Of a stretch of DNA of 64,000 bases, positions 1 through 64,000 are shown piece by piece. How positions within the stretch are numbered: the stretch's first letter is position 1; every line of letters starts with the position of its first letter. The stretch is taken from assembly GCF_000934545.1 (NCBI RefSeq), contig NZ_CP010554.1:2294001-2358000 (forward strand). Reading direction: 5' to 3'. The notes beneath the pieces were generated by a model that was given only the letters and a program-made list of their open reading frames with translations, had not been told where the DNA came from and searched no databases. The translations under genes were made by a program, and so were the position numbers. The stretch is from Rugosibacter aromaticivorans. Its GTDB lineage: Bacteria > Pseudomonadota > Gammaproteobacteria > Burkholderiales > Rhodocyclaceae.

Positions 1-589
1 GTGAAATACAGTTGGAACGCACGTTGTAGCGACGCATATCCAACGCGATTGATTTGGACAACGCGGCAATACCCAATTTAGCGGCTGAATAATTAGCCTG
101 ACCCAGGTTGCCAATCAAGCCAGATGTGGATGTCATATGGACATACGAGCTGCTTTCCTGCTTGCGAAAATGTTCAGCGGCGGCGCGGCTCACAAAGAAA
201 GCGCCATTCAGATGCACGTCAATCACTGCGTGCCATTGCTCCTCGGTCATCTTGTGAAAAATCACATCACGCAAAATACCGGCATTGTTCACGACGCTAT
301 CGATGCGCCCGAAGTTATCCAGCGCGCATTCAATAATGCGGTGAGCACTGGCCCATGAAGCCACACTTTCATAATTCGCCACGGCCTGCCCGCCCTTGGC
401 GAGGATTTCCTGAACCACGCTTCCAGCGGGGGTCTGATCGCTGCCTGAACCATCGGCCGCACCGCCCAGATCGTTGACCACCACGCGCGCGCCTTCTGCC
501 GCCATCAATAATGCGATATCGCGGCCTATGCCTCGACCTGCACCGGTGACGACGACGACCTTGTCTTGCATCATGCCTTGCTCACTCAC
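1..589 (-). CDS. Short-chain dehydrogenase/reductase, C-terminus cut by window edge
   Basis: About 196 residues of an NAD(P)-dependent SDR oxidoreductase are present and the C-terminus runs off the left edge. Translation shows the Rossmann motif GAGRGIG near the N-terminus, NNAGI in the middle and the catalytic YSAAK. The sequence after the glycine motif (VVVNDLGG) resembles the dehydrogenase domain of the 17-beta-HSD type 4/peroxisomal multifunctional group, which oxidises 3-hydroxyacyl-CoA; the true substrate is unknown. I chose the GTG at 589 because AAGGAG lies nine bases upstream; the ATGs at 574 and 571 are too far from it. It is the last visible gene of the minus-strand catabolic cluster, downstream of the citryl-CoA-lyase-like gene. 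Confidence 0.85.
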   Translation of the reverse strand, partial: MSEQGMMQDKVVVVTGAGRGIGRDIALLMAAEGARVVVNDLGGAADGSGSDQTPAGSVVQEILAKGGQAVANYESVASWASAHRIIECALDNFGRIDSVVNNAGILRDVIFHKMTEEQWHAVIDVHLNGAFFVSRAAAEHFRKQESSSYVHMTSTSGLIGNLGQANYSAAKLGIAALSKSIALDMRRYNVRSNCIS

Positions 590-668
590 GGCTTTCTTCT
601 CCTTGTCAAATAAGTTCAAACAGGCAACGTTTTCTATTCATGAAAACATTGGCTGTGGATATTCATTC

Positions 669-1448
669 CTATGGGCGCAGATGTGCACTCGCCTCATCTT
701 CTATTCGTTGCCATATTTCAATCGCCATCGGATTCTGGCTTTCTTCGAGAATATGGCCAACAAGCCCGACTGCTCGTGCCATGACGCCCAGCCCGCGCAC
801 GATTTTCCATGGGAAGCCAAACTCGCAGCAAATGGCTCCAATGGCTCCCGTCGCATTAATGGGCAAAGACTTTCCTGCTGCACGTTCTGCTTCACGGCCA
901 ATCGCCTGCATTAAAACGACATAGCGACCAGACAACCCGTTTTCTGCGGCAAGTTGAAACAGACGCGGCGTACGTGGATCAATCGGCTTGTGCAACGGAT
1001 GTCCCAGCCCGGGAACAATCGCGCCTTGCGCACGCATGCGGCTGACAGTTTCTTTTGCCAACGCTTCCAGATCAACCTCGCCCGAGCCTTCTGGCAAAGC
1101 CTCATACAACATGCGTGCGGTAGTTTCTGTGCTGCCAACGAAGACTGAACCCAAGCCACATAATCCCGCAGCAACCGCTGCTTGCAGTGATTCGGGCGCA
1201 CCCGCATAGGTAAGGCGTGCCGCTAACGCGCTGGGCGTCACCCCATGCTCAACCAATGTCACCACCAGCGCATTGAACATCACGGATTCTTGTGGTGTCG
1301 GCAGCCTGGCGGTCAGCTCGAGAAAGGCCATGTCACCTAAATTCAGCTTGCCTAGTATCTCGCTCGGCAAATCACGGTTTCTGACGGTAATCCGGTCCGG
1401 CGTACTCCAGGCGATATCCGAACGAATGGGTTTTTGCTTTCTGCTCAT
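669..1448 (-). CDS. Citrate synthase/citryl-CoA lyase family protein
   Basis: A 259-residue protein of the small citrate-synthase-fold family annotated as citryl-CoA lyase; true citrate synthases are about 430 residues. The block GLGHPLHKPIDPR matches the citrate synthase active-site segment that holds the second catalytic histidine. Near the C-terminus, where citrate synthase carries its catalytic Asp, the sequence reads INATGAIGAI, so the Asp seems to be Asn. The family splits or forms acyl-CoA C-C bonds in several catabolic clusters. Here it sits between iorB and an SDR, separated from iorB by a 220-base gap, so it may have its own promoter. Family is well supported, reaction is not. Confidence 0.75.
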   Translation of the reverse strand: MSRKQKPIRSDIAWSTPDRITVRNRDLPSEILGKLNLGDMAFLELTARLPTPQESVMFNALVVTLVEHGVTPSALAARLTYAGAPESLQAAVAAGLCGLGSVFVGSTETTARMLYEALPEGSGEVDLEALAKETVSRMRAQGAIVPGLGHPLHKPIDPRTPRLFQLAAENGLSGRYVVLMQAIGREAERAAGKSLPINATGAIGAICCEFGFPWKIVRGLGVMARAVGLVGHILEESQNPMAIEIWQRIEDEASAHLRP

Positions 1449-1594
1449 ACGATAAATCTCTCCGTCACCGCATCCGATGATTTGTTGAATCGTTCTAGAA
1501 AAAAGAACTCAGAACAGTCCGTAATCCGCATCTACCAACTCATCACATCGTGTAAAAAACTCATCCCTGACAAATTCAACGCCCAAGTTCGCGG

Positions 1595-1626
1595 CCTTTA
1601 GCAGCGGCGTATGTCGCTGCTAAAGG
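1595..1626. other. Perfect 12-bp inverted repeat (hairpin) between iorB and the citryl-CoA-lyase-like gene
   Basis: CCTTTAGCAGCG and CGCTGCTAAAGG are separated by an 8-base loop. The hairpin begins about 40 bases after the iorB stop codon. No U-tract follows on the minus strand, so it is not a classical intrinsic terminator; it could protect or process the 3' end of the iorAB message. The rest of the 1449-1668 gap is AT-rich and shows no gene. Confidence 0.6.
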
Positions 1627-1668
1627 TTTCCCTGGATTTGCCGTATTAGCTTTTAGCCTGCACTGGCA

Positions 1669-3276
1669 TCAAGCAGCAGGCTTGACGCGTTGCTCTTCCG
1701 CATCGAGATAGGCACGCATGGCGGGTGCAGAGGCAGCTTCTTTTGCTAACAGTGACAGCGCCTTGCTGCCCAGCACATCAACACTGCCGCCTGCCTGAGC
1801 CAAGCGCTCGATACGCGGCAATCCTTCATCCAGAAACGCCCAGAAATCAGCCAATGCATCCTGCCGAACTCGTCCGTAGCCTTTGACAATCCGGCCTGCA
1901 TCGGCTGCCAGCACGCCCAGCTGAGGGCTCTTTTTCAGGTTAGCCAAAATCGCGGCATCCCAACGCGCCAAAAGTGCCAGTTCATGACCATGGCGTCGTG
2001 AGCTGCGGCGTAATCCCTTCAGCATGGAAATTCCGCGCATTGTCGTATAACCCACGAAACCATTGGTTTTGATCTGAATAGGAAATTTGAGCTTATCGAA
2101 ATCAGATTTAAACAGACGACCCACTTTTTCGATGATGTTAGCTATTGGCGCAGGCAAGCCACCAAGGATTTGCTCAGTATCTGGCACCAAATAGTCGGTG
2201 ACAACAAAGCGCTGACCATCCTTAACGCCAAAATCCTGCTTGATGCGCGCAAAGCGTTCAGGCCGTGTTTTAAGCTGGGCAACCCGCGCACCATCTTCGT
2301 AGGTCATCCAATTAGATAAGTGTTGCGCATACGCTTCAACCAGACTGGCATCTGCACCCGGCTGTTTCGCCATGCGCGCAACGCGATCCAGAAAATCTGC
2401 GGCATAGGCGGTGTCTTGATAATCAATCAAGCGATACAACGATTCAGCGAGAATCAGGTGCATACGCGGGCCGTAGGTTTGCGCACCCTGAGCTAACAGT
2501 CTGTCGTAATCTTTGCGCTGGCTGTCGTTCAGACGCCCTTGGCGCTGACGAGCAAGCTCGGCTCCATCAATCGGGGCCTGGCCTTCAACCATCATGCGCG
2601 GCAAACTGCCATCCTTGACACGGTTATACCCGATATCAAACGCGGCAATGCTCGCTTTAACATTGACTTCGGATTCACGAATTGCTTCATGGAATGGCTC
2701 GCGGGGCAAATCAAATGCGGGAGATGCAATCGCCGCACCTAGCAACAACGCATTGCTGGTCAGCGCGGGCAGACCGGCTTCTAACACCAGACGTTGTGCA
2801 TCCACCACGTTGTGCCGCCCAGGGGCCAGCTCGGCGACTGCACGGGCGATGATGGAGGAATCATAAATGCCGCCTTCAGCGGGCATTTTTTCCATCGTCG
2901 TTAAGTAGCGCGTGCTGTTGCCGATGATGCTGCATGTCGGTGAGGCAAAGCCGCCAAAGACCAGGCGGCCTAACTCTAGAAGCTCTTGACCGATCAGCAG
3001 ATCCACGTCTCCCGGAGTTGCAAACACTGAGGGGATGGGCGTTTTGCCTTGGCCAGGAATGGCTTCACAGTAATAAGTCACCGTGCCCGCACGTTGTGAT
3101 AGACCCAGCAGACCAATGCTGGTTGCGCGCCAGCCTGCATTAAGCAGGCCATGCACAAGCCAATCACTGAGCACGCCCCCCCCTTGCCCACCGACAGTAC
3201 CGATGAGGATGCGCTTGGCACGAGGACGGGCAGATTGAGTAGTTCCAGTTGATACAGTCGTCGTTTCAGTATTCAT
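1669..3276 (-). CDS. iorB: Indolepyruvate:ferredoxin oxidoreductase beta-subunit family protein
   Basis: A 535-residue protein. The N-terminal ~210 residues are the gamma-type domain of 2-oxoacid:ferredoxin oxidoreductases, with the glycine-rich GTVGGQGG at residues 26-33. The remaining ~320 residues form the long C-terminal extension seen in the 'IorB family' proteins of proteobacteria; archaeal IorB is only about 200 residues. With IorA it should oxidatively decarboxylate an aryl- or other 2-oxo acid to an acyl-CoA and reduce ferredoxin. It starts one base after the iorA stop, so the two are co-translated. It is the only iorB in the window although there are two iorA genes. Confidence 0.85.
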   Translation of the reverse strand: MNTETTTVSTGTTQSARPRAKRILIGTVGGQGGGVLSDWLVHGLLNAGWRATSIGLLGLSQRAGTVTYYCEAIPGQGKTPIPSVFATPGDVDLLIGQELLELGRLVFGGFASPTCSIIGNSTRYLTTMEKMPAEGGIYDSSIIARAVAELAPGRHNVVDAQRLVLEAGLPALTSNALLLGAAIASPAFDLPREPFHEAIRESEVNVKASIAAFDIGYNRVKDGSLPRMMVEGQAPIDGAELARQRQGRLNDSQRKDYDRLLAQGAQTYGPRMHLILAESLYRLIDYQDTAYAADFLDRVARMAKQPGADASLVEAYAQHLSNWMTYEDGARVAQLKTRPERFARIKQDFGVKDGQRFVVTDYLVPDTEQILGGLPAPIANIIEKVGRLFKSDFDKLKFPIQIKTNGFVGYTTMRGISMLKGLRRSSRRHGHELALLARWDAAILANLKKSPQLGVLAADAGRIVKGYGRVRQDALADFWAFLDEGLPRIERLAQAGGSVDVLGSKALSLLAKEAASAPAMRAYLDAEEQRVKPAA

Positions 3277-3277
3277 G

Positions 3278-5443
3278 TTAGGCGGCTTCCTTGCTGGTTA
3301 CGGGGACACGCGCAGCGGAACTGCCGATCATCAAGCGAGAAACACTTGCCTTGATCTTTTCCAGCCAGCTGGCGTTTTCGATTTTGGTGACTTTGAAAAA
3401 CGAGGGACACAGTTGCGCCGCCGTGGTGATCTCGCCGCACACGCCACAGCCAACACAGGTGGTGTCAATCGCCGCAACCGGCGCAGTACGCAAACTGTTC
3501 GGGCCTTCTTTGAGCGTGAGTGAAGGACAGCCGTTAAAGCGCATGCAGGCATGATCTCCCACGCAAACTTCCGCATCCACACCCAGTCGATCAATTTCCA
3601 CCCGCTTGCCCGCCTTGATTGCCGCTTCGCGTTCCGGTTTGACCCGCCGTTGCTTTTGCAGCTGGCATTCGGCTTCAGAAATCAATACGCGGACTTTGGG
3701 TATTTTTGAATCGCGACGATAACGATCCATGATCTCTTTGAATGCCTTGAAATCATAGGGATTAACGCGTTCAACATCTCTGACACCCATGCCACGGAAC
3801 GTGTTTTCAATACTCATGTCCGAACCAATGGCTTCACCAGTCATCAACTTGCCGACGTTAGGATTTTCATGTGCGCCGGTCATCGCCGTCCATTTGTTAT
3901 CGGCCACGATATAAATCGCATCTTGCCGGTTATAGATGGCATTCGCGGCAGACGTATTAAATGCGCTGTGCCACAATGTGCCATCGCCCACAACGGAAAC
4001 GTTCTGTTGAGTAGATAAAGCCGAAATACCAGCGGCAGCGGCAAGACCTCCGCCCATACCCATGTTGGAATCGGCCATGCCAAAGGGTGCGTAGGCGGCC
4101 ATGCCGTAGCAACCCACATCACCACCATGCCATTCTTTCACACCCGTTCTGTATTCTTCAATTTTCATCTGCGCGAAAATCGGGCGCTCAGGACACCCCG
4201 TGCAGAAGGTGGGAATCCGCGGCGGCACAGGCGCTGGGAACATACTAACGGCTTCACTCTTGCGCGAGAGAACACCCGTTAGCATGGTGACAGGGCTAGG
4301 ATTTATTTCGGGCATAGCTTCCGCAATAAATTTTGCCAAGGGTTGGGCCAGACGATCTGGCAACAACTCACCATATTTTGGAATAATGTCGTGACCGAAA
4401 AACTTGACATTGATGCCTCGTTTTTGCAGCAGCATGCGAATTTGCATTTCCAGAAGATCAGGCTGACCTTCCTCAACAATCAGGACATGGTGTTTGCCTT
4501 CCATAAAGCCGGCAATTTGGTCATCATTCAGCGGATGTATGACATTCAGCTGGAGGAGCTGCAGCCTGGGATCAAGATCACCAAACTCGTCTGCCAAGCC
4601 GAGAAGACTCAGTAAACGCATGGTGGTATTGAACGTCGTGCCATGCGTAATGATGCCGACCTTGGCCTCCGCATGACCAAAGTATTCATTCAGTTTTCGT
4701 TCAACAACCAGTCGTGCTGCCGTAGGCAAACGGCTCTCAAACCGTGCAGACTCTTGCGAATAAGAGTTTGGCGGAAAAGGAAATGTCGCCGGGTTGCGCT
4801 TGAAGTCAATCGCTTTGTTGTTGGTATTGATCTTGGCCACGACATTGTCGCCAACCGTCACGCGGGCATTGCAATGTGAAAGCTGCGGGCGCACCAGCAA
4901 GGCAACAACCGATTGGCTATCACGCGATATATCCATGCCTTCTTTAACCATGCGATGCAACACTTGCGAGTCGCCCCGTGAATCAATCACGATGATGCCG
5001 GATTTCACACCCCAGGACAAAGTACGCTGCAGAACCGAAGTACTCGAACCACCGTAATCTTCGCCAACAACAATCATCGCGCCTTCTTTTACCCCTATTT
5101 GCGAGACGTGATCTACCACATCTTGACCGACACCGTTGCCCAGCACCTTCCACGTCACGGCGCCACGTACCGGACCATAAACAGATGTCGTCAGCAGCGC
5201 AGCTGCCGCCATCTCGTTACTTGATGTCTCAAAAAATATGCCATATTTTTTAAGCACGGTCTCATAAGCATCGGCTGCCGCATCCATCACGTTGGCAACG
5301 GGTGAGCCGGGGTAACCACCGATGTAGCTAATGCCGGACTCGAGCAAAGCCTTGAGTACGACCAATGCGCCATCGCCATACAGCGTGTCGCCTTGCTTTC
5401 CCTCTAGTTCGGCAATCTGCTCCGATGCGTAAGAATGTGCCAT
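3278..5443 (-). CDS. iorA: Indolepyruvate:ferredoxin oxidoreductase alpha subunit, copy 1
   Basis: 721 residues. The N-terminal half is the pyrimidine-binding domain of TPP-dependent 2-oxoacid oxidoreductases, the central half holds the TPP-binding region (GDVGCYGMA, VGDGTLWHSAF), and the last ~110 residues carry a two-cluster ferredoxin domain with CVGDHACMRFNGCP and CVGCGVC...CP. This is the normal IorA order, slightly longer than archaeal IorA. The start at 5443 is chosen because AAAGGAG lies a few bases upstream; an in-frame start 45 bases earlier has no ribosome site. The last ~122 codons before the final 17 are nearly identical at DNA level to iorA copy 2 at 27448-29595, while the rest is clearly diverged. 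Confidence 0.9.
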   Translation of the reverse strand: MAHSYASEQIAELEGKQGDTLYGDGALVVLKALLESGISYIGGYPGSPVANVMDAAADAYETVLKKYGIFFETSSNEMAAAALLTTSVYGPVRGAVTWKVLGNGVGQDVVDHVSQIGVKEGAMIVVGEDYGGSSTSVLQRTLSWGVKSGIIVIDSRGDSQVLHRMVKEGMDISRDSQSVVALLVRPQLSHCNARVTVGDNVVAKINTNNKAIDFKRNPATFPFPPNSYSQESARFESRLPTAARLVVERKLNEYFGHAEAKVGIITHGTTFNTTMRLLSLLGLADEFGDLDPRLQLLQLNVIHPLNDDQIAGFMEGKHHVLIVEEGQPDLLEMQIRMLLQKRGINVKFFGHDIIPKYGELLPDRLAQPLAKFIAEAMPEINPSPVTMLTGVLSRKSEAVSMFPAPVPPRIPTFCTGCPERPIFAQMKIEEYRTGVKEWHGGDVGCYGMAAYAPFGMADSNMGMGGGLAAAAGISALSTQQNVSVVGDGTLWHSAFNTSAANAIYNRQDAIYIVADNKWTAMTGAHENPNVGKLMTGEAIGSDMSIENTFRGMGVRDVERVNPYDFKAFKEIMDRYRRDSKIPKVRVLISEAECQLQKQRRVKPEREAAIKAGKRVEIDRLGVDAEVCVGDHACMRFNGCPSLTLKEGPNSLRTAPVAAIDTTCVGCGVCGEITTAAQLCPSFFKVTKIENASWLEKIKASVSRLMIGSSAARVPVTSKEAA
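3329..3696. repeat. Near-identical 368-bp tract shared by the two iorA genes (copy 1)
   Basis: Aligned by eye with 27481-27848 (constant offset 24152, same orientation), this stretch differs at only two positions (3335 and 3671). Outside it the two genes are clearly diverged homologues, and the protein tails after it are unrelated. The tract encodes the ferredoxin domain from VRVLISEAEC to SRLMIG. Read as recent gene conversion or a recombination joint. Confidence 0.9.
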
Positions 5444-5542
5444 GGTTATATCTCCTTTAGATATTGTGGTCGTTTTTTGCGGTAGCAATCAATCAAATTT
5501 AAATATTTATTTAACCTATTGACATGCCAAATTCTGATTACA

Positions 5543-5568
5543 CCGCCGTATCACCAGCGCCGACTTTT
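5543..5568 (+). repeat. Dispersed repeat copy 1
   Basis: GCCGTATCACCAGCGCCGAC followed by TTTT. It lies in the 134-base gap between iorA and the upstream enoyl-CoA hydratase gene, next to an AT-rich stretch (5488-5520). It is one of about eleven copies in the window. Confidence 0.85.
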
Positions 5569-5577
5569 CATGTTTTA

Positions 5578-6366
5578 TCAGCGCCCTTTAAACACGGGCG
5601 GGCGCTTTTCAGCAAAAGCCGCCAGGCCTTCTTTTTGATCTTCCGTCGTAATCAAAAACGCCATCGACAGCGCTTCGATATCCATGAAAGCATCAAACGG
5701 CATACGTAAGGCGTCACGCAGGGCTTTTTTCGCCAGACCATGCGCCATCGTTGGCCCTGCAGCTAATTGATCTGCAATTTTATGCGCTTCGCCAGTGAGC
5801 TCACTGGCCGGCACCGTCCAGTTATACAAGCCTATATCTGTGGCTTCTTGCGCGGTCAAAGTTTTATTTAACAGCACAATTTCCTTGGCGCGCGTCATGC
5901 CTAGGCGATGCGCAAGAAAATAGAGCGCGCCAGAATCCGGCATCGCTCCGATCTTGCCAAAGGCGGGTACAAACGCCGCTTCTTCACAAGCCAAAACCAA
6001 ATCAGCCGCCATGACGAGGCTGATCCCCGCGCCTGCGGCAGGACCATTCAGCACGACTAACACCGGCTTATCAAGTGTCAAGATTGCGTGAATAAGCGGG
6101 CGCATTTCGATGTCTAAAAAATGCAGTACCTCTTGCGGCGAGTGGGATTTGAAAATGGATTTCAGATCACCCCCGGCACAAAAAACCGGGCCTTCCCCGG
6201 TGAGCGTCACAGCACGTACGGACACATCACGCGCAGCCTCAGCAAGGCCCGCGGACAACGCGCGAATGCAAGTTGCATCCAGCGCGTTGCGCACGTGGGG
6301 GCGCGTGATACAAAGCTCCATCACAGCGCCGCGACGGGAAACAGCGACCGTTTGCTCTTTACTCAT
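5578..6366 (-). CDS. Enoyl-CoA hydratase/isomerase family protein
   Basis: 262 residues, the usual length of a crotonase-fold enzyme. It shows the oxyanion-hole segment FCAGGDLKS and the second-loop sequence GPAAGAGISLVMAADLV followed by FGKIGAMPDSGALYFL, like PaaG/PaaF-type proteins. Crotonases hydrate, isomerise or cleave CoA thioesters; the exact reaction cannot be read from sequence. It lies 15 bases after a second crotonase gene and upstream of iorA, so it is probably part of the same transcript and works on CoA esters made in the pathway. Confidence 0.88.
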   Translation of the reverse strand: MSKEQTVAVSRRGAVMELCITRPHVRNALDATCIRALSAGLAEAARDVSVRAVTLTGEGPVFCAGGDLKSIFKSHSPQEVLHFLDIEMRPLIHAILTLDKPVLVVLNGPAAGAGISLVMAADLVLACEEAAFVPAFGKIGAMPDSGALYFLAHRLGMTRAKEIVLLNKTLTAQEATDIGLYNWTVPASELTGEAHKIADQLAAGPTMAHGLAKKALRDALRMPFDAFMDIEALSMAFLITTEDQKEGLAAFAEKRPPVFKGR

Positions 6367-6381
6367 TTATCAGCTTTCCAA

Positions 6382-7182
6382 TCAAGGGTTTTTGAAGTTG
6401 GGTTTTTCTTTGGCTTTGAAAGCGCGCACGGCTTCTTCATGGTTAGCCGTACGGAAGGTTAACCCTTCCAAGCCTAACGAAGCATCAATTACCTGATTCA
6501 AAATCATGCGCAAATATAGATTGACCGAGCGCTTGGTCATTTCAATGCCTAGACGCGGGCCGTTGGCCAAGCGTTCAGCAAAAGCATACGTGCGCGCTTC
6601 CAGATCAGCAGCGGGCACGGCGTAGTTAACCAAACCGATTGCGGCAGCTTGCGCGCCAGTCAAGGGGTCGCCCGTCATTAAATATTCTTTCGCACGGTTC
6701 GGACCAATCAGCAAAGGCCAGATCACCGCGCCGCCATCGCCTGCCGCCACGCCAATAGAGACGTGTGAATCCGCTATTTTCGCGGCTTCATCCATGAAAC
6801 TCACATCGGCAAACAAGCCAAGCGTCGCCCCCAAGCCCATGGCAGCACCATTGATCATGGAAATAATCGGCTGCGGCGCATCAACCAGTGCGCGCAAAAC
6901 CTCAACGCCTTCGCGCATCACTTTGCTGTAGTCATCCCCGGAGCCATCGCTCAGAACCTTGATCCACTCGAGATCTCCCCCGGCACAAAACGCGCGGCCG
7001 ACAGGGTCTCCCGTTAGCACAATGGCACCAATGGTGCGATCCAGCGCAGCTTCACGCAAGGCCTGGGGCAATTCTTCGTGCATGAAGGCATCGACGGCAT
7101 TGCGTTTTTCAGGCGAACTCAGCTTGATGGTTAAAATTGCGCCTTTTCGTTCAAGAATCAACCGCTGGTACTTTTTGCTCAT
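6382..7182 (-). CDS. Enoyl-CoA hydratase/isomerase family protein
   Basis: 266 residues with the crotonase signatures FCAGGDLEW and NGAAMGLGATLGLFADV, then a segment SHVSIGVAAGDGGA in the place of the active-site loop. It differs clearly from the neighbouring crotonase, so the two probably act on different CoA intermediates rather than being a recent duplication. It is followed after 15 bases by the next crotonase gene. An 84-base AT-rich gap precedes it (7183-7266). Confidence 0.88.
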   Translation of the reverse strand: MSKKYQRLILERKGAILTIKLSSPEKRNAVDAFMHEELPQALREAALDRTIGAIVLTGDPVGRAFCAGGDLEWIKVLSDGSGDDYSKVMREGVEVLRALVDAPQPIISMINGAAMGLGATLGLFADVSFMDEAAKIADSHVSIGVAAGDGGAVIWPLLIGPNRAKEYLMTGDPLTGAQAAAIGLVNYAVPAADLEARTYAFAERLANGPRLGIEMTKRSVNLYLRMILNQVIDASLGLEGLTFRTANHEEAVRAFKAKEKPNFKNP

Positions 7183-7266
7183 TTCTCTCTCCAGAATGAA
7201 TAAAATTCTTTATATCTTTTTACAACATTTAGCCACAGCGTAGGGTGAAACTTTTGGCTGTGCCTT

Positions 7267-7851
7267 TCATTCCTGCGCCGAGCCTTGCCATCGCTTGATG
7301 CCCGGCACATCAATGTTGAACTGATCCAGTACCCGCCCAACCACCTGGGTTACCGCGTCATCCAGCGAGCACGGCCCAAGATAGAACGAGGGCACTGGTG
7401 GCATGATGATTGCCCCGGCTTCCGTTGCCAACGTCATATTGCGCAGATGAATCAAATTCAGCGGCGCCTCGCGCGTCACCAGCACCAATTTACGTCTTTC
7501 CTTTAACGTGACATCCGCCGCACGGGTAATCAAATTGCTGCTGGCGCCATTCGCAATGCTCGACAGCGTGTTCATGGAACACGGAATAACCACCATACCT
7601 GCTGTGCGAAACGAGCCGCTGGCAATTGACGCACCAATATCCTTATTGCTATGGACCTGGGTTGCTAACGCCTCAAAAGTTTCGCGCGTTTCGTTCAACT
7701 CCAATTTCGCAGTGAGCACCGCGGCGGAAGACAGCACAAGGTGCGTCTCCCATCCGGCCACTCGATGCAACAACTGCAGCAAGCGCAGCCCAAGCAGCGA
7801 ACCAGACGCCCCGCTAACAGCGATGACTAGCCTTTGCGGGGGAAAGCTCAC
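7267..7851 (-). CDS. UbiX-family flavin prenyltransferase (prenyl-FMN synthase)
   Basis: 194 residues, the usual UbiX size. N-terminal VIAVSGASGSLLGLRL is the FMN-binding loop; PCSMNTLSSIANG and LVTREAPLNLIHLRNM are the other conserved UbiX blocks, and PPVPSFYLGP matches the C-terminal prenyl-phosphate binding motif. UbiX makes the prenylated FMN cofactor used by UbiD decarboxylases. The UbiD and subunit D genes are in the same operon (9249-10966), so this copy is probably dedicated to that decarboxylase (the 'B' subunit in VdcBCD/BsdBCD naming) rather than to ubiquinone synthesis. It overlaps the upstream flavoprotein gene by four bases. Confidence 0.92.
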   Translation of the reverse strand: MSFPPQRLVIAVSGASGSLLGLRLLQLLHRVAGWETHLVLSSAAVLTAKLELNETRETFEALATQVHSNKDIGASIASGSFRTAGMVVIPCSMNTLSSIANGASSNLITRAADVTLKERRKLVLVTREAPLNLIHLRNMTLATEAGAIIMPPVPSFYLGPCSLDDAVTQVVGRVLDQFNIDVPGIKRWQGSAQE

Positions 7852-9230
7852 GCTACGCGCCGGAGAGTATCTGTTGAGCCAATCGCGCTGGTGAGCAAAG
7901 CTTGCAGCTTATTAAACCCTGCATCGCTATACGTTGCCATTGCTGCTTTACGGAACGCGGGATCCGCCCTCACGACACCGATACCTTGGGTTGCCCATTC
8001 GCGAATCAACGCATTGCCGCAATCCAACGCGCGCTGCGCCTGACCTTCTTCGTATGACAGCAATACCTCGCCTAACAGTGCTCGCCATGAAGTACCCTGC
8101 TCTACTACCACACCACATCCTGCTGCCCTGGCAACTTCTTGTGTTCGTTTTGCAAACTTGAGCGCTTGCGCGCCTTCGATCGGCATAGCAAACACTAAAC
8201 GCAGATAGCGGGAGCCGACAGACTTCTCATACTTTGCCCACTCTGCTATCGGACGCCCCTTCATCAACCCGGCACGCGCGGCAGCCGGGCCTTCTTTGGC
8301 GCCAGTTAAATCTTCCAGGCGTGCACCACCTAGCTTGCCAGCAATACCATTTAACATGCCCCACAACAGATCGACGTTTTTCGGCAAACCGTAGAGTGCA
8401 CCGTAGATATTCCACGCCGCAGGTGTGCCGCCCAGCAAGGTACGCTCGCTCTCGCCATCAATCACCACGATGGTGTTCGGCACTATCATATTGATACGCA
8501 GATCGCGCACGATCTCGACCACAGCCGTCATGGTAGCTTCGTCATTGATGCGGAATGCAAAAGGACGATACGCTGGCGGCGCGGGGGAAATCCACAAACC
8601 CACTTTGGTGGGAATGCCCAGGCCAGATTGTGTGAAGCTGCCATCAACGTAGGGGCCAAAACCTAGCTTGAACAACTGCCAGCAATCCCCTTTAGGAAAG
8701 GCGCCCATGCCAGTACGCACTTGGGTTCCCTCGGCGGTAATCACTTCCAAACCGCACTGCATCATCAGATTATCGCTATACGCGGTATAGCCAAACGAAC
8801 GATCCCAAATAGCCCCCAAAATTGATTCGGCGTCGTTACGCCCGCTATCTACCCAAAAATCATGACCTTTTGCTTTCAAGGCGGCACTCAAATCAGCATG
8901 GCTAACGCCTGGTTCAACCAATGCCGTCGCAGAATCGGGATCAATTGCGATAACCGCGCGCATATTCGATAAATCAACTAGCACAGGCTCACTTGCCACC
9001 TCGGGCGCGAGCAAACCATTACCGCTGGAATTGGGCGCAACCCATAAAGCAACGCCCTCGGCATGAGCCGCCTTTTGAATCGCCTGAACTTCTTTCACCG
9101 TCTTGGGGCGTATCACTTTTTTAGGCAGATTCGAGATGCCTGCGGTGCCGCGCAAGATTTTCGTGTCAGTCAGTGCTTCAACTTTTACACCGCTTTTTTT
9201 GAGTTTTGCTTCCAATGCGCTTATTGTCAT
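7848..9230 (-). CDS. FAD-dependent oxidase of the VAO/4-cresol dehydrogenase family, short form
   Basis: 460 residues from the ATG at 9230, chosen because GTGAGGAAT precedes it. The FAD-binding PCMH-type domain is N-terminal (VAPNSSGNG, ALVEPGVSHADL, LMMQCGLEVITAEG, TGMGAFP, GFGPYVDGSFTQSGLGI), followed by a VAO-type substrate domain (PPAYRPFAF). It resembles the larger flavoprotein at 12850-14424 but is about 64 residues shorter and ends soon after the substrate domain. No second cytochrome c gene accompanies it. Known relatives oxidise para-alkylphenols or 4-hydroxybenzylic alcohols; the electron acceptor here is unclear. It lies between subunit D and the UbiX gene. Confidence 0.85.
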   Translation of the reverse strand: MTISALEAKLKKSGVKVEALTDTKILRGTAGISNLPKKVIRPKTVKEVQAIQKAAHAEGVALWVAPNSSGNGLLAPEVASEPVLVDLSNMRAVIAIDPDSATALVEPGVSHADLSAALKAKGHDFWVDSGRNDAESILGAIWDRSFGYTAYSDNLMMQCGLEVITAEGTQVRTGMGAFPKGDCWQLFKLGFGPYVDGSFTQSGLGIPTKVGLWISPAPPAYRPFAFRINDEATMTAVVEIVRDLRINMIVPNTIVVIDGESERTLLGGTPAAWNIYGALYGLPKNVDLLWGMLNGIAGKLGGARLEDLTGAKEGPAAARAGLMKGRPIAEWAKYEKSVGSRYLRLVFAMPIEGAQALKFAKRTQEVARAAGCGVVVEQGTSWRALLGEVLLSYEEGQAQRALDCGNALIREWATQGIGVVRADPAFRKAAMATYSDAGFNKLQALLTSAIGSTDTLRRVA

Positions 9231-9248
9231 AATATTCCTCACCACTCA

Positions 9249-9485
9249 TCAAGTTGGTTTGCGCGCGGGTGGAATCACCTGCCGCAGACTATCAAAATCA
9301 ACGCCCTTCATTTGCGCCCAGGCGGGCCGCATTTTGGGGTCCACCGATTCAGCAGGTTCGCTATCCCGCCATGTGTAGGCGCAATCCTTGCAGTGCCAGA
9401 CACGCCACAGGACTTTTCCATCTTCCATACCGGCATGCATTTGCGTCACCCCGGGTGACTCGCATCGCGGACAAATCACTTTCAT
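9249..9485 (-). CDS. Non-oxidative hydroxyarylic acid decarboxylase subunit D (small zinc-ribbon-like)
   Basis: 78 residues with two CxxC pairs (CPRCES near the N-terminus, HCKDCAYTWR in the middle), matching the small D subunit of VdcBCD/BsdBCD/EcdBCD decarboxylases in length and cysteine pattern. Its start overlaps the stop of the UbiD gene, and the UbiX gene is two genes downstream, so all three components are together. The D subunit is needed for full activity in some of these systems though its exact role is unknown. The assignment comes from length, cysteine motif and context. Confidence 0.85.
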   Translation of the reverse strand: MKVICPRCESPGVTQMHAGMEDGKVLWRVWHCKDCAYTWRDSEPAESVDPKMRPAWAQMKGVDFDSLRQVIPPARKPT

Positions 9486-10966
9486 CAGGCGTGTCCTTTC
9501 TGAAGTTCATTCAAGCGCTGCATCAAGGCATCAATGGCGGGGCCCATCGGACGATCCACGAGGTGCGGATCAGCGCCCAGGTTATCCGGCGCCATGAAGC
9601 TGGTTGCATCGATAATCAACCGATGCCCCTTGCCTGGCACTTCGGCTGCCGGGTCAATCGGCACCATCGGCATATTGGGAATCACAATAATGTCGTTCGC
9701 ACGGGTGCGGGTGGATAGCGCCCACATCACCTGATTGAGATCAAACGGATCAACATTTTCATCAACCAGAATCAGATTTTTCAGATACATCGTGCCGTGA
9801 GGGGTACCCAGGGCACGCATCGCTACCGACTTGGCAAAGCCGGAGAAACGATTGCGCACAGAAATGATGCCCGTCAAGCCGTGTTGATAGAGCGCATTGA
9901 CGGCCGCCACCTCGGGAAAGTCTTTTTTCAGCTGCGCATAAATGGGTGCCGAGGTATTCAGGCCTATGAGCGTGTCGTGTTCTGTCCAGCCCTTGCCGAT
10001 ATAGATATTCTCGAAAATGGGATTGTTGCGATGGCTCACCCCCGTGACGCGGAACAGGGGAACTTTACGCACGCCGCTGTAACTGCCCGGGAATTCGCCA
10101 AAGGGGCCTTCCACTTCACGCTGATTGAGTTGCAGCTCCCCCTCAATCACCATTTCAGTATCCGCCAGAATATCGGTGCCATTAACCGCTGTCGTTAAGC
10201 GCAAAGCCGCGCCCATCATTTGCGATGCATAGGCAAATTCGGATTCATCGTAACCCACCGGGGTTGCCGCAAACATCGGCATGGCCGGGTGATTACCGAT
10301 CATGACCGAGACCTTGAGTGGCTTGCCATGTTGTTCAGCCATCAGCATTTGACGGCCCATGTCATGCGCCGGAATCGACAGCAACGTGAAGGTATCCGGC
10401 CCCATGACCTGAATACGATAAATGCCGACATTCTGCTTGCCAAAATTGTCCGGCTCGAGCGGATCGCGGCTCACTACGCAGGCTTTGGCAATATAAAAGC
10501 CGCCATCATTGGCATTGATGCGATACAGTGGCAGAAGATCGTAAAGATTGATATTTTTATCGATGCGATTTTCATTCACGGGCGCTTGCTCAGGTGGCAC
10601 CCGTTCCAGCAAGGGTTTATCTGAACCCCAGCGACGAATAATCTCAAAAAACAAATCACGCACCGGGGTTGTTTTAGGCAAGCCGAGCAATAACGCCAGA
10701 TTGCCAAAACTGCCATGCACATTGACCGCCACGCGCTTACCCGGGTAACCCCTGATCTGGTCAAATATGACAGCTGGCCCGGTCGCTACGTTGTTCCCTG
10801 CGGCGACAGAAATGTTGCGGATATCCGGCTCTGGCATCACCGGATCAGGCCAACGCACGCATTGCTCGTGCTCGCCAAGAAACGTCAGGAAGTCACGCAA
10901 TGAACCCACGCGCGCCGCGATCGCGCCGGCCTCGGCAGATAGCGATACTGTTTTCTCAGTGGCCAT
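9485..10966 (-). CDS. UbiD-family (de)carboxylase, hydroxyarylic acid decarboxylase type
   Basis: 493 residues, typical for UbiD proteins. Conserved blocks include NVGIYRIQV (prFMN/metal site arginine region) and EGPFGEFPGSYSG, which contains the acidic residues of the UbiD E-R-E triad. Family members use prenylated FMN and Mn/K to decarboxylate, or carboxylate, 4-hydroxybenzoate, vanillate, protocatechuate or gallate. It overlaps the end of the aldehyde dehydrogenase gene by 11 bases and is followed by subunit D, so it probably takes the aromatic acid that the dehydrogenase produces. Which acid is used cannot be told. Confidence 0.92.
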   Translation of the reverse strand: MATEKTVSLSAEAGAIAARVGSLRDFLTFLGEHEQCVRWPDPVMPEPDIRNISVAAGNNVATGPAVIFDQIRGYPGKRVAVNVHGSFGNLALLLGLPKTTPVRDLFFEIIRRWGSDKPLLERVPPEQAPVNENRIDKNINLYDLLPLYRINANDGGFYIAKACVVSRDPLEPDNFGKQNVGIYRIQVMGPDTFTLLSIPAHDMGRQMLMAEQHGKPLKVSVMIGNHPAMPMFAATPVGYDESEFAYASQMMGAALRLTTAVNGTDILADTEMVIEGELQLNQREVEGPFGEFPGSYSGVRKVPLFRVTGVSHRNNPIFENIYIGKGWTEHDTLIGLNTSAPIYAQLKKDFPEVAAVNALYQHGLTGIISVRNRFSGFAKSVAMRALGTPHGTMYLKNLILVDENVDPFDLNQVMWALSTRTRANDIIVIPNMPMVPIDPAAEVPGKGHRLIIDATSFMAPDNLGADPHLVDRPMGPAIDALMQRLNELQKGHA

Positions 10967-12404
10967 GACTCGCTCCTGGCGCTTGTATCGTTATCCACTT
11001 CCATTCGGTGCAGTGATCAATATCGGTTTGCGCCCCTTCACGGCCCATGCCGGAGTCCCCCACACCACCAAACGGCACGTGGGGTTCGTCATGCAGCGTG
11101 GGGGCGTTAACGTGCACCATACCGGCATGAATGCCCTGTGAAATGCGCATGGCTTCATCAAGATTTTGTGTAAAGACAGCGGCCGACAAGCCGTAACAGT
11201 TGTCGTTGGCAAGCGCTAACGCCGCATCAGCAGAGCCGACTTTATACACGGCGGTGACCGGGCCAAAGGTTTCTTCCTGGTAGCACACCATGCGCGAATC
11301 AACGCCGGTGAGTATGGTGGGCAAACAGCGATTGCCCACCCACTTGCCCCCTGTTTCAAGCGTGGCGCCATGGGCTACGGCATCGTCAATGTGATGGCGA
11401 ATGCGATCACGCTGGCGTTGCGAAATGATCGGCCCGAGCATGGTTTTTGGGCTGCGCAAATCGCCATAACCCACCCCGGCAGCCGCCGCTTTATAGCGAC
11501 TGAGAAACTCATCATAAATAGGCGCTTCCACCAAAATACGGCTGGAAGCCATGCACGCCTGGCCTTGAAACAGAAACATGCCAAACACGGCCGCATGAAC
11601 GGCCGCATCCAGATCAGCATCCTTGAGAATGATGAGCGGATTTTTACCACCCAGTTCAAGCAAGGCACGCTTCATGTGTTTGCCACACAATGCTGACAAA
11701 TGCCGGCCGACGCGGGTTGAGCCTGTGAAGTTCACACCCTTGACGCGTGGATGCGTCACCAGATCATCGCCAATTTCATGCCCAAAACCGGTTAGCACAT
11801 TGAATGATCCGGCCGGAAACCCCGCATCGCGGAATAATTCGGCAACCAGGATAGCCAGCGCTGGCGCTTCTTCCGATGCCAGCAAAACAACGGTATTACC
11901 CGTTGCGAGCGGCCCCGTGCACTGCTTCATCGCCTTGATCAGTGGCACATTGAATGGGGTGATGCAAGCAAACACCCCCAAAGGCTCGCGCACGCTCATG
12001 CTAAAACGGCCCGGTACATCGGAGGGAAGCGTTTGCCCAGTGATACGGCGGGGAATACCGGCCGCAGTCCGCAAATGCGCAATGGCGTATTTGATTTCGA
12101 AATGCGCTTTCAACAGCGGCGAACCAATCTCATCAATCAGCACATCGGCAAACGCATCCTTGCGCTGTTCGAGCAAATCGGCCGCTTTGCCAAGCCAGGT
12201 TTCACGCTGTCCCGGTGTGGTGTCGCGATAACTGGCAAACGCAGCGTGAGCCGCTTCTGCAGCCAATTGCACATCTTCCACAGCCGCCCTTGCCACTTCA
12301 GCGTAAGGACTATCATCCACCGGCGTGTGATCAACAAAGGTGGCGTTGGACTGGGCTGCGCGAAATTCACCACCAATCCAGAAATTAAGCTTTTTGAGTG
12401 CCAT
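10956..12404 (-). CDS. Aldehyde dehydrogenase, benzaldehyde/vanillin dehydrogenase-like
   Basis: 482 residues with the complete ALDH set: NAD-binding FTGSTRVG, general base Glu250 in LELGGKNP, nucleophile Cys284 in FQGQACM, and the late motif EETFGPVTAVY. The best sense from context is oxidation of the hydroxybenzaldehyde-type product of the upstream flavocytochrome to its carboxylate, which the overlapping UbiD gene would then use. It starts 14 bases after the cytochrome c stop. ALDH substrate range is broad, so the aldehyde is inferred from neighbours only. Confidence 0.9.
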   Translation of the reverse strand: MALKKLNFWIGGEFRAAQSNATFVDHTPVDDSPYAEVARAAVEDVQLAAEAAHAAFASYRDTTPGQRETWLGKAADLLEQRKDAFADVLIDEIGSPLLKAHFEIKYAIAHLRTAAGIPRRITGQTLPSDVPGRFSMSVREPLGVFACITPFNVPLIKAMKQCTGPLATGNTVVLLASEEAPALAILVAELFRDAGFPAGSFNVLTGFGHEIGDDLVTHPRVKGVNFTGSTRVGRHLSALCGKHMKRALLELGGKNPLIILKDADLDAAVHAAVFGMFLFQGQACMASSRILVEAPIYDEFLSRYKAAAAGVGYGDLRSPKTMLGPIISQRQRDRIRHHIDDAVAHGATLETGGKWVGNRCLPTILTGVDSRMVCYQEETFGPVTAVYKVGSADAALALANDNCYGLSAAVFTQNLDEAMRISQGIHAGMVHVNAPTLHDEPHVPFGGVGDSGMGREGAQTDIDHCTEWKWITIQAPGASHGH

Positions 12405-12418
12405 GGAACCTCCTCTAT

Positions 12419-12853
12419 TTATTTTGTCTGCGCTGCAGGATGCGGGCCTGCTGACAAGTATGCCGCGAGCGCTTTTAATTCTTCTTCACTGACTTCCGTC
12501 ATCCGAAACGCGGGCATTAATCCACGCCCATTACGCACTAAAAAACGGACGTAATCAGGCGTTAAATTATCGCGGTCGGCGAGCGCTGCTTTTTCTTTGC
12601 CATACAAAAAGCCCAAAGCTTGAGTGCCAGGCGTGCCCAGCCCGCGTTCGTGGCATACGGTGCAGTAATGCTCATAAATGGCGGCGCCTTGCGCCAGCGT
12701 GGCGGGGCTTATAGCAGGCGTAGGCACTGCTGCATCAGCTGCAAACACGGTAGTCGCCGTATAGCCAGCGCCGACTATTCCGCATACTAATGCCGCGCGG
12801 ACTAAAGAACGTTTTCCAAAAACAGATTCAACCATTAAGCGCGCATTCATCAT
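12419..12853 (-). CDS. Periplasmic c-type cytochrome, electron acceptor of the flavoprotein
   Basis: 144 residues with one haem-binding motif CTVCH (residues 64-68) and a probable axial Met in GLMPAFRMTEVS. A hydrophobic segment (about residues 18-38, ending VFAADA) is a Sec signal peptide, so it acts in the periplasm. This is the size and arrangement of PchC, the cytochrome subunit of p-cresol methylhydroxylase. Its start overlaps the stop of the flavoprotein gene (ATGA). Oddly, residues 28-34 (VGAGYTA) are encoded by a copy of the dispersed repeat, so the repeat forms part of the signal peptide. Confidence 0.88.
   Translation of the reverse strand: MMNARLMVESVFGKRSLVRAALVCGIVGAGYTATTVFAADAAVPTPAISPATLAQGAAIYEHYCTVCHERGLGTPGTQALGFLYGKEKAALADRDNLTPDYVRFLVRNGRGLMPAFRMTEVSEEELKALAAYLSAGPHPAAQTK
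12754..12780 (+). repeat. Dispersed repeat copy 2, inside the cytochrome c signal peptide
   Basis: CGCCGTATAGCCAGCGCCGA followed by CTATTCC matches the family consensus at most positions and is read in frame by the cytochrome c gene on the other strand as VGAGYTAT. Confidence 0.65.
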
Positions 12854-14424
12854 GCTCTCCCCTTACGCATGGACTTGGGCCAAATCCCCATTTTCCCTGG
12901 CGACAGAATGCCCGACGGATCAACAGCATCCTTGACCTTCTCGTGCATCCTCAATAACGCGGAATCATTCCAGTTATAGGTGCCTGCAATACGGTCCATG
13001 AAGTCAATGTGCGTCCGATACTCACCGTAACCCGCAGCGGCAGCAGCATCTACTAACTCGCCAAACAACTTGTTGGCACGCGCCTTTTCTTTGGGATCAT
13101 TGCGATCAAAGGTGAGACAGAAAATATGATGCATGTCACGCCAACCTACCGCAAACTCACCGCAATAGTCAAAGCCCGCCTTGTTGCAGCGATCGCGAAT
13201 CAACTCATACTGCTTGGTGGCATCCACACCAGTCACTGGTGAAATGGGTGAGAAATCGATGTGTGCGCCGTTGGGGATCCAATTCATTAAACTGTATTCC
13301 GTCATGTTCGGAATGCCAGCGCCCAGTTTTTTGCGGTAATTCCATGCCACATCGTCTTTTGAACGATCCTCATCGAAGTAAAACTTCGCACCGGGAATAC
13401 TGGCAAAGGTATCTCGAATCACCTCCCAGGTGTTATCCATCATGGGTGGCGGGCCGTAAAGCGCACCGTAAAAATTCCAGGCACCGATCCGCAAGTCTTT
13501 GCGCATTTTTTTGCGTACGCTATCTGGAATCGGCCCTTTACCGGTGTAGTAATCACGCCGCGTGACCTGCACTGCCGCTTCCCACAACATTTCCACCGTC
13601 ATTGCCACCGCAGGCACCAGCATATTCACTTTGAGTGGGCGCAGTGCCTCGGTAATCGCATGCAGATCACTTTCCTTCTCAAAAGTAATCATGTAAGGGC
13701 GATAACCTGGCGGCTCGGGCATCAACCAAATGCCAATCTTGGTCACTACACCAAAATTGGATTGCGTAAACAAGCCATCCACCGAGGGGCCAAATCCATA
13801 TTTATAGAGATGATTTGTCTGGCTACCCGGCAGCGCCCCCATGCCTGTGTGTACGACCGTACCATCCGCTAGCACTACTTCCATTCCACATTGCATCGTC
13901 ACGTGATCGCCATACGGGGTGTAGCCCACGCCGTGCTCGGTCATGTTGGGTAGCACGCCGCCCCAGCCCGGCGCTGCGCAGTCAACCCACAGTTTGCTGC
14001 CAATTTTTCGCAGGTGGCGATACAGATCGATATAGCTCACGCCCGGCTCAACCACGGCATAGCCGTGCTTTTCATTCACTTCAAGAATGCGGTTCATGCG
14101 CTTGAGATCCAGCACAACATAACCCGCCTTGCGCGGCGCCGGGCCGCCGTAGGCAAAGTTTTTGCCTGTCGAAATCGTCCACAGCGGCGCCTTATAGTGG
14201 CGCGCCACTTCCAATACACGCTGCAATTCTTCGACATTGGCAGGCGCAACAGCAGCCGAAGGTTGGTGCATCTCGGCCGGGGTTGTCAGGTAGGCATCGT
14301 TATAGGCTGGCAACTCCCATTGCGGATCAGTAAATACAAATTCGCGTCCAACCGCTTTTTGCAGGTCAGCAAGTAAAGCAGCAAACTGTTCGCGCTTTAT
14401 TCCGGGGGGTAGAACGGATTCCAT
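12850..14424 (-). CDS. 4-cresol dehydrogenase (hydroxylating)-type flavoprotein
   Basis: 524 residues from the ATG at 14424, which shares one base with the stop of the upstream Tat-protein gene and has AAAGGAG just before it. It has the length and blocks of PchF/eugenol hydroxylase: VVEPGVSYIDLYRHL, TPYGDHVTMQCGMEVV, TGMGALPGS, GFGPSVDGLFTQSNFG, PPGYRPY, and the C-terminal DPSGILSPGKMGIWP. Such enzymes dehydrogenate a para-alkylphenol to a quinone methide, add water, and pass electrons to a cytochrome c, which is the next gene. A signal peptide is not visible; the family is periplasmic and could be co-exported. Confidence 0.9.
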   Translation of the reverse strand: MESVLPPGIKREQFAALLADLQKAVGREFVFTDPQWELPAYNDAYLTTPAEMHQPSAAVAPANVEELQRVLEVARHYKAPLWTISTGKNFAYGGPAPRKAGYVVLDLKRMNRILEVNEKHGYAVVEPGVSYIDLYRHLRKIGSKLWVDCAAPGWGGVLPNMTEHGVGYTPYGDHVTMQCGMEVVLADGTVVHTGMGALPGSQTNHLYKYGFGPSVDGLFTQSNFGVVTKIGIWLMPEPPGYRPYMITFEKESDLHAITEALRPLKVNMLVPAVAMTVEMLWEAAVQVTRRDYYTGKGPIPDSVRKKMRKDLRIGAWNFYGALYGPPPMMDNTWEVIRDTFASIPGAKFYFDEDRSKDDVAWNYRKKLGAGIPNMTEYSLMNWIPNGAHIDFSPISPVTGVDATKQYELIRDRCNKAGFDYCGEFAVGWRDMHHIFCLTFDRNDPKEKARANKLFGELVDAAAAAGYGEYRTHIDFMDRIAGTYNWNDSALLRMHEKVKDAVDPSGILSPGKMGIWPKSMRKGRA

Positions 14425-15035
14425 CAAACAACTCCTTTCGGCCAAGCCAGTAACGAAACAAGATCGCCGCCCGGCCAAGCATGCGAATTCACATCAAGCG
14501 TTTTGCGTTCAGCATCCGCAGAAAATTCCCCCCGCGTCATTGATGCAAGCACAACGGCGTACTGCGCGGGGTCCCGCACACGATCCAGCCAGCCAGAAAG
14601 TTGATTCATCGGCGCGTCCAGGCCATTAAACGCATGCCGCATCTGACCGCCCGCCTGACGGCTATGCCGCCCTTCAAGCACCACGCGCCAGGTCGGCTCT
14701 AACATGCCGCGCACAGCAAACACAGTGGCCGGCCTGCCTAAAACAGCCAGCGAACGGCCACGGGCGGAAGCCAGCGCATCCAGCATCGCGCTCCAGCCGG
14801 CCGCATCATCCAGCGTTACTGTTTGATAGGCGAGACCAATCTGCCGCACGCCAGCAGCCATATCGGCCCCCATGGCGGCATCTGCCTCAAAAAGACAAAG
14901 ACTGTTTTCCGACTCAGCCAAGCCACCTGCTACGGCATTTGTCGCCATGCCAAGCGACGTCAGCAGCGGTAACGCAGCACCGCCACGCACCGTCGCCTGC
15001 AGAAATGTCCGCCGCGAAGATAGAGTTACGCTCAT
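14424..15035 (-). CDS. Tat-signal protein of unknown function at the head of the flavocytochrome operon
   Basis: 203 residues. The N-terminus has a twin-arginine signal (SSRRTFLQA at residues 6-14) followed by a hydrophobic stretch and AVAGG, so it is exported folded. I do not recognise the mature domain. It begins the transcription unit and is translationally coupled to the flavoprotein gene (TGATG), which has no evident signal of its own. A role in exporting or assembling the flavocytochrome, as a hitch-hiker partner or assembly factor, is an inference from this arrangement. Confidence 0.7.
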   Translation of the reverse strand: MSVTLSSRRTFLQATVRGGAALPLLTSLGMATNAVAGGLAESENSLCLFEADAAMGADMAAGVRQIGLAYQTVTLDDAAGWSAMLDALASARGRSLAVLGRPATVFAVRGMLEPTWRVVLEGRHSRQAGGQMRHAFNGLDAPMNQLSGWLDRVRDPAQYAVVLASMTRGEFSADAERKTLDVNSHAWPGGDLVSLLAWPKGVV

Positions 15036-15162
15036 TGGATTCTCTCACTCCTACAAAATGACTCATGAAGACCAGAAAGAAAAATTGCTGCATTCTGGTG
15101 ACATGCTTTGATTGTTATTTGGCAGATATCGGTAGTACCCAACCCGCCACCCCTGCAACATG

Positions 15163-15192
15163 AAAAACCGGGCGCGCTCACCGCGCCCGGTT
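15163..15192 (-). terminator. Intrinsic terminator after the alpha/beta hydrolase gene
   Basis: An 11-bp perfect stem AACCGGGCGCG/CGCGCCCGGTT with a 5-base loop; on the minus strand it is followed by a run of T. It lies about 50 bases after the hydrolase stop and separates that gene from the flavocytochrome operon. Confidence 0.85.
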
Positions 15193-15244
15193 TACAACTT
15201 CGTACATCGTGAGCCCACTCAGCATCAAATGAACTCAGGAACTC

Positions 15245-16075
15245 TCAGGAAGAACTCTCAAGAAAAAAATCGCCGACCAGCTTGGTAAAACGCTCGGCAT
15301 GCTCGATCTGCGTCCAGTGACCACATTGCCCAAACACATGCAACTGTGATTTGGAAATCAGCTCAAACAGCTTGAGCGAGGCTGATAACGGAAGAACTTG
15401 ATCTTCGCGACCATGAATAATCAGCGTGTCATGCGGCAAGGCGCGCACGTCTTCCTCGCGACTGGCCAGTGCATCAACCCAACGCTGACGCGGGGCGGGA
15501 AACATACTGGAAAACGCCTCTTGATATCCCGGACGGATACTGGCCTCATAACGCAACTTTGCCAGCTCATCGCTCACCAAGCTTCGGTCATAGGCAAAAA
15601 TATCCATAATCTTGCGCATATTCTCGAATGAGGGCGTATAGCCCCATACGTCATCAAGCCCTTGGGTAAGTTTGAACGACGTACCCGCCGCACCCATCAG
15701 CACCAGGCGATTCACGCGCTCTGGCGCGCGAATCGCCAGCGCCAGCGCCAAACCACCACCGAAAGAATTACCAACAATGTGCGCGCGCTCAATTTTCAAG
15801 GCATCCAGCAAACCCAATGCATGGCTCACCCAGTTTTCCATGGAATACTTAATCCCCGCCGGACGCTCGGTGTAACCAAATCCCACCATATCAGGAGCAA
15901 TCACCCGGAAGTTTTTGGCCAGCACAGGCATGCTCAGGCGCCAATTGGCAAAGGCCGTGACACCGGGGCCAGAACCGTGGATCATCAATACTGGATCGCC
16001 GCTGCCCTGGTCGTGATAGTTTGTTGCAATGCCGTTAGCGACAATAGACAAACCGATCTCTGGATTACTGCTCAT
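15245..16075 (-). CDS. Alpha/beta hydrolase, meta-cleavage product (2-hydroxymuconate semialdehyde) hydrolase type
   Basis: 276 residues, the size of DmpD/XylF/TodF. The catalytic triad is visible as Ser104 in GNSFGG, Asp225 in HGREDQVLP and His253 in CGHWTQIEH; the oxyanion region is HGSGPG. These enzymes hydrolyse the C-C bond of extradiol ring-cleavage products. The two extradiol dioxygenases encoded at 25396-27333 could supply the substrate. It is a single-gene unit: a terminator follows, and an 18-bp palindrome lies 23-40 bases upstream of its start. The start has GGAGGAG upstream. Confidence 0.88.
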   Translation of the reverse strand: MSSNPEIGLSIVANGIATNYHDQGSGDPVLMIHGSGPGVTAFANWRLSMPVLAKNFRVIAPDMVGFGYTERPAGIKYSMENWVSHALGLLDALKIERAHIVGNSFGGGLALALAIRAPERVNRLVLMGAAGTSFKLTQGLDDVWGYTPSFENMRKIMDIFAYDRSLVSDELAKLRYEASIRPGYQEAFSSMFPAPRQRWVDALASREEDVRALPHDTLIIHGREDQVLPLSASLKLFELISKSQLHVFGQCGHWTQIEHAERFTKLVGDFFLESSS

Positions 16076-16097
16076 TACATCTCCTCCGCTGAGTTAA

Positions 16098-16115
16098 TGA
16101 CTAAACATTTAGTCA
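16098..16115. promoter_or_regulatory. Perfect 18-bp palindrome, probable repressor operator
   Basis: TGACTAAACATTTAGTCA has 8-bp arms and a 2-bp centre, in the divergent region between the hydrolase gene (minus) and msbA (plus), close to the hydrolase start. Length and symmetry fit a TetR-type or MarR-type site. No such regulator gene is in the window. A weaker related site (ACTAA/TTAGT halves) lies at 20948-20965. Confidence 0.6.
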
Positions 16116-16393
16116 AATACTTTCCCTCATTTTGTCACAAAAAAGACCTGCATCAAACTCGCGCTTGGCTTTTTTTGAAAATCTCCAGTAAATCAAACGG
16201 CTGTAAAAATCTGCCCGGCGTCACACGTGCTACAGGCAACAGAGCCAGCGCAAACCATCATGCCCCTTATAATGGGAACGGAACATGATGCATCACCAAT
16301 ACGGCTGCTTAACGCATGCGCCACACCCGCTTGCAGCACTATTTTTCACGTTATTTCTTACCTGATCTGCCCTCCCCTCTTTGTACGCACACC

Positions 16394-18199
16394 ATGACAT
16401 CTAGCGCTGACACGAGTTATTCCTCCACGCCGCGCACCAGCCGCGAGCTATATGTTCGCCTTCTAGGTTACGTGCGGCCTTATTGGCGTACGTTTGTGCT
16501 GGCCATTGTCTTCATGGCGATTTCGGCCGCCACTGAGCCAGTTTTCCCCGCGCTCATGAAACCTTTGCTGGATAGTGGTTTCGGCGGGAAAACAACGGGG
16601 GTATATAACCCTTGGGTGTTGCCACTCATCATTGTGGGTGTGTTTTTGTTGCGTGGCATGTTCGGTTTTTGCGCCGATTATGCGCTTGCCTGGGTTTCCA
16701 ACAAGGTGGTGCTTGATCTGCGCAATGACATGTTCAAACGCCTGGTGCAACTACCAACTACGTTTTTTGACAATCAATCATCTGGCGCTGTGATGTCGCG
16801 CATCGCCTACGATGTAACGGGTGTTACTGGTGCGGCCACTGGCGTGCTGACCATTTTGATCAAAGACACGCTCGCGGTAGCCGGGCTTTTAGCCTGGATG
16901 TTTTATCTCAACTGGATGCTAAGCCTGATTGCGTTAATCATGATCCCCGGTATTGCGCTGGCGGTGCTCAGTTTCAGCAAACGCTTGCGCGCTACCAGCC
17001 GCGGCGTACAGCGCGCCATGGGCGAGATCATGCACGTGCTCGAAGAAAGCATTGAAGCCCATAAAGTGGTCAAGATTTTTGGCGGCCAAACCTATGAAGG
17101 ACAGCGGTTTGCTGCGGCAAGCGGCACGCAGCGCAGCCAGGCCATGCGCCAGACCATTGCCGCTGCGGCACTGGGGCCGATTGTGCAACTGTTTGCCGCC
17201 GTGGCGCTGGCAACGATTATTACGGTTGCCATACAGCAATCCAACGCCAGCGATCAAACCACGGTGGGGAGCTTCGTTTCATTCATTACCGCCATGCTGA
17301 TGTTGCTGGCCCCACTCAAACGGCTGACAGATATTAACGCGCCGCTGCAACGCGGGCTGGCGGCGGCCGAAAGCGTGTTCGACCTGATCAATGAAACACC
17401 TGAAGACGATTTTGGCGCCACCGTTCTCGGGCGCGCAAGCGGCAATGTCATATTTCGTGATGTCCACCTGCGCTACCCTGAGGCCTCCCGTGAAGCCTTG
17501 GCTGGCATTAATCTGGTGCTTCCCGCAGGAAAAACAGTGGCGCTCGTGGGCACATCGGGCAGTGGTAAAACCTCGTTGGCAAATTTACTGCCCCGCTTTT
17601 ACCACCCTACATCCGGCGAAATCTTGATCGATGATCACTCGATCGAAACTCTGACTCTTGCTTCCCTACGGGCAAACATTGCGCTGGTATCGCAGGATGT
17701 CGTGCTCTTCAATGACACGGTTGCCGCCAATATTGCTTATGGCCTGCAGGGGATCACGCAAGAATCCCTGGAGCAAGCGGCACGCGCAGCACATGCGCTG
17801 GAATTCATCGAACACATGCCGGAAGGTTTTGCCACACTGATTGGTGAAAATGGCGTCAAGCTCTCAGGCGGGCAACGCCAACGTCTGGCGATTGCGCGCG
17901 CGATCCTGAAAAATGCCCCGATCTTGATACTCGATGAAGCCACGTCCGCGCTGGATACCGAATCCGAACGCCACGTGCAGGCGGCGCTGGATGTGTTGAT
18001 GAAAAATCGCACCACACTGGTTGTTGCCCACCGCTTATCCACCATCGAACATGCTGATCGCATTGTCGTGCTGGAAGCCGGGCGCATTGTTGAAGAAGGA
18101 TGTCACGCCGAACTGCTGGCAAAAAATGCGGCGTATGCCAATTTTTATCGCATGCAACGAACAACCGAAACACAGCAAGAAAAACAACCACTCCCGTGA
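16394..18199 (+). CDS. msbA: Lipid A/LPS exporter ABC transporter, MsbA type
   Basis: 601 residues from the ATG at 16394; an in-frame ATG at 16316 would add 26 residues that do not look like the family. The N-terminal half is a six-helix ABC exporter membrane domain, the C-terminal half the ATPase with Walker A GTSGSGKTS, signature LSGGQRQRLAIARAIL and Walker B ILILDEATSALD. A fused exporter of this type next to a glycosyltransferase gene points to flipping lipid A-core across the inner membrane. The next gene starts with GTG overlapping its stop (GTGA), so the two are translated together. Confidence 0.85.
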   Translation: MTSSADTSYSSTPRTSRELYVRLLGYVRPYWRTFVLAIVFMAISAATEPVFPALMKPLLDSGFGGKTTGVYNPWVLPLIIVGVFLLRGMFGFCADYALAWVSNKVVLDLRNDMFKRLVQLPTTFFDNQSSGAVMSRIAYDVTGVTGAATGVLTILIKDTLAVAGLLAWMFYLNWMLSLIALIMIPGIALAVLSFSKRLRATSRGVQRAMGEIMHVLEESIEAHKVVKIFGGQTYEGQRFAAASGTQRSQAMRQTIAAAALGPIVQLFAAVALATIITVAIQQSNASDQTTVGSFVSFITAMLMLLAPLKRLTDINAPLQRGLAAAESVFDLINETPEDDFGATVLGRASGNVIFRDVHLRYPEASREALAGINLVLPAGKTVALVGTSGSGKTSLANLLPRFYHPTSGEILIDDHSIETLTLASLRANIALVSQDVVLFNDTVAANIAYGLQGITQESLEQAARAAHALEFIEHMPEGFATLIGENGVKLSGGQRQRLAIARAILKNAPILILDEATSALDTESERHVQAALDVLMKNRTTLVVAHRLSTIEHADRIVVLEAGRIVEEGCHAELLAKNAAYANFYRMQRTTETQQEKQPLP

Positions 18200-19290
18200 C
18201 CATAAAAATACTCCACACGGAATCATCGCTCGGCTGGGGCGGGCAGGAAAATCGCACGCTCAATGAGTTGATCGGCCTGCGCACCTTGGGATATCAACCG
18301 TTGCTGGCCTGCCCGCCAAACGCTCGCTTGGGTGTGCGGGCGCGTGAAGCAGGCTTTGAAGTGATTGATATTGCCATGCGCGGCGCACTCGACTTGCCCG
18401 CGCTGTGGAAGTTACACCGCTTGATGGCTTCGCGACACATTGACATTGTAAATACGCACAGTGGGCGCGACACCCAGCTCGCTGGCATGGCCGCGCGCAC
18501 GCTGGGTCACCAACGGCCACGCATAGTGCGCACGCGGCATCTGGCGCTGCCGATCTCTTCCCTATTCAGCTACGTCACACTGCCGGACCATGTCGTCACA
18601 GTCAGCCGCTTTGTCGCGAGTTACCTCGTCTCGGCCAAGGTGCCGGCAGAACGCATTACCGCTGTGCCCACGGGTATCGACTTGAGCCGTTATCAAACCA
18701 CGACCCCTGGCAGCTTGCGGGCAGAATTGGGCTTAGCCAATGACACACCGCTTATCGGCACCGTGGCAATTTTGCGCCGCAAAAAAGGGCACGCCGAATT
18801 GATTGAAGCCATCCCGACCGTGCTGGAAAAATTTCCTACTGCACACTTTGTTTTTGCCGGCGATGGCCCACAGACAGACAACTTGAATCAACGCATCGCT
18901 GAACTCGGTTTAACCCGTAACGTGCATCTGCTTGGCTTGCGTCGTGATGTCGTCAATGTACTCGCCTCACTCGATCTTTTTGTTCTGCCCACGCATCAAG
19001 AAGCGCTGGGCACGGCCTTTATTGAAGCCGCCGCCATGGGTGTGCCAGCCATTGCCTGCCGCGTGGACGGTGTGCCCGAGGTTGTTTGCGATGGCAAAAC
19101 CGGGCTGCTCGTACCCGTCGGTGACAGTGCAGCCATTGCCGCCAGCATCATTCGTCTTCTGTCCGATAACCCCTTGCGGCAGTCGATGGGTATTGCCGCA
19201 CGCCATTGGGCAGAAGCACATTATTCGCGCGAAGTGATGGTCGATGGCATGCTGGCCGTGTATCAAAAACTACTGACTGCAAAAAGCTGA
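18196..19290 (+). CDS. GT4-family glycosyltransferase
   Basis: 364 residues from the GTG at 18196 that overlaps the msbA stop codon; starts further upstream would lie inside msbA. The N-terminal donor-independent domain begins TIKILHTESSLGWGGQENR, and the C-terminal half holds the GT4 (GT-B fold) blocks GTVAILRRKKGH, FVFAGDGPQ and the E-x7-E segment EALGTAFIEAAAMGVP. It transfers a sugar from a nucleotide-sugar donor. Its position between msbA and a polysaccharide deacetylase suggests lipopolysaccharide core or another envelope glycan; acceptor and sugar are unknown. Confidence 0.85.
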   Translation: MTIKILHTESSLGWGGQENRTLNELIGLRTLGYQPLLACPPNARLGVRAREAGFEVIDIAMRGALDLPALWKLHRLMASRHIDIVNTHSGRDTQLAGMAARTLGHQRPRIVRTRHLALPISSLFSYVTLPDHVVTVSRFVASYLVSAKVPAERITAVPTGIDLSRYQTTTPGSLRAELGLANDTPLIGTVAILRRKKGHAELIEAIPTVLEKFPTAHFVFAGDGPQTDNLNQRIAELGLTRNVHLLGLRRDVVNVLASLDLFVLPTHQEALGTAFIEAAAMGVPAIACRVDGVPEVVCDGKTGLLVPVGDSAAIAASIIRLLSDNPLRQSMGIAARHWAEAHYSREVMVDGMLAVYQKLLTAKS

Positions 19291-19293
19291 TCC

Positions 19294-20172
19294 ATGAAAA
19301 CTGCGCAAGGCATTCCGGTCTTGATGTATCACCATGTCAGCCCCAACCCAGGCCTTGTGACCGTCTCGCCCGAGACGTTTCACACGCAGATGGCCTGGCT
19401 CGCCCGGCACAATTACCGCAGCATAGGCGCCGATGATCTGGCGGCCTTTTTGACCGGTACGCCGTTACCTGAAAAATCCGTGATGATCACCTTTGATGAC
19501 GGTTATCTCGACAACTATCTTTACGCGCATCCGGTGTTGCAGGCCCTTGGGTTAAAGGCTGTGCTTTTTGTGACCACCGGCTGGCTGGGTCAGGGTACTC
19601 CGCGCGGAATAGTGCACAAAGACGTGCAAAAAGTCGGCGCTGGTGACACGGCGCACAGAGGGCAACGGATGCCGGCAGCATCGGCGCTCACCCCATCACA
19701 TCGCGTCTGCATGGAAAGAATCGCTGCGGGGCAAGCGGATGATGTCATGCTGCGCTGGAGCGAAGTGGTCGAAATGAACGCGGCAGGCAGCTTTGAATTT
19801 CATTCCCACACCCACACGCATCAACGCTGGGATCGGCTGGCAAGCGATCCGCAAGCGCGTCGAACAAAATTAGCTGAAGATTTAGCCGCGTCACGCGCGG
19901 CGCTAAAAACGCATCTGGGCAGCGTATCGCCGCATCTGTGTTGGCCGCAAGGCTACTTTGATGCCGACTACCAGGCTGTGGCACATAGCGCCGGATTCAC
20001 CCACCTATACACCGTGAATAAAGGAACCTGCACCGCAAAGACGCCGGCTTCGGCCATTCCCCGCGTGGTTGTCAAAGATCGTGCAGATGGCTGGTTTGGG
20101 CGACGTCTATGGCTTTACCGCCACCCTGCGCTTACCCGCGCTTATCTCGCTTTACGGGCGGGCGGCGGTTAA
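19294..20172 (+). CDS. Polysaccharide deacetylase (CE4, PgaB-like N-terminal domain)
   Basis: 292 residues with the CE4 metal-dependent deacetylase motifs: VLMYHHVSP at the N-terminus, TFDDGYLDN (catalytic Asp pair) and HSHTHTH (metal His). It starts three bases after the glycosyltransferase stop, completing a three-gene envelope operon. Between residues ~108 and 127 the protein contains a stretch (QKVGAGDTAH) encoded by a copy of the dispersed repeat inserted in frame; it lies in a loop between the two catalytic motifs, so activity could survive. Confidence 0.85.
   Translation: MKTAQGIPVLMYHHVSPNPGLVTVSPETFHTQMAWLARHNYRSIGADDLAAFLTGTPLPEKSVMITFDDGYLDNYLYAHPVLQALGLKAVLFVTTGWLGQGTPRGIVHKDVQKVGAGDTAHRGQRMPAASALTPSHRVCMERIAAGQADDVMLRWSEVVEMNAAGSFEFHSHTHTHQRWDRLASDPQARRTKLAEDLAASRAALKTHLGSVSPHLCWPQGYFDADYQAVAHSAGFTHLYTVNKGTCTAKTPASAIPRVVVKDRADGWFGRRLWLYRHPALTRAYLALRAGGG
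19628..19653 (-). repeat. Dispersed repeat copy 3, in frame inside the deacetylase gene
   Basis: Contains the 20-base core GTCGGCGCTGGTGACACGGC preceded by AAAA, the closest match to the family consensus. It adds VGAGDTA to the host protein without breaking the frame. Confidence 0.85.
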
Positions 20173-20200
20173 CCGCGAGCAACAAACGACGCAGCGTGAT

Positions 20201-20917
20201 TTACGCAGCGTGAGCCAGCCCGCCTTCAACAAGAATATCCTGGCCCGTGATATACCCACTGCCTGATGAAAGCAGAAACGCCACGGTTTCCGCAATTTCA
20301 TCCACCCGACCGGCCCGCGCCATGGGAATCATGGCGCACGTCGCCTCATCGACGGGGAAGCTGTCAATAAAACCAGGCAACACATTGTTCATGCGAATGC
20401 CCGCTGCCGCATAGCGTGTCGCATAAAGCTTGGTAAAGCTCGACAACGCCGCGCGAATTGCCGAGGAAATAGGATAACCAGCACTGGGCTCACGTGCGCC
20501 GTAAGTAGAAATATTCACCATCGCCCCGCCACCCTGCCGCTCGAAAACCGGCGTCACCAGACGCGACATGCGCACCACATTCAGCAGCAAGAGATCAAGC
20601 GCCGCATGCCAGTCGTCATCGCTCAAAACCAGCAGCTCGCCGCTGGCCGCGTGGCCTGTGTTATTCACCACTGCATCAATGCAGCCATAGGTAGACAGTG
20701 CGAGATCAACCAGCCGGGTGAGGTCAGCCGTTTCAGTCACTGAACCTTGTAAACCGACACCACCTAATTCCTTCGCCAGATGAATGACACGCTCAGAGCG
20801 TGCCATCAATACCACGTGATAACCGCGTGCAGCCAAGATGCGGGCGCACGCCGCCCCCATGCCCTGGGAGGCGGCAGTAAGGATAGCCACTTTATTTTCC
20901 TTGGTCTGTTCACTCAT
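20201..20917 (-). CDS. SDR-family protein with atypical active site
   Basis: 238 residues with an SDR Rossmann fold (VAILTAASQGMG, NNTGHA, PGFIDSFP, late GYITGQDILVEGG). The usual TGxxxGxG begins with TA, and the catalytic YxxxK is replaced by YPISSAIR, so the canonical Lys is absent. Similar YPxSSAxR proteins occur among SDRs, so it may be functional with altered chemistry or a different cofactor. A 66-base gap with a TTGACA box and an imperfect palindrome precedes it, suggesting separate control from the operon that ends with the aldehyde dehydrogenase gene. Confidence 0.8.
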   Translation of the reverse strand: MSEQTKENKVAILTAASQGMGAACARILAARGYHVVLMARSERVIHLAKELGGVGLQGSVTETADLTRLVDLALSTYGCIDAVVNNTGHAASGELLVLSDDDWHAALDLLLLNVVRMSRLVTPVFERQGGGAMVNISTYGAREPSAGYPISSAIRAALSSFTKLYATRYAAAGIRMNNVLPGFIDSFPVDEATCAMIPMARAGRVDEIAETVAFLLSSGSGYITGQDILVEGGLAHAA

Positions 20918-20947
20918 GCAAAACTCCCTGTGGAATTCGGTGCGCTA

Positions 20948-20971
20948 AATTAGTACCTACTTAGTTGTCAA
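20948..20971 (-). promoter_or_regulatory. Possible -35 box (TTGACA) and imperfect palindromic operator upstream of the SDR gene
   Basis: On the minus strand TTGACA (20966-20971) is followed directly by ACTAAGTAGGTACTAATT (20948-20965), an imperfect inverted repeat with 6 of 8 arm positions matching. Its half-site resembles that of the palindrome at 16098-16115. I see no clear -10 box at the right distance, so the promoter is tentative. Confidence 0.35.
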
Positions 20972-20983
20972 CGAAATGTCAGA

Positions 20984-22408
20984 TTAAGCAGACAACTGTA
21001 ACGATTTGTACTGGAGGAATTCGTCCAGCCCATAGCGCCCCATTTCGCGGCCCAGGCCCGACTGTTTATAACCACCAAACGGCGCTTCGATATTAAAAGC
21101 GCCGCCATTGATTTTCACCTGGCCGGTTTGCAACCGGCGCGCAACACGCAGCGCGCGTGCCGAATCAGCAGACCACACCGCCCCCGAAAGCCCGTAGGCC
21201 GTACCGTTGGCAATGGCAATGGCTTCTTCTTCATCGCGGTAGGTGATGATGCTCAGCACCGGGCCGAAAATTTCTTCCTGGGCAATCACGCTATCGGGTG
21301 CAACGCGGCCGAATACCGTGGGCTGCACATAACAGCCACGATCAAGCCCTGCCGGTCGCTCGGGGCCGCCACACAATAGCTCGGCGCCTTGTGCAATGCC
21401 TTGCCGAATCATGCTCACCACGCGATCACGCTGGGCAGTGGATACCAACGGCCCGAGTTTGGCGGTATCGCTCAAGGGGTCGCCCACCGTAAAGCGGGCA
21501 GCCACTTCAGTAGCTATCCTTGCTGCCTCTGCATACCGCGCCTCGGGAACAATCAGGCGGGTGAGTGCAAGACAGGTTTGACCGGAATTCAGAAAACAGG
21601 AATTCACCGTCGCGCGCACTGCTGCCTCAAGATCAGCATCATCCAGCACCACCGCAGCGGACTTGCCGCCCAATTCCAGCGTCACACGTTTCATACGCTC
21701 TGCCGCCAGCGCTCCAATGCGAGCCCCTGCACGAGTAGAGCCCGTCATGGAAATCAGGTTCACTTCAGGATGAATCACCAGCGCTTCACCCGCCGTTGGG
21801 CCATAGCCCGTGATCAGATTAAAAACGCCCGGCGGCAAACCAGCCTCTTGAATAATTTCAGCGAGTACAAACGCCGCCAGCGGGGCGACTTCCGAAGGCT
21901 TCCAAACCACCGTGCACCCCGTCGCCAGCGCTGGCCCGAGCTTGGTGGCAATTTGAAACAACGGATAATTCCACGGCGTAATGCAGGCGGCAACGCCGAC
22001 GGGCTCCCTCAGGACGAGTGAATTACCCACCCGTTCTTCAAAACTGAATTCACGTGCATGCCGCGCACAGACTTCAAGAATCTGGATCGGCAACCCCACT
22101 TGCATGCGGCGCCCCATTTTGCGCGGCATGCCAATATCTGCGGCAATGAGATCGGTCAGCTCCTCCGTGCGCGCTTTTAAGCCCGCGCAAATACGGTCAA
22201 TAAAGTCCGCTCGTGCCTGTGGCAAAACGCGGCGCCACGCCTCTTGCGCGCCTCGTGCAGCAGTGACCGCCCGATCCACATCGACAGCATTCGCGTCCGG
22301 CACCGAGCCTAATCGTTCGTCCGTTGCCGGGTTGAAAATATCAATGCGGGCAGTCGCATCCGCAGCAACCCACTCGCCATTGATAAAAAATTTATTCTGG
22401 ATATGCAT
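20984..22408 (-). CDS. Aldehyde dehydrogenase
   Basis: 474 residues with catalytic Glu245 in LELGGKS and Cys279 in NSGQTCL, NAD-site MTGSTRAG and the motif EEIFGPVLSI. It is a distant paralogue of the ALDH at 10956-12404. As the last gene of the operon with two extradiol dioxygenases it could oxidise the ring-cleavage semialdehyde (a role played by XylG/DmpC, about 486 residues) or an aliphatic aldehyde; the sequence does not decide. It follows the MaoC-like gene by 27 bases. Confidence 0.88.
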   Translation of the reverse strand: MHIQNKFFINGEWVAADATARIDIFNPATDERLGSVPDANAVDVDRAVTAARGAQEAWRRVLPQARADFIDRICAGLKARTEELTDLIAADIGMPRKMGRRMQVGLPIQILEVCARHAREFSFEERVGNSLVLREPVGVAACITPWNYPLFQIATKLGPALATGCTVVWKPSEVAPLAAFVLAEIIQEAGLPPGVFNLITGYGPTAGEALVIHPEVNLISMTGSTRAGARIGALAAERMKRVTLELGGKSAAVVLDDADLEAAVRATVNSCFLNSGQTCLALTRLIVPEARYAEAARIATEVAARFTVGDPLSDTAKLGPLVSTAQRDRVVSMIRQGIAQGAELLCGGPERPAGLDRGCYVQPTVFGRVAPDSVIAQEEIFGPVLSIITYRDEEEAIAIANGTAYGLSGAVWSADSARALRVARRLQTGQVKINGGAFNIEAPFGGYKQSGLGREMGRYGLDEFLQYKSLQLSA

Positions 22409-22435
22409 CGCTTATTCTTTTCGAACAAATAAAAA

Positions 22436-22909
22436 TCAGGACTTTGCCTTGATCAACCGCGTGGGGTTGTAGGTGAGCACCACATCACCTTTTTGATTAA
22501 TCACCCGGTTCATGGTCTGCACCACGCCCCGGCCGGGTTTTGAGCTCGGGCGCACCATGATCACCTCGCATTCCACGTGTATCGTATCGCCCACGCAGGT
22601 GGACGCCGGAATCTTGATTTCAGCGCCTAAAAAAGCCATGCCGGTATCCTGCATTGAAGGCATCAACAAGCCTTCGGCAAAGGCGTAGACCAGCGCGCCT
22701 GGCACCACACGCCCCTTGAGCAGCATACCTTCGCGATCTTCGGTATTGGTAAATAGCTCTTCGGTAAACCAAGCCAGATTTACAAAGCTCACCAGATCGG
22801 TTTCCGTCACCGTGCGGCCACGGGTTCTGAAACAATAGCCCTGTGTAAAGTCTTCAAAATGCATGCCGCCACCTATCAGGGCATACGTTGCCGTCGTGGT
22901 TTTTGTCAT
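22436..22909 (-). CDS. MaoC-like hot-dog domain protein
   Basis: 157 residues forming a single MaoC-type hot-dog domain (HFEDFTQGY at the start; VPGALVYAFAEGL; CVGDTIHVECEV). Classical R-specific enoyl-CoA hydratases have D-x-N-P-x-H, but here the region reads FVNLAWFTEELF, so the catalytic Asp/His pair is not evident. Related MaoC proteins without the full motif act in mesaconyl-CoA-type or amphiphilic acid pathways. It lies 11 bases downstream of a thiolase gene, so a role in CoA-ester processing is likely; the exact reaction is open. Confidence 0.75.
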   Translation of the reverse strand: MTKTTTATYALIGGGMHFEDFTQGYCFRTRGRTVTETDLVSFVNLAWFTEELFTNTEDREGMLLKGRVVPGALVYAFAEGLLMPSMQDTGMAFLGAEIKIPASTCVGDTIHVECEVIMVRPSSKPGRGVVQTMNRVINQKGDVVLTYNPTRLIKAKS

Positions 22910-22920
22910 AGTGATTTTCT

Positions 22921-24129
22921 TTATAAAAGCTCAATGGCAATGGCCGTTGCTTCGCCGCCGCCGATACATAAACTGGCGATACCCCGCTTAAGACCGCGCT
23001 GGCGCAATGCGCCAATCAGCGTCACCATGATGCGTGCACCCGTCGATCCCACCGGATGACCCAGCGCGCAGGCGCCGCCATGGACGTTCATTTTTTCATG
23101 CGGGATATCCAATGCCCGCATGGCGCCGAGTGCGACCACAGCAAACGCTTCATTCACCTCGAACAGATCAACGTCTTGCGTTGTCCAGCCCGTTTTTGCG
23201 TACAGCTTTCTAATGGCATGAATAGGCGCAGCAGGAAAAGACGCCATATCAGCGGCGTGCGTTGCATGGCCAATGATGCGGGCTAGCGGTGTCAAAGACA
23301 GTCGCTCAGCGGTTGATTGCAGTGTCAGCACAAGCGCTGCAGCTCCGTCAGAAATCGAGCTCGCATTCGCTGGCGTAATAGTGCCATTGGGGCGAAACGC
23401 CGGTTTCAATGTGGGAATTTTTTCGACATTGACAGCAAAAGGCGTTTCATCCTTGTCCATCACCGTCTCGCCTGTCCGGCTTTTAATCGTAACAGGTGCA
23501 ATTTCCCAGGCAAAACTCCCGTCGGTATTGGCCAACTTTGCACGTTGTGTTGACACCGTTGCGTAGCGATCTTGCTCCTCGCGGGTGAAGGTATTTTGCT
23601 CAGCCCATGAGCAGGCAAAGTCGCCCATGAGTCGTCCTTCAATGGCATCTTCCAAGCCATCGGTGAGCATGTGATCAAGCACTTTCTGATGGCCCAAGCG
23701 ATAACCTGTACGCGCACGTGGCAGCAAGTAGGGCGCGTTGCTCATTGATTCCATTCCCCCCGCGACAACCATGCTTGAACTGCCTGCCAGCAAAACATCG
23801 TGCCCGAGCATGACTGCTTTCATGGCTGAGCCACACATTTTGGTCAGCGTGGTGCACCCGGCAGAACCTGGCAGCCCGCCACCTAATGCGGCTTGCCGTG
23901 CTGGCGCCTGCCTTTGACCGGCAAACAAACATGTGCCGAACAGCACTTCATCAACCGATTCAGACGCAATGCCTGCGCGTTTAACTGCCTCACGAATCGC
24001 CACGGCACCCAGCTCAGGTGCGGTGAACCCAGCGAGTTTGCCTTGAAAAGAACCAATCGGCGTTCTTGCTGCAGCGAGGATGACTACCGGATCATTGTTT
24101 GCCAATTTTTCTACTATTGCGTTTGCCAT
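22921..24129 (-). CDS. Thiolase (acetyl-CoA acyltransferase)
   Basis: 402 residues with all three thiolase signatures: nucleophile Cys in KMCGSAMKAV, the His block GGACALGHPVGSTGARI, and the C-terminal Cys block ASLCIGGGEATA. It cleaves 3-ketoacyl-CoA or condenses two acyl-CoAs. Its neighbours (3-hydroxyacyl-CoA-dehydrogenase-like SDR upstream, MaoC-like protein downstream) form a beta-oxidation set. A different, SCP2-type thiolase starts the same operon, suggesting two chain-shortening steps. Confidence 0.92.
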   Translation of the reverse strand: MANAIVEKLANNDPVVILAAARTPIGSFQGKLAGFTAPELGAVAIREAVKRAGIASESVDEVLFGTCLFAGQRQAPARQAALGGGLPGSAGCTTLTKMCGSAMKAVMLGHDVLLAGSSSMVVAGGMESMSNAPYLLPRARTGYRLGHQKVLDHMLTDGLEDAIEGRLMGDFACSWAEQNTFTREEQDRYATVSTQRAKLANTDGSFAWEIAPVTIKSRTGETVMDKDETPFAVNVEKIPTLKPAFRPNGTITPANASSISDGAAALVLTLQSTAERLSLTPLARIIGHATHAADMASFPAAPIHAIRKLYAKTGWTTQDVDLFEVNEAFAVVALGAMRALDIPHEKMNVHGGACALGHPVGSTGARIMVTLIGALRQRGLKRGIASLCIGGGEATAIAIELL

Positions 24130-24156
24130 TTCTTTTCCTTGAATTTTGACAGCGCA

Positions 24157-24921
24157 TCAACGCGGCTGTACGCGTATAGCGCCATCCAGACGAATGACTT
24201 CGCCATTGAGCATGAGATTGCCAATGATGTGCTGCACCAGGCCTGCGAACTCTGCAGGACGCCCCAGGCGTGGTGGATAGGGCACCGATTGACCCAAGGC
24301 TTCCCGCACATTTTCAGGCAATCCCATCAGCATGGGTGTCTCGAACACGCCTGGCGCAATCGCCATGACGCGAATGCCGTGGCGCGCGAGCTCCCGTGCT
24401 ATGGGCAGCGTCATGGCAACAACACCGCCTTTAGAAGCTGAATAAGCCGCTTGCCCAATCTGGCCTTCAAACGCTGCAATCGATGCCGTATTGATGATCA
24501 CCCCGCGTTCGTTCTCGGCCAGGGGCGGCTGCTCTGTCATCGCAGTTGCCGCCAGACGCAACATGTTAAAGCTGCCAATCAGATTGATATTGATAGCCCG
24601 CGCAAAAGTATCCAGCGAATGCGCGCCCTCTTTACCCACGACTTTCTCGCCAGGCGCAATACCTGCGCAATTCACCAGCCCGCGCAGGTTGCCAAACGTC
24701 GTCAAACAGGCGTCGATTGCTGCTTGAGCACTCTTTGGATCGGTGACATCCGTTACAACAAACCGTGCGTTGACACCCAACTCGGCCGCCAGCTGCTCAC
24801 CTTGCGGATTAACATCCGCCAGGATCACGCGTCCACCTTGCGCTACCAGCATGCGTGCGGTTGCAGCGCCCAGCCCTGAGCTAGCACCGGTCACTACAAA
24901 ACCGTTATCTTTAATTTCCAT
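24157..24921 (-). CDS. SDR, 3-hydroxyacyl-CoA dehydrogenase type 2-like
   Basis: 254 residues from the ATG at 24921; a longer upstream extension runs through the cupin gene and is not protein-like. TGASSGLG (residues 11-18), [10 protein letters not shown] and YSASKGGV give a complete SDR active site. The arrangement ([32 protein letters not shown]) is that of HSD17B10-like 3-hydroxyacyl-CoA dehydrogenases, which act just before thiolase in beta-oxidation; the thiolase gene is next, 27 bases on. Confidence 0.88.
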
Positions 24922-24934
24922 AAAAACTATTCGC

Positions 24935-25294
24935 TTATGCCTTAACCGGTAAATTGATGAGAATGGACTGCACCGGATCACTGGAAACAGAACGTGTGCT
25001 GTGGCCTTCACCCACCATATCATCAGCATAGATCACCGACCCGGCACCGAACACGCGCTTCTCGCCCGTGCCCACGGTAATTTCAACCTGACCACTGAGG
25101 AAAATCAGATACACGGGATTAGGCACCACATGCCAGCCCGAGGCGTAATCGGCACTGGCTTCACGGAACATGAAGCCCGGCACCACTTGTAAATCAGAAA
25201 ACCGCCCGAACTTGCCTTTGTCGGTCAAGGTGATCGGGGTGTCCTGAAAAAGCGATTTGCCGTCAGGCCCGGCAGTAATTTTGACAAGGTTCAT
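24935..25294 (-). CDS. Small cupin-domain protein
   Basis: 119 residues forming one cupin barrel (motif 1 near [16 protein letters not shown], motif 2 near [13 protein letters not shown]). The ATG at 25294 has TGGAG six bases upstream; starting earlier would place the dispersed repeat in the coding region. Cupins of this size are found in aromatic pathways as dioxygenase accessory proteins or isomerases. Function unknown; co-transcription with the dioxygenase and SDR genes is likely. Confidence 0.75.
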
Positions 25295-25313
25295 TTCAAC
25301 TCCAGAAAAAATC

Positions 25314-25340
25314 AAAAAGTCGGCGCTGGCAACACGGCGG
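25314..25340 (-). repeat. Dispersed repeat copy 4
   Basis: AAAAAGTC followed by GGCGCTGGCAACACGGC, located in the 101-base gap between the cupin and dioxygenase genes, just upstream of the cupin ribosome site. The 17-base core is identical to that of copy 5 at 33623-33642. Confidence 0.85.
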
Positions 25341-25395
25341 TGCACGAGAAACAAGCACCATCACGTGCTTTACACCAATGGTTAGACCATGCAAC

Positions 25396-26355
25396 CTAGA
25401 GGCAAGGCATGAAAAATTCTTCAGGCACCAGCGCTTCATCATAATAAGAAAGCGCCTCTCGCAAATTGGATGTTGACCACACCACAGGCTGGATTTCAGG
25501 ATGCACTTCCGTCATCCGCCCAACCGCGCAGAGCTCCAGCCGCACACCGCAATAATCGAAAAAGTGCACCGAAAAGGTGTTGCCGTAAGGCTGACGTAAC
25601 GGGCCAAGCAAATCAAGCTCTATCCCGTCACTCCTCAAGAAATAGCCATCCGACATGATGTCTGATGAATCTTCTTTGGTAAAGGCAATGTGATGCAGCT
25701 TCACTTCCGTACCGGGGTAAATTGCAATTTCTTGCCCACCCACATTTTTTGCCATGCGGAACAACAACGCTGAAATGGTTTTGCCCTTTTCATCGACAAT
25801 TTTTTCCGATGTCAGAAATCCCAGCATGTCGGCCAAAAAAGCGCTGCAGCGTTCTGGATCGGGCGACGTAATAGCCACGTGATTAATATTGAGTGGCGCT
25901 GCCGTGCCACGAATCGCTTTAGGGGCGACCCAGTCAGGGCCTTCAAATCCGGACACATAACCCAACTGCTGGATATCCGCAAACAAACGGATGCGTGGGC
26001 CAGCCGGAACATCAAACGCAATCGACTTACCCAAACCCTTGAGCACGCTGTCTGCCTCCGCCGCCTCAATAGCAACACCTGCGGCTTCGAGCTTGCGGTG
26101 AAAACCCTCCAGATCAATATCGTCGCGTACATGCAGGCCGATTTCAACCAGCCCCGGTTTATCACTTTGGTCGACTACGAATGAAAATTTATAGGGTTCG
26201 TGCCAGCAGCGGAACATCACCCGATTAGGTTCAATACCCGTTTCCAGCAAACCCATCTCGCGCGTGTAAAACTCGCGCGTTTTCAGCAAACGTGAATCTT
26301 TCACCGCAATCCGGGCATAGCCCAGGCGATGTATGCCTCTACGAATCAGAGCCAT
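25396..26355 (-). CDS. Extradiol ring-cleavage dioxygenase, two-domain VOC type
   Basis: 319 residues made of two vicinal-oxygen-chelate domains. The C-terminal domain keeps the 2-His-1-carboxylate Fe(II) site: His159 in INHVAIT, His222 in KLHHIAFT and Glu274 in GVRLELCAVG. It is diverged from the XylE-like neighbour and has a longer insertion before the last strand (DGYFLRSDGIELDLLG), pointing to a different substituted catechol. The iron ligands suggest an active enzyme; substrate unknown. It lies 54 bases downstream of the XylE-length gene. Confidence 0.85.
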   Translation of the reverse strand: MALIRRGIHRLGYARIAVKDSRLLKTREFYTREMGLLETGIEPNRVMFRCWHEPYKFSFVVDQSDKPGLVEIGLHVRDDIDLEGFHRKLEAAGVAIEAAEADSVLKGLGKSIAFDVPAGPRIRLFADIQQLGYVSGFEGPDWVAPKAIRGTAAPLNINHVAITSPDPERCSAFLADMLGFLTSEKIVDEKGKTISALLFRMAKNVGGQEIAIYPGTEVKLHHIAFTKEDSSDIMSDGYFLRSDGIELDLLGPLRQPYGNTFSVHFFDYCGVRLELCAVGRMTEVHPEIQPVVWSTSNLREALSYYDEALVPEEFFMPCL

Positions 26356-26409
26356 CCTTTACATCCTCCAAAGTGTGAGATCGACAAATGAAAACGGTGG
26401 AGTCGCAAC

Positions 26410-27333
26410 TTAAGTCACCACTTCAAAGAAGTTGGCAAGCACAGCGCTCTCGTAATAGAAAACCCCACGTGGAATATTTTCACCTGCCCAGACGATGGGA
26501 GGAATTTTATTGCGCACAACCGAACCTTCATACACGCCACATTGAAACTCATTGCGGTTACCTGACGGATCATGAAAATAAACCGTTGTCACCCCTGCCA
26601 CTCCGTGACGGCTGATGCCGTAGTCAAAGGTTGCCACTTTGCGATGCTTGAGCATATCCACGCGGCGAATCACATCTGCTCTATCGCTCACATAGAAAGC
26701 AATATGGTGCAGGCTGTTTGGTGGCCCCGGAGCGAATGCCACGTTATGAATCGTGTTACTCACCGTCAGAAAGAATGCAAATGGATTACCGTCCGGCCCA
26801 TGGATGCATTCCGTCAGATTGAAGTCCAGCACTTCTTGCAAAAACTTTGCTGTTTTGTCGCAATCATTTCCTGCGAGCAATGTGTGATCCAGATGCGTCA
26901 CCGGCCAAATGCCATTCAAATTTTCCAGAATAATGTCCGGGTCTTTCATTCCGTACGAATAACCCACCTTTTCAGAGTGATAGAAAAGATTGAACGTATG
27001 GCCGGAGGGGAGTTCAATGCCGAGCCCCTCGCCCTGCCCCATGACATCCCCCGCTGCAACACGATGGGTTTTCAAACCCCATGCCTTGGCGCCGGCTTCC
27101 GCCTCGTTCAAATCATTCGGATCGTTTACCTTAAAGCCCACATGATCAAGTCCGGCCCGATCAGATGCATTCAAGATAATGCAATGATGATCCTGCGATT
27201 CATGCGCCTGCAGGTACACCTGCCCGGGGCTCCTTCCGGTAACCCGCAGGCCAATGACCTCGGTGTAATGTTTTTCACTTGCGACTAGATCCAATGCGCG
27301 AATACTCAGGTAACTCAGCCTTGATACAGCCAT
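26410..27333 (-). CDS. Catechol 2,3-dioxygenase (XylE/DmpB family)
   Basis: 307 residues from the ATG at 27333 (AGGAGAGGAG upstream), exactly the length of XylE. Iron ligands align as His150 (THLDHTLL), His210 (SLHHIAFYV) and Glu262 (GNRNEFQCG). The second-shell residues also match XylE: His196 in TIHNVAF, His243 in SRHGVAG and Tyr252 in VYFHDPSGNRNE. It cleaves a catechol next to the hydroxyls to a yellow semialdehyde and needs oxygen. The gene for its usual partner ferredoxin (XylT/DmpQ) is absent. The hydrolase at 15245-16075 or the ALDH at 20984-22408 could take the product. Confidence 0.92.
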   Translation of the reverse strand: MAVSRLSYLSIRALDLVASEKHYTEVIGLRVTGRSPGQVYLQAHESQDHHCIILNASDRAGLDHVGFKVNDPNDLNEAEAGAKAWGLKTHRVAAGDVMGQGEGLGIELPSGHTFNLFYHSEKVGYSYGMKDPDIILENLNGIWPVTHLDHTLLAGNDCDKTAKFLQEVLDFNLTECIHGPDGNPFAFFLTVSNTIHNVAFAPGPPNSLHHIAFYVSDRADVIRRVDMLKHRKVATFDYGISRHGVAGVTTVYFHDPSGNRNEFQCGVYEGSVVRNKIPPIVWAGENIPRGVFYYESAVLANFFEVVT

Positions 27334-27447
27334 GATGATCTCCTCTCCTATGTTTTTATTTATCGCTACAAAAAACATCCGTTTCAGTTTCTCATACTAC
27401 ACCCACATGAAGCGTTGCCTCAACCACTACCACTGCCAGCGCCGCCT

Positions 27448-29595
27448 TCACACAGACGACCGGACAACAGGGCGACCAATCATCAAACGAGAAACACTTG
27501 CCTTGATCTTTTCCAGCCAGCTGGCGTTTTCGATTTTGGTGACTTTGAAAAACGAGGGACACAGTTGCGCCGCCGTGGTGATCTCGCCGCACACGCCACA
27601 GCCAACACAGGTGGTGTCAATCGCCGCAACCGGCGCAGTACGCAAACTGTTCGGGCCTTCTTTGAGCGTGAGTGAAGGACAGCCGTTAAAGCGCATGCAG
27701 GCATGATCTCCCACGCAAACTTCCGCATCCACACCCAGTCGATCAATTTCCACCCGCTTGCCCGCCTTGATTGCCGCTTCGCGTTCCGGTTTGACCCGCC
27801 GTTGCTTTTGCAGCTGGCATTCTGCTTCAGAAATCAATACGCGGACTTGCGGTATCTTGGCATCACGACGAATTTTCTTGATTTTGGCTTGAAAGTCGCG
27901 GAAGTCATAGGGGTTGGCTGTTTCTATTTTTTTTACCCCCATGGCAGCAAATGTTTTGACTATGCTCATCTCGGTGCCGACCGCTTCGCCCGTCATCAGC
28001 TTGCCCACGTTGGGATTTTCGTGCGCGCCGGTCATGGCGGTCCATTTGTTGTCCAGCACGATGTAGGTTGTATCCTGGCGGTTGTAGATCGCATTGGCGG
28101 CAGACGTATTAAACGCGCTATGCCACAGCGTGCCATCACCAACGACGGACACGTTGTGCTGTTCAGACATCGCAGAAACAGCTGACGCCGCAGCCAGCCC
28201 CGCACCCATGCCCACGTTGGAGTCAGACATCTGGAACGGAATAAATCCGGCCATGCCATAGCAGCCCACATCGCCGCCATGCCAGTCTTTCACGCCGGTG
28301 TTGTATTCCTGAATTTTCATCTGCGAGAACACCGGACGTTCCGGGCATCCGGTACAAAAAGTGGGGAAGCGCGGCGGCACCGGGGCAGGAAATAGATCGA
28401 CTGCCTGACGTTTGCGGTTAATCAGGCCCTGCACGGCGTCTCCAGGGAGGGCACCCGTGTCGGGAATTGCCTGCATGATGAATTGGGCCAACGCCGGGCC
28501 CAGTTTCTCAGGCGTTAGCTCGCCGTATTTAGGCACCAGGTCATGACCACGGAAACTCAGGCGAATATCTTTTTTCTGGATCAGTGCCCGGATATGGCTT
28601 TCCATCAAATCAGGCTGCCCTTCTTCTACCAGCAGCACGTGACTTTTGCCCTCAACAAACCCGGCAATCTGGTCATCATTCAGCGGGAAAATGACATTCA
28701 ACTGCAACAAATGCAGACGCGGATCCAATTCACCAAATTCATCCGCCAGCCCCATGATGCTAAGCAAACGCATCGTGGTATTGAACGTGGTGCCATGCGT
28801 GATGATGCCTACTTTCGCCTCGGAATTGCCAAAGTATTCGTTCAGATTGCGCTCAACAATCAGGCGCGCGGCAATCGGCAGCCGTTCTTCGTAACGCTTG
28901 GCCTCTTGCTGAAAAGAATACGGCGGCAAAGCGAATATTGTCGGGTCGCGGCGAAACTCCTTGAGTTTATTAACCGTGCTGATCTTGGGCAGTACGTTAT
29001 CGCCGACAGTGATCTCCGCATTGGCATGCGAGTGTTGCGGCCTTAAAAGCAACGCCACAACGGAATTACTATCACGTGATAAATCCATGCCTTCTTTAAC
29101 CATACGATGCAACACTTGCTGGTCATGCCGCGGATCAATCACCGGCATACCGATTTTGTGCCCCCAGGGCAGTGTGCGTTGCAAAACGGTGGTGCTCGAG
29201 CCGCCGTAATCCTCGCCCACGATGATCATGGCACCGTCTTTTACCCCTAGTTGCGAGACGTGATCCACCACATCTTGACCCACGCCGTTGCCCAGCACTT
29301 TCCAGGTCACCGCACCCCGCACGGGCTCGAAAACAGACGCCGTCAACAGTGCAGCGGCAGCCATTTCGTTGCTCGAGGTTTCAAAATAGCAGCCGTAATC
29401 TTTGAGAATCGGGTCATACGCATCGGCAAACGCATCCAGCAAATTAGCCGTAGGCGCACCAGGGTAACCGCCAAAATAGCTGATCCCGCATTCGAGCAGC
29501 GCCTTGAGCACAACCAAGGCGCCATCGCCATAGAGGGTTTCGCCTTGCCCGCGTTTGAGCTGAGAAATTTCGTCAGTGGTAAATGAATGGGACAT
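27448..29595 (-). CDS. iorA: Indolepyruvate:ferredoxin oxidoreductase alpha subunit, copy 2 (no iorB partner)
   Basis: 715 residues from the ATG at 29595, five bases after the preceding crotonase stop. Domain order is the same as in copy 1: pyrimidine domain, TPP domain (GDVGCYGMAGF, VGDGTLWHSAFN), C-terminal two-cluster ferredoxin domain. Most of the protein is a diverged homologue of copy 1, but the ferredoxin part is nearly identical in DNA. After the identical tract the protein ends in an unrelated nine-residue tail (RPVVRSSV). A normal iorB gene should follow, but a dioxygenase gene is found instead. It may use the IorB at 1669-3276 or be non-functional. Confidence 0.85.
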   Translation of the reverse strand: MSHSFTTDEISQLKRGQGETLYGDGALVVLKALLECGISYFGGYPGAPTANLLDAFADAYDPILKDYGCYFETSSNEMAAAALLTASVFEPVRGAVTWKVLGNGVGQDVVDHVSQLGVKDGAMIIVGEDYGGSSTTVLQRTLPWGHKIGMPVIDPRHDQQVLHRMVKEGMDLSRDSNSVVALLLRPQHSHANAEITVGDNVLPKISTVNKLKEFRRDPTIFALPPYSFQQEAKRYEERLPIAARLIVERNLNEYFGNSEAKVGIITHGTTFNTTMRLLSIMGLADEFGELDPRLHLLQLNVIFPLNDDQIAGFVEGKSHVLLVEEGQPDLMESHIRALIQKKDIRLSFRGHDLVPKYGELTPEKLGPALAQFIMQAIPDTGALPGDAVQGLINRKRQAVDLFPAPVPPRFPTFCTGCPERPVFSQMKIQEYNTGVKDWHGGDVGCYGMAGFIPFQMSDSNVGMGAGLAAASAVSAMSEQHNVSVVGDGTLWHSAFNTSAANAIYNRQDTTYIVLDNKWTAMTGAHENPNVGKLMTGEAVGTEMSIVKTFAAMGVKKIETANPYDFRDFQAKIKKIRRDAKIPQVRVLISEAECQLQKQRRVKPEREAAIKAGKRVEIDRLGVDAEVCVGDHACMRFNGCPSLTLKEGPNSLRTAPVAAIDTTCVGCGVCGEITTAAQLCPSFFKVTKIENASWLEKIKASVSRLMIGRPVVRSSV
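27481..27848. repeat. Near-identical 368-bp tract shared by the two iorA genes (copy 2)
   Basis: Counterpart of 3329-3696 with two mismatches by eye. Its left end falls within iorA copy 2 about 33 bases before the stop codon, and a degenerate dispersed repeat (TGCCAGCGCCGCCTTC, about 27434) lies 30 bases further left. Confidence 0.9.
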
Positions 29596-29600
29596 CGTTT

Positions 29601-30416
29601 TTATTCCGTTTTTTGGTTGGAGAAAGTGGCATTTTCTGGCCACTTGTAGGCAGGCGGCTGCTTTGCTGAAAATCGAGCAATGGCCTCGGTACATTCAGGG
29701 GTGGCAATCGCCATGCTTTGTGCTGCGGCTTCCAGACCCAGCATGGTTGCCAGGCTGCTTTCATATGACTGATTCAGTGTGTGTTTAGTAAAGCCAAACG
29801 CCGTGGGCGACAGATGTTTCATGGCATGCGCCAGCGTAGTTGCTCGTTGCAGGACATCTTCCGGGGTATGTATTTCCAGCGCGATGCCCAGGTTTAACGC
29901 CTCTTCAGCTGAAATTTCACGCGCGGAATAAATCAACTCTTTGGCCCGTTGCAAACCTACCACACGCGGCAAGGTGTACATGGCGCCATAGTCGGGCAAC
30001 AAACCCACCCGCATAAAGGCCATGCAAAAGCGCGCACGATTCGACACTACAACGATATCCGCTGCTAATGCCAAGCTAAAACCAGCACCATAAGCCGTGC
30101 CATCCACCGCTGCAATCACCGGCCGATCAAGGTTCATCAACTCGGTGAGATAGGTATGTGCCGCCATCAACCGCTGCCGCATGATGCGCGAATCCACCCC
30201 CTCCATGCCGAGCAGATCGCCCCCCGCGCAAAATGTCTCCCCTGCGCCGGTAAGCACCACGGCGCGAATGGATTGATCCAACTGAATTTGCCGCACCAGC
30301 GCGCCCAGTTCTTCGCGCATGGTCGAGTTAATGGCATTACGGCTTTCCGGGCGCGACAGCGTAATCGTTGCAACGCCGTCATCAACAGCAAAATTTAAAG
30401 TTTCGAACGCGCTCAT
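29601..30416 (-). CDS. Enoyl-CoA hydratase/isomerase family protein
   Basis: 271 residues from the ATG at 30416; the thiolase stop codon ends eight bases before it, and a longer reading frame upstream lies inside the thiolase gene. Crotonase signatures are FCAGGDLLG and DGTAYGAGFSLALAADIV with MRVGLLPDYGAMYTLP in the active loop. With the SCP2-type thiolase upstream and IorA downstream it forms the start of the second catabolic operon. The specific reaction (hydration, isomerisation or retro-aldol) is not readable. Confidence 0.87.
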   Translation of the reverse strand: MSAFETLNFAVDDGVATITLSRPESRNAINSTMREELGALVRQIQLDQSIRAVVLTGAGETFCAGGDLLGMEGVDSRIMRQRLMAAHTYLTELMNLDRPVIAAVDGTAYGAGFSLALAADIVVVSNRARFCMAFMRVGLLPDYGAMYTLPRVVGLQRAKELIYSAREISAEEALNLGIALEIHTPEDVLQRATTLAHAMKHLSPTAFGFTKHTLNQSYESSLATMLGLEAAAQSMAIATPECTEAIARFSAKQPPAYKWPENATFSNQKTE

Positions 30417-30424
30417 GAGATCGC

Positions 30425-31612
30425 TTAATGTTTTTGATAGACCGTCACAACGCATGCGCCGCCCAACCCCAGATTGTGCTGTAGCGCGATTGTTGCGTCC
30501 GCCACTTGCCGCTTTTCGGCCTGGCCTCGCAACTGCCAAGTGAGCTCGGCACATTGCGCCAAACCAGTGGCGCCCAGCGGATGCCCTTTGGAGAGTAAAC
30601 CGCCGGAAGGATTGGTCACCACTTTGCCGCCATAGGTATTGTCGCCATCAAGAATGAATTTCTCTGCCGTGCCGTGAGGCGTTAAACCCAAGGCTTCATA
30701 CGAGAGCAATTCATTGACTGTAAAGCAGTCGTGCAGTTCCACCACATCCACGTCTTCGGGGCCGATACCGGCCTCGTCATACGCCGCCATCGCTGCCCGC
30801 TGCGCCATGTCTGAACCAATCAGGTTGCGCATATCATCGCTAAAAGCATCTCCACGATCTGTCGTCATGACTTGTCCGGCAATGGATACGCGCATATCCA
30901 GCCCATGCTTTTTGGCAAACGCAGGCGAACATAAAATTGCGGCAGCTGCGCCACAGGTCGGCGGGCAGCATTGCAGGCGGGTCAAGGGGTCGGTCATCCT
31001 GGGGGATGCCATCACTTCTTCCAGCGTGGCGGGTTTGCGAAACACCGCATACGGATTGTGCGCCGCATGCTGGCGCGCCTTGACGGAAATACGGCCGAAC
31101 GTCTCGGGGGAAATACCAAATTCATCGATATAAGCACGCCCGGCAGCAGCAAAAAACTGCGGCGTTCTGGGTGCCGCCTCATCAAACTGGTTGTGATCTT
31201 GCAGCACCTGAATAAAGCTATCCAACGGGCTGGGCCGGTCACTATAGGCACCGCCTTTGAGCGCACCCGGATTCATTTGTTCAAAGCCCACCGCTAACGC
31301 GCAATCCACCGCGCCACTGGCCACCGCCTGCCGCGCGAGGAACAATGCCGTAGACCCGCTGGCACAGTTGTTATTCACATTGATGACCGGGATACCCGTC
31401 ATGCCAACGCCATATAACACGGCCTGCCCAGCCGTTGAATCCGCATACACATAGCCCGCATAGGCTTGCTGTATCGCGGTGTAATCAAGCCCGGCATCGG
31501 CTAACGCCGCACGCACGGCGCGTGCGCCCATCACCGGGTAGGGATCACTCTCACCAGGTTTAACAAACGGAATCATGCCAACGCCGGCAACATATACGGT
31601 GGGTGCAGCCAT
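30425..31612 (-). CDS. SCP2-type thiolase (lipid-transfer-protein-like thiolase)
   Basis: 395 residues. It has the SCPx-type nucleophile block NNNCASGSTALF and the His block GGLLSKGHPLGATGLAQ, with a C-terminal NLGLGGACVVTVY. This group differs from the classical thiolase at 22921-24129 and typically works on bulky or branched side-chain CoA esters, including steroid side chains and aryl-alkanoyl-CoAs. First gene of the minus-strand operon; the 295-base region to its right holds the divergent promoters for it and the ABC-F gene. Confidence 0.88.
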   Translation of the reverse strand: MAAPTVYVAGVGMIPFVKPGESDPYPVMGARAVRAALADAGLDYTAIQQAYAGYVYADSTAGQAVLYGVGMTGIPVINVNNNCASGSTALFLARQAVASGAVDCALAVGFEQMNPGALKGGAYSDRPSPLDSFIQVLQDHNQFDEAAPRTPQFFAAAGRAYIDEFGISPETFGRISVKARQHAAHNPYAVFRKPATLEEVMASPRMTDPLTRLQCCPPTCGAAAAILCSPAFAKKHGLDMRVSIAGQVMTTDRGDAFSDDMRNLIGSDMAQRAAMAAYDEAGIGPEDVDVVELHDCFTVNELLSYEALGLTPHGTAEKFILDGDNTYGGKVVTNPSGGLLSKGHPLGATGLAQCAELTWQLRGQAEKRQVADATIALQHNLGLGGACVVTVYQKH

Positions 31613-31907
31613 GCTCTTCTCCTGTTTTTGTGACGATTTTTTTGTGGCAAATCACGCTAGCAAATACAGTCGCTACAGACGACAACGAGCATCTGCTCAT
31701 GTTTAGTACGGCTTAACTATACACCGCAAAACCGCCGCATTAAATTCTGCCCGGCATGCATCACCGCACGGGCAATACAAACCCAACACAAACCGCATGG
31801 GAGGACGATTTCGCAATAAAATGCACCCCCGCGTGTTTTCTGTTGGGCGTCGATACGGCTTCTGCCGTGCCCACCTCCCGCGCCCACCCCTCTTTGGTAT
31901 CTGCCCT
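31613..31907. promoter_or_regulatory. Divergent intergenic region between thiolase and ABC-F genes
   Basis: No gene is evident. It should hold the promoters of both the second catabolic operon (minus) and the ABC-F operon (plus). A short inverted repeat GAGCA-TC-TGCTC lies near 31688. I could not assign -35/-10 boxes with confidence. Confidence 0.4.
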
Positions 31908-33878
31908 GTGATTCTGCTCCGTAATCTTGGTTTTTCCCGCAATGGTGACCCGCTGGTTGAAGGCGCTTCCCTGCAAATTCATCCTGGCTGGAAGGTTGGT
32001 TTAACCGGCGCCAATGGCTGTGGCAAATCGTCGTTTCTGGCGCTTTTGCGCGGCGAGCTGCATGCCGATCGCGGTGATCTGGAACGCCCCGCCAGTTGGG
32101 TGTTAGCCCATGTCGCGCAAGACACCCCCGCGTTACCCGACGCAGCGCTTGAGTTTGTGCTTGATGGCGATATCGAATTACGCCAGATCGAACGTGATTT
32201 ACTCGCCGCGGAACAACACCCGGATGATGACCACGCCGGTGAGCAGATTGGCCTGTTGCATTCGCGCTTGGGTGAGATTGATGGCTACGCCGCCCGCTCC
32301 CGCGCTGCCTCCTTGATGCATGGCCTGGGTTTTACGGATGCCGACTTTCTTCGCCCGGTGGCGGAATTTTCCGGCGGCTGGCGCGTGCGGCTGAATCTGG
32401 CGCGCGCCCTGATGTGCCGCTCTGATTTGCTGCTGCTCGACGAGCCCACCAATCACCTCGATCTGGATGCGATTCTGTGGCTGGAAACCTGGCTCAAGAA
32501 TTACGCCGGTACGCTGATATTGATCTCGCATGATCGTGATTTTCTCGATGAAGTCACCAGTCACATCGTACACGTTGAAAACTGCCGCATGCAAATGTTC
32601 ACCGGCAATTACTCCGCCTGTGAGCGCGCGCGCGCCGAGCGGCTGGCCAATGATATGGCAATGGCCGAAAAACAGCGCCGCCAGGCAGCCCACTTGCAAA
32701 ACTACATCGACCGTTTTCGCGCCAAGGCTTCCAAAGCGCGGCAGGCGCAAAGCCGCATCAAGATGCTGGAAAAAATGGGCGATATTGTCGCCGCGCACAT
32801 TGATACGCCGTTTAGCTTCAGCTTTCCCGAACCCAGCGCTTTTTCTGACCCGCTGATGGTGATTGATCGCGTAAAAATCGGCTATAAAAATACAGCACCG
32901 ATTCTTGAAAATCTGAACTTCAGCCTGCGCCCTGATAGCCGCATTGGTCTCTTGGGCCGCAACGGCGCGGGTAAATCCACGCTGATGAAACTGCTTGCCG
33001 GGGACATTCAAACCCTGGCGGGCACGCGCGAAGAAGGGCGCAATCTCAAGCTCGGCTATTTTGCCCAGCATCAGCTCGAACAACTGCGTCCCACCGAATC
33101 CCCGCTGTGGCACATGATTCATCAAGAATCCGCCCTAGGCAAACAAACCCGCGAGCAAGACTTGCGCAGCTATCTGGGCAGTTTTGATTTTCGCGGGGAC
33201 ATGGTGGATGCCCCCTGCGGCCGTTTTTCCGGTGGCGAAAAATCACGCCTGGCCTTGGCTTTGATGATCCGCACCGCACCCAATTTATTGCTGCTGGATG
33301 AGCCCACCAACCACCTTGATCTGGAAATGCGCGAAGCGCTGACCATCGCCCTGCAGGAAACCGATGCCGGCATGGTGCTGGTCTCGCATGATCGCCACCT
33401 GCTGCGCGCCACATGCGATGAACTATGGCTGGTGGCCGACGGCAAGGTGTCGTTATTCGATGGCGACCTGGACGACTATGCCGAATGGCTGGCGGAAGAA
33501 CGCTCCAAGGAAAAACGCAGCGGCGGAAAAACGGCGGAAAAAACGGCAGCAAAATCCGCCAGCCCTGCCGCGCAGCCCTCAGCTTTCGATTCGCCCGAAA
33601 AGTTCCCGAAGGGACGCAACGCGCTGGCGCTGGCAACACGGCAACCACTCGTCAAAGCAGCGGACAAGCTCGAAAAAAAACTCGCCAGCTGGCAAGCCGA
33701 ACTCGCGGCGCTAGCAATACGGCTGGCTGATCCAGCGCTCTACACCGCAGCAGATAAAACCCTGTTGCAAACACTCGCCCAGCGCCAAACGCAACTCACC
33801 ACGGAGATTGCCAGCACTGAAGAACGCTGGCTGGCCCTGCAAGAGCAAATCGAACAAGTCGGCGAGCCCGCTGCGTGA
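31908..33878 (+). CDS. ABC-F family ATPase (YheS/Uup-like)
   Basis: 656 residues from a GTG at 31908 that gives the usual N-terminus (VILLRNLGFSRN); an earlier in-frame ATG adds an unlikely Arg/Pro-rich leader. Two ABC ATPase domains are in tandem without membrane segments: Walker A GANGCGKSS and GRNGAGKST, signatures FSGGWRVRL and FSGGEKSRL, and LLLLDEPTNHLD-type Walker B motifs. ABC-F proteins act on the ribosome. The ~110-residue C-terminal extension (from about KEKRSGGKTAEK) is a linker plus coiled coil; the linker contains a copy of the dispersed repeat. Confidence 0.88.
   Translation: MILLRNLGFSRNGDPLVEGASLQIHPGWKVGLTGANGCGKSSFLALLRGELHADRGDLERPASWVLAHVAQDTPALPDAALEFVLDGDIELRQIERDLLAAEQHPDDDHAGEQIGLLHSRLGEIDGYAARSRAASLMHGLGFTDADFLRPVAEFSGGWRVRLNLARALMCRSDLLLLDEPTNHLDLDAILWLETWLKNYAGTLILISHDRDFLDEVTSHIVHVENCRMQMFTGNYSACERARAERLANDMAMAEKQRRQAAHLQNYIDRFRAKASKARQAQSRIKMLEKMGDIVAAHIDTPFSFSFPEPSAFSDPLMVIDRVKIGYKNTAPILENLNFSLRPDSRIGLLGRNGAGKSTLMKLLAGDIQTLAGTREEGRNLKLGYFAQHQLEQLRPTESPLWHMIHQESALGKQTREQDLRSYLGSFDFRGDMVDAPCGRFSGGEKSRLALALMIRTAPNLLLLDEPTNHLDLEMREALTIALQETDAGMVLVSHDRHLLRATCDELWLVADGKVSLFDGDLDDYAEWLAEERSKEKRSGGKTAEKTAAKSASPAAQPSAFDSPEKFPKGRNALALATRQPLVKAADKLEKKLASWQAELAALAIRLADPALYTAADKTLLQTLAQRQTQLTTEIASTEERWLALQEQIEQVGEPAA
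33623..33642 (-). repeat. Dispersed repeat copy 5, in the ABC-F linker
   Basis: GGCGCTGGCAACACGGC is identical over 17 bases to the core of copy 4. A second, weaker match GGCGCTAGCAATACGGC follows about 90 bases downstream (33708-33724) in the same gene. Both are in frame in the linker/coiled-coil region, read as ALATR or ALAIR. Confidence 0.6.
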
Positions 33879-35125
33879 TTGCCGACCTGCCAGAACCTTC
33901 AGAAGAAGCCCGTGAAGCAAGCGCTGCGCTCGCCGCGTTGATTGCGGATGAAATAAAAACCCACGGCTGGATATCGTTCGCCCGCTATATGGAGCTCGCG
34001 CTCTACACCCCCGGCCTGGGCTATTACGCCGGTGGCGCGCACAAGTTTGGCGACCATGCCTCCGGCGGCGATTTTCTAACGGCACCCGAGCTCACCCCGC
34101 TCTTTGGCCAGGCGCTGGCGCGGCAAGTGGCGCAAGTTCTCGCCGCCTCACAACCCTGCATGATTGAAGCGGGCGCGGGCAGCGGTCGGCTAGCGGCAGA
34201 CCTTTTGTTAGCCCTTGATGCCCTGGGCTGCGCGCCGCAACGCTATGCGATTCTTGAACTCTCTGGCGAACTGCGCGCACGCCAGGCCGCCATCATTGCG
34301 CAACACGCGCCGCAGTTTCTTGATCGCGTGCAATGGCTGGATGCGCTGCCCGAAAAATTCTCCGGCTGTTTGATTGGCAATGAAGTGCTCGACGCCATGC
34401 CCACGCACGCTGTGCGCTGGGATGAAAACGGACTGATCGAATGCGGCGTGCGGTGCGGTGAAGAGCAAGAAGGTCATCCACTGCACTTTGCTGAGCGTCC
34501 CGCCAGCCAAGCATTGATCGACGCCGCAGAAATCTTGCCAGCGGCTGCGCCTTATCGCGGTGAAATCAGCCTGGCCGTGCGCGCCTGGGTAGCCGAGCTT
34601 GCCGGGCGCATTGAATGTGGCGCGATGATTTTGCTCGACTACGGCCTGCCGCGCCGCGAGCTGTATCACCCGCAACGCGATGGCGGCACGGTGCGCTGCC
34701 ATTATCGGCATCGTGTGCATGACGATCCCTTCTGGTATCCGGGCTTGTCCGACATCACCTCGCATGTCGATTTCACCGCCGTGGCCGAAGCCGGATTTGA
34801 CGCAGGGTTAAGCGTGCTCGGCTACACCAATCAGGCGCAGTTTTTAATCAATTGCGGCATCGGTGAATTACTGCAAGAAAAACTCGGCGCTGATAAAGCC
34901 CCTGCGCTACAAGGCGGTCGAGCAAAAAACGCTCTCCTCGCCGTAGCGGATGGTGACACGGTAACCGAAGCGAATTTACGTGCAGGGTTACGTACCAATG
35001 GCGCCGTCAGCGTGCTGCTTTCCCCCAACGAAATGGGCGAACTATTCAAGGTGATCGCGCTGGGGCGCGGCATGCCGCAACCGTTATTGGGCTTTACGCG
35101 GGGCGACCGGGTGCATGCGTTGTAG
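33875..35125 (+). CDS. SAM-dependent methyltransferase, MidA/NDUFAF7 family
   Basis: 416 residues, starting at a GTG that overlaps the ABC-F stop (GTGA). Motifs: FARYMELALYTPGLGYYAGG at the N-terminus, SAM motif I EAGAGSGRLAAD, and GAMILLDYGLPRRELYHP, all typical of MidA proteins. The mitochondrial homologue methylates an arginine of complex I subunit NDUFS2; bacterial roles are little known. The 3' end overlaps the convergent transporter gene by 32 bases. Confidence 0.85.
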   Translation: MIADLPEPSEEAREASAALAALIADEIKTHGWISFARYMELALYTPGLGYYAGGAHKFGDHASGGDFLTAPELTPLFGQALARQVAQVLAASQPCMIEAGAGSGRLAADLLLALDALGCAPQRYAILELSGELRARQAAIIAQHAPQFLDRVQWLDALPEKFSGCLIGNEVLDAMPTHAVRWDENGLIECGVRCGEEQEGHPLHFAERPASQALIDAAEILPAAAPYRGEISLAVRAWVAELAGRIECGAMILLDYGLPRRELYHPQRDGGTVRCHYRHRVHDDPFWYPGLSDITSHVDFTAVAEAGFDAGLSVLGYTNQAQFLINCGIGELLQEKLGADKAPALQGGRAKNALLAVADGDTVTEANLRAGLRTNGAVSVLLSPNEMGELFKVIALGRGMPQPLLGFTRGDRVHAL

Positions 35126-36392
35126 TTGTCGTGGCGCGCCACGGCGCCACTTTCACCAGCAGCAGCATGCCCGGCACGGCCAGCGCCGCGCACAACAAAA
35201 AGAAACCAACCCAACCCATGTGCTCCACCAGCACGCCGGTGGTGGCGTTGATAAAAGTACGCGGCACCGCAGCCAAACTCGTGAACAACGCAAACTGCGT
35301 GGCGGTATACAGCGGGTTCGTCGCCCGCGCAATAAACGCCACGAAAGCCGCCGTGCCCAGCCCTACGCCCAGCGCCTCAAAGCCGATCACCAGCGCAAGC
35401 TGGGCAAGCTCTGCCGCGCCCACCGCAACACGCGGGCCCAGCCAGGCCAGCCACGCAAAACCGAAAATCGACAACAACTGCACCACGCCAAACAACCACA
35501 GCGCACGATTGATGCCGATCTTCACCATCCACAATCCCCCCAGCAAACCGCCGATTACCGCCGGCCACAAGCCCGCATTTTTGGCTACCACACCGATCTG
35601 CGATTTTGCAAAACCCATGTCCAGATAAAACGGCGTCGCCAGTGCCGTGCTCATCGAATCGCCCAGCTTGTACAGAAAAATGAAGGCCAGAATCAGCACC
35701 GCCTCGCGCCAGCCAGCGCGCGTGACAAATTCGTGAAACGGCTCCACCACCGCCTCGCGCAGGGTTTTTGGCGCGCTCTTGGCAACCGCCGGTTCCGCCG
35801 CAAACAGCGCCAGCAACAACCCCGGCAGCATGAACAGCGCGGTGATAATAAACACCTGCACCCACGGCAGATGGTCGGCCAAAATCAACGATAGTGAGCC
35901 CGGCACCAACCCGGCGATGCGATACGCATTGACATGCACCGAGTTGCCCAAACCTAGCTCTTGCTCCGGCAGAATCTCGCGGCGAAAGGCGTCGAGCGCA
36001 ATGTCCTGCGTGGCTGAAAACAACGCGATAGCGATAGTTAGCCAGACAATCGAATCCAGCGCCACCGTGGGCGACAAAAAACCCAGCGTGGCAATCGAGC
36101 ACAATAGACCAATCTGCGTAATCACCATCCAGCCACGACGCCGCCCCAGCGGCGGCGCATAGCGATCCAGCAGCGGCGCCCAGAGAAACTTCCACGTGTA
36201 GGGAAACTGGATCAACGCAAACAAGCCTATCGTCTTGAGATTCACCCCCTCCGAGCGCAGCCACGCCGGCAGCAGATTGAGCAGCAGATACAGCGGCAGG
36301 CCGGAAGAAAAGCCGGTAAACACACACAACAGCATGCGCCGGTTAAGCAAGGGCGCATACCACGCCGTCTCACCAGCGCCGACTTTTTGCAT
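35094..36392 (-). CDS. AmpG-like MFS permease
   Basis: 432 residues with about twelve membrane segments. NRRMLLCVFTGFSSGLPLYL and the following blocks match the AmpG/PAT (acetyl-CoA/muropeptide permease) branch of the MFS. AmpG imports anhydromuropeptides; this protein could do that or carry another solute. The ATG at 36392 shares bases with the intI stop codon (TGATG). The first residues after it (QKVGAGETA) are encoded by a copy of the dispersed repeat, so the original start of this gene may have been replaced. Confidence 0.82.
   Translation of the reverse strand: MQKVGAGETAWYAPLLNRRMLLCVFTGFSSGLPLYLLLNLLPAWLRSEGVNLKTIGLFALIQFPYTWKFLWAPLLDRYAPPLGRRRGWMVITQIGLLCSIATLGFLSPTVALDSIVWLTIAIALFSATQDIALDAFRREILPEQELGLGNSVHVNAYRIAGLVPGSLSLILADHLPWVQVFIITALFMLPGLLLALFAAEPAVAKSAPKTLREAVVEPFHEFVTRAGWREAVLILAFIFLYKLGDSMSTALATPFYLDMGFAKSQIGVVAKNAGLWPAVIGGLLGGLWMVKIGINRALWLFGVVQLLSIFGFAWLAWLGPRVAVGAAELAQLALVIGFEALGVGLGTAAFVAFIARATNPLYTATQFALFTSLAAVPRTFINATTGVLVEHMGWVGFFLLCAALAVPGMLLLVKVAPWRATTTTTHAPGRPA
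36363..36388 (+). repeat. Dispersed repeat copy 6, at the transporter start and integron edge
   Basis: GCCGTCTCACCAGCGCCGAC plus TTTTTG. It is read on the minus strand as the N-terminus of the transporter and lies four bases from the end of intI, so it marks the left edge of the integron. Confidence 0.85.
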
Positions 36393-37369
36393 CACAGCCG
36401 ATCCAGCGGGCTCATCACCCCGCGCCCGCCTTTGTTCAGCACATGGGTGTAGATCATTGTTGTCGATACATCCGAATGGCCGAGCAATTCCTGCACTGTG
36501 CGGATGTCGTAACCACCTTCCAGCAGATGAGTGGCAAAGGAATGACGCAGGGTGTGCGGCGTGGCCGGCTTGGTCAGCCCCGCATCACGCACGGCCTGTC
36601 GCACAGCCCGCTGAATGGCCTGGTCTTGTATGTGATGCCGTCTTGTTTCACCGGAACGCGGATCAACCGATAACCTGGCCGAGGGGAATACATATTGCCA
36701 AGCCCACTCTCGCTCAGCCTGTGGATATTTTTTACTCAACGCATAAGGCAGATACACAGCACCATAGCCTTCAGCCAGGTCTTTTTCATGCAAATCCTTC
36801 ACCCGCTTCAAATGCAGCTTCAGAGGCTCAATCAGCATCCCGGGCAACATTGTCACCCTATCCTTGAACCCCTTTCCATCACGAATCAGAATCTCTTTAC
36901 GCGAAAAATCAACGTCTTTGACACGCAACCGTAACGCTTCCAAGATGCGCATCCCCGTGCCATACAGCAAGCTCACCACCAAATGCGGTGTGCCATCCAG
37001 ATGGGACAATATTTCCTGAACCTCCATCGGGGTCAACACCACTGGCAAGCGCTTTGGCGCCTTGGCACGCTCCACATCATCCAGCCACGGCAAATCAACA
37101 CCCAAAACCTCTTTATACAAAAACAGCAGCGCACTTTTTGCCTGGTTCTGCGTGCTGGGCGCAACCTTACCCTGTACCGCAAGATACGTTAAAAATTGTT
37201 CCACCTCCAAAGCCCCAAGGTCTTTGGGGTGCTTCTTGTCAAAATGCAGGATAAAGCGTTTAATCCAATCGACATAAGCTTGTTCTGTACGTATGCTGTA
37301 ATGCTTCAAGCGAATTTTGCCCCTCACAAGATCCAACAGTTTTGGCGGCTCAGAATTCGACGTCGTCAT
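36392..37369 (-). CDS. intI: Integron integrase
   Basis: 325 residues of a tyrosine recombinase. The N-terminal SAM-like core-binding domain ([15 protein letters not shown]) is followed by the catalytic domain with Arg in [30 protein letters not shown] (His-x-x-Arg), [10 protein letters not shown] and the nucleophile Tyr in MIYTHVLN. The IntI-specific extra patch before the third catalytic block ([19 protein letters not shown] then [12 protein letters not shown]) is present, which separates it from XerC/D. It is transcribed away from a cassette array to its right, the standard integron layout. Nothing indicates truncation, so it should be active. Confidence 0.95.
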
Positions 37370-37384
37370 AGTTTAAATTTAGGC

Positions 37385-37501
37385 AGTACTAAAAATAATT
37401 ATTGCAATGATTATATTGAATATTTTATTTTTTTCTAAAACAGAAATAGCCTATTTGACGGGAAATAATGCGTCAAATAGGATGTCTACTTTACGTTGGG
37501 C
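37385..37501 (+). other. Probable attI region with core site GTTGGGC
   Basis: The AT-rich 130 bases between intI and the first cassette end in GTTGGGC at 37495-37501, the expected recombination core (cut between G and TT). The first cassette begins there. The intI promoter should be here too but no clear boxes could be assigned. Confidence 0.65.
37450..37481. promoter_or_regulatory. Perfect 11-bp inverted repeat next to the attI core
   Basis: CCTATTTGACG and CGTCAAATAGG are separated by ten bases, and the right arm ends 13 bases before GTTGGGC. It could be an integrase-binding element, an operator for intI or a hairpin. It does not match the LexA box (CTGT-N8-ACAG). Confidence 0.6.
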
Positions 37502-37623
37502 GTCGGGTCAGCGTAGGCGCCGGCCCGCGCCAGACACCAAGCGAAAACGCGGTTCTCGCGGCAGTCTGGCAGCGGCATCGGCCACGCCATCACGATCCGG
37601 TAGCACATCCAGTCAATGAGCAT
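37486..37623 (-). CDS. Hypothetical 45-residue protein in reverse-oriented first cassette
   Basis: A small reading frame beginning MLIDWMCYRIVMAWPMPLPD and ending just inside the attI core. Its ATG overlaps the end of the upstream cysteine-rich gene by 11 bases, so the two are probably coupled. The sequence is protein-like with regular codon use but I recognise no family. Orientation is opposite to that expected for integron cassettes. Confidence 0.5.
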   Translation of the reverse strand: MLIDWMCYRIVMAWPMPLPDCRENRVFAWCLARAGAYADPTPNVK

Positions 37624-37957
37624 TTGATTTCTCCACACACGCCTTCATGGCCTTGTTCCAGCACTCGTCGCAGTCGATCCCGCAGGCACCATAGTTGTGC
37701 ACCCGCAGCCCTGGCCGGGAGGAACAGCGCAACACCGCGCCGGGAACCTGAAGTTGGAGCAAAACACGATGGTGAACTACGTCGGAACACCGAAATTCGT
37801 CGGTCATCGCAAACACGCCCGGCGACACTTGCACCCGGACTTGATAGCGAAACGGGCATTCCCCGCAGATCGGATCGCTGGTGCCAGGGTCTATGCCGCA
37901 CCACGAAAATTCCCCGCCGTGCGGGTCATCGTTTGAAAGTACGCAGTCATCCATCAT
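37613..37957 (-). CDS. Hypothetical cysteine-rich protein in reverse-oriented first cassette
   Basis: 114 residues with ten or more Cys, including paired motifs (GIDPG...CGEC and GACGIDCDECWNKAMKAC) that could bind a metal. No membrane segment or signal is seen. It lies on the minus strand of a cassette whose attC follows at 37978, so Pc-type transcription would not read it and it needs its own promoter, which would lie inside the attC region. Function unknown. Confidence 0.55.
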   Translation of the reverse strand: MMDDCVLSNDDPHGGEFSWCGIDPGTSDPICGECPFRYQVRVQVSPGVFAMTDEFRCSDVVHHRVLLQLQVPGAVLRCSSRPGLRVHNYGACGIDCDECWNKAMKACVEKSNAH

Positions 37958-37977
37958 TCGCCCTCCCGTGAGCCGCC

Positions 37978-38044
37978 GCCCAACCCGTCGTGCGAAGGGA
38001 CCTGCGCAAGAAGCCGCGCAGGCCCCTCCACTCTGTCGTTAGGC
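37978..38044 (+). other. attC site A (67 bp)
   Basis: GCCCAAC at the left and GTTAGGC at the right, with an inner imperfect palindrome (CCTGCGC...AAGCCGCGCAGG). Both outer boxes match the R''/R' consensus, and the inner palindrome recurs in sites B, C, D and H, as expected for a chromosomal integron with a resident attC family. Confidence 0.9.
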
Positions 38045-38047
38045 AAC

Positions 38048-38461
38048 ATGTTCATCACCGACGCAGAGGAACACCGCGCGTCTCTGGAAGCCGTCTTGCT
38101 TCGGCACGCCAGCGAACGCGTATCGCTTGAGATTGTCGAAAATGTTGCCAGTTGGGCCGTCGCGAATCACGTCACAGTCGAAGGCAACCCGCTTGCTTCG
38201 GCCATCCCTGCGAGAAATGGACTCAGTCGGTCAATCGTGCTGCAGCGAAAAATGGACGAGAACGATACAGCGGGAATTCTGGGACGCCTAGATTTCGGTG
38301 GGCACTCGCGCGAACGAAGCCTTCTTGTGAATCCCAAGCTGTTCCTTCGCCATACCGTCCTTCACGAACTCGCTCACCTTGAGAACAATTGGGGCCAGGC
38401 ATACGAGGATGAGTCCGACAGTTGGGCTTTTGAACGGCTGTCCGCTCAATGGAGGGGTTAG
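38048..38461 (+). CDS. Cassette protein with HExxH motif, possible ImmA/IrrE-like metallopeptidase
   Basis: 137 residues whose ATG lies four bases after the R' box of attC A, as is usual for cassette genes. The C-terminal part contains VLHELAHLENNWGQAYEDES followed by DSWAFERL; HELAH is a zincin-type HExxH and the acidic residues about 15 further on could supply the third ligand, an arrangement like ImmA/IrrE domains. Its stop codon TAG lies inside a GTTAGGC box. Identity as an active peptidase is an inference. Confidence 0.6.
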   Translation: MFITDAEEHRASLEAVLLRHASERVSLEIVENVASWAVANHVTVEGNPLASAIPARNGLSRSIVLQRKMDENDTAGILGRLDFGGHSRERSLLVNPKLFLRHTVLHELAHLENNWGQAYEDESDSWAFERLSAQWRG

Positions 38462-38464
38462 GCC
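38458..38464 (+). other. Lone attC R' box (GTTAGGC)
   Basis: The right-hand core box of an attC is present but I see no matching left box or inner palindrome in the preceding 100 bases, which are coding. Probably the remnant of a lost attC that fused cassettes 2 and 3. Confidence 0.4.
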
Positions 38465-38483
38465 GCCAAGTCAAACCGCCTCC

Positions 38484-39143
38484 ATGACCGCACACCTCAC
38501 AAAGATCGACGTCGCACGCAGACAGCTTTCGACGGCAGTTTGCTTGTTATTCGATGGTGGAGATGTTGTGTCAGTCTACTCATTGGCAGCAAATGCCTGG
38601 GAGGTAATCGACACGCTTTGCGTACGCGCAGGGGTAGACGGGATTTCTGGTCAGACGAAGGAACACCTTGCGCCAGGCAAGAGCTTAAAGTTCGACTACG
38701 TCAATTCGCCGTATCGAAACTTCTTCAAGCATGCTGATCGAGATCCAGATGCTGTGCTCGAGGAAATTCCAGACTCAGAGGTTGACTCGCTAATCTTCTT
38801 GGCCGTCGAGGATTACATGCGACTCATGAACAAGTCGCCAGTTGAATTTCAGGTATTTCAACTTTGGTATCTGGCGCTTCACGTTGAAAAGGTTGCAGAC
38901 GGCTCGCTCGGTAAGATCATTGACGCAGTCAATTCGACTTTCTCGAACATTCGAGAACTGCCGAGGGCAAGCCGCATCTCGTTCGCTCGCTCGGTTCTTG
39001 AAGGCGCCCTCAACGATCAGAGTTTGCTCGCGGACCCGAGAACGGAGGTTTCAATTTCGATGAGATGCTCAGGTCGTCACTACCTATCTCGTTCCGAGCT
39101 AGGACGCTGCACATCGCGTCTCGGGATGATCTCCTCAAAATGA
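38484..39143 (+). CDS. Hypothetical cassette protein, probably frameshifted near its 3' end
   Basis: 219 residues from the ATG at 38484 (an earlier in-frame ATG lies inside the previous gene). The first ~185 residues look like a genuine soluble alpha-helical protein (MTAHLTKIDVARRQLSTAV, then YRNFFKHADRDPDAVLEE); I recognise no family. After about position 39045 the translation becomes Arg/Ser-rich and unlike the rest, while another frame gives a natural-looking C-terminus ending at 39220. Confidence 0.55.
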   Translation: MTAHLTKIDVARRQLSTAVCLLFDGGDVVSVYSLAANAWEVIDTLCVRAGVDGISGQTKEHLAPGKSLKFDYVNSPYRNFFKHADRDPDAVLEEIPDSEVDSLIFLAVEDYMRLMNKSPVEFQVFQLWYLALHVEKVADGSLGKIIDAVNSTFSNIRELPRASRISFARSVLEGALNDQSLLADPRTEVSISMRCSGRHYLSRSELGRCTSRLGMISSK

Positions 39144-39220
39144 AAGAAGATGCCGTCTGTGAAGTAAGTCGCGTCCTTGCAAAGCACGAAAAGGATCTCG
39201 CTTGTTTGCGAAACGCATAA
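39046..39220 (+). pseudogene. Out-of-frame C-terminal segment of the preceding cassette gene or of a lost gene
   Basis: The frame reading GFNFDEMLRSS and FRARTLHIASRDDLLKMKED is open to a TAA at 39218-39220 just before attC B. The RTLHIASRDDLLKMK-type stretch resembles the end of nucleotidyltransferase-like (AbiEii/MNT-type) proteins. The frame has no good start of its own. Either a single-base shift near 39045 splits one gene, or two genes were fused. Confidence 0.4.
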
Positions 39221-39283
39221 CCCGGCAGTCAACACGGACGCTGCGCGATAAAGCCGCGCAGGTCGCTCACTTCTACGTTAGGC
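39215..39283 (+). other. attC site B (69 bp)
   Basis: GCATAAC on the left, GTTAGGC on the right, inner GCTGCGCGATAAAGCCGCGC. The left box overlaps the TAA of the preceding reading frame. Confidence 0.8.
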
Positions 39284-39341
39284 ATTACATTTTTCCTTAG
39301 TCACGCTTTACATTAATCACGCATGGCGTTATTATTTGTTT

Positions 39342-39623
39342 ATGTCCATCAAATCCTTCAAGTGCATCGAGACTGAGAGCCTATTTAAACGGCAACGCGT
39401 AAAACGATTTACGAACATTGAGTCTGTGGCACGACGAAAACTTGAGCAGCTTGAGTGGGCAGGTATTCTTGACGATCTTCGTGTCCCACCCGGTAATCGA
39501 TTAGAAGCATTGAAACATGATCGTGCCGGACAACACAGCATTCGCATTAACGACCAGTTTCGCGTGTGCTTTGTGTGGACGAGCGAGGGGCCAAAAGATG
39601 TCGAGATTGTTGATTACCATTAA
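39342..39623 (+). CDS. higB: HigB-type toxin (RelE fold)
   Basis: 93 residues, the usual HigB size, with the typical C-terminal blocks DLRVPPGNRLEALKHDRAGQ, SIRINDQFRVCFVWT and VEIVDYH. HigB proteins are ribosome-dependent mRNA interferases. The toxin gene precedes the antitoxin gene, as is normal for HigBA, and the frame is intact. Cassettes of this kind stabilise integron arrays. Start at 39342; a TTG two codons earlier is also possible. Confidence 0.92.
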   Translation: MSIKSFKCIETESLFKRQRVKRFTNIESVARRKLEQLEWAGILDDLRVPPGNRLEALKHDRAGQHSIRINDQFRVCFVWTSEGPKDVEIVDYH

Positions 39624-39636
39624 CGGAGTCTGAATC

Positions 39637-39963
39637 ATGAGCAAAACAAATAAGCTTCCGCCAGTTACCCCTGGCGAAATGTTGCTGGAAGAGTTCCTGA
39701 AACCGATGGGAATTTCCCAATATCGGCTAGCCAAGGAGATTGGTGTTCCCGCTCAGCGTATTGGTGAGATTGTCGCTGGTCGCCGTGCAATTACGGCTGA
39801 CACCGATTTGAGGTTGTGCCGTTTTTTTGGGCTATCCGAAGGGTGGTGGCTGCGCGGCCAAGCACGTTACGACACCGAGTGCGCTAAGGATGTTCTAGCG
39901 GCAACCCTAAACAAAATCAGGCCGTGGACGGAAGTTGTCGCCGATGTCGCTGCCCATGCCTAA
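39637..39963 (+). CDS. higA: HigA-type antitoxin (HTH, XRE/VapI family)
   Basis: 108 residues with an N-terminal helix-turn-helix (PPVTPGEMLLEEFLKPMGIS, QYRLAKEIGVPAQRIGEIV) of the VapI/HigA group and a short C-terminal tail. It neutralises HigB and represses the operon. It starts 13 bases after higB. Its stop codon TAA is part of the left box (GCCTAAC) of attC C. Confidence 0.93.
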   Translation: MSKTNKLPPVTPGEMLLEEFLKPMGISQYRLAKEIGVPAQRIGEIVAGRRAITADTDLRLCRFFGLSEGWWLRGQARYDTECAKDVLAATLNKIRPWTEVVADVAAHA

Positions 39964-40020
39964 CTCTACGCTCAAGCGGGACTGCGCAAAAGCGCGCAGC
40001 CCCTTAGCTCCACGTTGGGC
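39958..40020 (+). other. attC site C (63 bp)
   Basis: GCCTAAC and GTTGGGC boxes, with inner ACTGCGCAAAAGCGCGCAG and flanks CTCAAGCGGG/CCCCTTAGCT. The same flank recurs in the damaged site G. Confidence 0.88.
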
Positions 40021-40071
40021 ACCATTGCCCGGAATGAGCGACAATTAGACTTTTACCACTGGAGTCAAGAT

Positions 40072-40305
40072 ATGGAACTGACCGCGGTACTTACTCCCGC
40101 CGAAGAAGGCGGCTATGTTGCCCTGAATCCAGAGACAGGCACCACTACGCAAGGTGAAACTGTTGAAGAGGCTATCGCCAATCTGCAAGAGGCTACGGCG
40201 CTCTATCTGTCAGAGTTCCCCATACCTGCGCCAGGACATCCGCTGGTAACAACGTTCAGCGTTCCTGCGCATGCCAGCTCCCCCGCATTTCGGGAGCTGC
40301 GATAG
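40072..40305 (+). CDS. hicB: HicB-type antitoxin
   Basis: 77 residues of the HicB partial-RNase-H fold: LTAVLTPAEEGGYVALNPE, GETVEEAIANLQEATALYL and VTTFSVPAHA. GGAG lies seven bases before the ATG at 40072. The last seven residues (SSPAFRELR) go past the usual HicB end and overlap the hicA region. Antitoxin-first order is one of the two known for Hic systems. The antitoxin frame is intact whereas the toxin frame is not. Confidence 0.88.
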   Translation: MELTAVLTPAEEGGYVALNPETGTTTQGETVEEAIANLQEATALYLSEFPIPAPGHPLVTTFSVPAHASSPAFRELR

Positions 40306-40484
40306 TACGGGCGCTGGAGCGCCTTGGTTTCGAGAAGCTCCGCCAATCCGGAAGCCACGTCATCATGCGCCGTGACTCCAAAGGCTGTGTCGTTCCCTTG
40401 CACAGCGAAGTCAAAGTTGGCGCCCTGGCCGGTGTCTTGCGTCAGGCTGACATATCGCCAGACGAATTTATCGCGGCCTTGTAG
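40271..40484 (+). pseudogene. hicA: HicA-type toxin gene with a likely +1 frameshift
   Basis: The frame reading RISGAAIVRALERLGFEKLR, SGSHVIMRR, VVPLHSEVKVGALAGVLRQA and DISPDEFIAAL to the TAG at 40482 is a full HicA (YcfA-like) domain including the catalytic His of GSH. It has no in-frame ATG, GTG or TTG. The natural start ATGCCAGCT at 40271 is one base out of frame; removing one C from the C5 run at 40280-40284 would restore MPAPRISGAA. I read this as an inactivated toxin, unless a slippage event or sequencing error is involved. Confidence 0.75.
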
Positions 40485-40491
40485 CCGTGGT

Positions 40492-40722
40492 GCCCAACCC
40501 GTCGTTCGAGCGGACCTCGCGCATAAAGCCGCGCAGCCCCGCTGAGCTTGAACGTTGAGGCTGTAGAAAAGCCCCTTTCGGAAAAATCGGGATCATCATG
40601 AACAAAAACCAACCTCTCAGAACGCGCTGTGTTGGCCGATCTTCATCCGAGGAAGGATCAAGTGACCCCCGAAATTTGGGTTGCGCAACCCCTTACCTAG
40701 TTTTTCTACAGCGTCGTTGGGC
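40492..40722 (+). other. attC site D, interrupted by a MITE-like insertion
   Basis: Left box GCCCAAC at 40492-40498 and inner CCTCGCGCATAAAGCCGCGC. The right box is split by the insertion 40558-40714; removing it and one copy of CGTTG rebuilds GTTGGGC and a 69-bp attC. Confidence 0.85.
40558..40714. mobile_element. 157-bp MITE-like element with terminal inverted repeats and 5-bp target duplication
   Basis: Ends are AGGCTGTAGAAAAGC and, on the other strand, ACGCTGTAGAAAAAC (13 of 15 positions match). CGTTG flanks it on both sides (40553-40557 and 40715-40719). It is too short for a transposase; a small frame starting MNKNQPLRTRC is probably a remnant. The parent insertion sequence is not identified. 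Confidence 0.8.
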
Positions 40723-40802
40723 GGAACAAGCAGTAAATGCGTCAGGTCACGCAGTGGTACACTGATATTTCAAAATAGTTCTCAAACAAAAGGAAATTCG
40801 CG

Positions 40803-41486
40803 ATGAAGATTCTCATTGTTCTTACGTCTCATGACCAACTCGGCGACACCGGAAATAAAACTGGTTTCTGGCTGGAAGAATTCGCCGCTCCCTATTACGT
40901 ATTGAGGGATGCCGGTGCAGCTATCACGCTGGCATCGCCGAAGGGCGGCCAGCCGCCGCTCGACCCGAAGAGCGATCTTCCCGAGTTCCAGACCGAAACA
41001 ACGGGGCGCTTCCACGCCGATACCGCCGCACAAACCCAGCTTGCGAACACCAGGAAGCTGGCCGATGTGTCGGCCGACGATTTCGACGGGGTCTTCTATC
41101 CCGGCGGTCACGGCCCGCTGTGGGACATGCCCGACAATGCGACATCGATCGCGCTCATCGAAGCTTTTGTTAAGGCCGGCAAACCGGTTGGCGCGGTCTG
41201 TCACGCCCCGGCCGTGCTTGTCAACGTACGTGGTAAGGACGGGGAGTTCCTGATCAAAGGCAAGCGCGTGACCGGCTTTGCCAATTCGGAAGAAGATGCC
41301 GTCGGGCTCACAACGGTTGTGCCCTTCCTGCTGGAAGACAAGCTCAAGGAGAGGGGTGGCAACTACAGCAAGGGCGCCGACTGGTCTCCCTATGTGCTGG
41401 TGGACGGCAAGCTGGTGACGGGTCAGAATCCGGCTTCTTCCGGGCCCGCAGCGGAAGCGCTGCTGAAGCTGCTGCGCTCCGTCTGA
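40803..41486 (+). CDS. DJ-1/PfpI (type 1 glutamine amidotransferase-like) family protein
   Basis: 227 residues, of the Hsp31/glyoxalase III-like branch. Nucleophile Cys133 is in the elbow AVCHAPA with His134 next to it, and the acidic partner is Glu25 or Glu26 in GFWLEEFAAP; FYPGGHGPLWD is also typical. Such proteins convert methylglyoxal to lactate without glutathione or repair glycated groups. AAAGGAA precedes the ATG. It lies in its own integron cassette between attC D and attC E in the expected orientation. Codon use and GC look like the chromosome. Confidence 0.88.
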   Translation: MKILIVLTSHDQLGDTGNKTGFWLEEFAAPYYVLRDAGAAITLASPKGGQPPLDPKSDLPEFQTETTGRFHADTAAQTQLANTRKLADVSADDFDGVFYPGGHGPLWDMPDNATSIALIEAFVKAGKPVGAVCHAPAVLVNVRGKDGEFLIKGKRVTGFANSEEDAVGLTTVVPFLLEDKLKERGGNYSKGADWSPYVLVDGKLVTGQNPASSGPAAEALLKLLRSV

Positions 41487-41604
41487 GCTGATGTCAGTGG
41501 ACCGGCCGGCAGCTGCCGGCAACACAGCGCTGGCTGGCTGATGCCTGGTACCGGGTCAAATGGAAGTTTGATTCGAAGAGGGGCTTCTCGATGTGTAGCT
41601 CGTG

Positions 41605-41677
41605 GCCCAACCAGTCATTCCAGCGGATCGGCAAAAGGCTGCGCCTTTTGCCGATCCGCTGAATTCACACGTTGGAC
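41605..41677 (+). other. attC site E (73 bp) with long perfect palindrome
   Basis: GCCCAAC and GTTGGAC boxes; inside, AGCGGATCGGCAAAAGGC and its complement flank a 3-base loop. It is a different attC type (VCR/XCR-like length and loop) from sites A-D, so this cassette probably came from another integron. Confidence 0.88.
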
Positions 41678-41680
41678 ATC

Positions 41681-41935
41681 TTAGTAATGAAAGCGCAATT
41701 GGGCAATCAACAGTGCATTGTCTTCGACGCGATATACCATGCGATGCTCGTCTGTTATGCGACGTGACCAGAACCCTGATAGCGCGTGCTTTAAAGGTTC
41801 AGGCTTTCCAACTCCGGTGAAGGGCTCGCGTTGCGTCTCGCGTATCAACTTGTTAATCCGTTCAACCATACGTTTGTCTCGCTTTTGCCAATAGAGGTAG
41901 TCTTCCCATGCCTCATCTGCAAAGACCAGCTTCAT
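41681..41935 (-). CDS. yoeB: YoeB-type toxin
   Basis: 84 residues, the exact length of YoeB, with MKLVFADEAWEDYLYWQ, GKPEPLKHALSGFWSRRI, EHRMVYRVED and the C-terminal LRFHY typical of this RelE-like ribosome-dependent endonuclease. The reading frame is complete, so it should be active. It is on the minus strand of its cassette and ends four bases from attC E; toxin-antitoxin cassettes often have their own promoter and may sit in either orientation. Confidence 0.93.
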   Translation of the reverse strand: MKLVFADEAWEDYLYWQKRDKRMVERINKLIRETQREPFTGVGKPEPLKHALSGFWSRRITDEHRMVYRVEDNALLIAQLRFHY

Positions 41936-42183
41936 TTAACCAATTTCCGCGCAACGCCTTTGCCGGCGTTTAGTTGTCCGACCGCCGTCAAGAGGCGCTT
42001 GGCGTTGGCGGGTGTGCGCAAGAGGTAGGCGGTTTCTTCAAGCGCCTTGTAGTCTTCGAGCGAGAGCATCACCACCGCCTGTTCTCCGTTGCGGGTGATA
42101 ATTAAAGCTTCGTGATCGTTGCAAACCCGATCCATAGCGCTAGCGAGGTTTGCGCGGATAGTAGTGTAGGTAATTGCATCCAT
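41932..42183 (-). CDS. yefM: YefM-type antitoxin (Phd/YefM family)
   Basis: 83 residues with the N-terminal Phd/YefM DNA-binding fold (TYTTIRANLASAMDRVCNDH, EALIITRNGEQAVVMLSLED) and an Ala/Leu-rich toxin-binding tail. Its stop overlaps the yoeB start, so the pair is coupled, antitoxin first. It represses its own promoter, expected right of 42183; TGTACATATTACTGTACA there (42198-42215) is a near-palindrome that fits such an operator. Confidence 0.93.
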   Translation of the reverse strand: MDAITYTTIRANLASAMDRVCNDHEALIITRNGEQAVVMLSLEDYKALEETAYLLRTPANAKRLLTAVGQLNAGKGVARKLVK

Positions 42184-42197
42184 GATAGGCCTCCAAA

Positions 42198-42215
42198 TAT
42201 GTACATATTACTGTA
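42198..42215 (-). promoter_or_regulatory. Palindrome upstream of yefM, likely YefM operator
   Basis: TGTACAGTAATATGTACA on the minus strand: TGTACA arms around an AT-rich centre, 15-32 bases upstream of the yefM start. TGTACA hexamers are the known core of YefM-YoeB operators. Confidence 0.7.
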
Positions 42216-42254
42216 CATCAACAACTACCGATTGTCCATCATCCACGCAATGAC

Positions 42255-42327
42255 GCCCAACCCATCATTCCAGCGGACACCGCTCGCTAACGCTCACGGC
42301 TGCGCCTCACTGGCGAGAGCGAGCCAT
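42255..42327 (+). other. attC site F, 3' end missing
   Basis: Starts GCCCAACCCATCATTCCAGC and has the long VCR-like stem (CTCGCTAACGCTCA... GGCGAGAGCGAG), but the expected right end with GTTRRRY is not found; the sequence changes after GAGCGAGCC. Confidence 0.7.
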
Positions 42328-42538
42328 CCCTGGAGCCGGCTGGCGTAGGCCTACCCTCGCTACGGGGGTGTCGCTCAACTCAAAATTAGCCACAAGGAGG
42401 AATTGATGCGCTACCAAACGATTCGATCACTTCTCGTCCTCTCAGCACGCCGCGCAGAACCTCCTTGATTCGACCGAGTTCATGAAGCTTCCATACCGCC
42501 ATATGGCTTTTTATATTGCTAAGCGCTAGTCTTCGCTT
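42328..42538 (+). other. Gene-poor stretch between attC F and the brnT remnant
   Basis: No convincing gene. A ribosome-site-like AAGGAGG precedes a 20-codon frame at 42405 that stops at once. Another frame (QHAAQNLLDSTEFMKLPYRH, then MAFYIAKR) is open to a TAG near 42528 and looks protein-like but has no proper start, so a decayed cassette gene is possible. Confidence 0.4.
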
Positions 42539-42828
42539 ATGGCAAACACTCGCTTTGATTGGGATACCGACAAGGACGCTGAAAGCCAGCGAAAACACGG
42601 CGTTTCGTTTAACCGCGCCCAGTATGCATTCGCTGATCCGCAGCGCGTGATTGCCAAGGACATCACCCACAGTCAATCCGAAGAGCGGTTCTATTGTTTC
42701 GGGGAGGTTGATGGTGGGTGCTTACGGTGCGATTCACATATCGCGCCTCTGTTGTTCGAATCATCGGCGCAGGCTATTGGCGCAAAGGAAAGGTAATTTA
42801 TGAGCGCGAAAATCAAATACACGGATGA
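42539..42828 (+). pseudogene. brnT: BrnT-type toxin gene with a frameshift
   Basis: The first frame reads FDWDTDKDAESQRKHGVSFN, then FADPQRVIAKDITHSQSEER and FYCFGEVDGG, a typical BrnT N-terminal part. It then goes astray. The frame one base off continues VLTVRFTYRASVVRIIGAGY, then WRKGKVIYERENQ, to a TGA at 42826, exactly the expected BrnT C-terminus with its conserved Arg residues. Loss of one G in the GGG run near 42714-42716 explains it. The 3' end overlaps brnA as in intact brnTA operons. Confidence 0.8.
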
Positions 42829-43075
42829 ACCACTAGGCAAGACTCAAGTGATTACCGACTTTCTCCCCTCTCCGACCGAGTTGGCATTTCGCGAGGAAGG
42901 TGTGAAGGTCACTCTGGCTCTGAGCAAAAAAAGTATCGAGTTTTTCAAGTCCGAAGCCTCTAAGCATCACACCCAGTACCAGCGCATGATCCGTCGACTT
43001 CTTGACGCTTACGTTGACACCCAATCCCCAACTCTGCGCTCAAGCGGGACGCGCCAAAAGCGGCGCGCCCCTTAG
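42800..43075 (+). CDS. brnA: BrnA-type antitoxin
   Basis: 91 residues. The central part VKVTLALSKKSIEFFKSEAS and YQRMIRRLLDAYVD is the ribbon-helix-helix domain of BrnA antitoxins, which bind BrnT and repress the operon. The last ~18 residues (from TQSPTLRSSG) are encoded by the damaged attC G, so the protein has an unusual tail made from recombination-site sequence. The antitoxin frame is intact although the toxin is broken. Confidence 0.87.
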   Translation: MSAKIKYTDEPLGKTQVITDFLPSPTELAFREEGVKVTLALSKKSIEFFKSEASKHHTQYQRMIRRLLDAYVDTQSPTLRSSGTRQKRRAP

Positions 43076-43085
43076 CTCCGCGCCT
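43026..43085 (+). other. attC site G, degenerate
   Basis: Inner part CTCAAGCGGGACGCGCCAAA...GGCGCGCCCCTTAGCTCC is close to attC C, but the right box is replaced by GCCTCTTGAC and the left box (CCCCAAC) is off-consensus. It overlaps the 3' end of brnA. Confidence 0.7.
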
Positions 43086-43150
43086 CTTGACCGTGTGCCC
43101 TTTCACCATCCATTATCATGAGTCTTCGGGCTTCGCATCGATAGTGCTTT

Positions 43151-43175
43151 CGCCGTCTCGCCAGCGCCGACTTTC
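43151..43175 (+). repeat. Dispersed repeat copy 7
   Basis: CGCCGTCTCGCCAGCGCCGA followed by CTTT, in the gap between attC G and the GIY-YIG cassette gene. Its presence inside the array means it moved in after the cassettes or came with one. Confidence 0.85.
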
Positions 43176-43202
43176 CGTGGTAACTCAACGCACTGCGGAT
43201 GA

Positions 43203-43505
<303 letters not shown>

Positions 43506-43565
43506 TCTGCCTCTTGTAGGCATGGTTTGCACAAAGATGCAAGGCGTTCTTGTGTCCATGTCGAG

Positions 43566-43633
43566 GTCTAATCCATCAATCCACCGGACACTGCGCGAAA
43601 AGCCGCGCAGGCGGATGAATTCAAACGTCGGGC
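43566..43633 (+). other. attC site H, both boxes mutated
   Basis: GTCTAAT (for GTCTAAC) on the left and GTCGGGC (for GTTGGGC) on the right; the inner part ACTGCGCGAAAAGCCGCGCAGG is intact. Probably an old, inactive site and the right end of the array. Confidence 0.78.
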
Positions 43634-44095
43634 ACCCATGACGGGCCAGTTCTGGCATTGACTTAGGTTCGCACTATGGCTACCCAATCTGATATGTTTC
43701 TTGCGCTGACGGATGGCCTCACTGCCCTGCTGTTTTTTGCGCGCATTCAAGATCGAGGAATTCAGCGGCTGTCGGGCGAATTATCGGTTTGATTTGCCGT
43801 ATCACCGCACCGACTTTTTTTTATATCTCCTCATTAGCCGCCATCTTGTTGATTGATTTGCGTAACGGGCACAGCATACTGCACATACATACCAGCCAAC
43901 CCGCACGTTTTACTTCCCATTCACTGTGCGCTTGAAACATCTCAGAGCACCGCAGCGCGTAAAAAATGCGTTATATTTGAGGCAACCAAATCGATGTTAC
44001 CCCGTGGAAATCTTGACCACGACAATGGCACTCTGCGCTTTTTAGCCGGCATCGTTTTGCGACCCAAAAACAAATAAAGCACGGAGGCTCTCACC
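43634..44095. other. Intergenic region between the integron and ovoA, with dispersed repeat copy 8
   Basis: The repeat GCCGTATCACCGCACCGACT plus T-run lies at 43796-43821. A 38-codon frame (43677-43793, MATQSDMFLALTDGLTALLF) precedes it and is of doubtful reality. The rest shows no gene; a GGAGG ribosome site just before 44096 serves ovoA. Confidence 0.55.
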
Positions 44096-45952
44096 ATGAA
44101 CCCACCCTCAACCATTGCTGTGCGAGAAAACGAACCTTGGCGTGCCAATTTGCGGGGAAACCAGACCGCGCTGGCGGGAGCCCGCGATGAAACCTGGTGG
44201 ACCGGAAAATCCCCGGTGGCATGCCCTGGCTTGACTGCTGAGGGCACACTCACCGCCCTGCCGCTACCGAATTTAGCGACCTGTACGCGGCGCGAAGTAC
44301 AGGATTATTTTGATAGTGGCTGGACGCTGACCGAAACGCTGTTCGCCGGGCTCAAAGGTGAGGAAGCATTTTTTCGACCGCCGTATCATGGACTGCGTCA
44401 CCCGATGGTGTTTTATTTCTGCCATCCGCCGGTGTTTTATACCAACAAGCTGCGTGTCGCCGGTTTAATCTCTGCGCCGATCAACCCCTATTTTGAAAAA
44501 CTTTTCGAGGTAGGTGTTGATGAAATGCGTTGGGATGATATGTCCAAAAACGAGATGCTGTGGCCTTCCGTTGACGAAGTGCGCGCATACCGTGCGGCAG
44601 TCTATACCACTGTCAGCGAGGTGATTGCCACACATCCAGGGTTAGCCGAGGGGCATGCGCTGATTACCTTGAATGACCCGCTGTGGGCGCTATTCATGGG
44701 TTTTGAGCACGAGCGTATTCATCTGGAGACTTCTGCCGTATTAATTCACGAACTACCACTTGACTATGTACAGCGACCCGCCGCTTGGCCGGCGTTGTAC
44801 CCTGCCGCACCGCACGATGCCTCCACCGCACTACGCCCCCGTCCGGGCACGGATTACCCTGTGCTGGCCTTGCGCGATGTAGCCGCAACGCGGATCACTT
44901 TGGGCAAACCCGCCGACTGGCCTTCTTACGGGTGGGACAACGAATATGGCTCGCGTAGCGTACGCGTTGAAGCTTTTCGTGCAAGCACACAGCTCATCAG
45001 CAATGGCGCGTTTCATGAATTCGTTGCTGCAGGCGGCTATCGAGAAGAGCGTTTCTGGTCGCCCACCGGCTGGGCGTGGCGCAGTTACCGCAATATCAAG
45101 TGGCCTACCTTTTGGGTGCCAGATGGCCCCGCCGGGCTGCATCGCTACAAGTTACGCACCTTGTTTGAGGTGATCGATATGCCGTGGAACTGGCCTGCTG
45201 AAGTCAACGGCCATGAAGCTTATGCGTACTGCCAATGGAAATCCGAACAAGACGGCACTACGTATCGGCTACCGAGCGAAAATGAACATCACGCGCTACG
45301 CGACCCCGTGCATCGGGTAACCGACGATTTAGCCTTGCAGTGTGATGGCTTGGCGTTTCGCCAGCGAGGAATCAATCTGAATCTGGCATACGGCTCATCT
45401 CAACCAGTCGATGCCGGGCATATCACCAGCGCCGGGTTTCATGATGTGTTTGGCAATGTATGGCAATGGTCAGCAGACGATTTCAACCCCTTGCCTGGCA
45501 GTGAAGTGCATCCGCTATATGATGATTTCAGCAGCCCGTGTTACGACGGCCAGCATCAGATGATGCTGGGGGGCGCATGGGTCTCCACCGGCGAGGAGGC
45601 GGGCCCTTGGGCACGCTTTCACTTTCGCCCGCACTTTTTTCAGCACGCCGGCTTTCGCTTGGTAGAAGCGGCCCACGATGGCGGCGCTATTCACTTGAAT
45701 AGCGACGATGCGGCGCATCAGGTGTATGAAGACCGGCAGATGGTGAATGACTACATGCTGCTGCATTATGGCAGCCCAGCAGATCAGATGCCGCATGCTT
45801 TTGGCCCGCAGGCGGCGACAGAATTCCCGTTGCGTTGCGCTGGTTGCTCGATGGTGCGCCAGAGTTTGGTGCTGGCACTCAGCGTGCGCTGGAAATTGGT
45901 TGCGCTGTCGGCCGGGCAAGTTTCGAGCTGGCACGTGGTTATCACGAAGTGA
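44096..45952 (+). CDS. ovoA: 5-histidylcysteine sulfoxide synthase (OvoA) catalytic part, frameshifted before its methyltransferase domain
   Basis: The first ~578 residues are the DinB-like plus FGE-sulfatase-like domains of OvoA, the iron enzyme that joins Cys to the imidazole of His in ovothiol synthesis. The DinB-like His set shows as FYFCHPPVFY and FMGFEHERIHLETS; the FGE part has VFGNVWQWSADDF and MMLGGAWVSTGEEAGPWAR. GGAGG precedes the start. OvoA normally continues into a methyltransferase domain. Here, after about EFPLRC (near 45840), the frame is lost and the last ~38 residues are the wrong-frame reading of the methyltransferase start. Confidence 0.88.
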   Translation: MNPPSTIAVRENEPWRANLRGNQTALAGARDETWWTGKSPVACPGLTAEGTLTALPLPNLATCTRREVQDYFDSGWTLTETLFAGLKGEEAFFRPPYHGLRHPMVFYFCHPPVFYTNKLRVAGLISAPINPYFEKLFEVGVDEMRWDDMSKNEMLWPSVDEVRAYRAAVYTTVSEVIATHPGLAEGHALITLNDPLWALFMGFEHERIHLETSAVLIHELPLDYVQRPAAWPALYPAAPHDASTALRPRPGTDYPVLALRDVAATRITLGKPADWPSYGWDNEYGSRSVRVEAFRASTQLISNGAFHEFVAAGGYREERFWSPTGWAWRSYRNIKWPTFWVPDGPAGLHRYKLRTLFEVIDMPWNWPAEVNGHEAYAYCQWKSEQDGTTYRLPSENEHHALRDPVHRVTDDLALQCDGLAFRQRGINLNLAYGSSQPVDAGHITSAGFHDVFGNVWQWSADDFNPLPGSEVHPLYDDFSSPCYDGQHQMMLGGAWVSTGEEAGPWARFHFRPHFFQHAGFRLVEAAHDGGAIHLNSDDAAHQVYEDRQMVNDYMLLHYGSPADQMPHAFGPQAATEFPLRCAGCSMVRQSLVLALSVRWKLVALSAGQVSSWHVVITK

Positions 45953-46488
45953 TCGGTGTTGATCTTTCTCGCGCTTTTATCGATACCGCTGAAGCCTTGC
46001 AGCGTGATGGCCGCTTTGATTATTTCCGCAAAGATGAAGGCGAGCTTGGCGCGCAACTCACCGCACACGTGGCCCCCGCCATTGATCGGCACCGCGTGGC
46101 CTTCCGCCAGGCGGATGCTTGCTCGCTTCCCGCCGACTACGTGGACTTTGATGCCGTGCTGATGGCCAATCTGCTGTGCCGATTACCCAGCCCGAAATCA
46201 TTGCTGGGACGACTGGGCGGACCACGCGGTCTGGTTAAAGTGGGAGGCTTGGTTGCGCTGTTTTCGCCCTATAGCTGGCTTGAGCAATTTACGCCACATG
46301 GGGCATGGCCCGGGGGCTATGAGAAAGCCGGTCATACGGTAAAAACCGCCGACGCCCTGCGCGAATTTTTCACGCAGGAAGGCTTTGTGTTGCGCCGCGA
46401 AGAAGAAGTACCGCTGGTGATTCGCGAACATCATCGTAAATATCAATACATCGTCACCCATGCGATGCTGTGGCAGCGCGCAGTGTAA
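45835..46488 (+). CDS. OvoA methyltransferase domain (4-mercaptohistidine N-methyltransferase), separate frame
   Basis: 217 residues of a class I methyltransferase: RALEIGCAVGRASFELARG (SAM motif I), EVIGVDLSRAFI, and HRKYQYIVTHAMLWQR at the end, all as in the C-terminal domain of OvoA. It is one base out of frame with the N-terminal part and overlaps it by 118 bases. It could start at the TTG at 45835, which lacks a strong ribosome site, be reached by slippage, or be the result of a mutation or sequencing error. If made separately it would still catalyse N-methylation to ovothiol A. Confidence 0.82.
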   Translation: MRWLLDGAPEFGAGTQRALEIGCAVGRASFELARGYHEVIGVDLSRAFIDTAEALQRDGRFDYFRKDEGELGAQLTAHVAPAIDRHRVAFRQADACSLPADYVDFDAVLMANLLCRLPSPKSLLGRLGGPRGLVKVGGLVALFSPYSWLEQFTPHGAWPGGYEKAGHTVKTADALREFFTQEGFVLRREEEVPLVIREHHRKYQYIVTHAMLWQRAV

Positions 46489-46530
46489 AGCTGGTGCAAG
46501 ACCCCGATGCAAGCTATCTGGCGCTTGAAA

Positions 46531-46566
46531 AAAAGCGGATGAATTCAGAATTCATCCGCCTTTTTA
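46531..46566. terminator. Bidirectional intrinsic terminator
   Basis: GCGGATGAATTC and GAATTCATCCGC form a near-perfect palindrome with A-tract on the left and T-tract on the right, between the convergent ovoA and ADP-ribosylglycohydrolase genes. Confidence 0.88.
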
Positions 46567-46584
46567 TATAATGGAAGTACCACG

Positions 46585-47574
46585 CTATACGGTAGCGACA
46601 CGCTCTGCCTGATGAACAATCTGAGCAATGCCGGTTAATTGGCTAAGCCAGGTGAGGGGAATTCCTAACGCGGGCGATGGCAGTTTCAGTGATCGTGTGG
46701 CATCGTGTGCTGCCGTCAGCGCACCCAGCATCAGCGAGCGGCCACAACTATCACCCCCGGCGAGAATATTGGCTTCTACCGCTTCGCGAAAACCACTGGC
46801 GCGATGGGCAATGTGAAACAACAACGGTAGGCCTTGATGCAGGTGACATGGCATGCCAAAGCGCGCAGCGGCGGCTGCGGCATCCAGCACCGGCAGGGCC
46901 AGTGCCTCACTCAGCAAGGGCTGCAGTATTTCACCCGCCGCTTGTGCCGCACGTGACAGCGCCTGGGGTAGCGGGGTTCCGGCTAACACTTCATCGAGGG
47001 CAATGGCCGAGACAGTGGCGGCATCGCGCGCTTGCGGGTGATCGTGGGTGACAGCAACGGCCTGCTGTATGGTGCTGATCAGTTCATCTCGTGATCGTGA
47101 GTGACCAGCGCGCTGACTCGCCACGATCGCCGGGACACATTCCAGCGCGGGTAATTGATCGTCATCGGCACCGGTTACCGCGGGATAATCGTCTGGCTTG
47201 GTATAGTCCAACAGGCGCACGACGGTGAGGCGGGTAGGACGATCGGCATACCCGACCCAGTGACCACCAGGGCCAAAGGTAGCGAGCCATTCCTGCTGAA
47301 ATACCTGACGCTCAAAATTACCACCTGTTTTGGCCAAGTGCACCAACATCAAGCGGCAGGATTCACCATAAAAAGACAAGTCACCCGCCTGCTTGCCCGC
47401 GTGGGCAAAAAAACCCATCACACCGTGATAATTTGCCGGGTCTGGCGTACGGAATGCCAGCGGACCCTGTTGTTGCAGAGTTTTCAACCGGTCTGCATCG
47501 TATAGCCAGTGCAGGCCGAGCGTAGCCGCATCGGCAGTCAGTGCGCCCAGAATGGCTGCGAGACGTGGGTTCAT
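46585..47574 (-). CDS. ADP-ribosylglycohydrolase family protein
   Basis: 329 residues starting NPRLAAILGALTADAATLGL. The all-alpha fold of the ARH/DraG family is suggested by the N-terminal LTADAATLGLHWLYD, SYGESCRLM-like middle and the late GGDSCGRSLMLGAL, which corresponds to the GGDTD(T/S) metal site; here Asp appears once with Ser-Cys instead of Thr-Asp. Such enzymes remove ADP-ribose from proteins or small molecules. AGGAGAAA precedes the start. Isolated gene with no obvious partner. Confidence 0.82.
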   Translation of the reverse strand: MNPRLAAILGALTADAATLGLHWLYDADRLKTLQQQGPLAFRTPDPANYHGVMGFFAHAGKQAGDLSFYGESCRLMLVHLAKTGGNFERQVFQQEWLATFGPGGHWVGYADRPTRLTVVRLLDYTKPDDYPAVTGADDDQLPALECVPAIVASQRAGHSRSRDELISTIQQAVAVTHDHPQARDAATVSAIALDEVLAGTPLPQALSRAAQAAGEILQPLLSEALALPVLDAAAAAARFGMPCHLHQGLPLLFHIAHRASGFREAVEANILAGGDSCGRSLMLGALTAAHDATRSLKLPSPALGIPLTWLSQLTGIAQIVHQAERVATV

Positions 47575-47662
47575 TCTTTTCTCCTCAAGTTGGTTTGTTA
47601 TAGAAAAACCTCAAGCGATAAATCAAAGCAGCCGCCTGAGCGAATAACGTATTAGAACACCT

Positions 47663-48205
47663 TCATTGGAACGCCAACACGGTCGGCAAGAATACTTCTG
47701 TCAGTGCCACACGTTGGGCGCCCAACGCGAACAATGTGCGTCGCGCCCAGTATCGCTGATGTAATCGGTTGTGCGTAAAAATTCCGTCATGTAGCGGGTG
47801 GCGCACATCAATCCCTGCGTATTCAACACCCAGCCGCACAAAGCCCGGATGAGAAAACAGCAGTGTGCCCAGCGAACGACGGCCAAGTTTTCGCAGCCAG
47901 TGCTGAACCGCGCCGCGGGGTACAACCGGCGCGACAGCGTGCGCAAAAGCGACTGGCGTGTCACCGCAATAAAGTACAACATCCCTGACCCAGGCGTGAC
48001 GGCGTAGCGGTAGGCCAAGCAGTGCGTATTCATCTGCCAGCGGTGGTAGTCGTGCCTGGCGAACAGGCTCGACACGAAACGCGCCACTCGCTTTTTGCCA
48101 ACGCACGGAGAGCGAACCTCGCTCTCGCAACCAGCTGTAATACGGACGCGCGGTGTGCGCGAGCGGCAAGTGGCGTGACCAGGGGGAAGAAATGCGGAGC
48201 ACCAT
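47663..48205 (-). CDS. ubiC: Chorismate pyruvate-lyase
   Basis: 180 residues, slightly longer than E. coli UbiC (165). Typical blocks are REVxL-like ERGSLSVRWQ, RHAWVRDVVLYCGDTPVAFA (conserved Arg and Trp), SLGTLLFSHPGFVRLGVEYA and the final YWARRTLFAL. It makes 4-hydroxybenzoate from chorismate, the first step of ubiquinone synthesis. No ubiA follows it within the window. Confidence 0.9.
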   Translation of the reverse strand: MVLRISSPWSRHLPLAHTARPYYSWLRERGSLSVRWQKASGAFRVEPVRQARLPPLADEYALLGLPLRRHAWVRDVVLYCGDTPVAFAHAVAPVVPRGAVQHWLRKLGRRSLGTLLFSHPGFVRLGVEYAGIDVRHPLHDGIFTHNRLHQRYWARRTLFALGAQRVALTEVFLPTVLAFQ

Positions 48206-48294
48206 CTAACGTGACAAGGTGATTGAGAAATAAAATTAACACTCAGCTATCGGCACAAAAAGTATTCTTTTGCACACGCCAAAAGAATTTTTTA

Positions 48295-48314
48295 CCGTCT
48301 TGCCAGCGCCGTCC
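48295..48314 (+). repeat. Dispersed repeat copy 9
   Basis: CCGTCTTGCCAGCGCCGTCC, in the gap between ubiC and the adenosyltransferase gene; the T-tail is replaced by GACGG. Confidence 0.6.
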
Positions 48315-48339
48315 GACGGATACCGCTTCGCATAACTTT

Positions 48340-48891
48340 TCAGGCGTTTTTGCCCTTTTGCCACAGCACATCGCCGCCACCCGCCACTTTATTCAACCAG
48401 CGGCCCAGAACAAATAACAAGTCGGAGAGCCGATTGAGATATTGCCGCCCGCAATCAGAGACTGTTTCGGTGGCCGCTAAGGCCACCACGGCACGTTCGG
48501 CACGGCGGCACACGGTACGCGCCAGATGCGTTAGCGCAGCCGCTCGCGTGCCACCGGGCAGAATAAATTCTTTGAGTGGGTGCAGTGCTTCGTTGTAATG
48601 ATCAATCGCCGCCTCCAACTGCGCGGGTTGGGTGCTTTTGAGCAAGATTGCACCAGGAATTGACAGCTCACCCCCCAGATCGAACAAGTCATGCTGAATG
48701 CCGATGAGTAGCGTGCGCACATCATCGGGTAGCGCCTCACACAGGATGACGCCGATCAATGAATTAACCTCATCCACATCGCCCAAAGCGGCAATGCGTG
48801 TCGAATGCTTGGGGCTGCGTGATCCATCGCCTAAACCTGTGGTGCCTGCATCCCCCGTGCGGGTGTAGATTTTTGAGAGTCGATAACCCAT
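48340..48891 (-). CDS. Cob(I)alamin adenosyltransferase, PduO type
   Basis: 183 residues with the PduO-type ATP site KIYTRTGDAGTTGLGDGSR at the N-terminus, LGDVDEVNSLIGV, and the C-terminal CRRAERAVVALA and YLNRLSDLLFVLGRWLN blocks. It attaches the adenosyl group to cob(I)alamin. Stand-alone gene; no other cobalamin gene is present nearby. Confidence 0.93.
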   Translation of the reverse strand: MGYRLSKIYTRTGDAGTTGLGDGSRSPKHSTRIAALGDVDEVNSLIGVILCEALPDDVRTLLIGIQHDLFDLGGELSIPGAILLKSTQPAQLEAAIDHYNEALHPLKEFILPGGTRAAALTHLARTVCRRAERAVVALAATETVSDCGRQYLNRLSDLLFVLGRWLNKVAGGGDVLWQKGKNA

Positions 48892-49044
48892 AAGATTTTT
48901 TCAGTGTTGGTAGATAGAACAGAATATTGTTTTGCCTAAGCGCTTCATTGTAAGCTGGGGAGGATTTTTCTGCATCGTGCAAACGATGAAAGACATATTT
49001 TTCAAAAGGTACATATTTAAATTCATACGACGAAAGGAATCCTC

Positions 49045-50460
49045 ATGACGGAAACAGTGGATGTTGTCATTATTGGTGCAGGCAGTGCCGGTTTAGCCGC
49101 ATTGAGTGAAGTCAAAAAACGCACGCAGAATGTGATCATCATCAATGATGGTGCCTGGGGTACCACATGCGCCCGTGTCGGTTGCATGCCCTCCAAGCTG
49201 TTGATCGAGGCAGCCAATGCATTCCATCATCGTGGCACATTCGAAGAATTCGGCATTCAGGGCGCGGATCAACTCACCGTCGATCGCAGCGCCGTATTGC
49301 GCCGCGTACGCCGACTACGCGATGACTTCGTTGCCAGTACGCTGAAGGCAACCGACAGGCTGGGAGAACGCGCCATAACCGGTCGCGCTCGCTTGCTGGG
49401 ACCTAACCGTGTGCAAGTGAATGGCCGCGAGATTGTCGCTCGTCAGATCATTATTGCTACTGGCTCCCGCCCTGCAGTCCCTGCGCCCTGGCGCGCGCTG
49501 GGTGCGCGTGTGCAAACAACCGATACATTGTTTGAACAAACCACCCTGCCTGATCGTATGGCTGTAGTGGGACTGGGCCCGCTGGGTGTAGAGCTTGCCC
49601 AGGCGATCTCCCGTCTGGGGGTCAATGTCGCCGCCTTCGGCCGCAATCCATTGGTTGCTGGCCTGACCGACCCCGATGTCAATACCGTCGCTCTTAAATC
49701 ACTCAGCCGCGAATTTGCCATACACCTGGGTGCTGATGCCGAACTCACCGCCACAGCGAATGGCGTGCGCGTCAGTGCTGGCGCCCATACGGTTGACGTG
49801 GATCAAGTGCTGGTAGCACTTGGCCGCCGCCCCAATATTGATGATCTGGGCTTGGAAACCCTTGGAGTAGCACTGAATGACAAGGGGATGCCCAAGATCG
49901 ATCGGACAACGTTGCAAATTGCAGATCTACCCATTTTTCTCGCAGGTGACGCTAATGCCGAGAGGCCCTTGCTCCACGAAGCGGCTGACGATGGTCATAT
50001 CGCAGGCATCAATGTGACACAACCTACGGTGACTTGCTATGCGCGCCGGACGTCGCTGGCCATTGTTTTCGCTGAGCCTGGCATGGCGATGGTTGGCAGC
50101 AGTTTTAGTGCGCTAGACACTACCAGTTGCATCACCAGCGCAGTGGATTTCAGCCATCAAGGCCGCGCTTTGGCTGGTCAGCGCAATACCGGATTAATTC
50201 GCCTGTATGCCAGTGCGCAGAGTGGGCGTCTCTTGGGGGCGGAAATGTGTGCACCCGCTGCCGAACATATGGCCCATCTGCTGGCATTAGCGATTGATCA
50301 AGCGCTTACTGTCCATGACATGCTGCGCATGCCTTTTTATCACCCGGTTCTGGAGGAAGGACTCCGTAACGCTCTGCGTGGCTTGGCCAAACAACTGCCC
50401 ACAACCGCAGGGTTTGATTTAGCGCATTGCGAGAGTCTGCATATTGAAGCATTGGAATAA
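49045..50460 (+). CDS. Dihydrolipoyl dehydrogenase-like pyridine nucleotide-disulfide oxidoreductase
   Basis: 471 residues with FAD motif VVIIGAGSAGLAAL, active disulfide in TTCARVGCMPSKLL, NAD motif VVGLGPLGVELAQ and the C-terminal HPVLEEGLRNAL (His-Pro...Glu) of the interface. It belongs to the class I disulfide oxidoreductases. The NAD motif GLGPLG is not quite the usual GGGxxG. With no 2-oxoacid dehydrogenase genes around it, its disulfide substrate (lipoamide, or another thiol) is uncertain; ovothiol disulfide reduction is conceivable because ovoA is nearby, but this is speculative. AAAGGAA precedes the start. Confidence 0.88.
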   Translation: MTETVDVVIIGAGSAGLAALSEVKKRTQNVIIINDGAWGTTCARVGCMPSKLLIEAANAFHHRGTFEEFGIQGADQLTVDRSAVLRRVRRLRDDFVASTLKATDRLGERAITGRARLLGPNRVQVNGREIVARQIIIATGSRPAVPAPWRALGARVQTTDTLFEQTTLPDRMAVVGLGPLGVELAQAISRLGVNVAAFGRNPLVAGLTDPDVNTVALKSLSREFAIHLGADAELTATANGVRVSAGAHTVDVDQVLVALGRRPNIDDLGLETLGVALNDKGMPKIDRTTLQIADLPIFLAGDANAERPLLHEAADDGHIAGINVTQPTVTCYARRTSLAIVFAEPGMAMVGSSFSALDTTSCITSAVDFSHQGRALAGQRNTGLIRLYASAQSGRLLGAEMCAPAAEHMAHLLALAIDQALTVHDMLRMPFYHPVLEEGLRNALRGLAKQLPTTAGFDLAHCESLHIEALE

Positions 50461-50538
50461 AGTGCTATCGAAAAACACCGCTACATCGCCGTGTTGACGC
50501 GGTATTTCTGCGGTGCTGCCGCGATGTTGCCACAGTGT

Positions 50539-50563
50539 TGCCGTATTACCAGCACCGACTTTT
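50539..50563 (+). repeat. Dispersed repeat copy 10, with degenerate neighbours
   Basis: GCCGTATTACCAGCACCGAC plus TTTT. The preceding 60 bases (50488-50538) hold two or three degenerate partial copies (GCCGTGTTGACGCGG, GCGGTGCTGCCGCG, GATGTTGCCAC), so a small cluster lies between the oxidoreductase gene and the tRNA genes. Confidence 0.75.
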
Positions 50564-50619
50564 CGGATAATTTTCAGGAGAAAAAAACAGCGACTCTTTT
50601 CGGCAGACAATTCAAAAAC

Positions 50620-50696
50620 TGGCCCGCCCGACAGGACTCGAACCTGTTACCCCCGGCTTAGAAGGCCGGTGCTCTATCCAGATGAGCTACGGGCGG
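50620..50696 (-). tRNA. tRNA-Arg (anticodon UCU)
   Basis: 77 bases including the encoded CCA. Acceptor CCGCCCG pairs with CGGGCGG; D-arm TAGCTCATCTGGATAGAGCA; anticodon stem CCGGC with loop CTTCTAA; T-arm CAGGTTCGAGTCCTG. It reads AGA codons. It lies downstream of tRNA-Pro in the same transcript. Confidence 0.95.
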
Positions 50697-50743
50697 AAAG
50701 GGCGGCAAGTTCTGGAAAGAAACAGCCTCTTTTCAAAAGGGAT

Positions 50744-50820
50744 TGGTCGGGGTGATAGGATTCGAACCTACGACATCTTGCTCCCAAAGCAAGCGCGCTA
50801 CCGGGCTGCGCTACACCCCG
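50744..50820 (-). tRNA. tRNA-Pro (anticodon UGG)
   Basis: 77 bases including CCA. Acceptor CGGGGTG, D-arm with GCAGCCCGGTAGCG, anticodon stem-loop GCTTGCTTTGGGAGCAAG, T-arm TAGGTTCGAATCCTA. First gene of the tRNA-Pro/tRNA-Arg unit. Confidence 0.96.
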
Positions 50821-50831
50821 AACAAGAGCGC

Positions 50832-50861
50832 ATTCTACCGAACCTGGGGTTTGCCGGTCAA
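50832..50861 (-). promoter_or_regulatory. Sigma-70-type promoter of the tRNA-Pro/tRNA-Arg unit
   Basis: TTGACC (50856-50861), an 18-base spacer and TAGAAT (50832-50837) on the minus strand. The expected start lies a few bases before the tRNA-Pro 5' end at 50820, a short leader typical of tRNA genes. Confidence 0.75.
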
Positions 50862-50966
50862 TGCTGACATGCCCTTTCTGGCGTCTCTTGTCATAAAGAT
50901 TTGACTTGCGGCAGACGATGGTTTCGTATATAAAGCATCCCTCTTTGTATTTAGTTAAATAACGCA

Positions 50967-51395
50967 ATGGCTGAAGATCTGCTGCATAAGAAACAGTTTC
51001 CTGCATACACTCCCAAAAAGGGCGAGCAGTATATGAGCGCAAAACAGCTTGCTCATTTCCGTGCGATTCTTTCCTCGGTCAAGGAAGAGCTGCGTGATGA
51101 TATTGAACGCACAGTGCATACCATGCAGGATGAAGCGACGGTGTTTGCTGACCCCAATGATCGCGCCAGTCAGGAATCTGACATTGCGCTTGAACTACGT
51201 AACCGGGATCGTGAACGCAAGTTGATCAAGAAGATTGACGAGTCAATCGCCCTCATCGAAAGCGGTGATTATGGCTATTGCAATTCGTGCGGTATCGAGA
51301 TCGGCCTAAAGCGGCTTGAAGCCCGCCCGACAGCGACGCTATGCATCGACTGTAAAACGCTGGAAGAACATCGCGAAAAGCAGATCGGTAAATAA
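50967..51395 (+). CDS. dksA: RNA polymerase-binding transcription factor DksA
   Basis: 142 residues. The coiled-coil with the invasive tip is present ([20 protein letters not shown] and [20 protein letters not shown]), as is the zinc finger [20 protein letters not shown]...CIDC. The tip carries D-x-x-D-R-A-S as in E. coli DksA (DxxDRAA). With ppGpp it retunes rRNA and amino-acid operon promoters. The terminator at 51451 follows. Confidence 0.97.
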
Positions 51396-51450
51396 CTTCG
51401 CGTCGTTTTTTTACGTAGATATTCCATCGTTTCATTGAGATTTACCCAAT

Positions 51451-51480
51451 AAAAAAGGACGCTTAGGCGTCCTTTTTTAT
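51451..51480. terminator. Bidirectional intrinsic terminator between dksA and pnp
   Basis: AAAAAAGGACGC, loop TTAG, GCGTCCTTTTTT. The stem has tracts on both sides, so it serves dksA (plus) and pnp (minus). Confidence 0.93.
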
Positions 51481-51507
51481 TGGTGCATGCCTGACTTATT
51501 CAGCCAA

Positions 51508-53628
51508 TTATTCAGCAACCTCAGGCGCAGCAGCTGGTTCCGCATCCACGGCCTTCATAGATAAACGCACGCGGCCTTTATCATCTGTTTCAACGACCTT
51601 CACTTTAACAACCTGGCCTTCTTTGAGGTAATCAGCAACCGCATTGACCCGCTCATTCGCGATCTGGGAAATATGCAGCAGGCCATCTTTGCCCGGCAAG
51701 AGGCTGACGATTGCACCGAAATCAAGCAGGCGTAGTACAGTGCCTTCGTAAACCCGACCGACTTCAACTTCGGCAGTAATGTCTTCAATTCGCTTCCTTG
51801 CAATTTGAGCAGCATCGGCATTGACTGAAGAAATGGTGATCGAACCATCATCTTCGATATCAATGACGCAACCTGTTTCCTCGGTCAAACCACGAATCAC
51901 CGCGCCGCCTTTACCAATCACATCACGAATTTTTTCAGGATTGATCTTCATGTGGATCATGCGTGGCGCAAAGCTGGATACTTCTTCGCGATGACCAGAC
52001 ATTGAATTTTTCATCAACTCAAGAATATGCAAACGTGCCTCTTTGGCTTGCGCCAGAGCAACTTGCATAATTTCTTTGGTGATGCCTTGAATCTTGATAT
52101 CCATCTGCAGGGCAGTGATGCCCGCTTCAGTACCTGCAACCTTGAAATCCATATCGCCGAGATGATCTTCATCGCCCAGGATGTCTGTCAGTACGGCAAA
52201 ACGGTTACCTTCTTTGATCAGGCCCATCGCAATACCGGCCACATGTGCCTTGAGCGGCACACCGGCATCCATCAGCGCAAGCGACCCACCGCAAACAGAA
52301 GCCATGGACGAGGAGCCATTAGACTCGGTAATTTCCGATACGACCCGCATTGAGTAACCAAACTCTTCTGCCGAAGGTAAAACTGCAACCAGTGCACGCT
52401 TGGCTAAGCGGCCATGACCTATTTCACGGCGTTTTGGCGTACCCACCCGTCCTGTTTCGCCGGTTGCATAGGGGGGCATGTTGTAGTGAAGCATGAAGCG
52501 GTCACGATACTCGCCTTGCAACGCATCGATTATTTGTTCATCACGACCGGTTCCCAGGGTTGCAACGACCATGGCCTGAGTTTCCCCCCGCGTAAATAAG
52601 GCAGAGCCATGCGTGCGCGGTAATACACCGTTACGAATGGCAATAGGGCGCACAGTGCGTGTATCTCGCCCATCAATGCGTGGCTCGCCACTGAGTATCT
52701 TGTTGCGAACAATTTTAGCTTCCAGATCAAACAAGCAATTGTTCACTGCATTGAGTTCAGGAGGATTGTCGACACCCTCAGTTAATGCGGCAACTGTCTT
52801 CTTGATGATCTCACGGGTTTTTTCGGCGCGCGCTTGCTTGCTGGTAATCCGATACGCCTCGCGTAATTCGTTTTCTGCCAACTCGGCCACACGGGCAATG
52901 AGTGGCTCGTTACGAGGGGCTGGTTGCCAATCCCACTCGGGCTTGCCCGCTTGCTCAACCATCTCATTAATGGCATTGATTGCCACTTGCATTTGTTCGT
53001 GGCCAAATACAACAGCACCCAACATGATTTCTTCTGACAGCTGCTTGGCTTCAGACTCCACCATCAAGACAGCAGCTTGTGTTCCAGCAACCACGAGGTC
53101 AAGCTGCGTGCTTTCAAGCAACTGAGTCTTGGTTGGGCACAAAACATAGTTGCCATTGATATAACCCACGCGTGCGGCACCAATCGGGCCACTAAATGGA
53201 ATACCGGATATGGCTAATGCAGCAGAAGCACCCAGTAACGCAGGGATATCCGGATCGATTTCCGGATTACATGACATCACGGTGCAAACGATCTGCACTT
53301 CGTTGTAAAAGCCTTCAGGGAATAAAGGACGAAGCGGGCGATCGATTAACCGGCAGGTTAAAGTTTCCTTCTCTGACGGGCGCCCTTCACGCTTGAAAAA
53401 GCCCCCAGGGATGCGGCCAGCAGCATAGAATTTTTCCTGATAATCCACCGTCAGCGGGAAAAAGTCTTGACCTGGCTTGGCTGAACGTGCGCCAACGACG
53501 GTTACCAATACAACCGTGTCTGCCATGGTGACCATGACAGCCCCCCCTGCTTGGCGAGCAATCTCGCCCGTTTCTAGCGTGACCGTATGGTCACCGTAAA
53601 CAAAACTCTTTTTGACTGGACTTAACAC
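51508..53628 (-). CDS. pnp: Polyribonucleotide nucleotidyltransferase (PNPase)
   Basis: 706 residues from the GTG at 53628 (AAAGGGA upstream), giving the usual [20 protein letters not shown]; longer starts read through the leader hairpin. Two RNase PH domains ([20 protein letters not shown] first; [10 protein letters not shown] and FTRGETQAM second), then KH ([23 protein letters not shown]) and S1 domains ([20 protein letters not shown]). Degrades RNA 3' to 5' with phosphate in the degradosome. It follows rpsO, the classical gene order, with an attenuator-like hairpin in the leader. Confidence 0.97.
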
Positions 53629-53643
53629 GAATATCCCTTTCAG

Positions 53644-53684
53644 TAAAAATAAAAGCCGGCCCAGCACTCAAGGCTGAACCGGCG
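53644..53684 (-). terminator. Hairpin with T-tract between rpsO and pnp
   Basis: On the minus strand GCCGG-TT-CAGC, loop, GCTG-GG-CCGGC is followed by TTTTATTTTT, starting about 65 bases after rpsO. It looks like the partial terminator between rpsO and pnp seen in enterobacteria and would also set the pnp leader structure. Confidence 0.75.
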
Positions 53685-53748
53685 AGATCCATCATCGTTC
53701 GATGAATAGGCGACACGGGTCGCTCAATTTAAAAACAGCGCCGTGATT

Positions 53749-54018
53749 TTATTTGCGCAGACCAAGGCGCTCAATCAGCGCACGATAGCCTTCTGCATTC
53801 TTGCGTTTGAGGTAATCAAGCATCTTGCGACGCTGACTAACCATTTTCAACAATCCACGACGCGAGTGATGATCTTTTGTGTGCGCTTTGAAGTGGCCTG
53901 TCAAATCGTTGATGCGCGCTGTTAGCAGTGCCACTTGGACTTCGGGGGAACCCGTATCGCCTTGCGCACGCTGGTAGTTGGTTACGATACTTGCCTTATC
54001 TGTGGTGGAAATTGCCAT
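53749..54018 (-). CDS. rpsO: Ribosomal protein uS15
   Basis: 89 residues, the exact family length, with [40 protein letters not shown] and the final [12 protein letters not shown]. Binds 16S rRNA central domain early in 30S assembly. AAGGAAACC precedes the start; its promoter lies in the 3' end of the region after truB. Confidence 0.98.
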
Positions 54019-54058
54019 GGTGGTTTCCTTGCTTGTTCTGACCCTTAAAGAGCTGACT

Positions 54059-54088
54059 ATTATAGCGTTTCAAGCAACTCTTTATCAA
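54059..54088 (-). promoter_or_regulatory. Promoter of rpsO-pnp
   Basis: TTGATA (54083-54088), 18-base spacer, TATAAT (54059-54064) on the minus strand between truB and rpsO, giving a leader of roughly 35 bases. The -10 box is perfect. Confidence 0.75.
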
Positions 54089-54095
54089 GCGATAT

Positions 54096-55007
54096 TCATT
54101 GCGTTGCAACAGAAACGAGTCTCTGCGGCTGTAACCAGCCATCTGGCATCATCTGACAGACGCCCATAAAGTGATTGTCCGCATCATAAACCTTTATTCG
54201 GGTACCCATCTCGCCGGACCAGCGTATCGCTCGCCCCTGCCTTACTTTTGCCGCATTCACTGCATCAAGCCTTGCGATAGAAAGGTCTGGCAGTAGAGCA
54301 TCAGGTGGTAACAGTAACGCATCTCGAGCTTGGCTATCGAGGGACTCAAGCGCAGTTATTGTATGCGCCTGTGTAACATCTAATGCGCCTATTCCTGTCC
54401 GCCGCAGTGCGATTAAATGACCGCCACAACCCAACTTTTCACCGATATCCGCAGCTAAGGTTCGCACATAGGTGCCCTTGCTACACCTGACCTCAAACAC
54501 AAAGCGCTCATCTGCCCACTCAAGTAACCGAATCTGATAAATACGGACTTGCCTGGGTGCACGCTCTACCACAATTCCTTCGCGGGCATAGGCGTACAAG
54601 GGCTTGCCATCGCGCTTAAGCGCTGAATGCATGGGTGGAATTTGCTCAATATCACCCTGAAACAGAGTGAGCACCTGTTCCAGATCAGCATGGGTCGTTG
54701 TCACTGGGCGCCGAACTAGCACAACCCCTTCGGCATCCGCTGTATCGGTGGTGATTCCTAGCTGAACGGTGGCAACGTAATGCTTATCAGCATCCAGCAG
54801 GGCACTGGAAAATTTTGTTGCCTCACCAAAACAGAGCGGCAACAAGCCAGTGGCTAATGGATCGAGTGTGCCCGTATGCCCAGCTTTATCGGCGTTATAA
54901 AAACGCCGTGCAGCTTGTAAGGCATAGTTAGAGGAGACGCCTGAAGACTTATCGAGAAGTAATACGCCATCCAGACGACGGCGCGGGAGACGTCGTGGTG
55001 CGTTCAA
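54096..55007 (-). CDS. truB: tRNA pseudouridine-55 synthase TruB
   Basis: 303 residues. The catalytic Asp is in AGHTGTLDPLATGLLP; other conserved blocks are GVLLLDKSSGVSSNYALQ, YVATVQLGITTDTADAEG and CSKGTYVRTLAADIG. The C-terminal ~60 residues form the PUA-like part. Makes pseudouridine at position 55 of the tRNA T-loop. Its ATG overlaps the rbfA stop by four bases. Confidence 0.97.
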   Translation of the reverse strand: MNAPRRLPRRRLDGVLLLDKSSGVSSNYALQAARRFYNADKAGHTGTLDPLATGLLPLCFGEATKFSSALLDADKHYVATVQLGITTDTADAEGVVLVRRPVTTTHADLEQVLTLFQGDIEQIPPMHSALKRDGKPLYAYAREGIVVERAPRQVRIYQIRLLEWADERFVFEVRCSKGTYVRTLAADIGEKLGCGGHLIALRRTGIGALDVTQAHTITALESLDSQARDALLLPPDALLPDLSIARLDAVNAAKVRQGRAIRWSGEMGTRIKVYDADNHFMGVCQMMPDGWLQPQRLVSVATQ

Positions 55008-55393
55008 TCGTTATCCAGCTTTTTATCCGATTTAACTGCCTCATCGATCAAGCCCGACAAATACGTACCTCGCTCAACTGAGGCATCATAGACAAAATGC
55101 AATTCGGGAATTTGATGGATGCGCAACCGACGGCCCAATTCGCGCCGCAAAAAACCGGCTGACCGCTTCAAGCCTTCAGCGAGAACGCTATTCGACTCCG
55201 CATCAGCTAAAGATGTATAAAAAACCTTGGCATGCGCGTAATCCACTGTCACCTCAACATCGGTCACTGTCACCAGCGTCAGCAATGATGCAATTCGTGG
55301 ATCTTTGAGATGAAACCTCAACAGATCAGCCAGCTCACGGCGAAGCTGTTCTGCCACACGATCGGACCGCGCAAAACCACGCTGTATAACCAT
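55004..55393 (-). CDS. rbfA: Ribosome-binding factor A
   Basis: 129 residues: RSDRVAEQLRRELADLLRF, LVTVTDVEVTVDYAHAKVFY, RRELGRRLRIHQIPELHFVY and the late YLSGLIDEA. A KH-fold protein that helps mature the 30S 5' end of 16S rRNA. Six bases after infB in the standard nusA-infB-rbfA-truB order. Confidence 0.97.
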   Translation of the reverse strand: MVIQRGFARSDRVAEQLRRELADLLRFHLKDPRIASLLTLVTVTDVEVTVDYAHAKVFYTSLADAESNSVLAEGLKRSAGFLRRELGRRLRIHQIPELHFVYDASVERGTYLSGLIDEAVKSDKKLDND

Positions 55394-55399
55394 TGCCGA

Positions 55400-58318
55400 T
55401 TAAAGCGAACGCGCAATTTCCTGCGTTTCAAAAACCTCAAGTTGATCGCCTTCGTTGATCTCATTGAAATTCTTGATACTCAAGCCGCATTCGAACCCCT
55501 CTCTGACTTCCCTTGCGTCGTCTTTGAAGCGTTTCAATGAGTCCAGTTCGCCGGTGTGCACTACAACATTGTTGCGTAGCACACGTACAGAGGCATTGCG
55601 TTTGACAATCCCCGACAAGACCATACAGCCTGCCACCGCACCCACTCTGGAAATGCGGAATACTTGCCGAATCTCGACCGTCCCCAGCACTACTTCCTTT
55701 TTCTCTGGTGCCAGCATTCCCGACAGAGCAGCTTTCACTTCATCTACCACGGCATAAATGATATTGTAATAACGGATATCTACGCCAAAACTCTCAGCCG
55801 CCTTGCGGGCGCCAGCATCTGCTCTTGTATTGAATCCAATGATGACCGCTTTGGAAGCAGAGGCAAGGTTGACGTCAGACTCACTGATACTGCCCACGCC
55901 AGCATGAATAACGGATACCTTAACTTCGCTCGTAGATAGTTTGCTAAGCGACTGAACCAGCGCTTCTTGAGAGCCCTGAACATCGGCCTTAACAATCAAG
56001 GGCAAAGTTTTCACCTCTCCCTCGGCCATTTGTTCAAACATGTTTTCAAGCTTTGCCGCCTGCTGCTTAGCCAATTTGACATCACGAAACTTACCTTGGC
56101 GGAATAAAGCAATTTCGCGTGCTTTGCGTTCATCGGCAAGCACCATACCGATATCGCCCGCAGCGGGAACATCTGTCAATCCTTGAATTTCAACAGGGAT
56201 TGATGGGCCTGCTGTTTCAACGGATTTTCCGTTTTCATCCAACATGGCGCGCACACGCCCAAAAACCGAACCGAGAAGAAGTGAATCTCCCCGCCGCAGA
56301 GTTCCTGACTGTACTAACAATGTAGCTACCGGGCCTTTTCCCTTATCCAGGCGAGCTTCAATCACAATGCCTTTCGCCGGAGCATCAATAGGCGCCTTCA
56401 GCTCGAGAACTTCGGCCTGTAAAAGCAATTGCTCAAGCAAATCATCTACACCTGCGCCTGATTTGGCAGAGACACCAATGAACGGTGAGTCACCACCATA
56501 CTCTTCAGGCACGACACCCTCAGCAACCAGCTCCTGCTTGACGCGCTCAGGGTTGCCATCGGGTTTGTCAATTTTAGTAATGGCCACAACCAGCGGTACG
56601 CCCGCTGCTTTAGCGTGATGAATCGCCTCTTTAGTTTGCGGCATGACGCCATCGTCGGCCGCAACGACCAGAATAACGATGTCTGTCGCTTTTGCACCGC
56701 GCGCGCGCATTGACGAAAACGCTTCGTGCCCTGGCGTATCAAGGAATGTGATCATGCCACGAGGCGTTTCCACGTGATAGGCACCAATGTGTTGCGTAAT
56801 TCCGCCCGCTTCACCATGCGCTACACGACTCTTGCGAATATAGTCAAGCAAGGATGTCTTACCGTGGTCAACGTGCCCCATTACAGTAACAACGGGGGCA
56901 CGCGGCAACTGCTCAAATGCCTTGTGCTCTACCTGATCATCAAGAAAAGTCTCCGGATCGTCCAACTTGGCGGCGAACGCACGGTGGCCCATTTCCTCGA
57001 CCACAATCATTGCAGTTTCTTGATCAATCACCTGATTAATCGTCACCATCGAGCCCATTTTCATCATCACTTTGATGACTTCAGATGCCTTAACCGTCAT
57101 CTTATGTGCAAGATCAGCAACTGAAATGGTTTCTGGCACTTGCACATCGTGGATGATGGCTTCGACTACCGGTGGCGGTGCACTATCTTCATTATGTCCG
57201 CGGTGTCCGCCATGCCGACCGCCACCCTTGGCGCCGCGCCAGCCAGCCAAACCGGAATCGCCTCGAGTTTTGATCATCCGACGCTTGGCCTCATCATCTT
57301 TCCAGACGCTTTTCTTGGCAGGCTTGGCTTTTGTTTCGGTATCCTTACCTGCTGGTTTGTGTATCGTGCCCGAGACACCTACTGCGGGCTCTGCGGCTTT
57401 TGGTGCTTTTGCTGCGACAGCGGCTGCAGCAACTGCGGCTTGCTGCTGCAAAACACGGCCCTCAGCTTCTGCACGAACCCTCGCCTCACGAGCATTTCTT
57501 GCCTCAAATTCAGCAGCTTGAATGGCCGCTAACTGTGCCTGACGTTTAGCTTCCGCATCTCGTAACGCACGCTCAGCCGGATCTATGATCGATTTTGCTT
57601 TTGGTTTTGCCGTAGAGCGCACAACGGCAACCTTCACCTCGGGCGCTGCTACTTGCTTGACTTGCTCAACCTGTCCGATCAGCGGCTGCGGCGCTATGGC
57701 TGCTGCATTATCAGCACTGACAGCCGACACAGTAGACGACTCAGCATCCGTTGCGAAAGACTCCGCTTTTTCAGCTTTAGCGTCTACCACAGGGGCAAGA
57801 CTTGCCTTATCAGACTCGCCACTCGCTAGCACAACGCTTTTCTCCGCTACTACTTCCTCCGCTTTTAGGGGCTCGGGGGGTTTCGCAGGCGATATTTTCG
57901 GCTCAACCTGGCTTTCTATCTTGTGCTCTGGCGGCTGTTCGATAGCCAGCACCTCTTTGGGTAGCTCAGTAGCCAATGTTTTGGTGGACGCTAGATCGGC
58001 TGTAGCAGCTACCTCATTCGCATCCCGCTTGACGAACACTCGCTTTTTACGAACCTCAACCTGTATGGTGCGAGACCTGCCTGCAGCATCCGATGATTTT
58101 ATTTCGGTTGTCTGCTTACGCGTCAAAGTGATCTTTGACTTGGGCTTGGCTTCCCCATGCGACTTACGCAGATAATCCAACAGGCGCGCTTTATCCTGCT
58201 CCGACATCGTATCGCTAGGAGCTTGTTTTTCAACACCAGCCTTGGCAAGTTGATCCAGCAGATCAGGAGCCGGCATTTTCAGCTCGGTTGCAAATTCAGA
58301 AACAGTCATCAAAGCCAT
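55400..58318 (-). CDS. infB: Translation initiation factor IF-2
   Basis: 972 residues from the ATG at 58318 (GAGGGTAAAGG upstream); an alternative ATG is at 58309. IF2_N domain first ([20 protein letters not shown]), then a long Ala/Glu/Lys-rich variable region to about residue 370, a second IF2_N repeat, the GTPase with [17 protein letters not shown] and TKIDKP, and C-terminal domains binding fMet-tRNA. The nusA stop is 11 bases upstream. An alternative shorter isoform could start inside the variable region as in E. coli, but this is not provable here. Confidence 0.97.
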
Positions 58319-58328
58319 GCCTTTACCC

Positions 58329-59810
58329 TCATTCTTCCTCAGCGAACCAATGGGCGCGCGCAACGACAATCAAGTTTTTTGCTCGATCAGCATCCATCCC
58401 AGTCATTTCAATTAATTCATCGACTGCCAGATCCGCCAATGCCTCACGATCCGTGACACCATTCGTCGCCAGCTTTGCCGCCAGCGCAGCATCCATACCT
58501 TCTAACGCAAGAAGGTCTTCAGATACTTTATCTAGTTGCTCTTCATCTACGATGGCTGCAGTTAATAAAACATTACGTGCACGCTCACGCAACTCATTAA
58601 CAACTGCCTCGTCAAACGCATCGATTTCAAGCATTTCTGCCAACGGCACGTAGGCAACCTCTTCCAACGAAGAAAAGCCCTCCTCAATCAGAATATTCGC
58701 CACCTCCTCATCAACATCGAGTTTTTCGACGAACAAAGCACGAATCGTTGCAGATTCAGAGGCTGACTTTTCTCGCGACTGCTCGACCGTCATCAGATTG
58801 ATTGTCCAACCCGTCAACTCAGAAGCCAAGCGTACATTTTGCCCGCCACGACCAATCGCAATCGCAAGATTGGCTTCATCCACGACAACATCCATTGCGT
58901 GTTTCTCTTCGTCTACCATGATGCTTTGCACTTCTGCCGGTGCCAAAGCGCCGATCACGAACTGGGCGGGGTCTGCCGACCAGTTGATGATATCAACACG
59001 CTCACCAGACAACTCGTTGGTTACTGCGGTTACCCGCGAACCACGCATACCAACGCAGGTTCCAATGGGATCAACACGCGGGTCATTGGATTTGACGGCA
59101 ATCTTTGCCCGCATACCCGCGTCACGAGCAGCTGCCTTAATGTCAAGCAGACCATCTTCAATCTCAGGAACTTCAAGCTCGAACAGCTTCATGATGAACT
59201 CAGGTGCTGTACGCGACAAAATTAGCTGCGGGCCACGCGCCTGCCGATCGATCTTCATCAGCCAAGCCCGCACGCGATCGCCAGGGCGAAGATTTTCTTT
59301 GGGGATCATCTGATCACGCGGCAATAAAGCCTCAATACGTCCCACCTCAATGACTGCGCTACCGCGATCCAGCCGTTTAACCGTACCGCTAATGAGATGC
59401 TCCTTGCGCTCGAGGAAATCATTTAACATCTGCTCGCGCTCAGCATCACGAATCTTTTGCAAAATGACTTGCTTGGCTGCCTGTGCACCGATACGACCAA
59501 AATCGATGGGCTCCATGGCTTCTTCGATATACTCTTCGAGCCCGATGTCTGAAATTTCGCGCCGGGCTTCTGTCAGCCCCTTTTGCACCTCAGGATTTTC
59601 CACTGCGCCATCTGCGACAACCAACCAACGACGGAATGCCTCGTAATCACCTGTTTCGTGGTCAATTTCGACGCGAATATCAGCCTCATCGTTGACACGC
59701 TTCTTGGTTGCTTGCGCGAGCGCTTGCTCAAGCGCATCAAACACGATGTCTCTGGCTACATTTTTCTCGCGGGCCAAGGCATCAACCAACAGTAATAATT
59801 CACGGCTCAT
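58329..59810 (-). CDS. nusA: Transcription termination/antitermination protein NusA
   Basis: 493 residues: N-terminal RNAP-binding domain ([20 protein letters not shown]), S1 domain ([20 protein letters not shown]), two KH domains ([40 protein letters not shown]), and the two acidic C-terminal repeats found in proteobacteria ([20 protein letters not shown], then [17 protein letters not shown]). Modulates pausing and antitermination; autoregulates this operon in E. coli. Confidence 0.98.
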
Positions 59811-59830
59811 AGGTGGTTCTCCGACAATAT

Positions 59831-60292
59831 TCAGAACGTTGGCACTAAACGCGCTCGATCCACGTTCGCTAGCGCAACCTCATGCAGCACATTTTCAACT
59901 CGCAGACTAAACTTTTCTGCGCCTTCTTCGCCCGCTACCGCCTCAATGACACCTTTGAAATTACGCTGATTACCTAACGGAACACGCAACTTCAGCTGAA
60001 TCTCACAACCAGTAAACCGACGAAAATCTGCGGCCTTGGTCAGCACACGATCCAATCCGGGCGAGGACACCTCCAGCCGATCGTAATCAATATTTTCAAC
60101 CAGAAAAACATGAGTCAACTGATGGCTGACAGCAGCACAATCATCCACACTAATGCTACGCCCCACCTGATCATCCGCCTCAGGATGATCGATAAAGACA
60201 CGCAACAGCCTGGCGCGCGGACTCGATTCCACCTCGACGAGCTCGAATCCCAAGCCAACCACAGTTTTCTCAATTAAATCATTAAGCTGCAT
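59831..60292 (-). CDS. rimP: Ribosome maturation factor RimP
   Basis: 153 residues with [20 protein letters not shown] at the N-terminus, [15 protein letters not shown] and [20 protein letters not shown] in the middle, and a C-terminal SH3-like part. Needed for 30S maturation. First gene of rimP-nusA-infB-rbfA-truB; GGAGG lies 11 bases before the ATG. Confidence 0.96.
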
Positions 60293-60317
60293 TCATCCAC
60301 ACACCTCCGTTCGACAA

Positions 60318-60350
60318 ATAAAAAATGGGCTAAAAAGCCCATTCTTTTCT
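60318..60350 (-). terminator. Intrinsic terminator/attenuator in the rimP leader
   Basis: On the minus strand GAATGGGCT, short T loop, AGCCCATT then TTTTTATT. It lies after rluB but also downstream of the promoter at 60386-60414, so it should both end rluB transcripts and attenuate rimP-nusA-infB. Confidence 0.82.
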
Positions 60351-60385
60351 CTCCCGAGAACGGTGCCAACTAAAAGAAGAACGAA

Positions 60386-60414
60386 ATTATAGCAGAGGCC
60401 TCATTTCTCTGCAA
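60386..60414 (-). promoter_or_regulatory. Promoter of rimP-nusA-infB, overlapping the rluB 3' end
   Basis: TTGCAG (60409-60414), 17-base spacer, TATAAT (60386-60391) on the minus strand. The expected start near 60379 gives a leader of about 85 bases that contains the hairpin at 60318-60350. Confidence 0.72.
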
Positions 60415-61456
60415 AATCAATTCGATCGCTTGCCTCATCGCCCGACAAGAAACTCAGGTCGTCAAAGCCTTCCTCACTGCGTGAGGATCGTGTAAGCCCG
60501 GATTTTTGTTCGGGTGGCAAGAGTTTCAACAAGGCTTCCACCTCACCAGGCTCCAAGTCGCGGGACTGCCCTCGTTTCAGGCGGGGCGGCAGCTGAACCG
60601 GGCCATACCGCACACGCATCAGGCGGCTCACGGTCAAGTCGACGGCCTCAAACATACGCCTCACCTCGCGATTACGCCCTTCCGATAGGGCCACCCGATA
60701 CCAGCGGTTAGCACCTTCACCACCGGACTCCACAATCAAATTAAAGCGCGCTAACCCGTCTTCGATCTGAACTCCCTGGCGCAGACGCTCCAGCACCTCT
60801 GGCGTTGCCTCACCCAGAACGCGAACGGCATACTCACGTTCGATTTGGTATTTGGGATGCATCATCCGCTGTGCCAAGCCGCCGTCGTTGGTAAATAGCA
60901 GCAATCCGCAGGAATTAAAATCCAGCCGTCCGATGGAAATCCATCGCCCATTTCTTAAGCGAGGCAGCTTAGTGAAGACACTCGGCCGCCCCTGAGGGTC
61001 ATCTTTGGAAACAATTTCACCTTCCGGCTTGTGGTACATCACCACCCGTGGCAAGCGGTGAGAAAACTTAAGCTGGACCAACTTGCCATTGAGCCGGATT
61101 TTGTCTTCAGGACCAACCCGCTGTCCAATATGCGCAGGCTGGCCGTTGACGTTAACGCGCCCCGCGCTAATCCACTCCTCAATCTCGCGACGCGAACCAT
61201 GGCCTGCATCTGCCAATGCTTTTTGCAATTTTGGCGGGTCACTAAGCACAGCGGAAGCAGCCTTATTGCCTCTCCCAGTTTGAATTTTCGGGGCGGGCTG
61301 TCGCGCTCCTGCGTTGTCATTACGTGCCTCGGTCAATGCTCGGGAGCCCCCTTGCGCAGCACGAAAAGGGGTGGCCTTGCGCGGAGCAGCCGGCTTACGG
61401 GGCAAGCTACTACGCTTGGCCCTTGGTGATGCGGCGGAAGTGCCTGGTTTTTTCAT
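60401..61456 (-). CDS. rluB: Ribosomal large-subunit pseudouridine synthase RluB-type
   Basis: 351 residues from the ATG at 61456; frames further upstream overlap scpB and are not family-like. A basic, low-complexity N-terminal tail (~85 residues) leads into an S4 domain (LQKALADAGHGSRREIEEWI) and the RsuA-type catalytic domain with the Asp in SIGRLDFNSCGLLLFTNDGG and the late GRNREVRRMFEAV. RluB modifies 23S rRNA helix 89; RluE/F or RsuA relatives are alternatives but the length and scpB link favour RluB. Confidence 0.88.
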   Translation of the reverse strand: MKKPGTSAASPRAKRSSLPRKPAAPRKATPFRAAQGGSRALTEARNDNAGARQPAPKIQTGRGNKAASAVLSDPPKLQKALADAGHGSRREIEEWISAGRVNVNGQPAHIGQRVGPEDKIRLNGKLVQLKFSHRLPRVVMYHKPEGEIVSKDDPQGRPSVFTKLPRLRNGRWISIGRLDFNSCGLLLFTNDGGLAQRMMHPKYQIEREYAVRVLGEATPEVLERLRQGVQIEDGLARFNLIVESGGEGANRWYRVALSEGRNREVRRMFEAVDLTVSRLMRVRYGPVQLPPRLKRGQSRDLEPGEVEALLKLLPPEQKSGLTRSSRSEEGFDDLSFLSGDEASDRIDFAEK

Positions 61457-61484
61457 GGTGCCCTGCGGGCGAACCTCTGTTTCA

Positions 61485-62138
61485 TCATTCTGTCTGTAAC
61501 GCGCGCGCGCTGCGGATTGCCGGACCTGCATTGTCTGCGCGCATCGCTTCGCTCACTGACGCAACAAAATCTGCAGTAATCGCCGGCTGATCAGTCTCAG
61601 TATTCATGATTCGTTCAATTTCGCTTAACGGCGGCAACTCAGTCAGGCTACGCAAAGCCAAGTCATCAAGAAATATTTTTGTGGTGGCGTAAAGCGCTGG
61701 CCTGCCTGGCGCATCGCGATGGCCAACCACATCAATCCAGCCGCGTGATTCAAGGGTCTTAAGTATATTGGGCGACACCGCCACACCACGAATATCTTCA
61801 ATATCACCCCGCGTTACTGGCTGGCGATACGCAATAATCGACAGCGTCTCCATCACGGCACGTGAATACTTTGGTGCCTTTTCATTTTTCAGTCGATCAA
61901 CGTAGACTTGATATTCCGGGCGTGTTTGAAAACGCCAGCCAGAAGCCAAGCGTACCAGCTCAACACCGCGACCTGACCAGTCACGTCGCAAATCGTCAAG
62001 CAATATCTGCCAGGTGTCGTCGTCAAACGCCTCATCAAAGAGCTTTTTCAGCTCAGACAACGGCAAAGGTTCAGCCGCTACTAATAATGCGGTTTCAAGG
62101 ATGCGTTTGTAATCATCCGGCTTATAAAGTAACTGCAT
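61485..62138 (-). CDS. scpB: Segregation and condensation protein B
   Basis: 217 residues with paired winged-helix domains: [20 protein letters not shown] first, then [40 protein letters not shown] and [20 protein letters not shown]. Forms the kleisin complex with ScpA and SMC or MksB-type ATPases. The start overlaps the scpA end by 17 bases, so they are coupled. Confidence 0.96.
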
Positions 62139-62997
62139 CAGGCAATCTCACATAAATGGGCGCCAGTGCTTCACTTTGCGTAATCTCCACCATCGCTTCG
62201 CGGGCGAGCTCGAGCATGGCAAGAAAGCTGACGACCAACCCTGGCGCGCCGAGCGTTAGATCGAACAGTTGCTCGAATAACATGTGGCCGCCACCCTGCA
62301 AGCGACGCAAAATAAGGCTCATGTGCTCACGCACAGATAACTCCTCGCGATGAATCTTGTGATGCTGGTGTATTTTCACTTGCTTCATGAGCGAAAGCCA
62401 GGCTACCTGCAGGTCATGCAGGCTCACTTCCGGCTGACGCTTGACAACCTTATCCGCAATCCAAACCGTAACCCACTCAAAATCTCGCCCGGCCTGGGGT
62501 AATTCTTCCAGCTTGGCGGCAGCGGCTTTCATCCGTTCATATTCGACCAGACGACGCACCAGCTCGGCGCGCGGATCTTCAGCTTCGCCTTCATCGACAC
62601 GCGGGATGCGGGGTAACAACATACGCGACTTAATCTCAATCAGCATCGCTGCCATGAGCAGATATTCGGCCGCCAACTCGAGGTTGTGTTTGCGCATGGC
62701 TTCGACATAGGCCAGATACTGCACCGTCAGCGGCGCCATCGGAATATCCAGCACATTGATATTTGCGCGGCGTATCAGATACAACAATAAATCCAGCGGG
62801 CCTTCGAAAGATTCAAGAATGATCTCCAGCGCATCCGGCGGGATGTAAAGATCACGCGGCATCTCGGACATCACTTCGCCATAGACTTTGGGCAGATGTG
62901 GCGGGAGCAACACATCAATAAAAGTCTTGAGTCCGTTACTGGACGGCGCTGGTGATACGGCACCCACGGTTACTAACGCATTATCCGAAGGCTGCAT
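62122..62997 (-). CDS. scpA: Segregation and condensation protein A (kleisin)
   Basis: 291 residues from the ATG at 62997, which overlaps the trpS stop (TGATG). The kleisin body starts near residue 50 with [20 protein letters not shown] and continues through [20 protein letters not shown] and [15 protein letters not shown]. The first ~43 residues are an extension, part of which (VGAVSPAPS) is encoded by a copy of the dispersed repeat; an internal ATG at 62871 would give a more usual protein. Start therefore uncertain. Confidence 0.92.
62939..62963 (-). repeat. Dispersed repeat copy 11, in the scpA N-terminal extension
   Basis: GACGGCGCTGGTGATACGGC, read on the minus strand as VSPAPS. It separates the trpS-overlapping start from the conserved ScpA body. 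Confidence 0.72.
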
Positions 62998-64000
62998 CAC
63001 GAGTAATCAATCCCTATGGCTTCGCGCACATCGCGCATTGTCTCTTGCGCCAGCTTGCGCGCTTTTTCACACCCATCGGCAATAATATTCTTAACGAGCT
63101 GTGGGTCTTCCTCATACATTCTTGCCCGCTCGCGCATCGGCTCCTGTTCCTTTAGCACCGCGTCGATCACTGGCTGCTTACATTCAATACAGCCTATTCC
63201 GGCTGAGCGGCAACCATTTTGCACCCATTGCTTGACAGCATTGTCCGAGTAAATCTGGTGTAACTGCCACACGGGACACTTGTCAGGGTCGCCCGGATCG
63301 GTGCGCCGCACGCGCTGCGGATCGGTCTGCATAGTGCGAATTTTTTTGGTGATGGACTCCGCATCTTCACGCAGCGCAATCGTATTTCCGTAGGACTTCG
63401 ACATCTTTTGCCCATCCAGCCCAGGCATACGTGAAGCTTCCGTCAGCAAAGCATCGGGCTCGACCAGTATCATTTTGCGCGTGCCCTCAAGCCAGCCAAA
63501 TAGTCGCTCACGGTCGCCAAAAGACAGGCTCTGTGCCTCATTGAGTAGCACGTGCGCTTCGGCCAGCGCCTCTTCTTCACCTTGCTCCTGGTAGCGCGTA
63601 CGCAGTTCTTCGTAAAGCTTGGCGCGCTTGTTGCCCAGTTGCTTCATCGCCTCCCGTGCTTTGCCTTCAAAATCCGGCTCGCGGCCGTACAGATGATTAA
63701 AGCGTCGCGCAATCTCGCGCGTAAATTCAATGTGCGGCACCTGATCTTCACCCACCGGCACCCGGTTGGCGCGATAAATCAGAATGTCGGCCGCCTGCAA
63801 TAAGGGATAACCAAGAAAACCGTACGTCGTCAAATCTTTGTGCGTTAATTTTTCTTGTTGATCTTTATACGTGGGAACACGCTCCAGCCAGCCCAGCGGC
63901 GTCATCATCGATAACAGCAGATGCAGCTCGGCATGCTCTGGCACTTTGGATTGAATGAAAATGGTTGCCTGTGTCGGATCAACACCCGCTGCCAGCCAGT
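62997..64000 (-). CDS. trpS: Tryptophanyl-tRNA synthetase, N-terminus beyond the window
   Basis: About 333 C-terminal residues. They include VPVGEDQVPHIEFTREIARR, a long inserted segment (KLYEELRTRYQEQGEEEALA) seen in the ~400-residue TrpS of betaproteobacteria, and the class I signature DGQKMSKSYGN. The HIGH-type motif and first ~60-70 residues are off the right edge. The in-frame GTG at 63944 is internal. Charges tRNA-Trp; scpA starts at its stop codon. Confidence 0.96.
   Translation of the reverse strand, partial: WLAAGVDPTQATIFIQSKVPEHAELHLLLSMMTPLGWLERVPTYKDQQEKLTHKDLTTYGFLGYPLLQAADILIYRANRVPVGEDQVPHIEFTREIARRFNHLYGREPDFEGKAREAMKQLGNKRAKLYEELRTRYQEQGEEEALAEAHVLLNEAQSLSFGDRERLFGWLEGTRKMILVEPDALLTEASRMPGLDGQKMSKSYGNTIALREDAESITKKIRTMQTDPQRVRRTDPGDPDKCPVWQLHQIYSDNAVKQWVQNGCRSAGIGCIECKQPVIDAVLKEQEPMRERARMYEEDPQLVKNIIADGCEKARKLAQETMRDVREAIGIDYS

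Follow-up and report, generated by a model that had tools for sequence, protein, structure and literature searches.

The 64,000-nucleotide stretch of Rugosibacter DNA (Sterolibacteriaceae, Betaproteobacteria) analyzed here (hereafter the window) raises the question of what a short sequence is that recurs on both strands and enters reading frames without breaking them.

A 25-bp word and its copies

The dispersed family that an initial annotation had proposed from the window is supported, in both orientations and within reading frames, and its unit, AAAAGTCGGCGCTGGYRANACGGCG, is a sharply bounded word of 25 bp whose copies yield a logo with flanks lacking conservation. Alignment of the copies places AAAAAGTC, which had been described as usually preceding the core, within the repeat itself and not in a separate unit. 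The family is certainly real and genome-wide: the 2.93 Mb Rugosibacter genome holds 372 copies at up to two mismatches (188 on the plus and 184 on the minus strand), each of eight congeners holds 273–435, and the reversed-motif control gives 0 in all nine genomes. An 11-mer of the word is the most enriched among those sampled in its own genome (88 vs 1.0). Reading frames stay open through the copies because five of the six frames of the word are themselves stop-free; the sixth (TGG TGA) accounts for 2 of 53 sense copies. The initial annotation knew of no named family with this sequence, and searches of the open-access literature likewise gave neither a name for it nor any earlier description: AAAGTCGGCGCTGG had no match, the matches to AAAAGTCGGCG were unrelated by title, and topic searches listed no title that concerns this motif.

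Within the window, the 17-base core (≤3 mismatches) has 11 matches against 0.30 expected and a maximum of 2 in 100 shuffles; two of them (15954, 45417) were absent from the initial list. Whole motifs were scored over 19 fixed positions, AAAGTCGGCGCTGGNNNNACGGC; the reversed-motif control in the window gave five matches at 5 mismatches and two at 4. Of the approximately eleven copies first listed, seven are strong, with 0–1 mismatch (5545, 12756, 19630, 25316, 36364, 43152 and 50540), two are damaged (62939, split by 18 bases, and 43796, short of 2 bp) and two (33623, 48295) consist of the right half alone, their 5 mismatches on the whole motif being the control level. The same level is reached by one of the weaker copies then proposed (33708, 5 mismatches), and the other (27434) is absent at ≤6 mismatches. 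An exact 17-base match between the fourth and fifth copies holds for the core, but the fifth (33620) is not counted here because it lacks the AAAGTC half. All four in-frame cases (cytochrome c, polysaccharide deacetylase, MFS transporter and ScpA) were recovered (Table 1). The integrase side of the region around 36364 appears to be absent in congeners.

Table 1. Copies of the 25-bp word and related sites, in positions of the window
Feature	Position	Strand	Context
Copy, 0 mismatches	5544..5568	-	Outside called genes
Weak copy, 3 mismatches	11220..11244	-	In aldehyde dehydrogenase gene 10956-12404; three homologues align gapless; not in the initial annotation
Copy, 1 mismatch	12755..12779	-	In frame, near cytochrome c N-terminus (IVGAGYTA)
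Copy, 0 mismatches	19629..19653	+	In frame, polysaccharide deacetylase (KVGAGDTA)
Copy, 0 mismatches	25315..25339	+	Outside called genes; overlaps 139-aa ORF without Pfam match
Degenerate site, 6 mismatches	32874..32896	+	In ABC-F gene 31797-33878
Copy, 0 mismatches	36363..36387	-	N-terminus of MFS transporter ORF (35094-36395); also just past the stop of a tyrosine-integrase gene (36392-37369)
Copy, 0 mismatches	43151..43175	-	Outside called genes, between attC-like repeats
Copy with 2-bp deletion in the middle	43796..43818	-	Read off the sequence
Copy, 1 mismatch	50539..50563	-	Between 3' end of dihydrolipoyl dehydrogenase gene (49045-50460, +) and tRNA-Arg gene (50620-50696, -)
Copy split by 18 extra bases	62920..62961	+	AAAAGTC 62920-62926, rest 62945-62961; antisense, ScpA N-terminal region

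Distribution, dialects and placement

Of 249 family genomes, 38, belonging to eight genera, have at least 100 matches, and carriers include the named strain Sulfurisoma sediminicola BSN1; named outgroups have 0–1. In some congeners of carriers the word is rare or absent (G288 0, G223 4, G266 5, G200 6 and G283 35). On a tree of 39 genomes all 16 carriers fall inside one 24-row group (support 81/84), and the carrier state changes 4 times vs 12.6 when shuffled. Logos reveal dialects of the word, which keep its ends and differ between lineages in the middle. In one genome (G018), the top 11-mer of a de novo search is that genome's own dialect word (18 vs 0.01); the logo of another (G031) did not converge, and we therefore claim no dialect for it. 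At orthologous sites, given here as two genes and not as a genome-wide count, each lineage carries its own dialect with the length unchanged (GcvT in the own genome, L068 and L077; IlvD in the own genome, L172 and L231).

Neighboring copies avoid each other: 1 of 99 gaps is shorter than 500 bp vs 9.6 ± 2.7 expected, and 6 are shorter than 1000 bp vs 18.5 ± 3.5 (0 of 2000 simulations as low). Copies are under-represented in coding sequence, with 98 of 136 inside ORFs on either strand vs 87.5% ORF coverage, and about twofold enriched in intergenic DNA (36 of 134 classified vs 12.5% non-ORF DNA; p 9e-6). Four 20-kb stretches are motif-free, one being ordinary chromosome (transketolase, AsmA) and two of no clear type; a conjugative stretch (TrwC relaxase, CagE/TrbE/VirB family; L052) has zero copies. 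These patterns bear on the possibility that the word is a site bound throughout the genome by a chromosomal protein (for nucleoid organization, segregation, recombination or repair) with a specificity that drifted from genus to genus, a reading that we regard as unlikely. Mutual avoidance and dialect shifts at fixed sites are also expected under selection for binding, and the viral copies (see below) would fit a host factor exploited by phages; however, the ~35 bits per site (sites picked by score) compare with ~14 bits needed for ~460 places, placement in coding regions on both strands would be costly for an ordinary site, and no clustering by origin or terminus is visible by eye in 41 sampled stretches. 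Chi and KOPS are polar chromosome motifs, strand-biased along replichores. Like them, the Rugosibacter word is over-represented genome-wide, but it is about three times longer and has no replication-strand bias (71 vs 60, p 0.38), and we rejected a polar-motif reading on these strand counts.

In viral contigs, exact copies of the word occur in at least 120 stretches, and some of them recur together with the sequence that lies downstream; neither one of the dialect patterns nor a decoy matched there (0 each). Such copies, and the two window copies beside the tyrosine-integrase gene (36364) and among attC-like repeats (43152), could reflect a signal linked to phages or integrons (serving, for example, packaging or the recombination of cassettes) and later spread to host chromosomes. 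This is highly improbable: host chromosomes hold hundreds of copies over core genes, and the viral stretches, among the matches listed (120 stretches), have 0.70 per 10 kb beyond one exact copy each, below the 1.4 of the own genome (119 copies at ≤3 mismatches in 864 kb) and the 2.6 of congener G001 (105 copies in 400 kb), the mismatch rules differing slightly among the three densities. Among the matches listed, attC-like sequence lies beside 0 of 141 viral copies by a first expression and 1 of 141 by a second, and the integron link was dropped.

Origin of the copies

Alignments indicate that the word arises in place by point mutation of the genome and not by insertion. Homologues cover the site in 37 proteins, and in 30 of these at least one aligns gapless through the motif, a count in which some alignments are poor and some homologues share the motif; in the other seven, every homologue is gapped inside it. 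Congener G001 has, in place of the degenerate ABC-F site, a near-consensus copy of unchanged length, and the split copy in the ScpA region has at the same position an unsplit counterpart in L059 and L060 and a diverged one in L063, L064, L066, L067 and L068.

The initial annotation had likened the repeat to a mobile, REP-type or palindromic element, and a short mobile element (REP, MITE or RAYT-mobilized) inserting in frame would agree with hundreds of dispersed copies on both strands and with the seven proteins gapped in all homologues. REP/RAYT systems have a palindromic or imperfect-hairpin unit and copies flanking the RAYT gene. The Rugosibacter repeat is likewise short, dispersed and on both strands, and its genome has two Y1-transposase matches, of which the shorter (97 aa) lies in a 3.2-kb locus that contains one copy; but the longer one, a 254-aa ORF, has no copy within ~1.5 kb, and the repeat is non-palindromic, evolves in place and lies in conserved coding regions. 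No hairpin was found in the unit, four example units folding little better than shuffles (z −0.57 to −1.59), and the logo of copies contains no shared flank or target duplication. With the gapless homologues, the in-place intermediate at the ABC-F site, the different lineage versions at one site and the mutual avoidance of copies also contradicting it, we rejected the mobile-element reading on orthologue comparison, folding and transposase neighborhood, and give it hardly any credence. A regulatory element (terminator or transcription factor site) might explain the intergenic enrichment and the orientation of genes around intergenic copies (convergent 9, divergent 2, tandem 21), but is scarcely credible with most copies inside ORFs and no stem-loop, and an RNA element was rejected on the Rfam matches in the window, which are two tRNAs only.

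A putative uptake sequence and its known counterparts

We posit, with a probability of roughly 0.7, that the 25-bp word is a putative DNA uptake sequence of a third lineage, the Sterolibacteriaceae-type clade of Betaproteobacteria, a tag by which naturally transformable cells would recognize their own DNA. According to PMC7811141, such sequences, and a strong preference for them, are described for two families, Neisseriaceae and Pasteurellaceae; they originate by point mutation and are under-represented in coding and newly acquired DNA. What we observe is an abundant, shared word on both strands, whose copies avoid each other, arise by substitution in place, differ by dialect at orthologous sites and are restricted to a clade, along with genes for ComEC, DprA and type IV pilins; from this we infer an uptake preference, a receptor, a drive mechanism and losses. 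A putative DNA-binding component at the cell surface, part of the type IV pilus/competence machine, would prefer double-stranded DNA with AAAAGTC-(lineage-specific middle)-ACGGCG; word-bearing fragments would be taken up and recombined more often, so that alleles mutating towards the word would spread by molecular drive until a copy stood every few kilobases, wherever protein or regulatory constraint permits. Drifting receptor specificity would be followed by all sites, giving dialects, and where the system was lost copies would erode.

The own genome encodes DprA, ComEC (found in all 37 same-family genomes searched) and 10 N-methylated-pilin matches, including one of the ComP_DUS family (PF16732) and one GspH/FimT-like. 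Across 61 genomes, non-carriers included, the ComP_DUS-family pilin is present in 53, one orphan pilin in 49, a FimT-like pilin in 57 and ComEC in 56. Because these pilins and ComEC occur in non-carriers too, gene presence does not separate carriers, the competence machinery is present but not diagnostic, and none of the four is a candidate for a carrier-specific receptor by this measure; PDB sequence searches with two pilins returned general pilins only. Also against the uptake reading, viral contigs carry exact copies, although uptake sequences are reported as scarce in recently acquired DNA; one motif-free stretch is ordinary chromosome; the evenness of copy numbers per 20 kb does not significantly exceed chance (dispersion 0.79, P 0.19); inverted pairs are nearly absent; the word is longer and less dense than known DUS/USS; and some congeners have few or no copies.

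Sequence-specific DNA self-recognition may well have had an origin of its own, apart from the two known families, in environmental Betaproteobacteria, with a 25-bp uptake tag, dialects in at least eight genera, a putative receptor, repeated losses and copies on viral DNA that could use the host uptake route. The reason for evolving an uptake preference has so far been argued from two cases because it is described for two families, both mainly on mucosal surfaces; the apparent habitats of the carriers are groundwater, lakes and fens. A third lineage, with its dialects and apparent losses, would, if true, be a test of whether a host mucosa is required for the trait, and would provide both a new receptor to look for and a sequence marker for tracing gene exchange among environmental bacteria. 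With S. sediminicola BSN1 among the carriers, a direct uptake test is therefore feasible.

The DUS of Neisseriaceae are 10–12 bp long, as against 25 bp in Rugosibacter, which belongs to another family and whose word is a putative counterpart. In PMC3630211, DUS are over-represented, on both strands, partly in genes, and form dialects with conserved positions that follow phylogeny, as does the Rugosibacter word, and type IV pilin and competence genes are common to both; however, DUS number ~1900 per 2.2–2.3 Mb vs ~1 per 6 kb in Rugosibacter, and their closely spaced, terminator-linked inverted pairs are frequent, whereas 1 of 99 gaps in Rugosibacter is shorter than 60 bp. The USS of Pasteurellaceae, again as given in PMC7811141, differ in sequence, taxon and average spacing (~1 kb vs ~6 kb), but share with the Rugosibacter word an A-rich side, evolution by point mutation and under-representation in coding sequence.

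The repeat word and its distribution

The repeat unit is AAAAGTCGGCGCTGGYRANACGGCG, a sharply bounded word of 25 bp, as seen in 464 kb of the Rugosibacter aromaticivorans genome, where 73 copies are found at ≤4 mismatches, the reversed motif used as a control is absent and no position outside the word is conserved across the 73 copies. Its 17-base core is over-represented in the window (11 occurrences at ≤3 mismatches vs 0.30 in shuffles). Of the eleven places listed in the initial annotation, seven are strong copies under whole-motif scoring, two are damaged (see the table) and two are half-sites at the level of the control. Of the two "weaker copies" proposed alongside them, that at 33708 is at control level and that at 27434 is absent from the whole-motif matches. 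The dispersed family is borne out genome-wide, with 188 forward and 184 reverse copies at ≤2 mismatches (control 0), and the motif word is the top-enriched 11-mer in 864 kb sampled from this genome (88 vs 1.0 expected under a third-order model). All nine Rugosibacter genomes searched, this one included, carry 273–435 copies each; the two closest NusA records belong to this genus (96% identity), which NCBI assigns to Sterolibacteriaceae.

Placement was studied at ≤4 mismatches in the same 864 kb, which combine the window with 40 further stretches and amount to 29% of the genome; ORFs from a simple codon-usage caller written for this analysis cover 87.5% of this sample. Of the 136 copies, 98 fall inside called ORFs (53 sense, 45 antisense), 36 are intergenic (about twice the expectation; p = 9e-6) and 2 lie at edges, and the flanking genes of the 32 classified intergenic copies are convergent in 9 cases, divergent in 2 and tandem in 21. 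Motif copies keep apart from each other: of 99 gaps, 1 is <500 bp (9.6 simulated) and 6 are <1000 bp (18.5 simulated), counts as low as these occurring in none of 2000 simulations. Copies per 20 kb show no significant under-dispersion (dispersion 0.79, P = 0.19), and orientation is independent of replication direction (71 vs 60, with replichores inferred from GC skew and 5 copies in near-zero-skew stretches excluded). Four of the 40 stretches have zero copies: one conjugative (TrwC, CagE/TrbE/VirB), one of ordinary chromosome and two others. The integrase gene and attC-like repeats in the table make up a probable chromosomal integron.

Coordinates of motif-related features and other repeats
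Location	Feature	Remark
Window 43796	Damaged copy	2 bp missing
Window 62939	Damaged copy	Split by 18 bp
Window 62920-62961	18 extra bases within the copy listed at 62939 (N-terminal region of ScpA)	In frame, six residues; missing in loci L059 and L060
Window 36364 and 43152	Motif copies	At the two sides of the putative integron
Window 36392-37369	Tyrosine-integrase gene (Phage_integrase and SAM-like domains)	Integron-type by look
Window about 37970-43620	attC-like repeats (GCCCAACCCGTCGTTCGAGCGGACC... families)	After the integrase gene; recognised by eye
L055 (G000:C1:2480001-2500000)	CRISPR-like array	30 units with GGGGGGCGAGGATTGAAAC, 71-74 bp spacing
G130:C1:1461266-1502266	Motif cluster	5 of the genome's 7 matches
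G175:C1:1813200-2005953	Motif cluster	5 of the genome's 9 matches
Viral contig L307:883-2238	Five exact copies in a unit that is repeated in tandem	First four spaced 316 bp

Insertion or substitution

The initial annotation had likened the repeat to a mobile REP-type or protein-coding palindrome-like element. Of the 98 coding copies, 37 have a homologue in the other genomes compared that covers the motif site; in 30 of these proteins the motif lies without a gap in at least one homologue alignment, and in 7 all homologues are gapped within it. Because the 30 gapless proteins include some poor alignments and some motif-sharing homologues, the clearest cases weigh most. The ABC-F gene of the window reads GTAAAAATCGGCTATAAAAATACAGCACCG vs the near-consensus GTAAAAGTCGGCTATGGCGCGACGGCGCCG of equal length in a congener. 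At one homologous place in GcvT, R. aromaticivorans has GGAAAGTCGGCGCTGGCAACACGGCGAG, Sulfurisoma (L068) GGAAAGTCGGCGCTGGCGGCACGGCAAG and locus L077 GGAAAGTCAGTCCTGGCGGCACGGCGCC, most remaining loci compared having other codons at the same length, and the IlvD site reads GAAAAGTCGGCGCTGGCAACACGGCG in R. aromaticivorans, GAAAGGTCGGTGCTGGCGACACGGCG in the congener G001 and GAAAAGTCAGTCCTGGTGGCACGGCG in the genome G018. Near ScpA, the window and seven other loci (picked for having a motif match) share the word at the same position, amid flanks that vary in sequence and length; L061 and L062, from carriers (genomes with at least 100 matches) and expected to reach this site, have no match there. 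Eight R. aromaticivorans-to-G001 alignments across a motif have the site in common in seven cases (some at 3–4 mismatches) and a misaligned border in one, and ten alignments across G001 copies yield six counterparts in R. aromaticivorans and one more that is eroded.

Dialects, carriers and viral contigs

Of 249 family genomes, 38, belonging to eight genera, have at least 100 matches to a degenerate pattern (controls 0–3 per genome). The logo is AAAAGTCGGCGCTGGtGAnACGGCG in R. aromaticivorans, identical in G001 except c for t, AAAAGTCAGTCcC..CagcACGGCG in G018 and AAAgTCGGCGCTGGCGg.ACGGCAc in G027. Among the genomes of 38 out of 80 NusA loci scored for the motif, 15 have at least 100 copies (Rugosibacter, Sulfuritalea, Sulfurisoma and relatives that lack a genus name). 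The count is 0–1 in Zoogloea, Thauera, Azospira, Azonexus, Dechloromonas, Nitrosospira and Thiobacillus, and 4 in a Sterolibacterium record. On the midpoint-rooted NusA tree, all 16 carriers, the window included, fall within one 24-row group (support 81/84), and four changes of carrier status are enough, vs 12.6 with shuffled labels; the starred branches force two changes. This fits one old gain followed by losses, short of proof. Few or zero matches occur inside carrier genera in G288 (0), G223 (4), G266 (5), G200 (6) and G283 (35); apart from one, no clear canonical or G018-type copies were found across 94 kb from G288 and 113 kb from G200. The clusters in G130 and G175 look as if a segment had been acquired from a carrier, and the motif may be a tracer of such recent transfer.

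Exact copies are also found in at least 120 viral-contig stretches, where a decoy pattern and one dialect pattern give 0; with one exact copy set aside for each stretch, the motif density in them is 0.70 per 10 kb, under that of the sampled hosts. These copies count against an uptake-sequence reading. Among L279–L398, the motif recurs in L279, L286, L306 and others close to the 3′ end of a gene (DAKVGAG.TAVQ) whose own motif marks it as methylase-like, and 14 viral copies among the matches listed there have a common downstream CGGTGCAGGGCG.

Comparison with uptake sequences

A published account describes species of two families that favour DNA bearing short motifs, and uptake sequences that arise by point mutation and are rare in coding sequence and in recently acquired DNA (PMC7811141); another describes dialects that track phylogeny (PMC3630211). 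The motif's pattern appears to match these features, and searches of an open-access library found no description of it. In the R. aromaticivorans genome, ComEC and DprA are present alongside ten pilin-type matches, of which one belongs to the ComP_DUS family and another is GspH/FimT-like. None of those competence and pilin genes compared across relatives separates carriers from non-carriers; therefore, both a receptor and an uptake preference for the motif are what we infer. The FimT-like minor pilin is 82–87% identical between R. aromaticivorans (G000) and its congeners G001, G004 and G006, and its best matches in G002, G003 and G007 reach 32–45% over part of the length; the comparison suggests that the pilin cluster may have been swapped within Rugosibacter. 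The strongest ComP_DUS-family match among 61 genomes searched is in the non-carrier G023, which also has repeated words TTGAGAAGGGATTA and GTTGGAATCATGCCC (L261–L270), possibly a CRISPR array. We would class the motif as uptake-sequence-like, membership proper depending on an uptake assay; also against this reading, inverted pairs of its copies are rare in the R. aromaticivorans genome, unlike those of the DNA uptake sequences (DUS) of Neisseriaceae.
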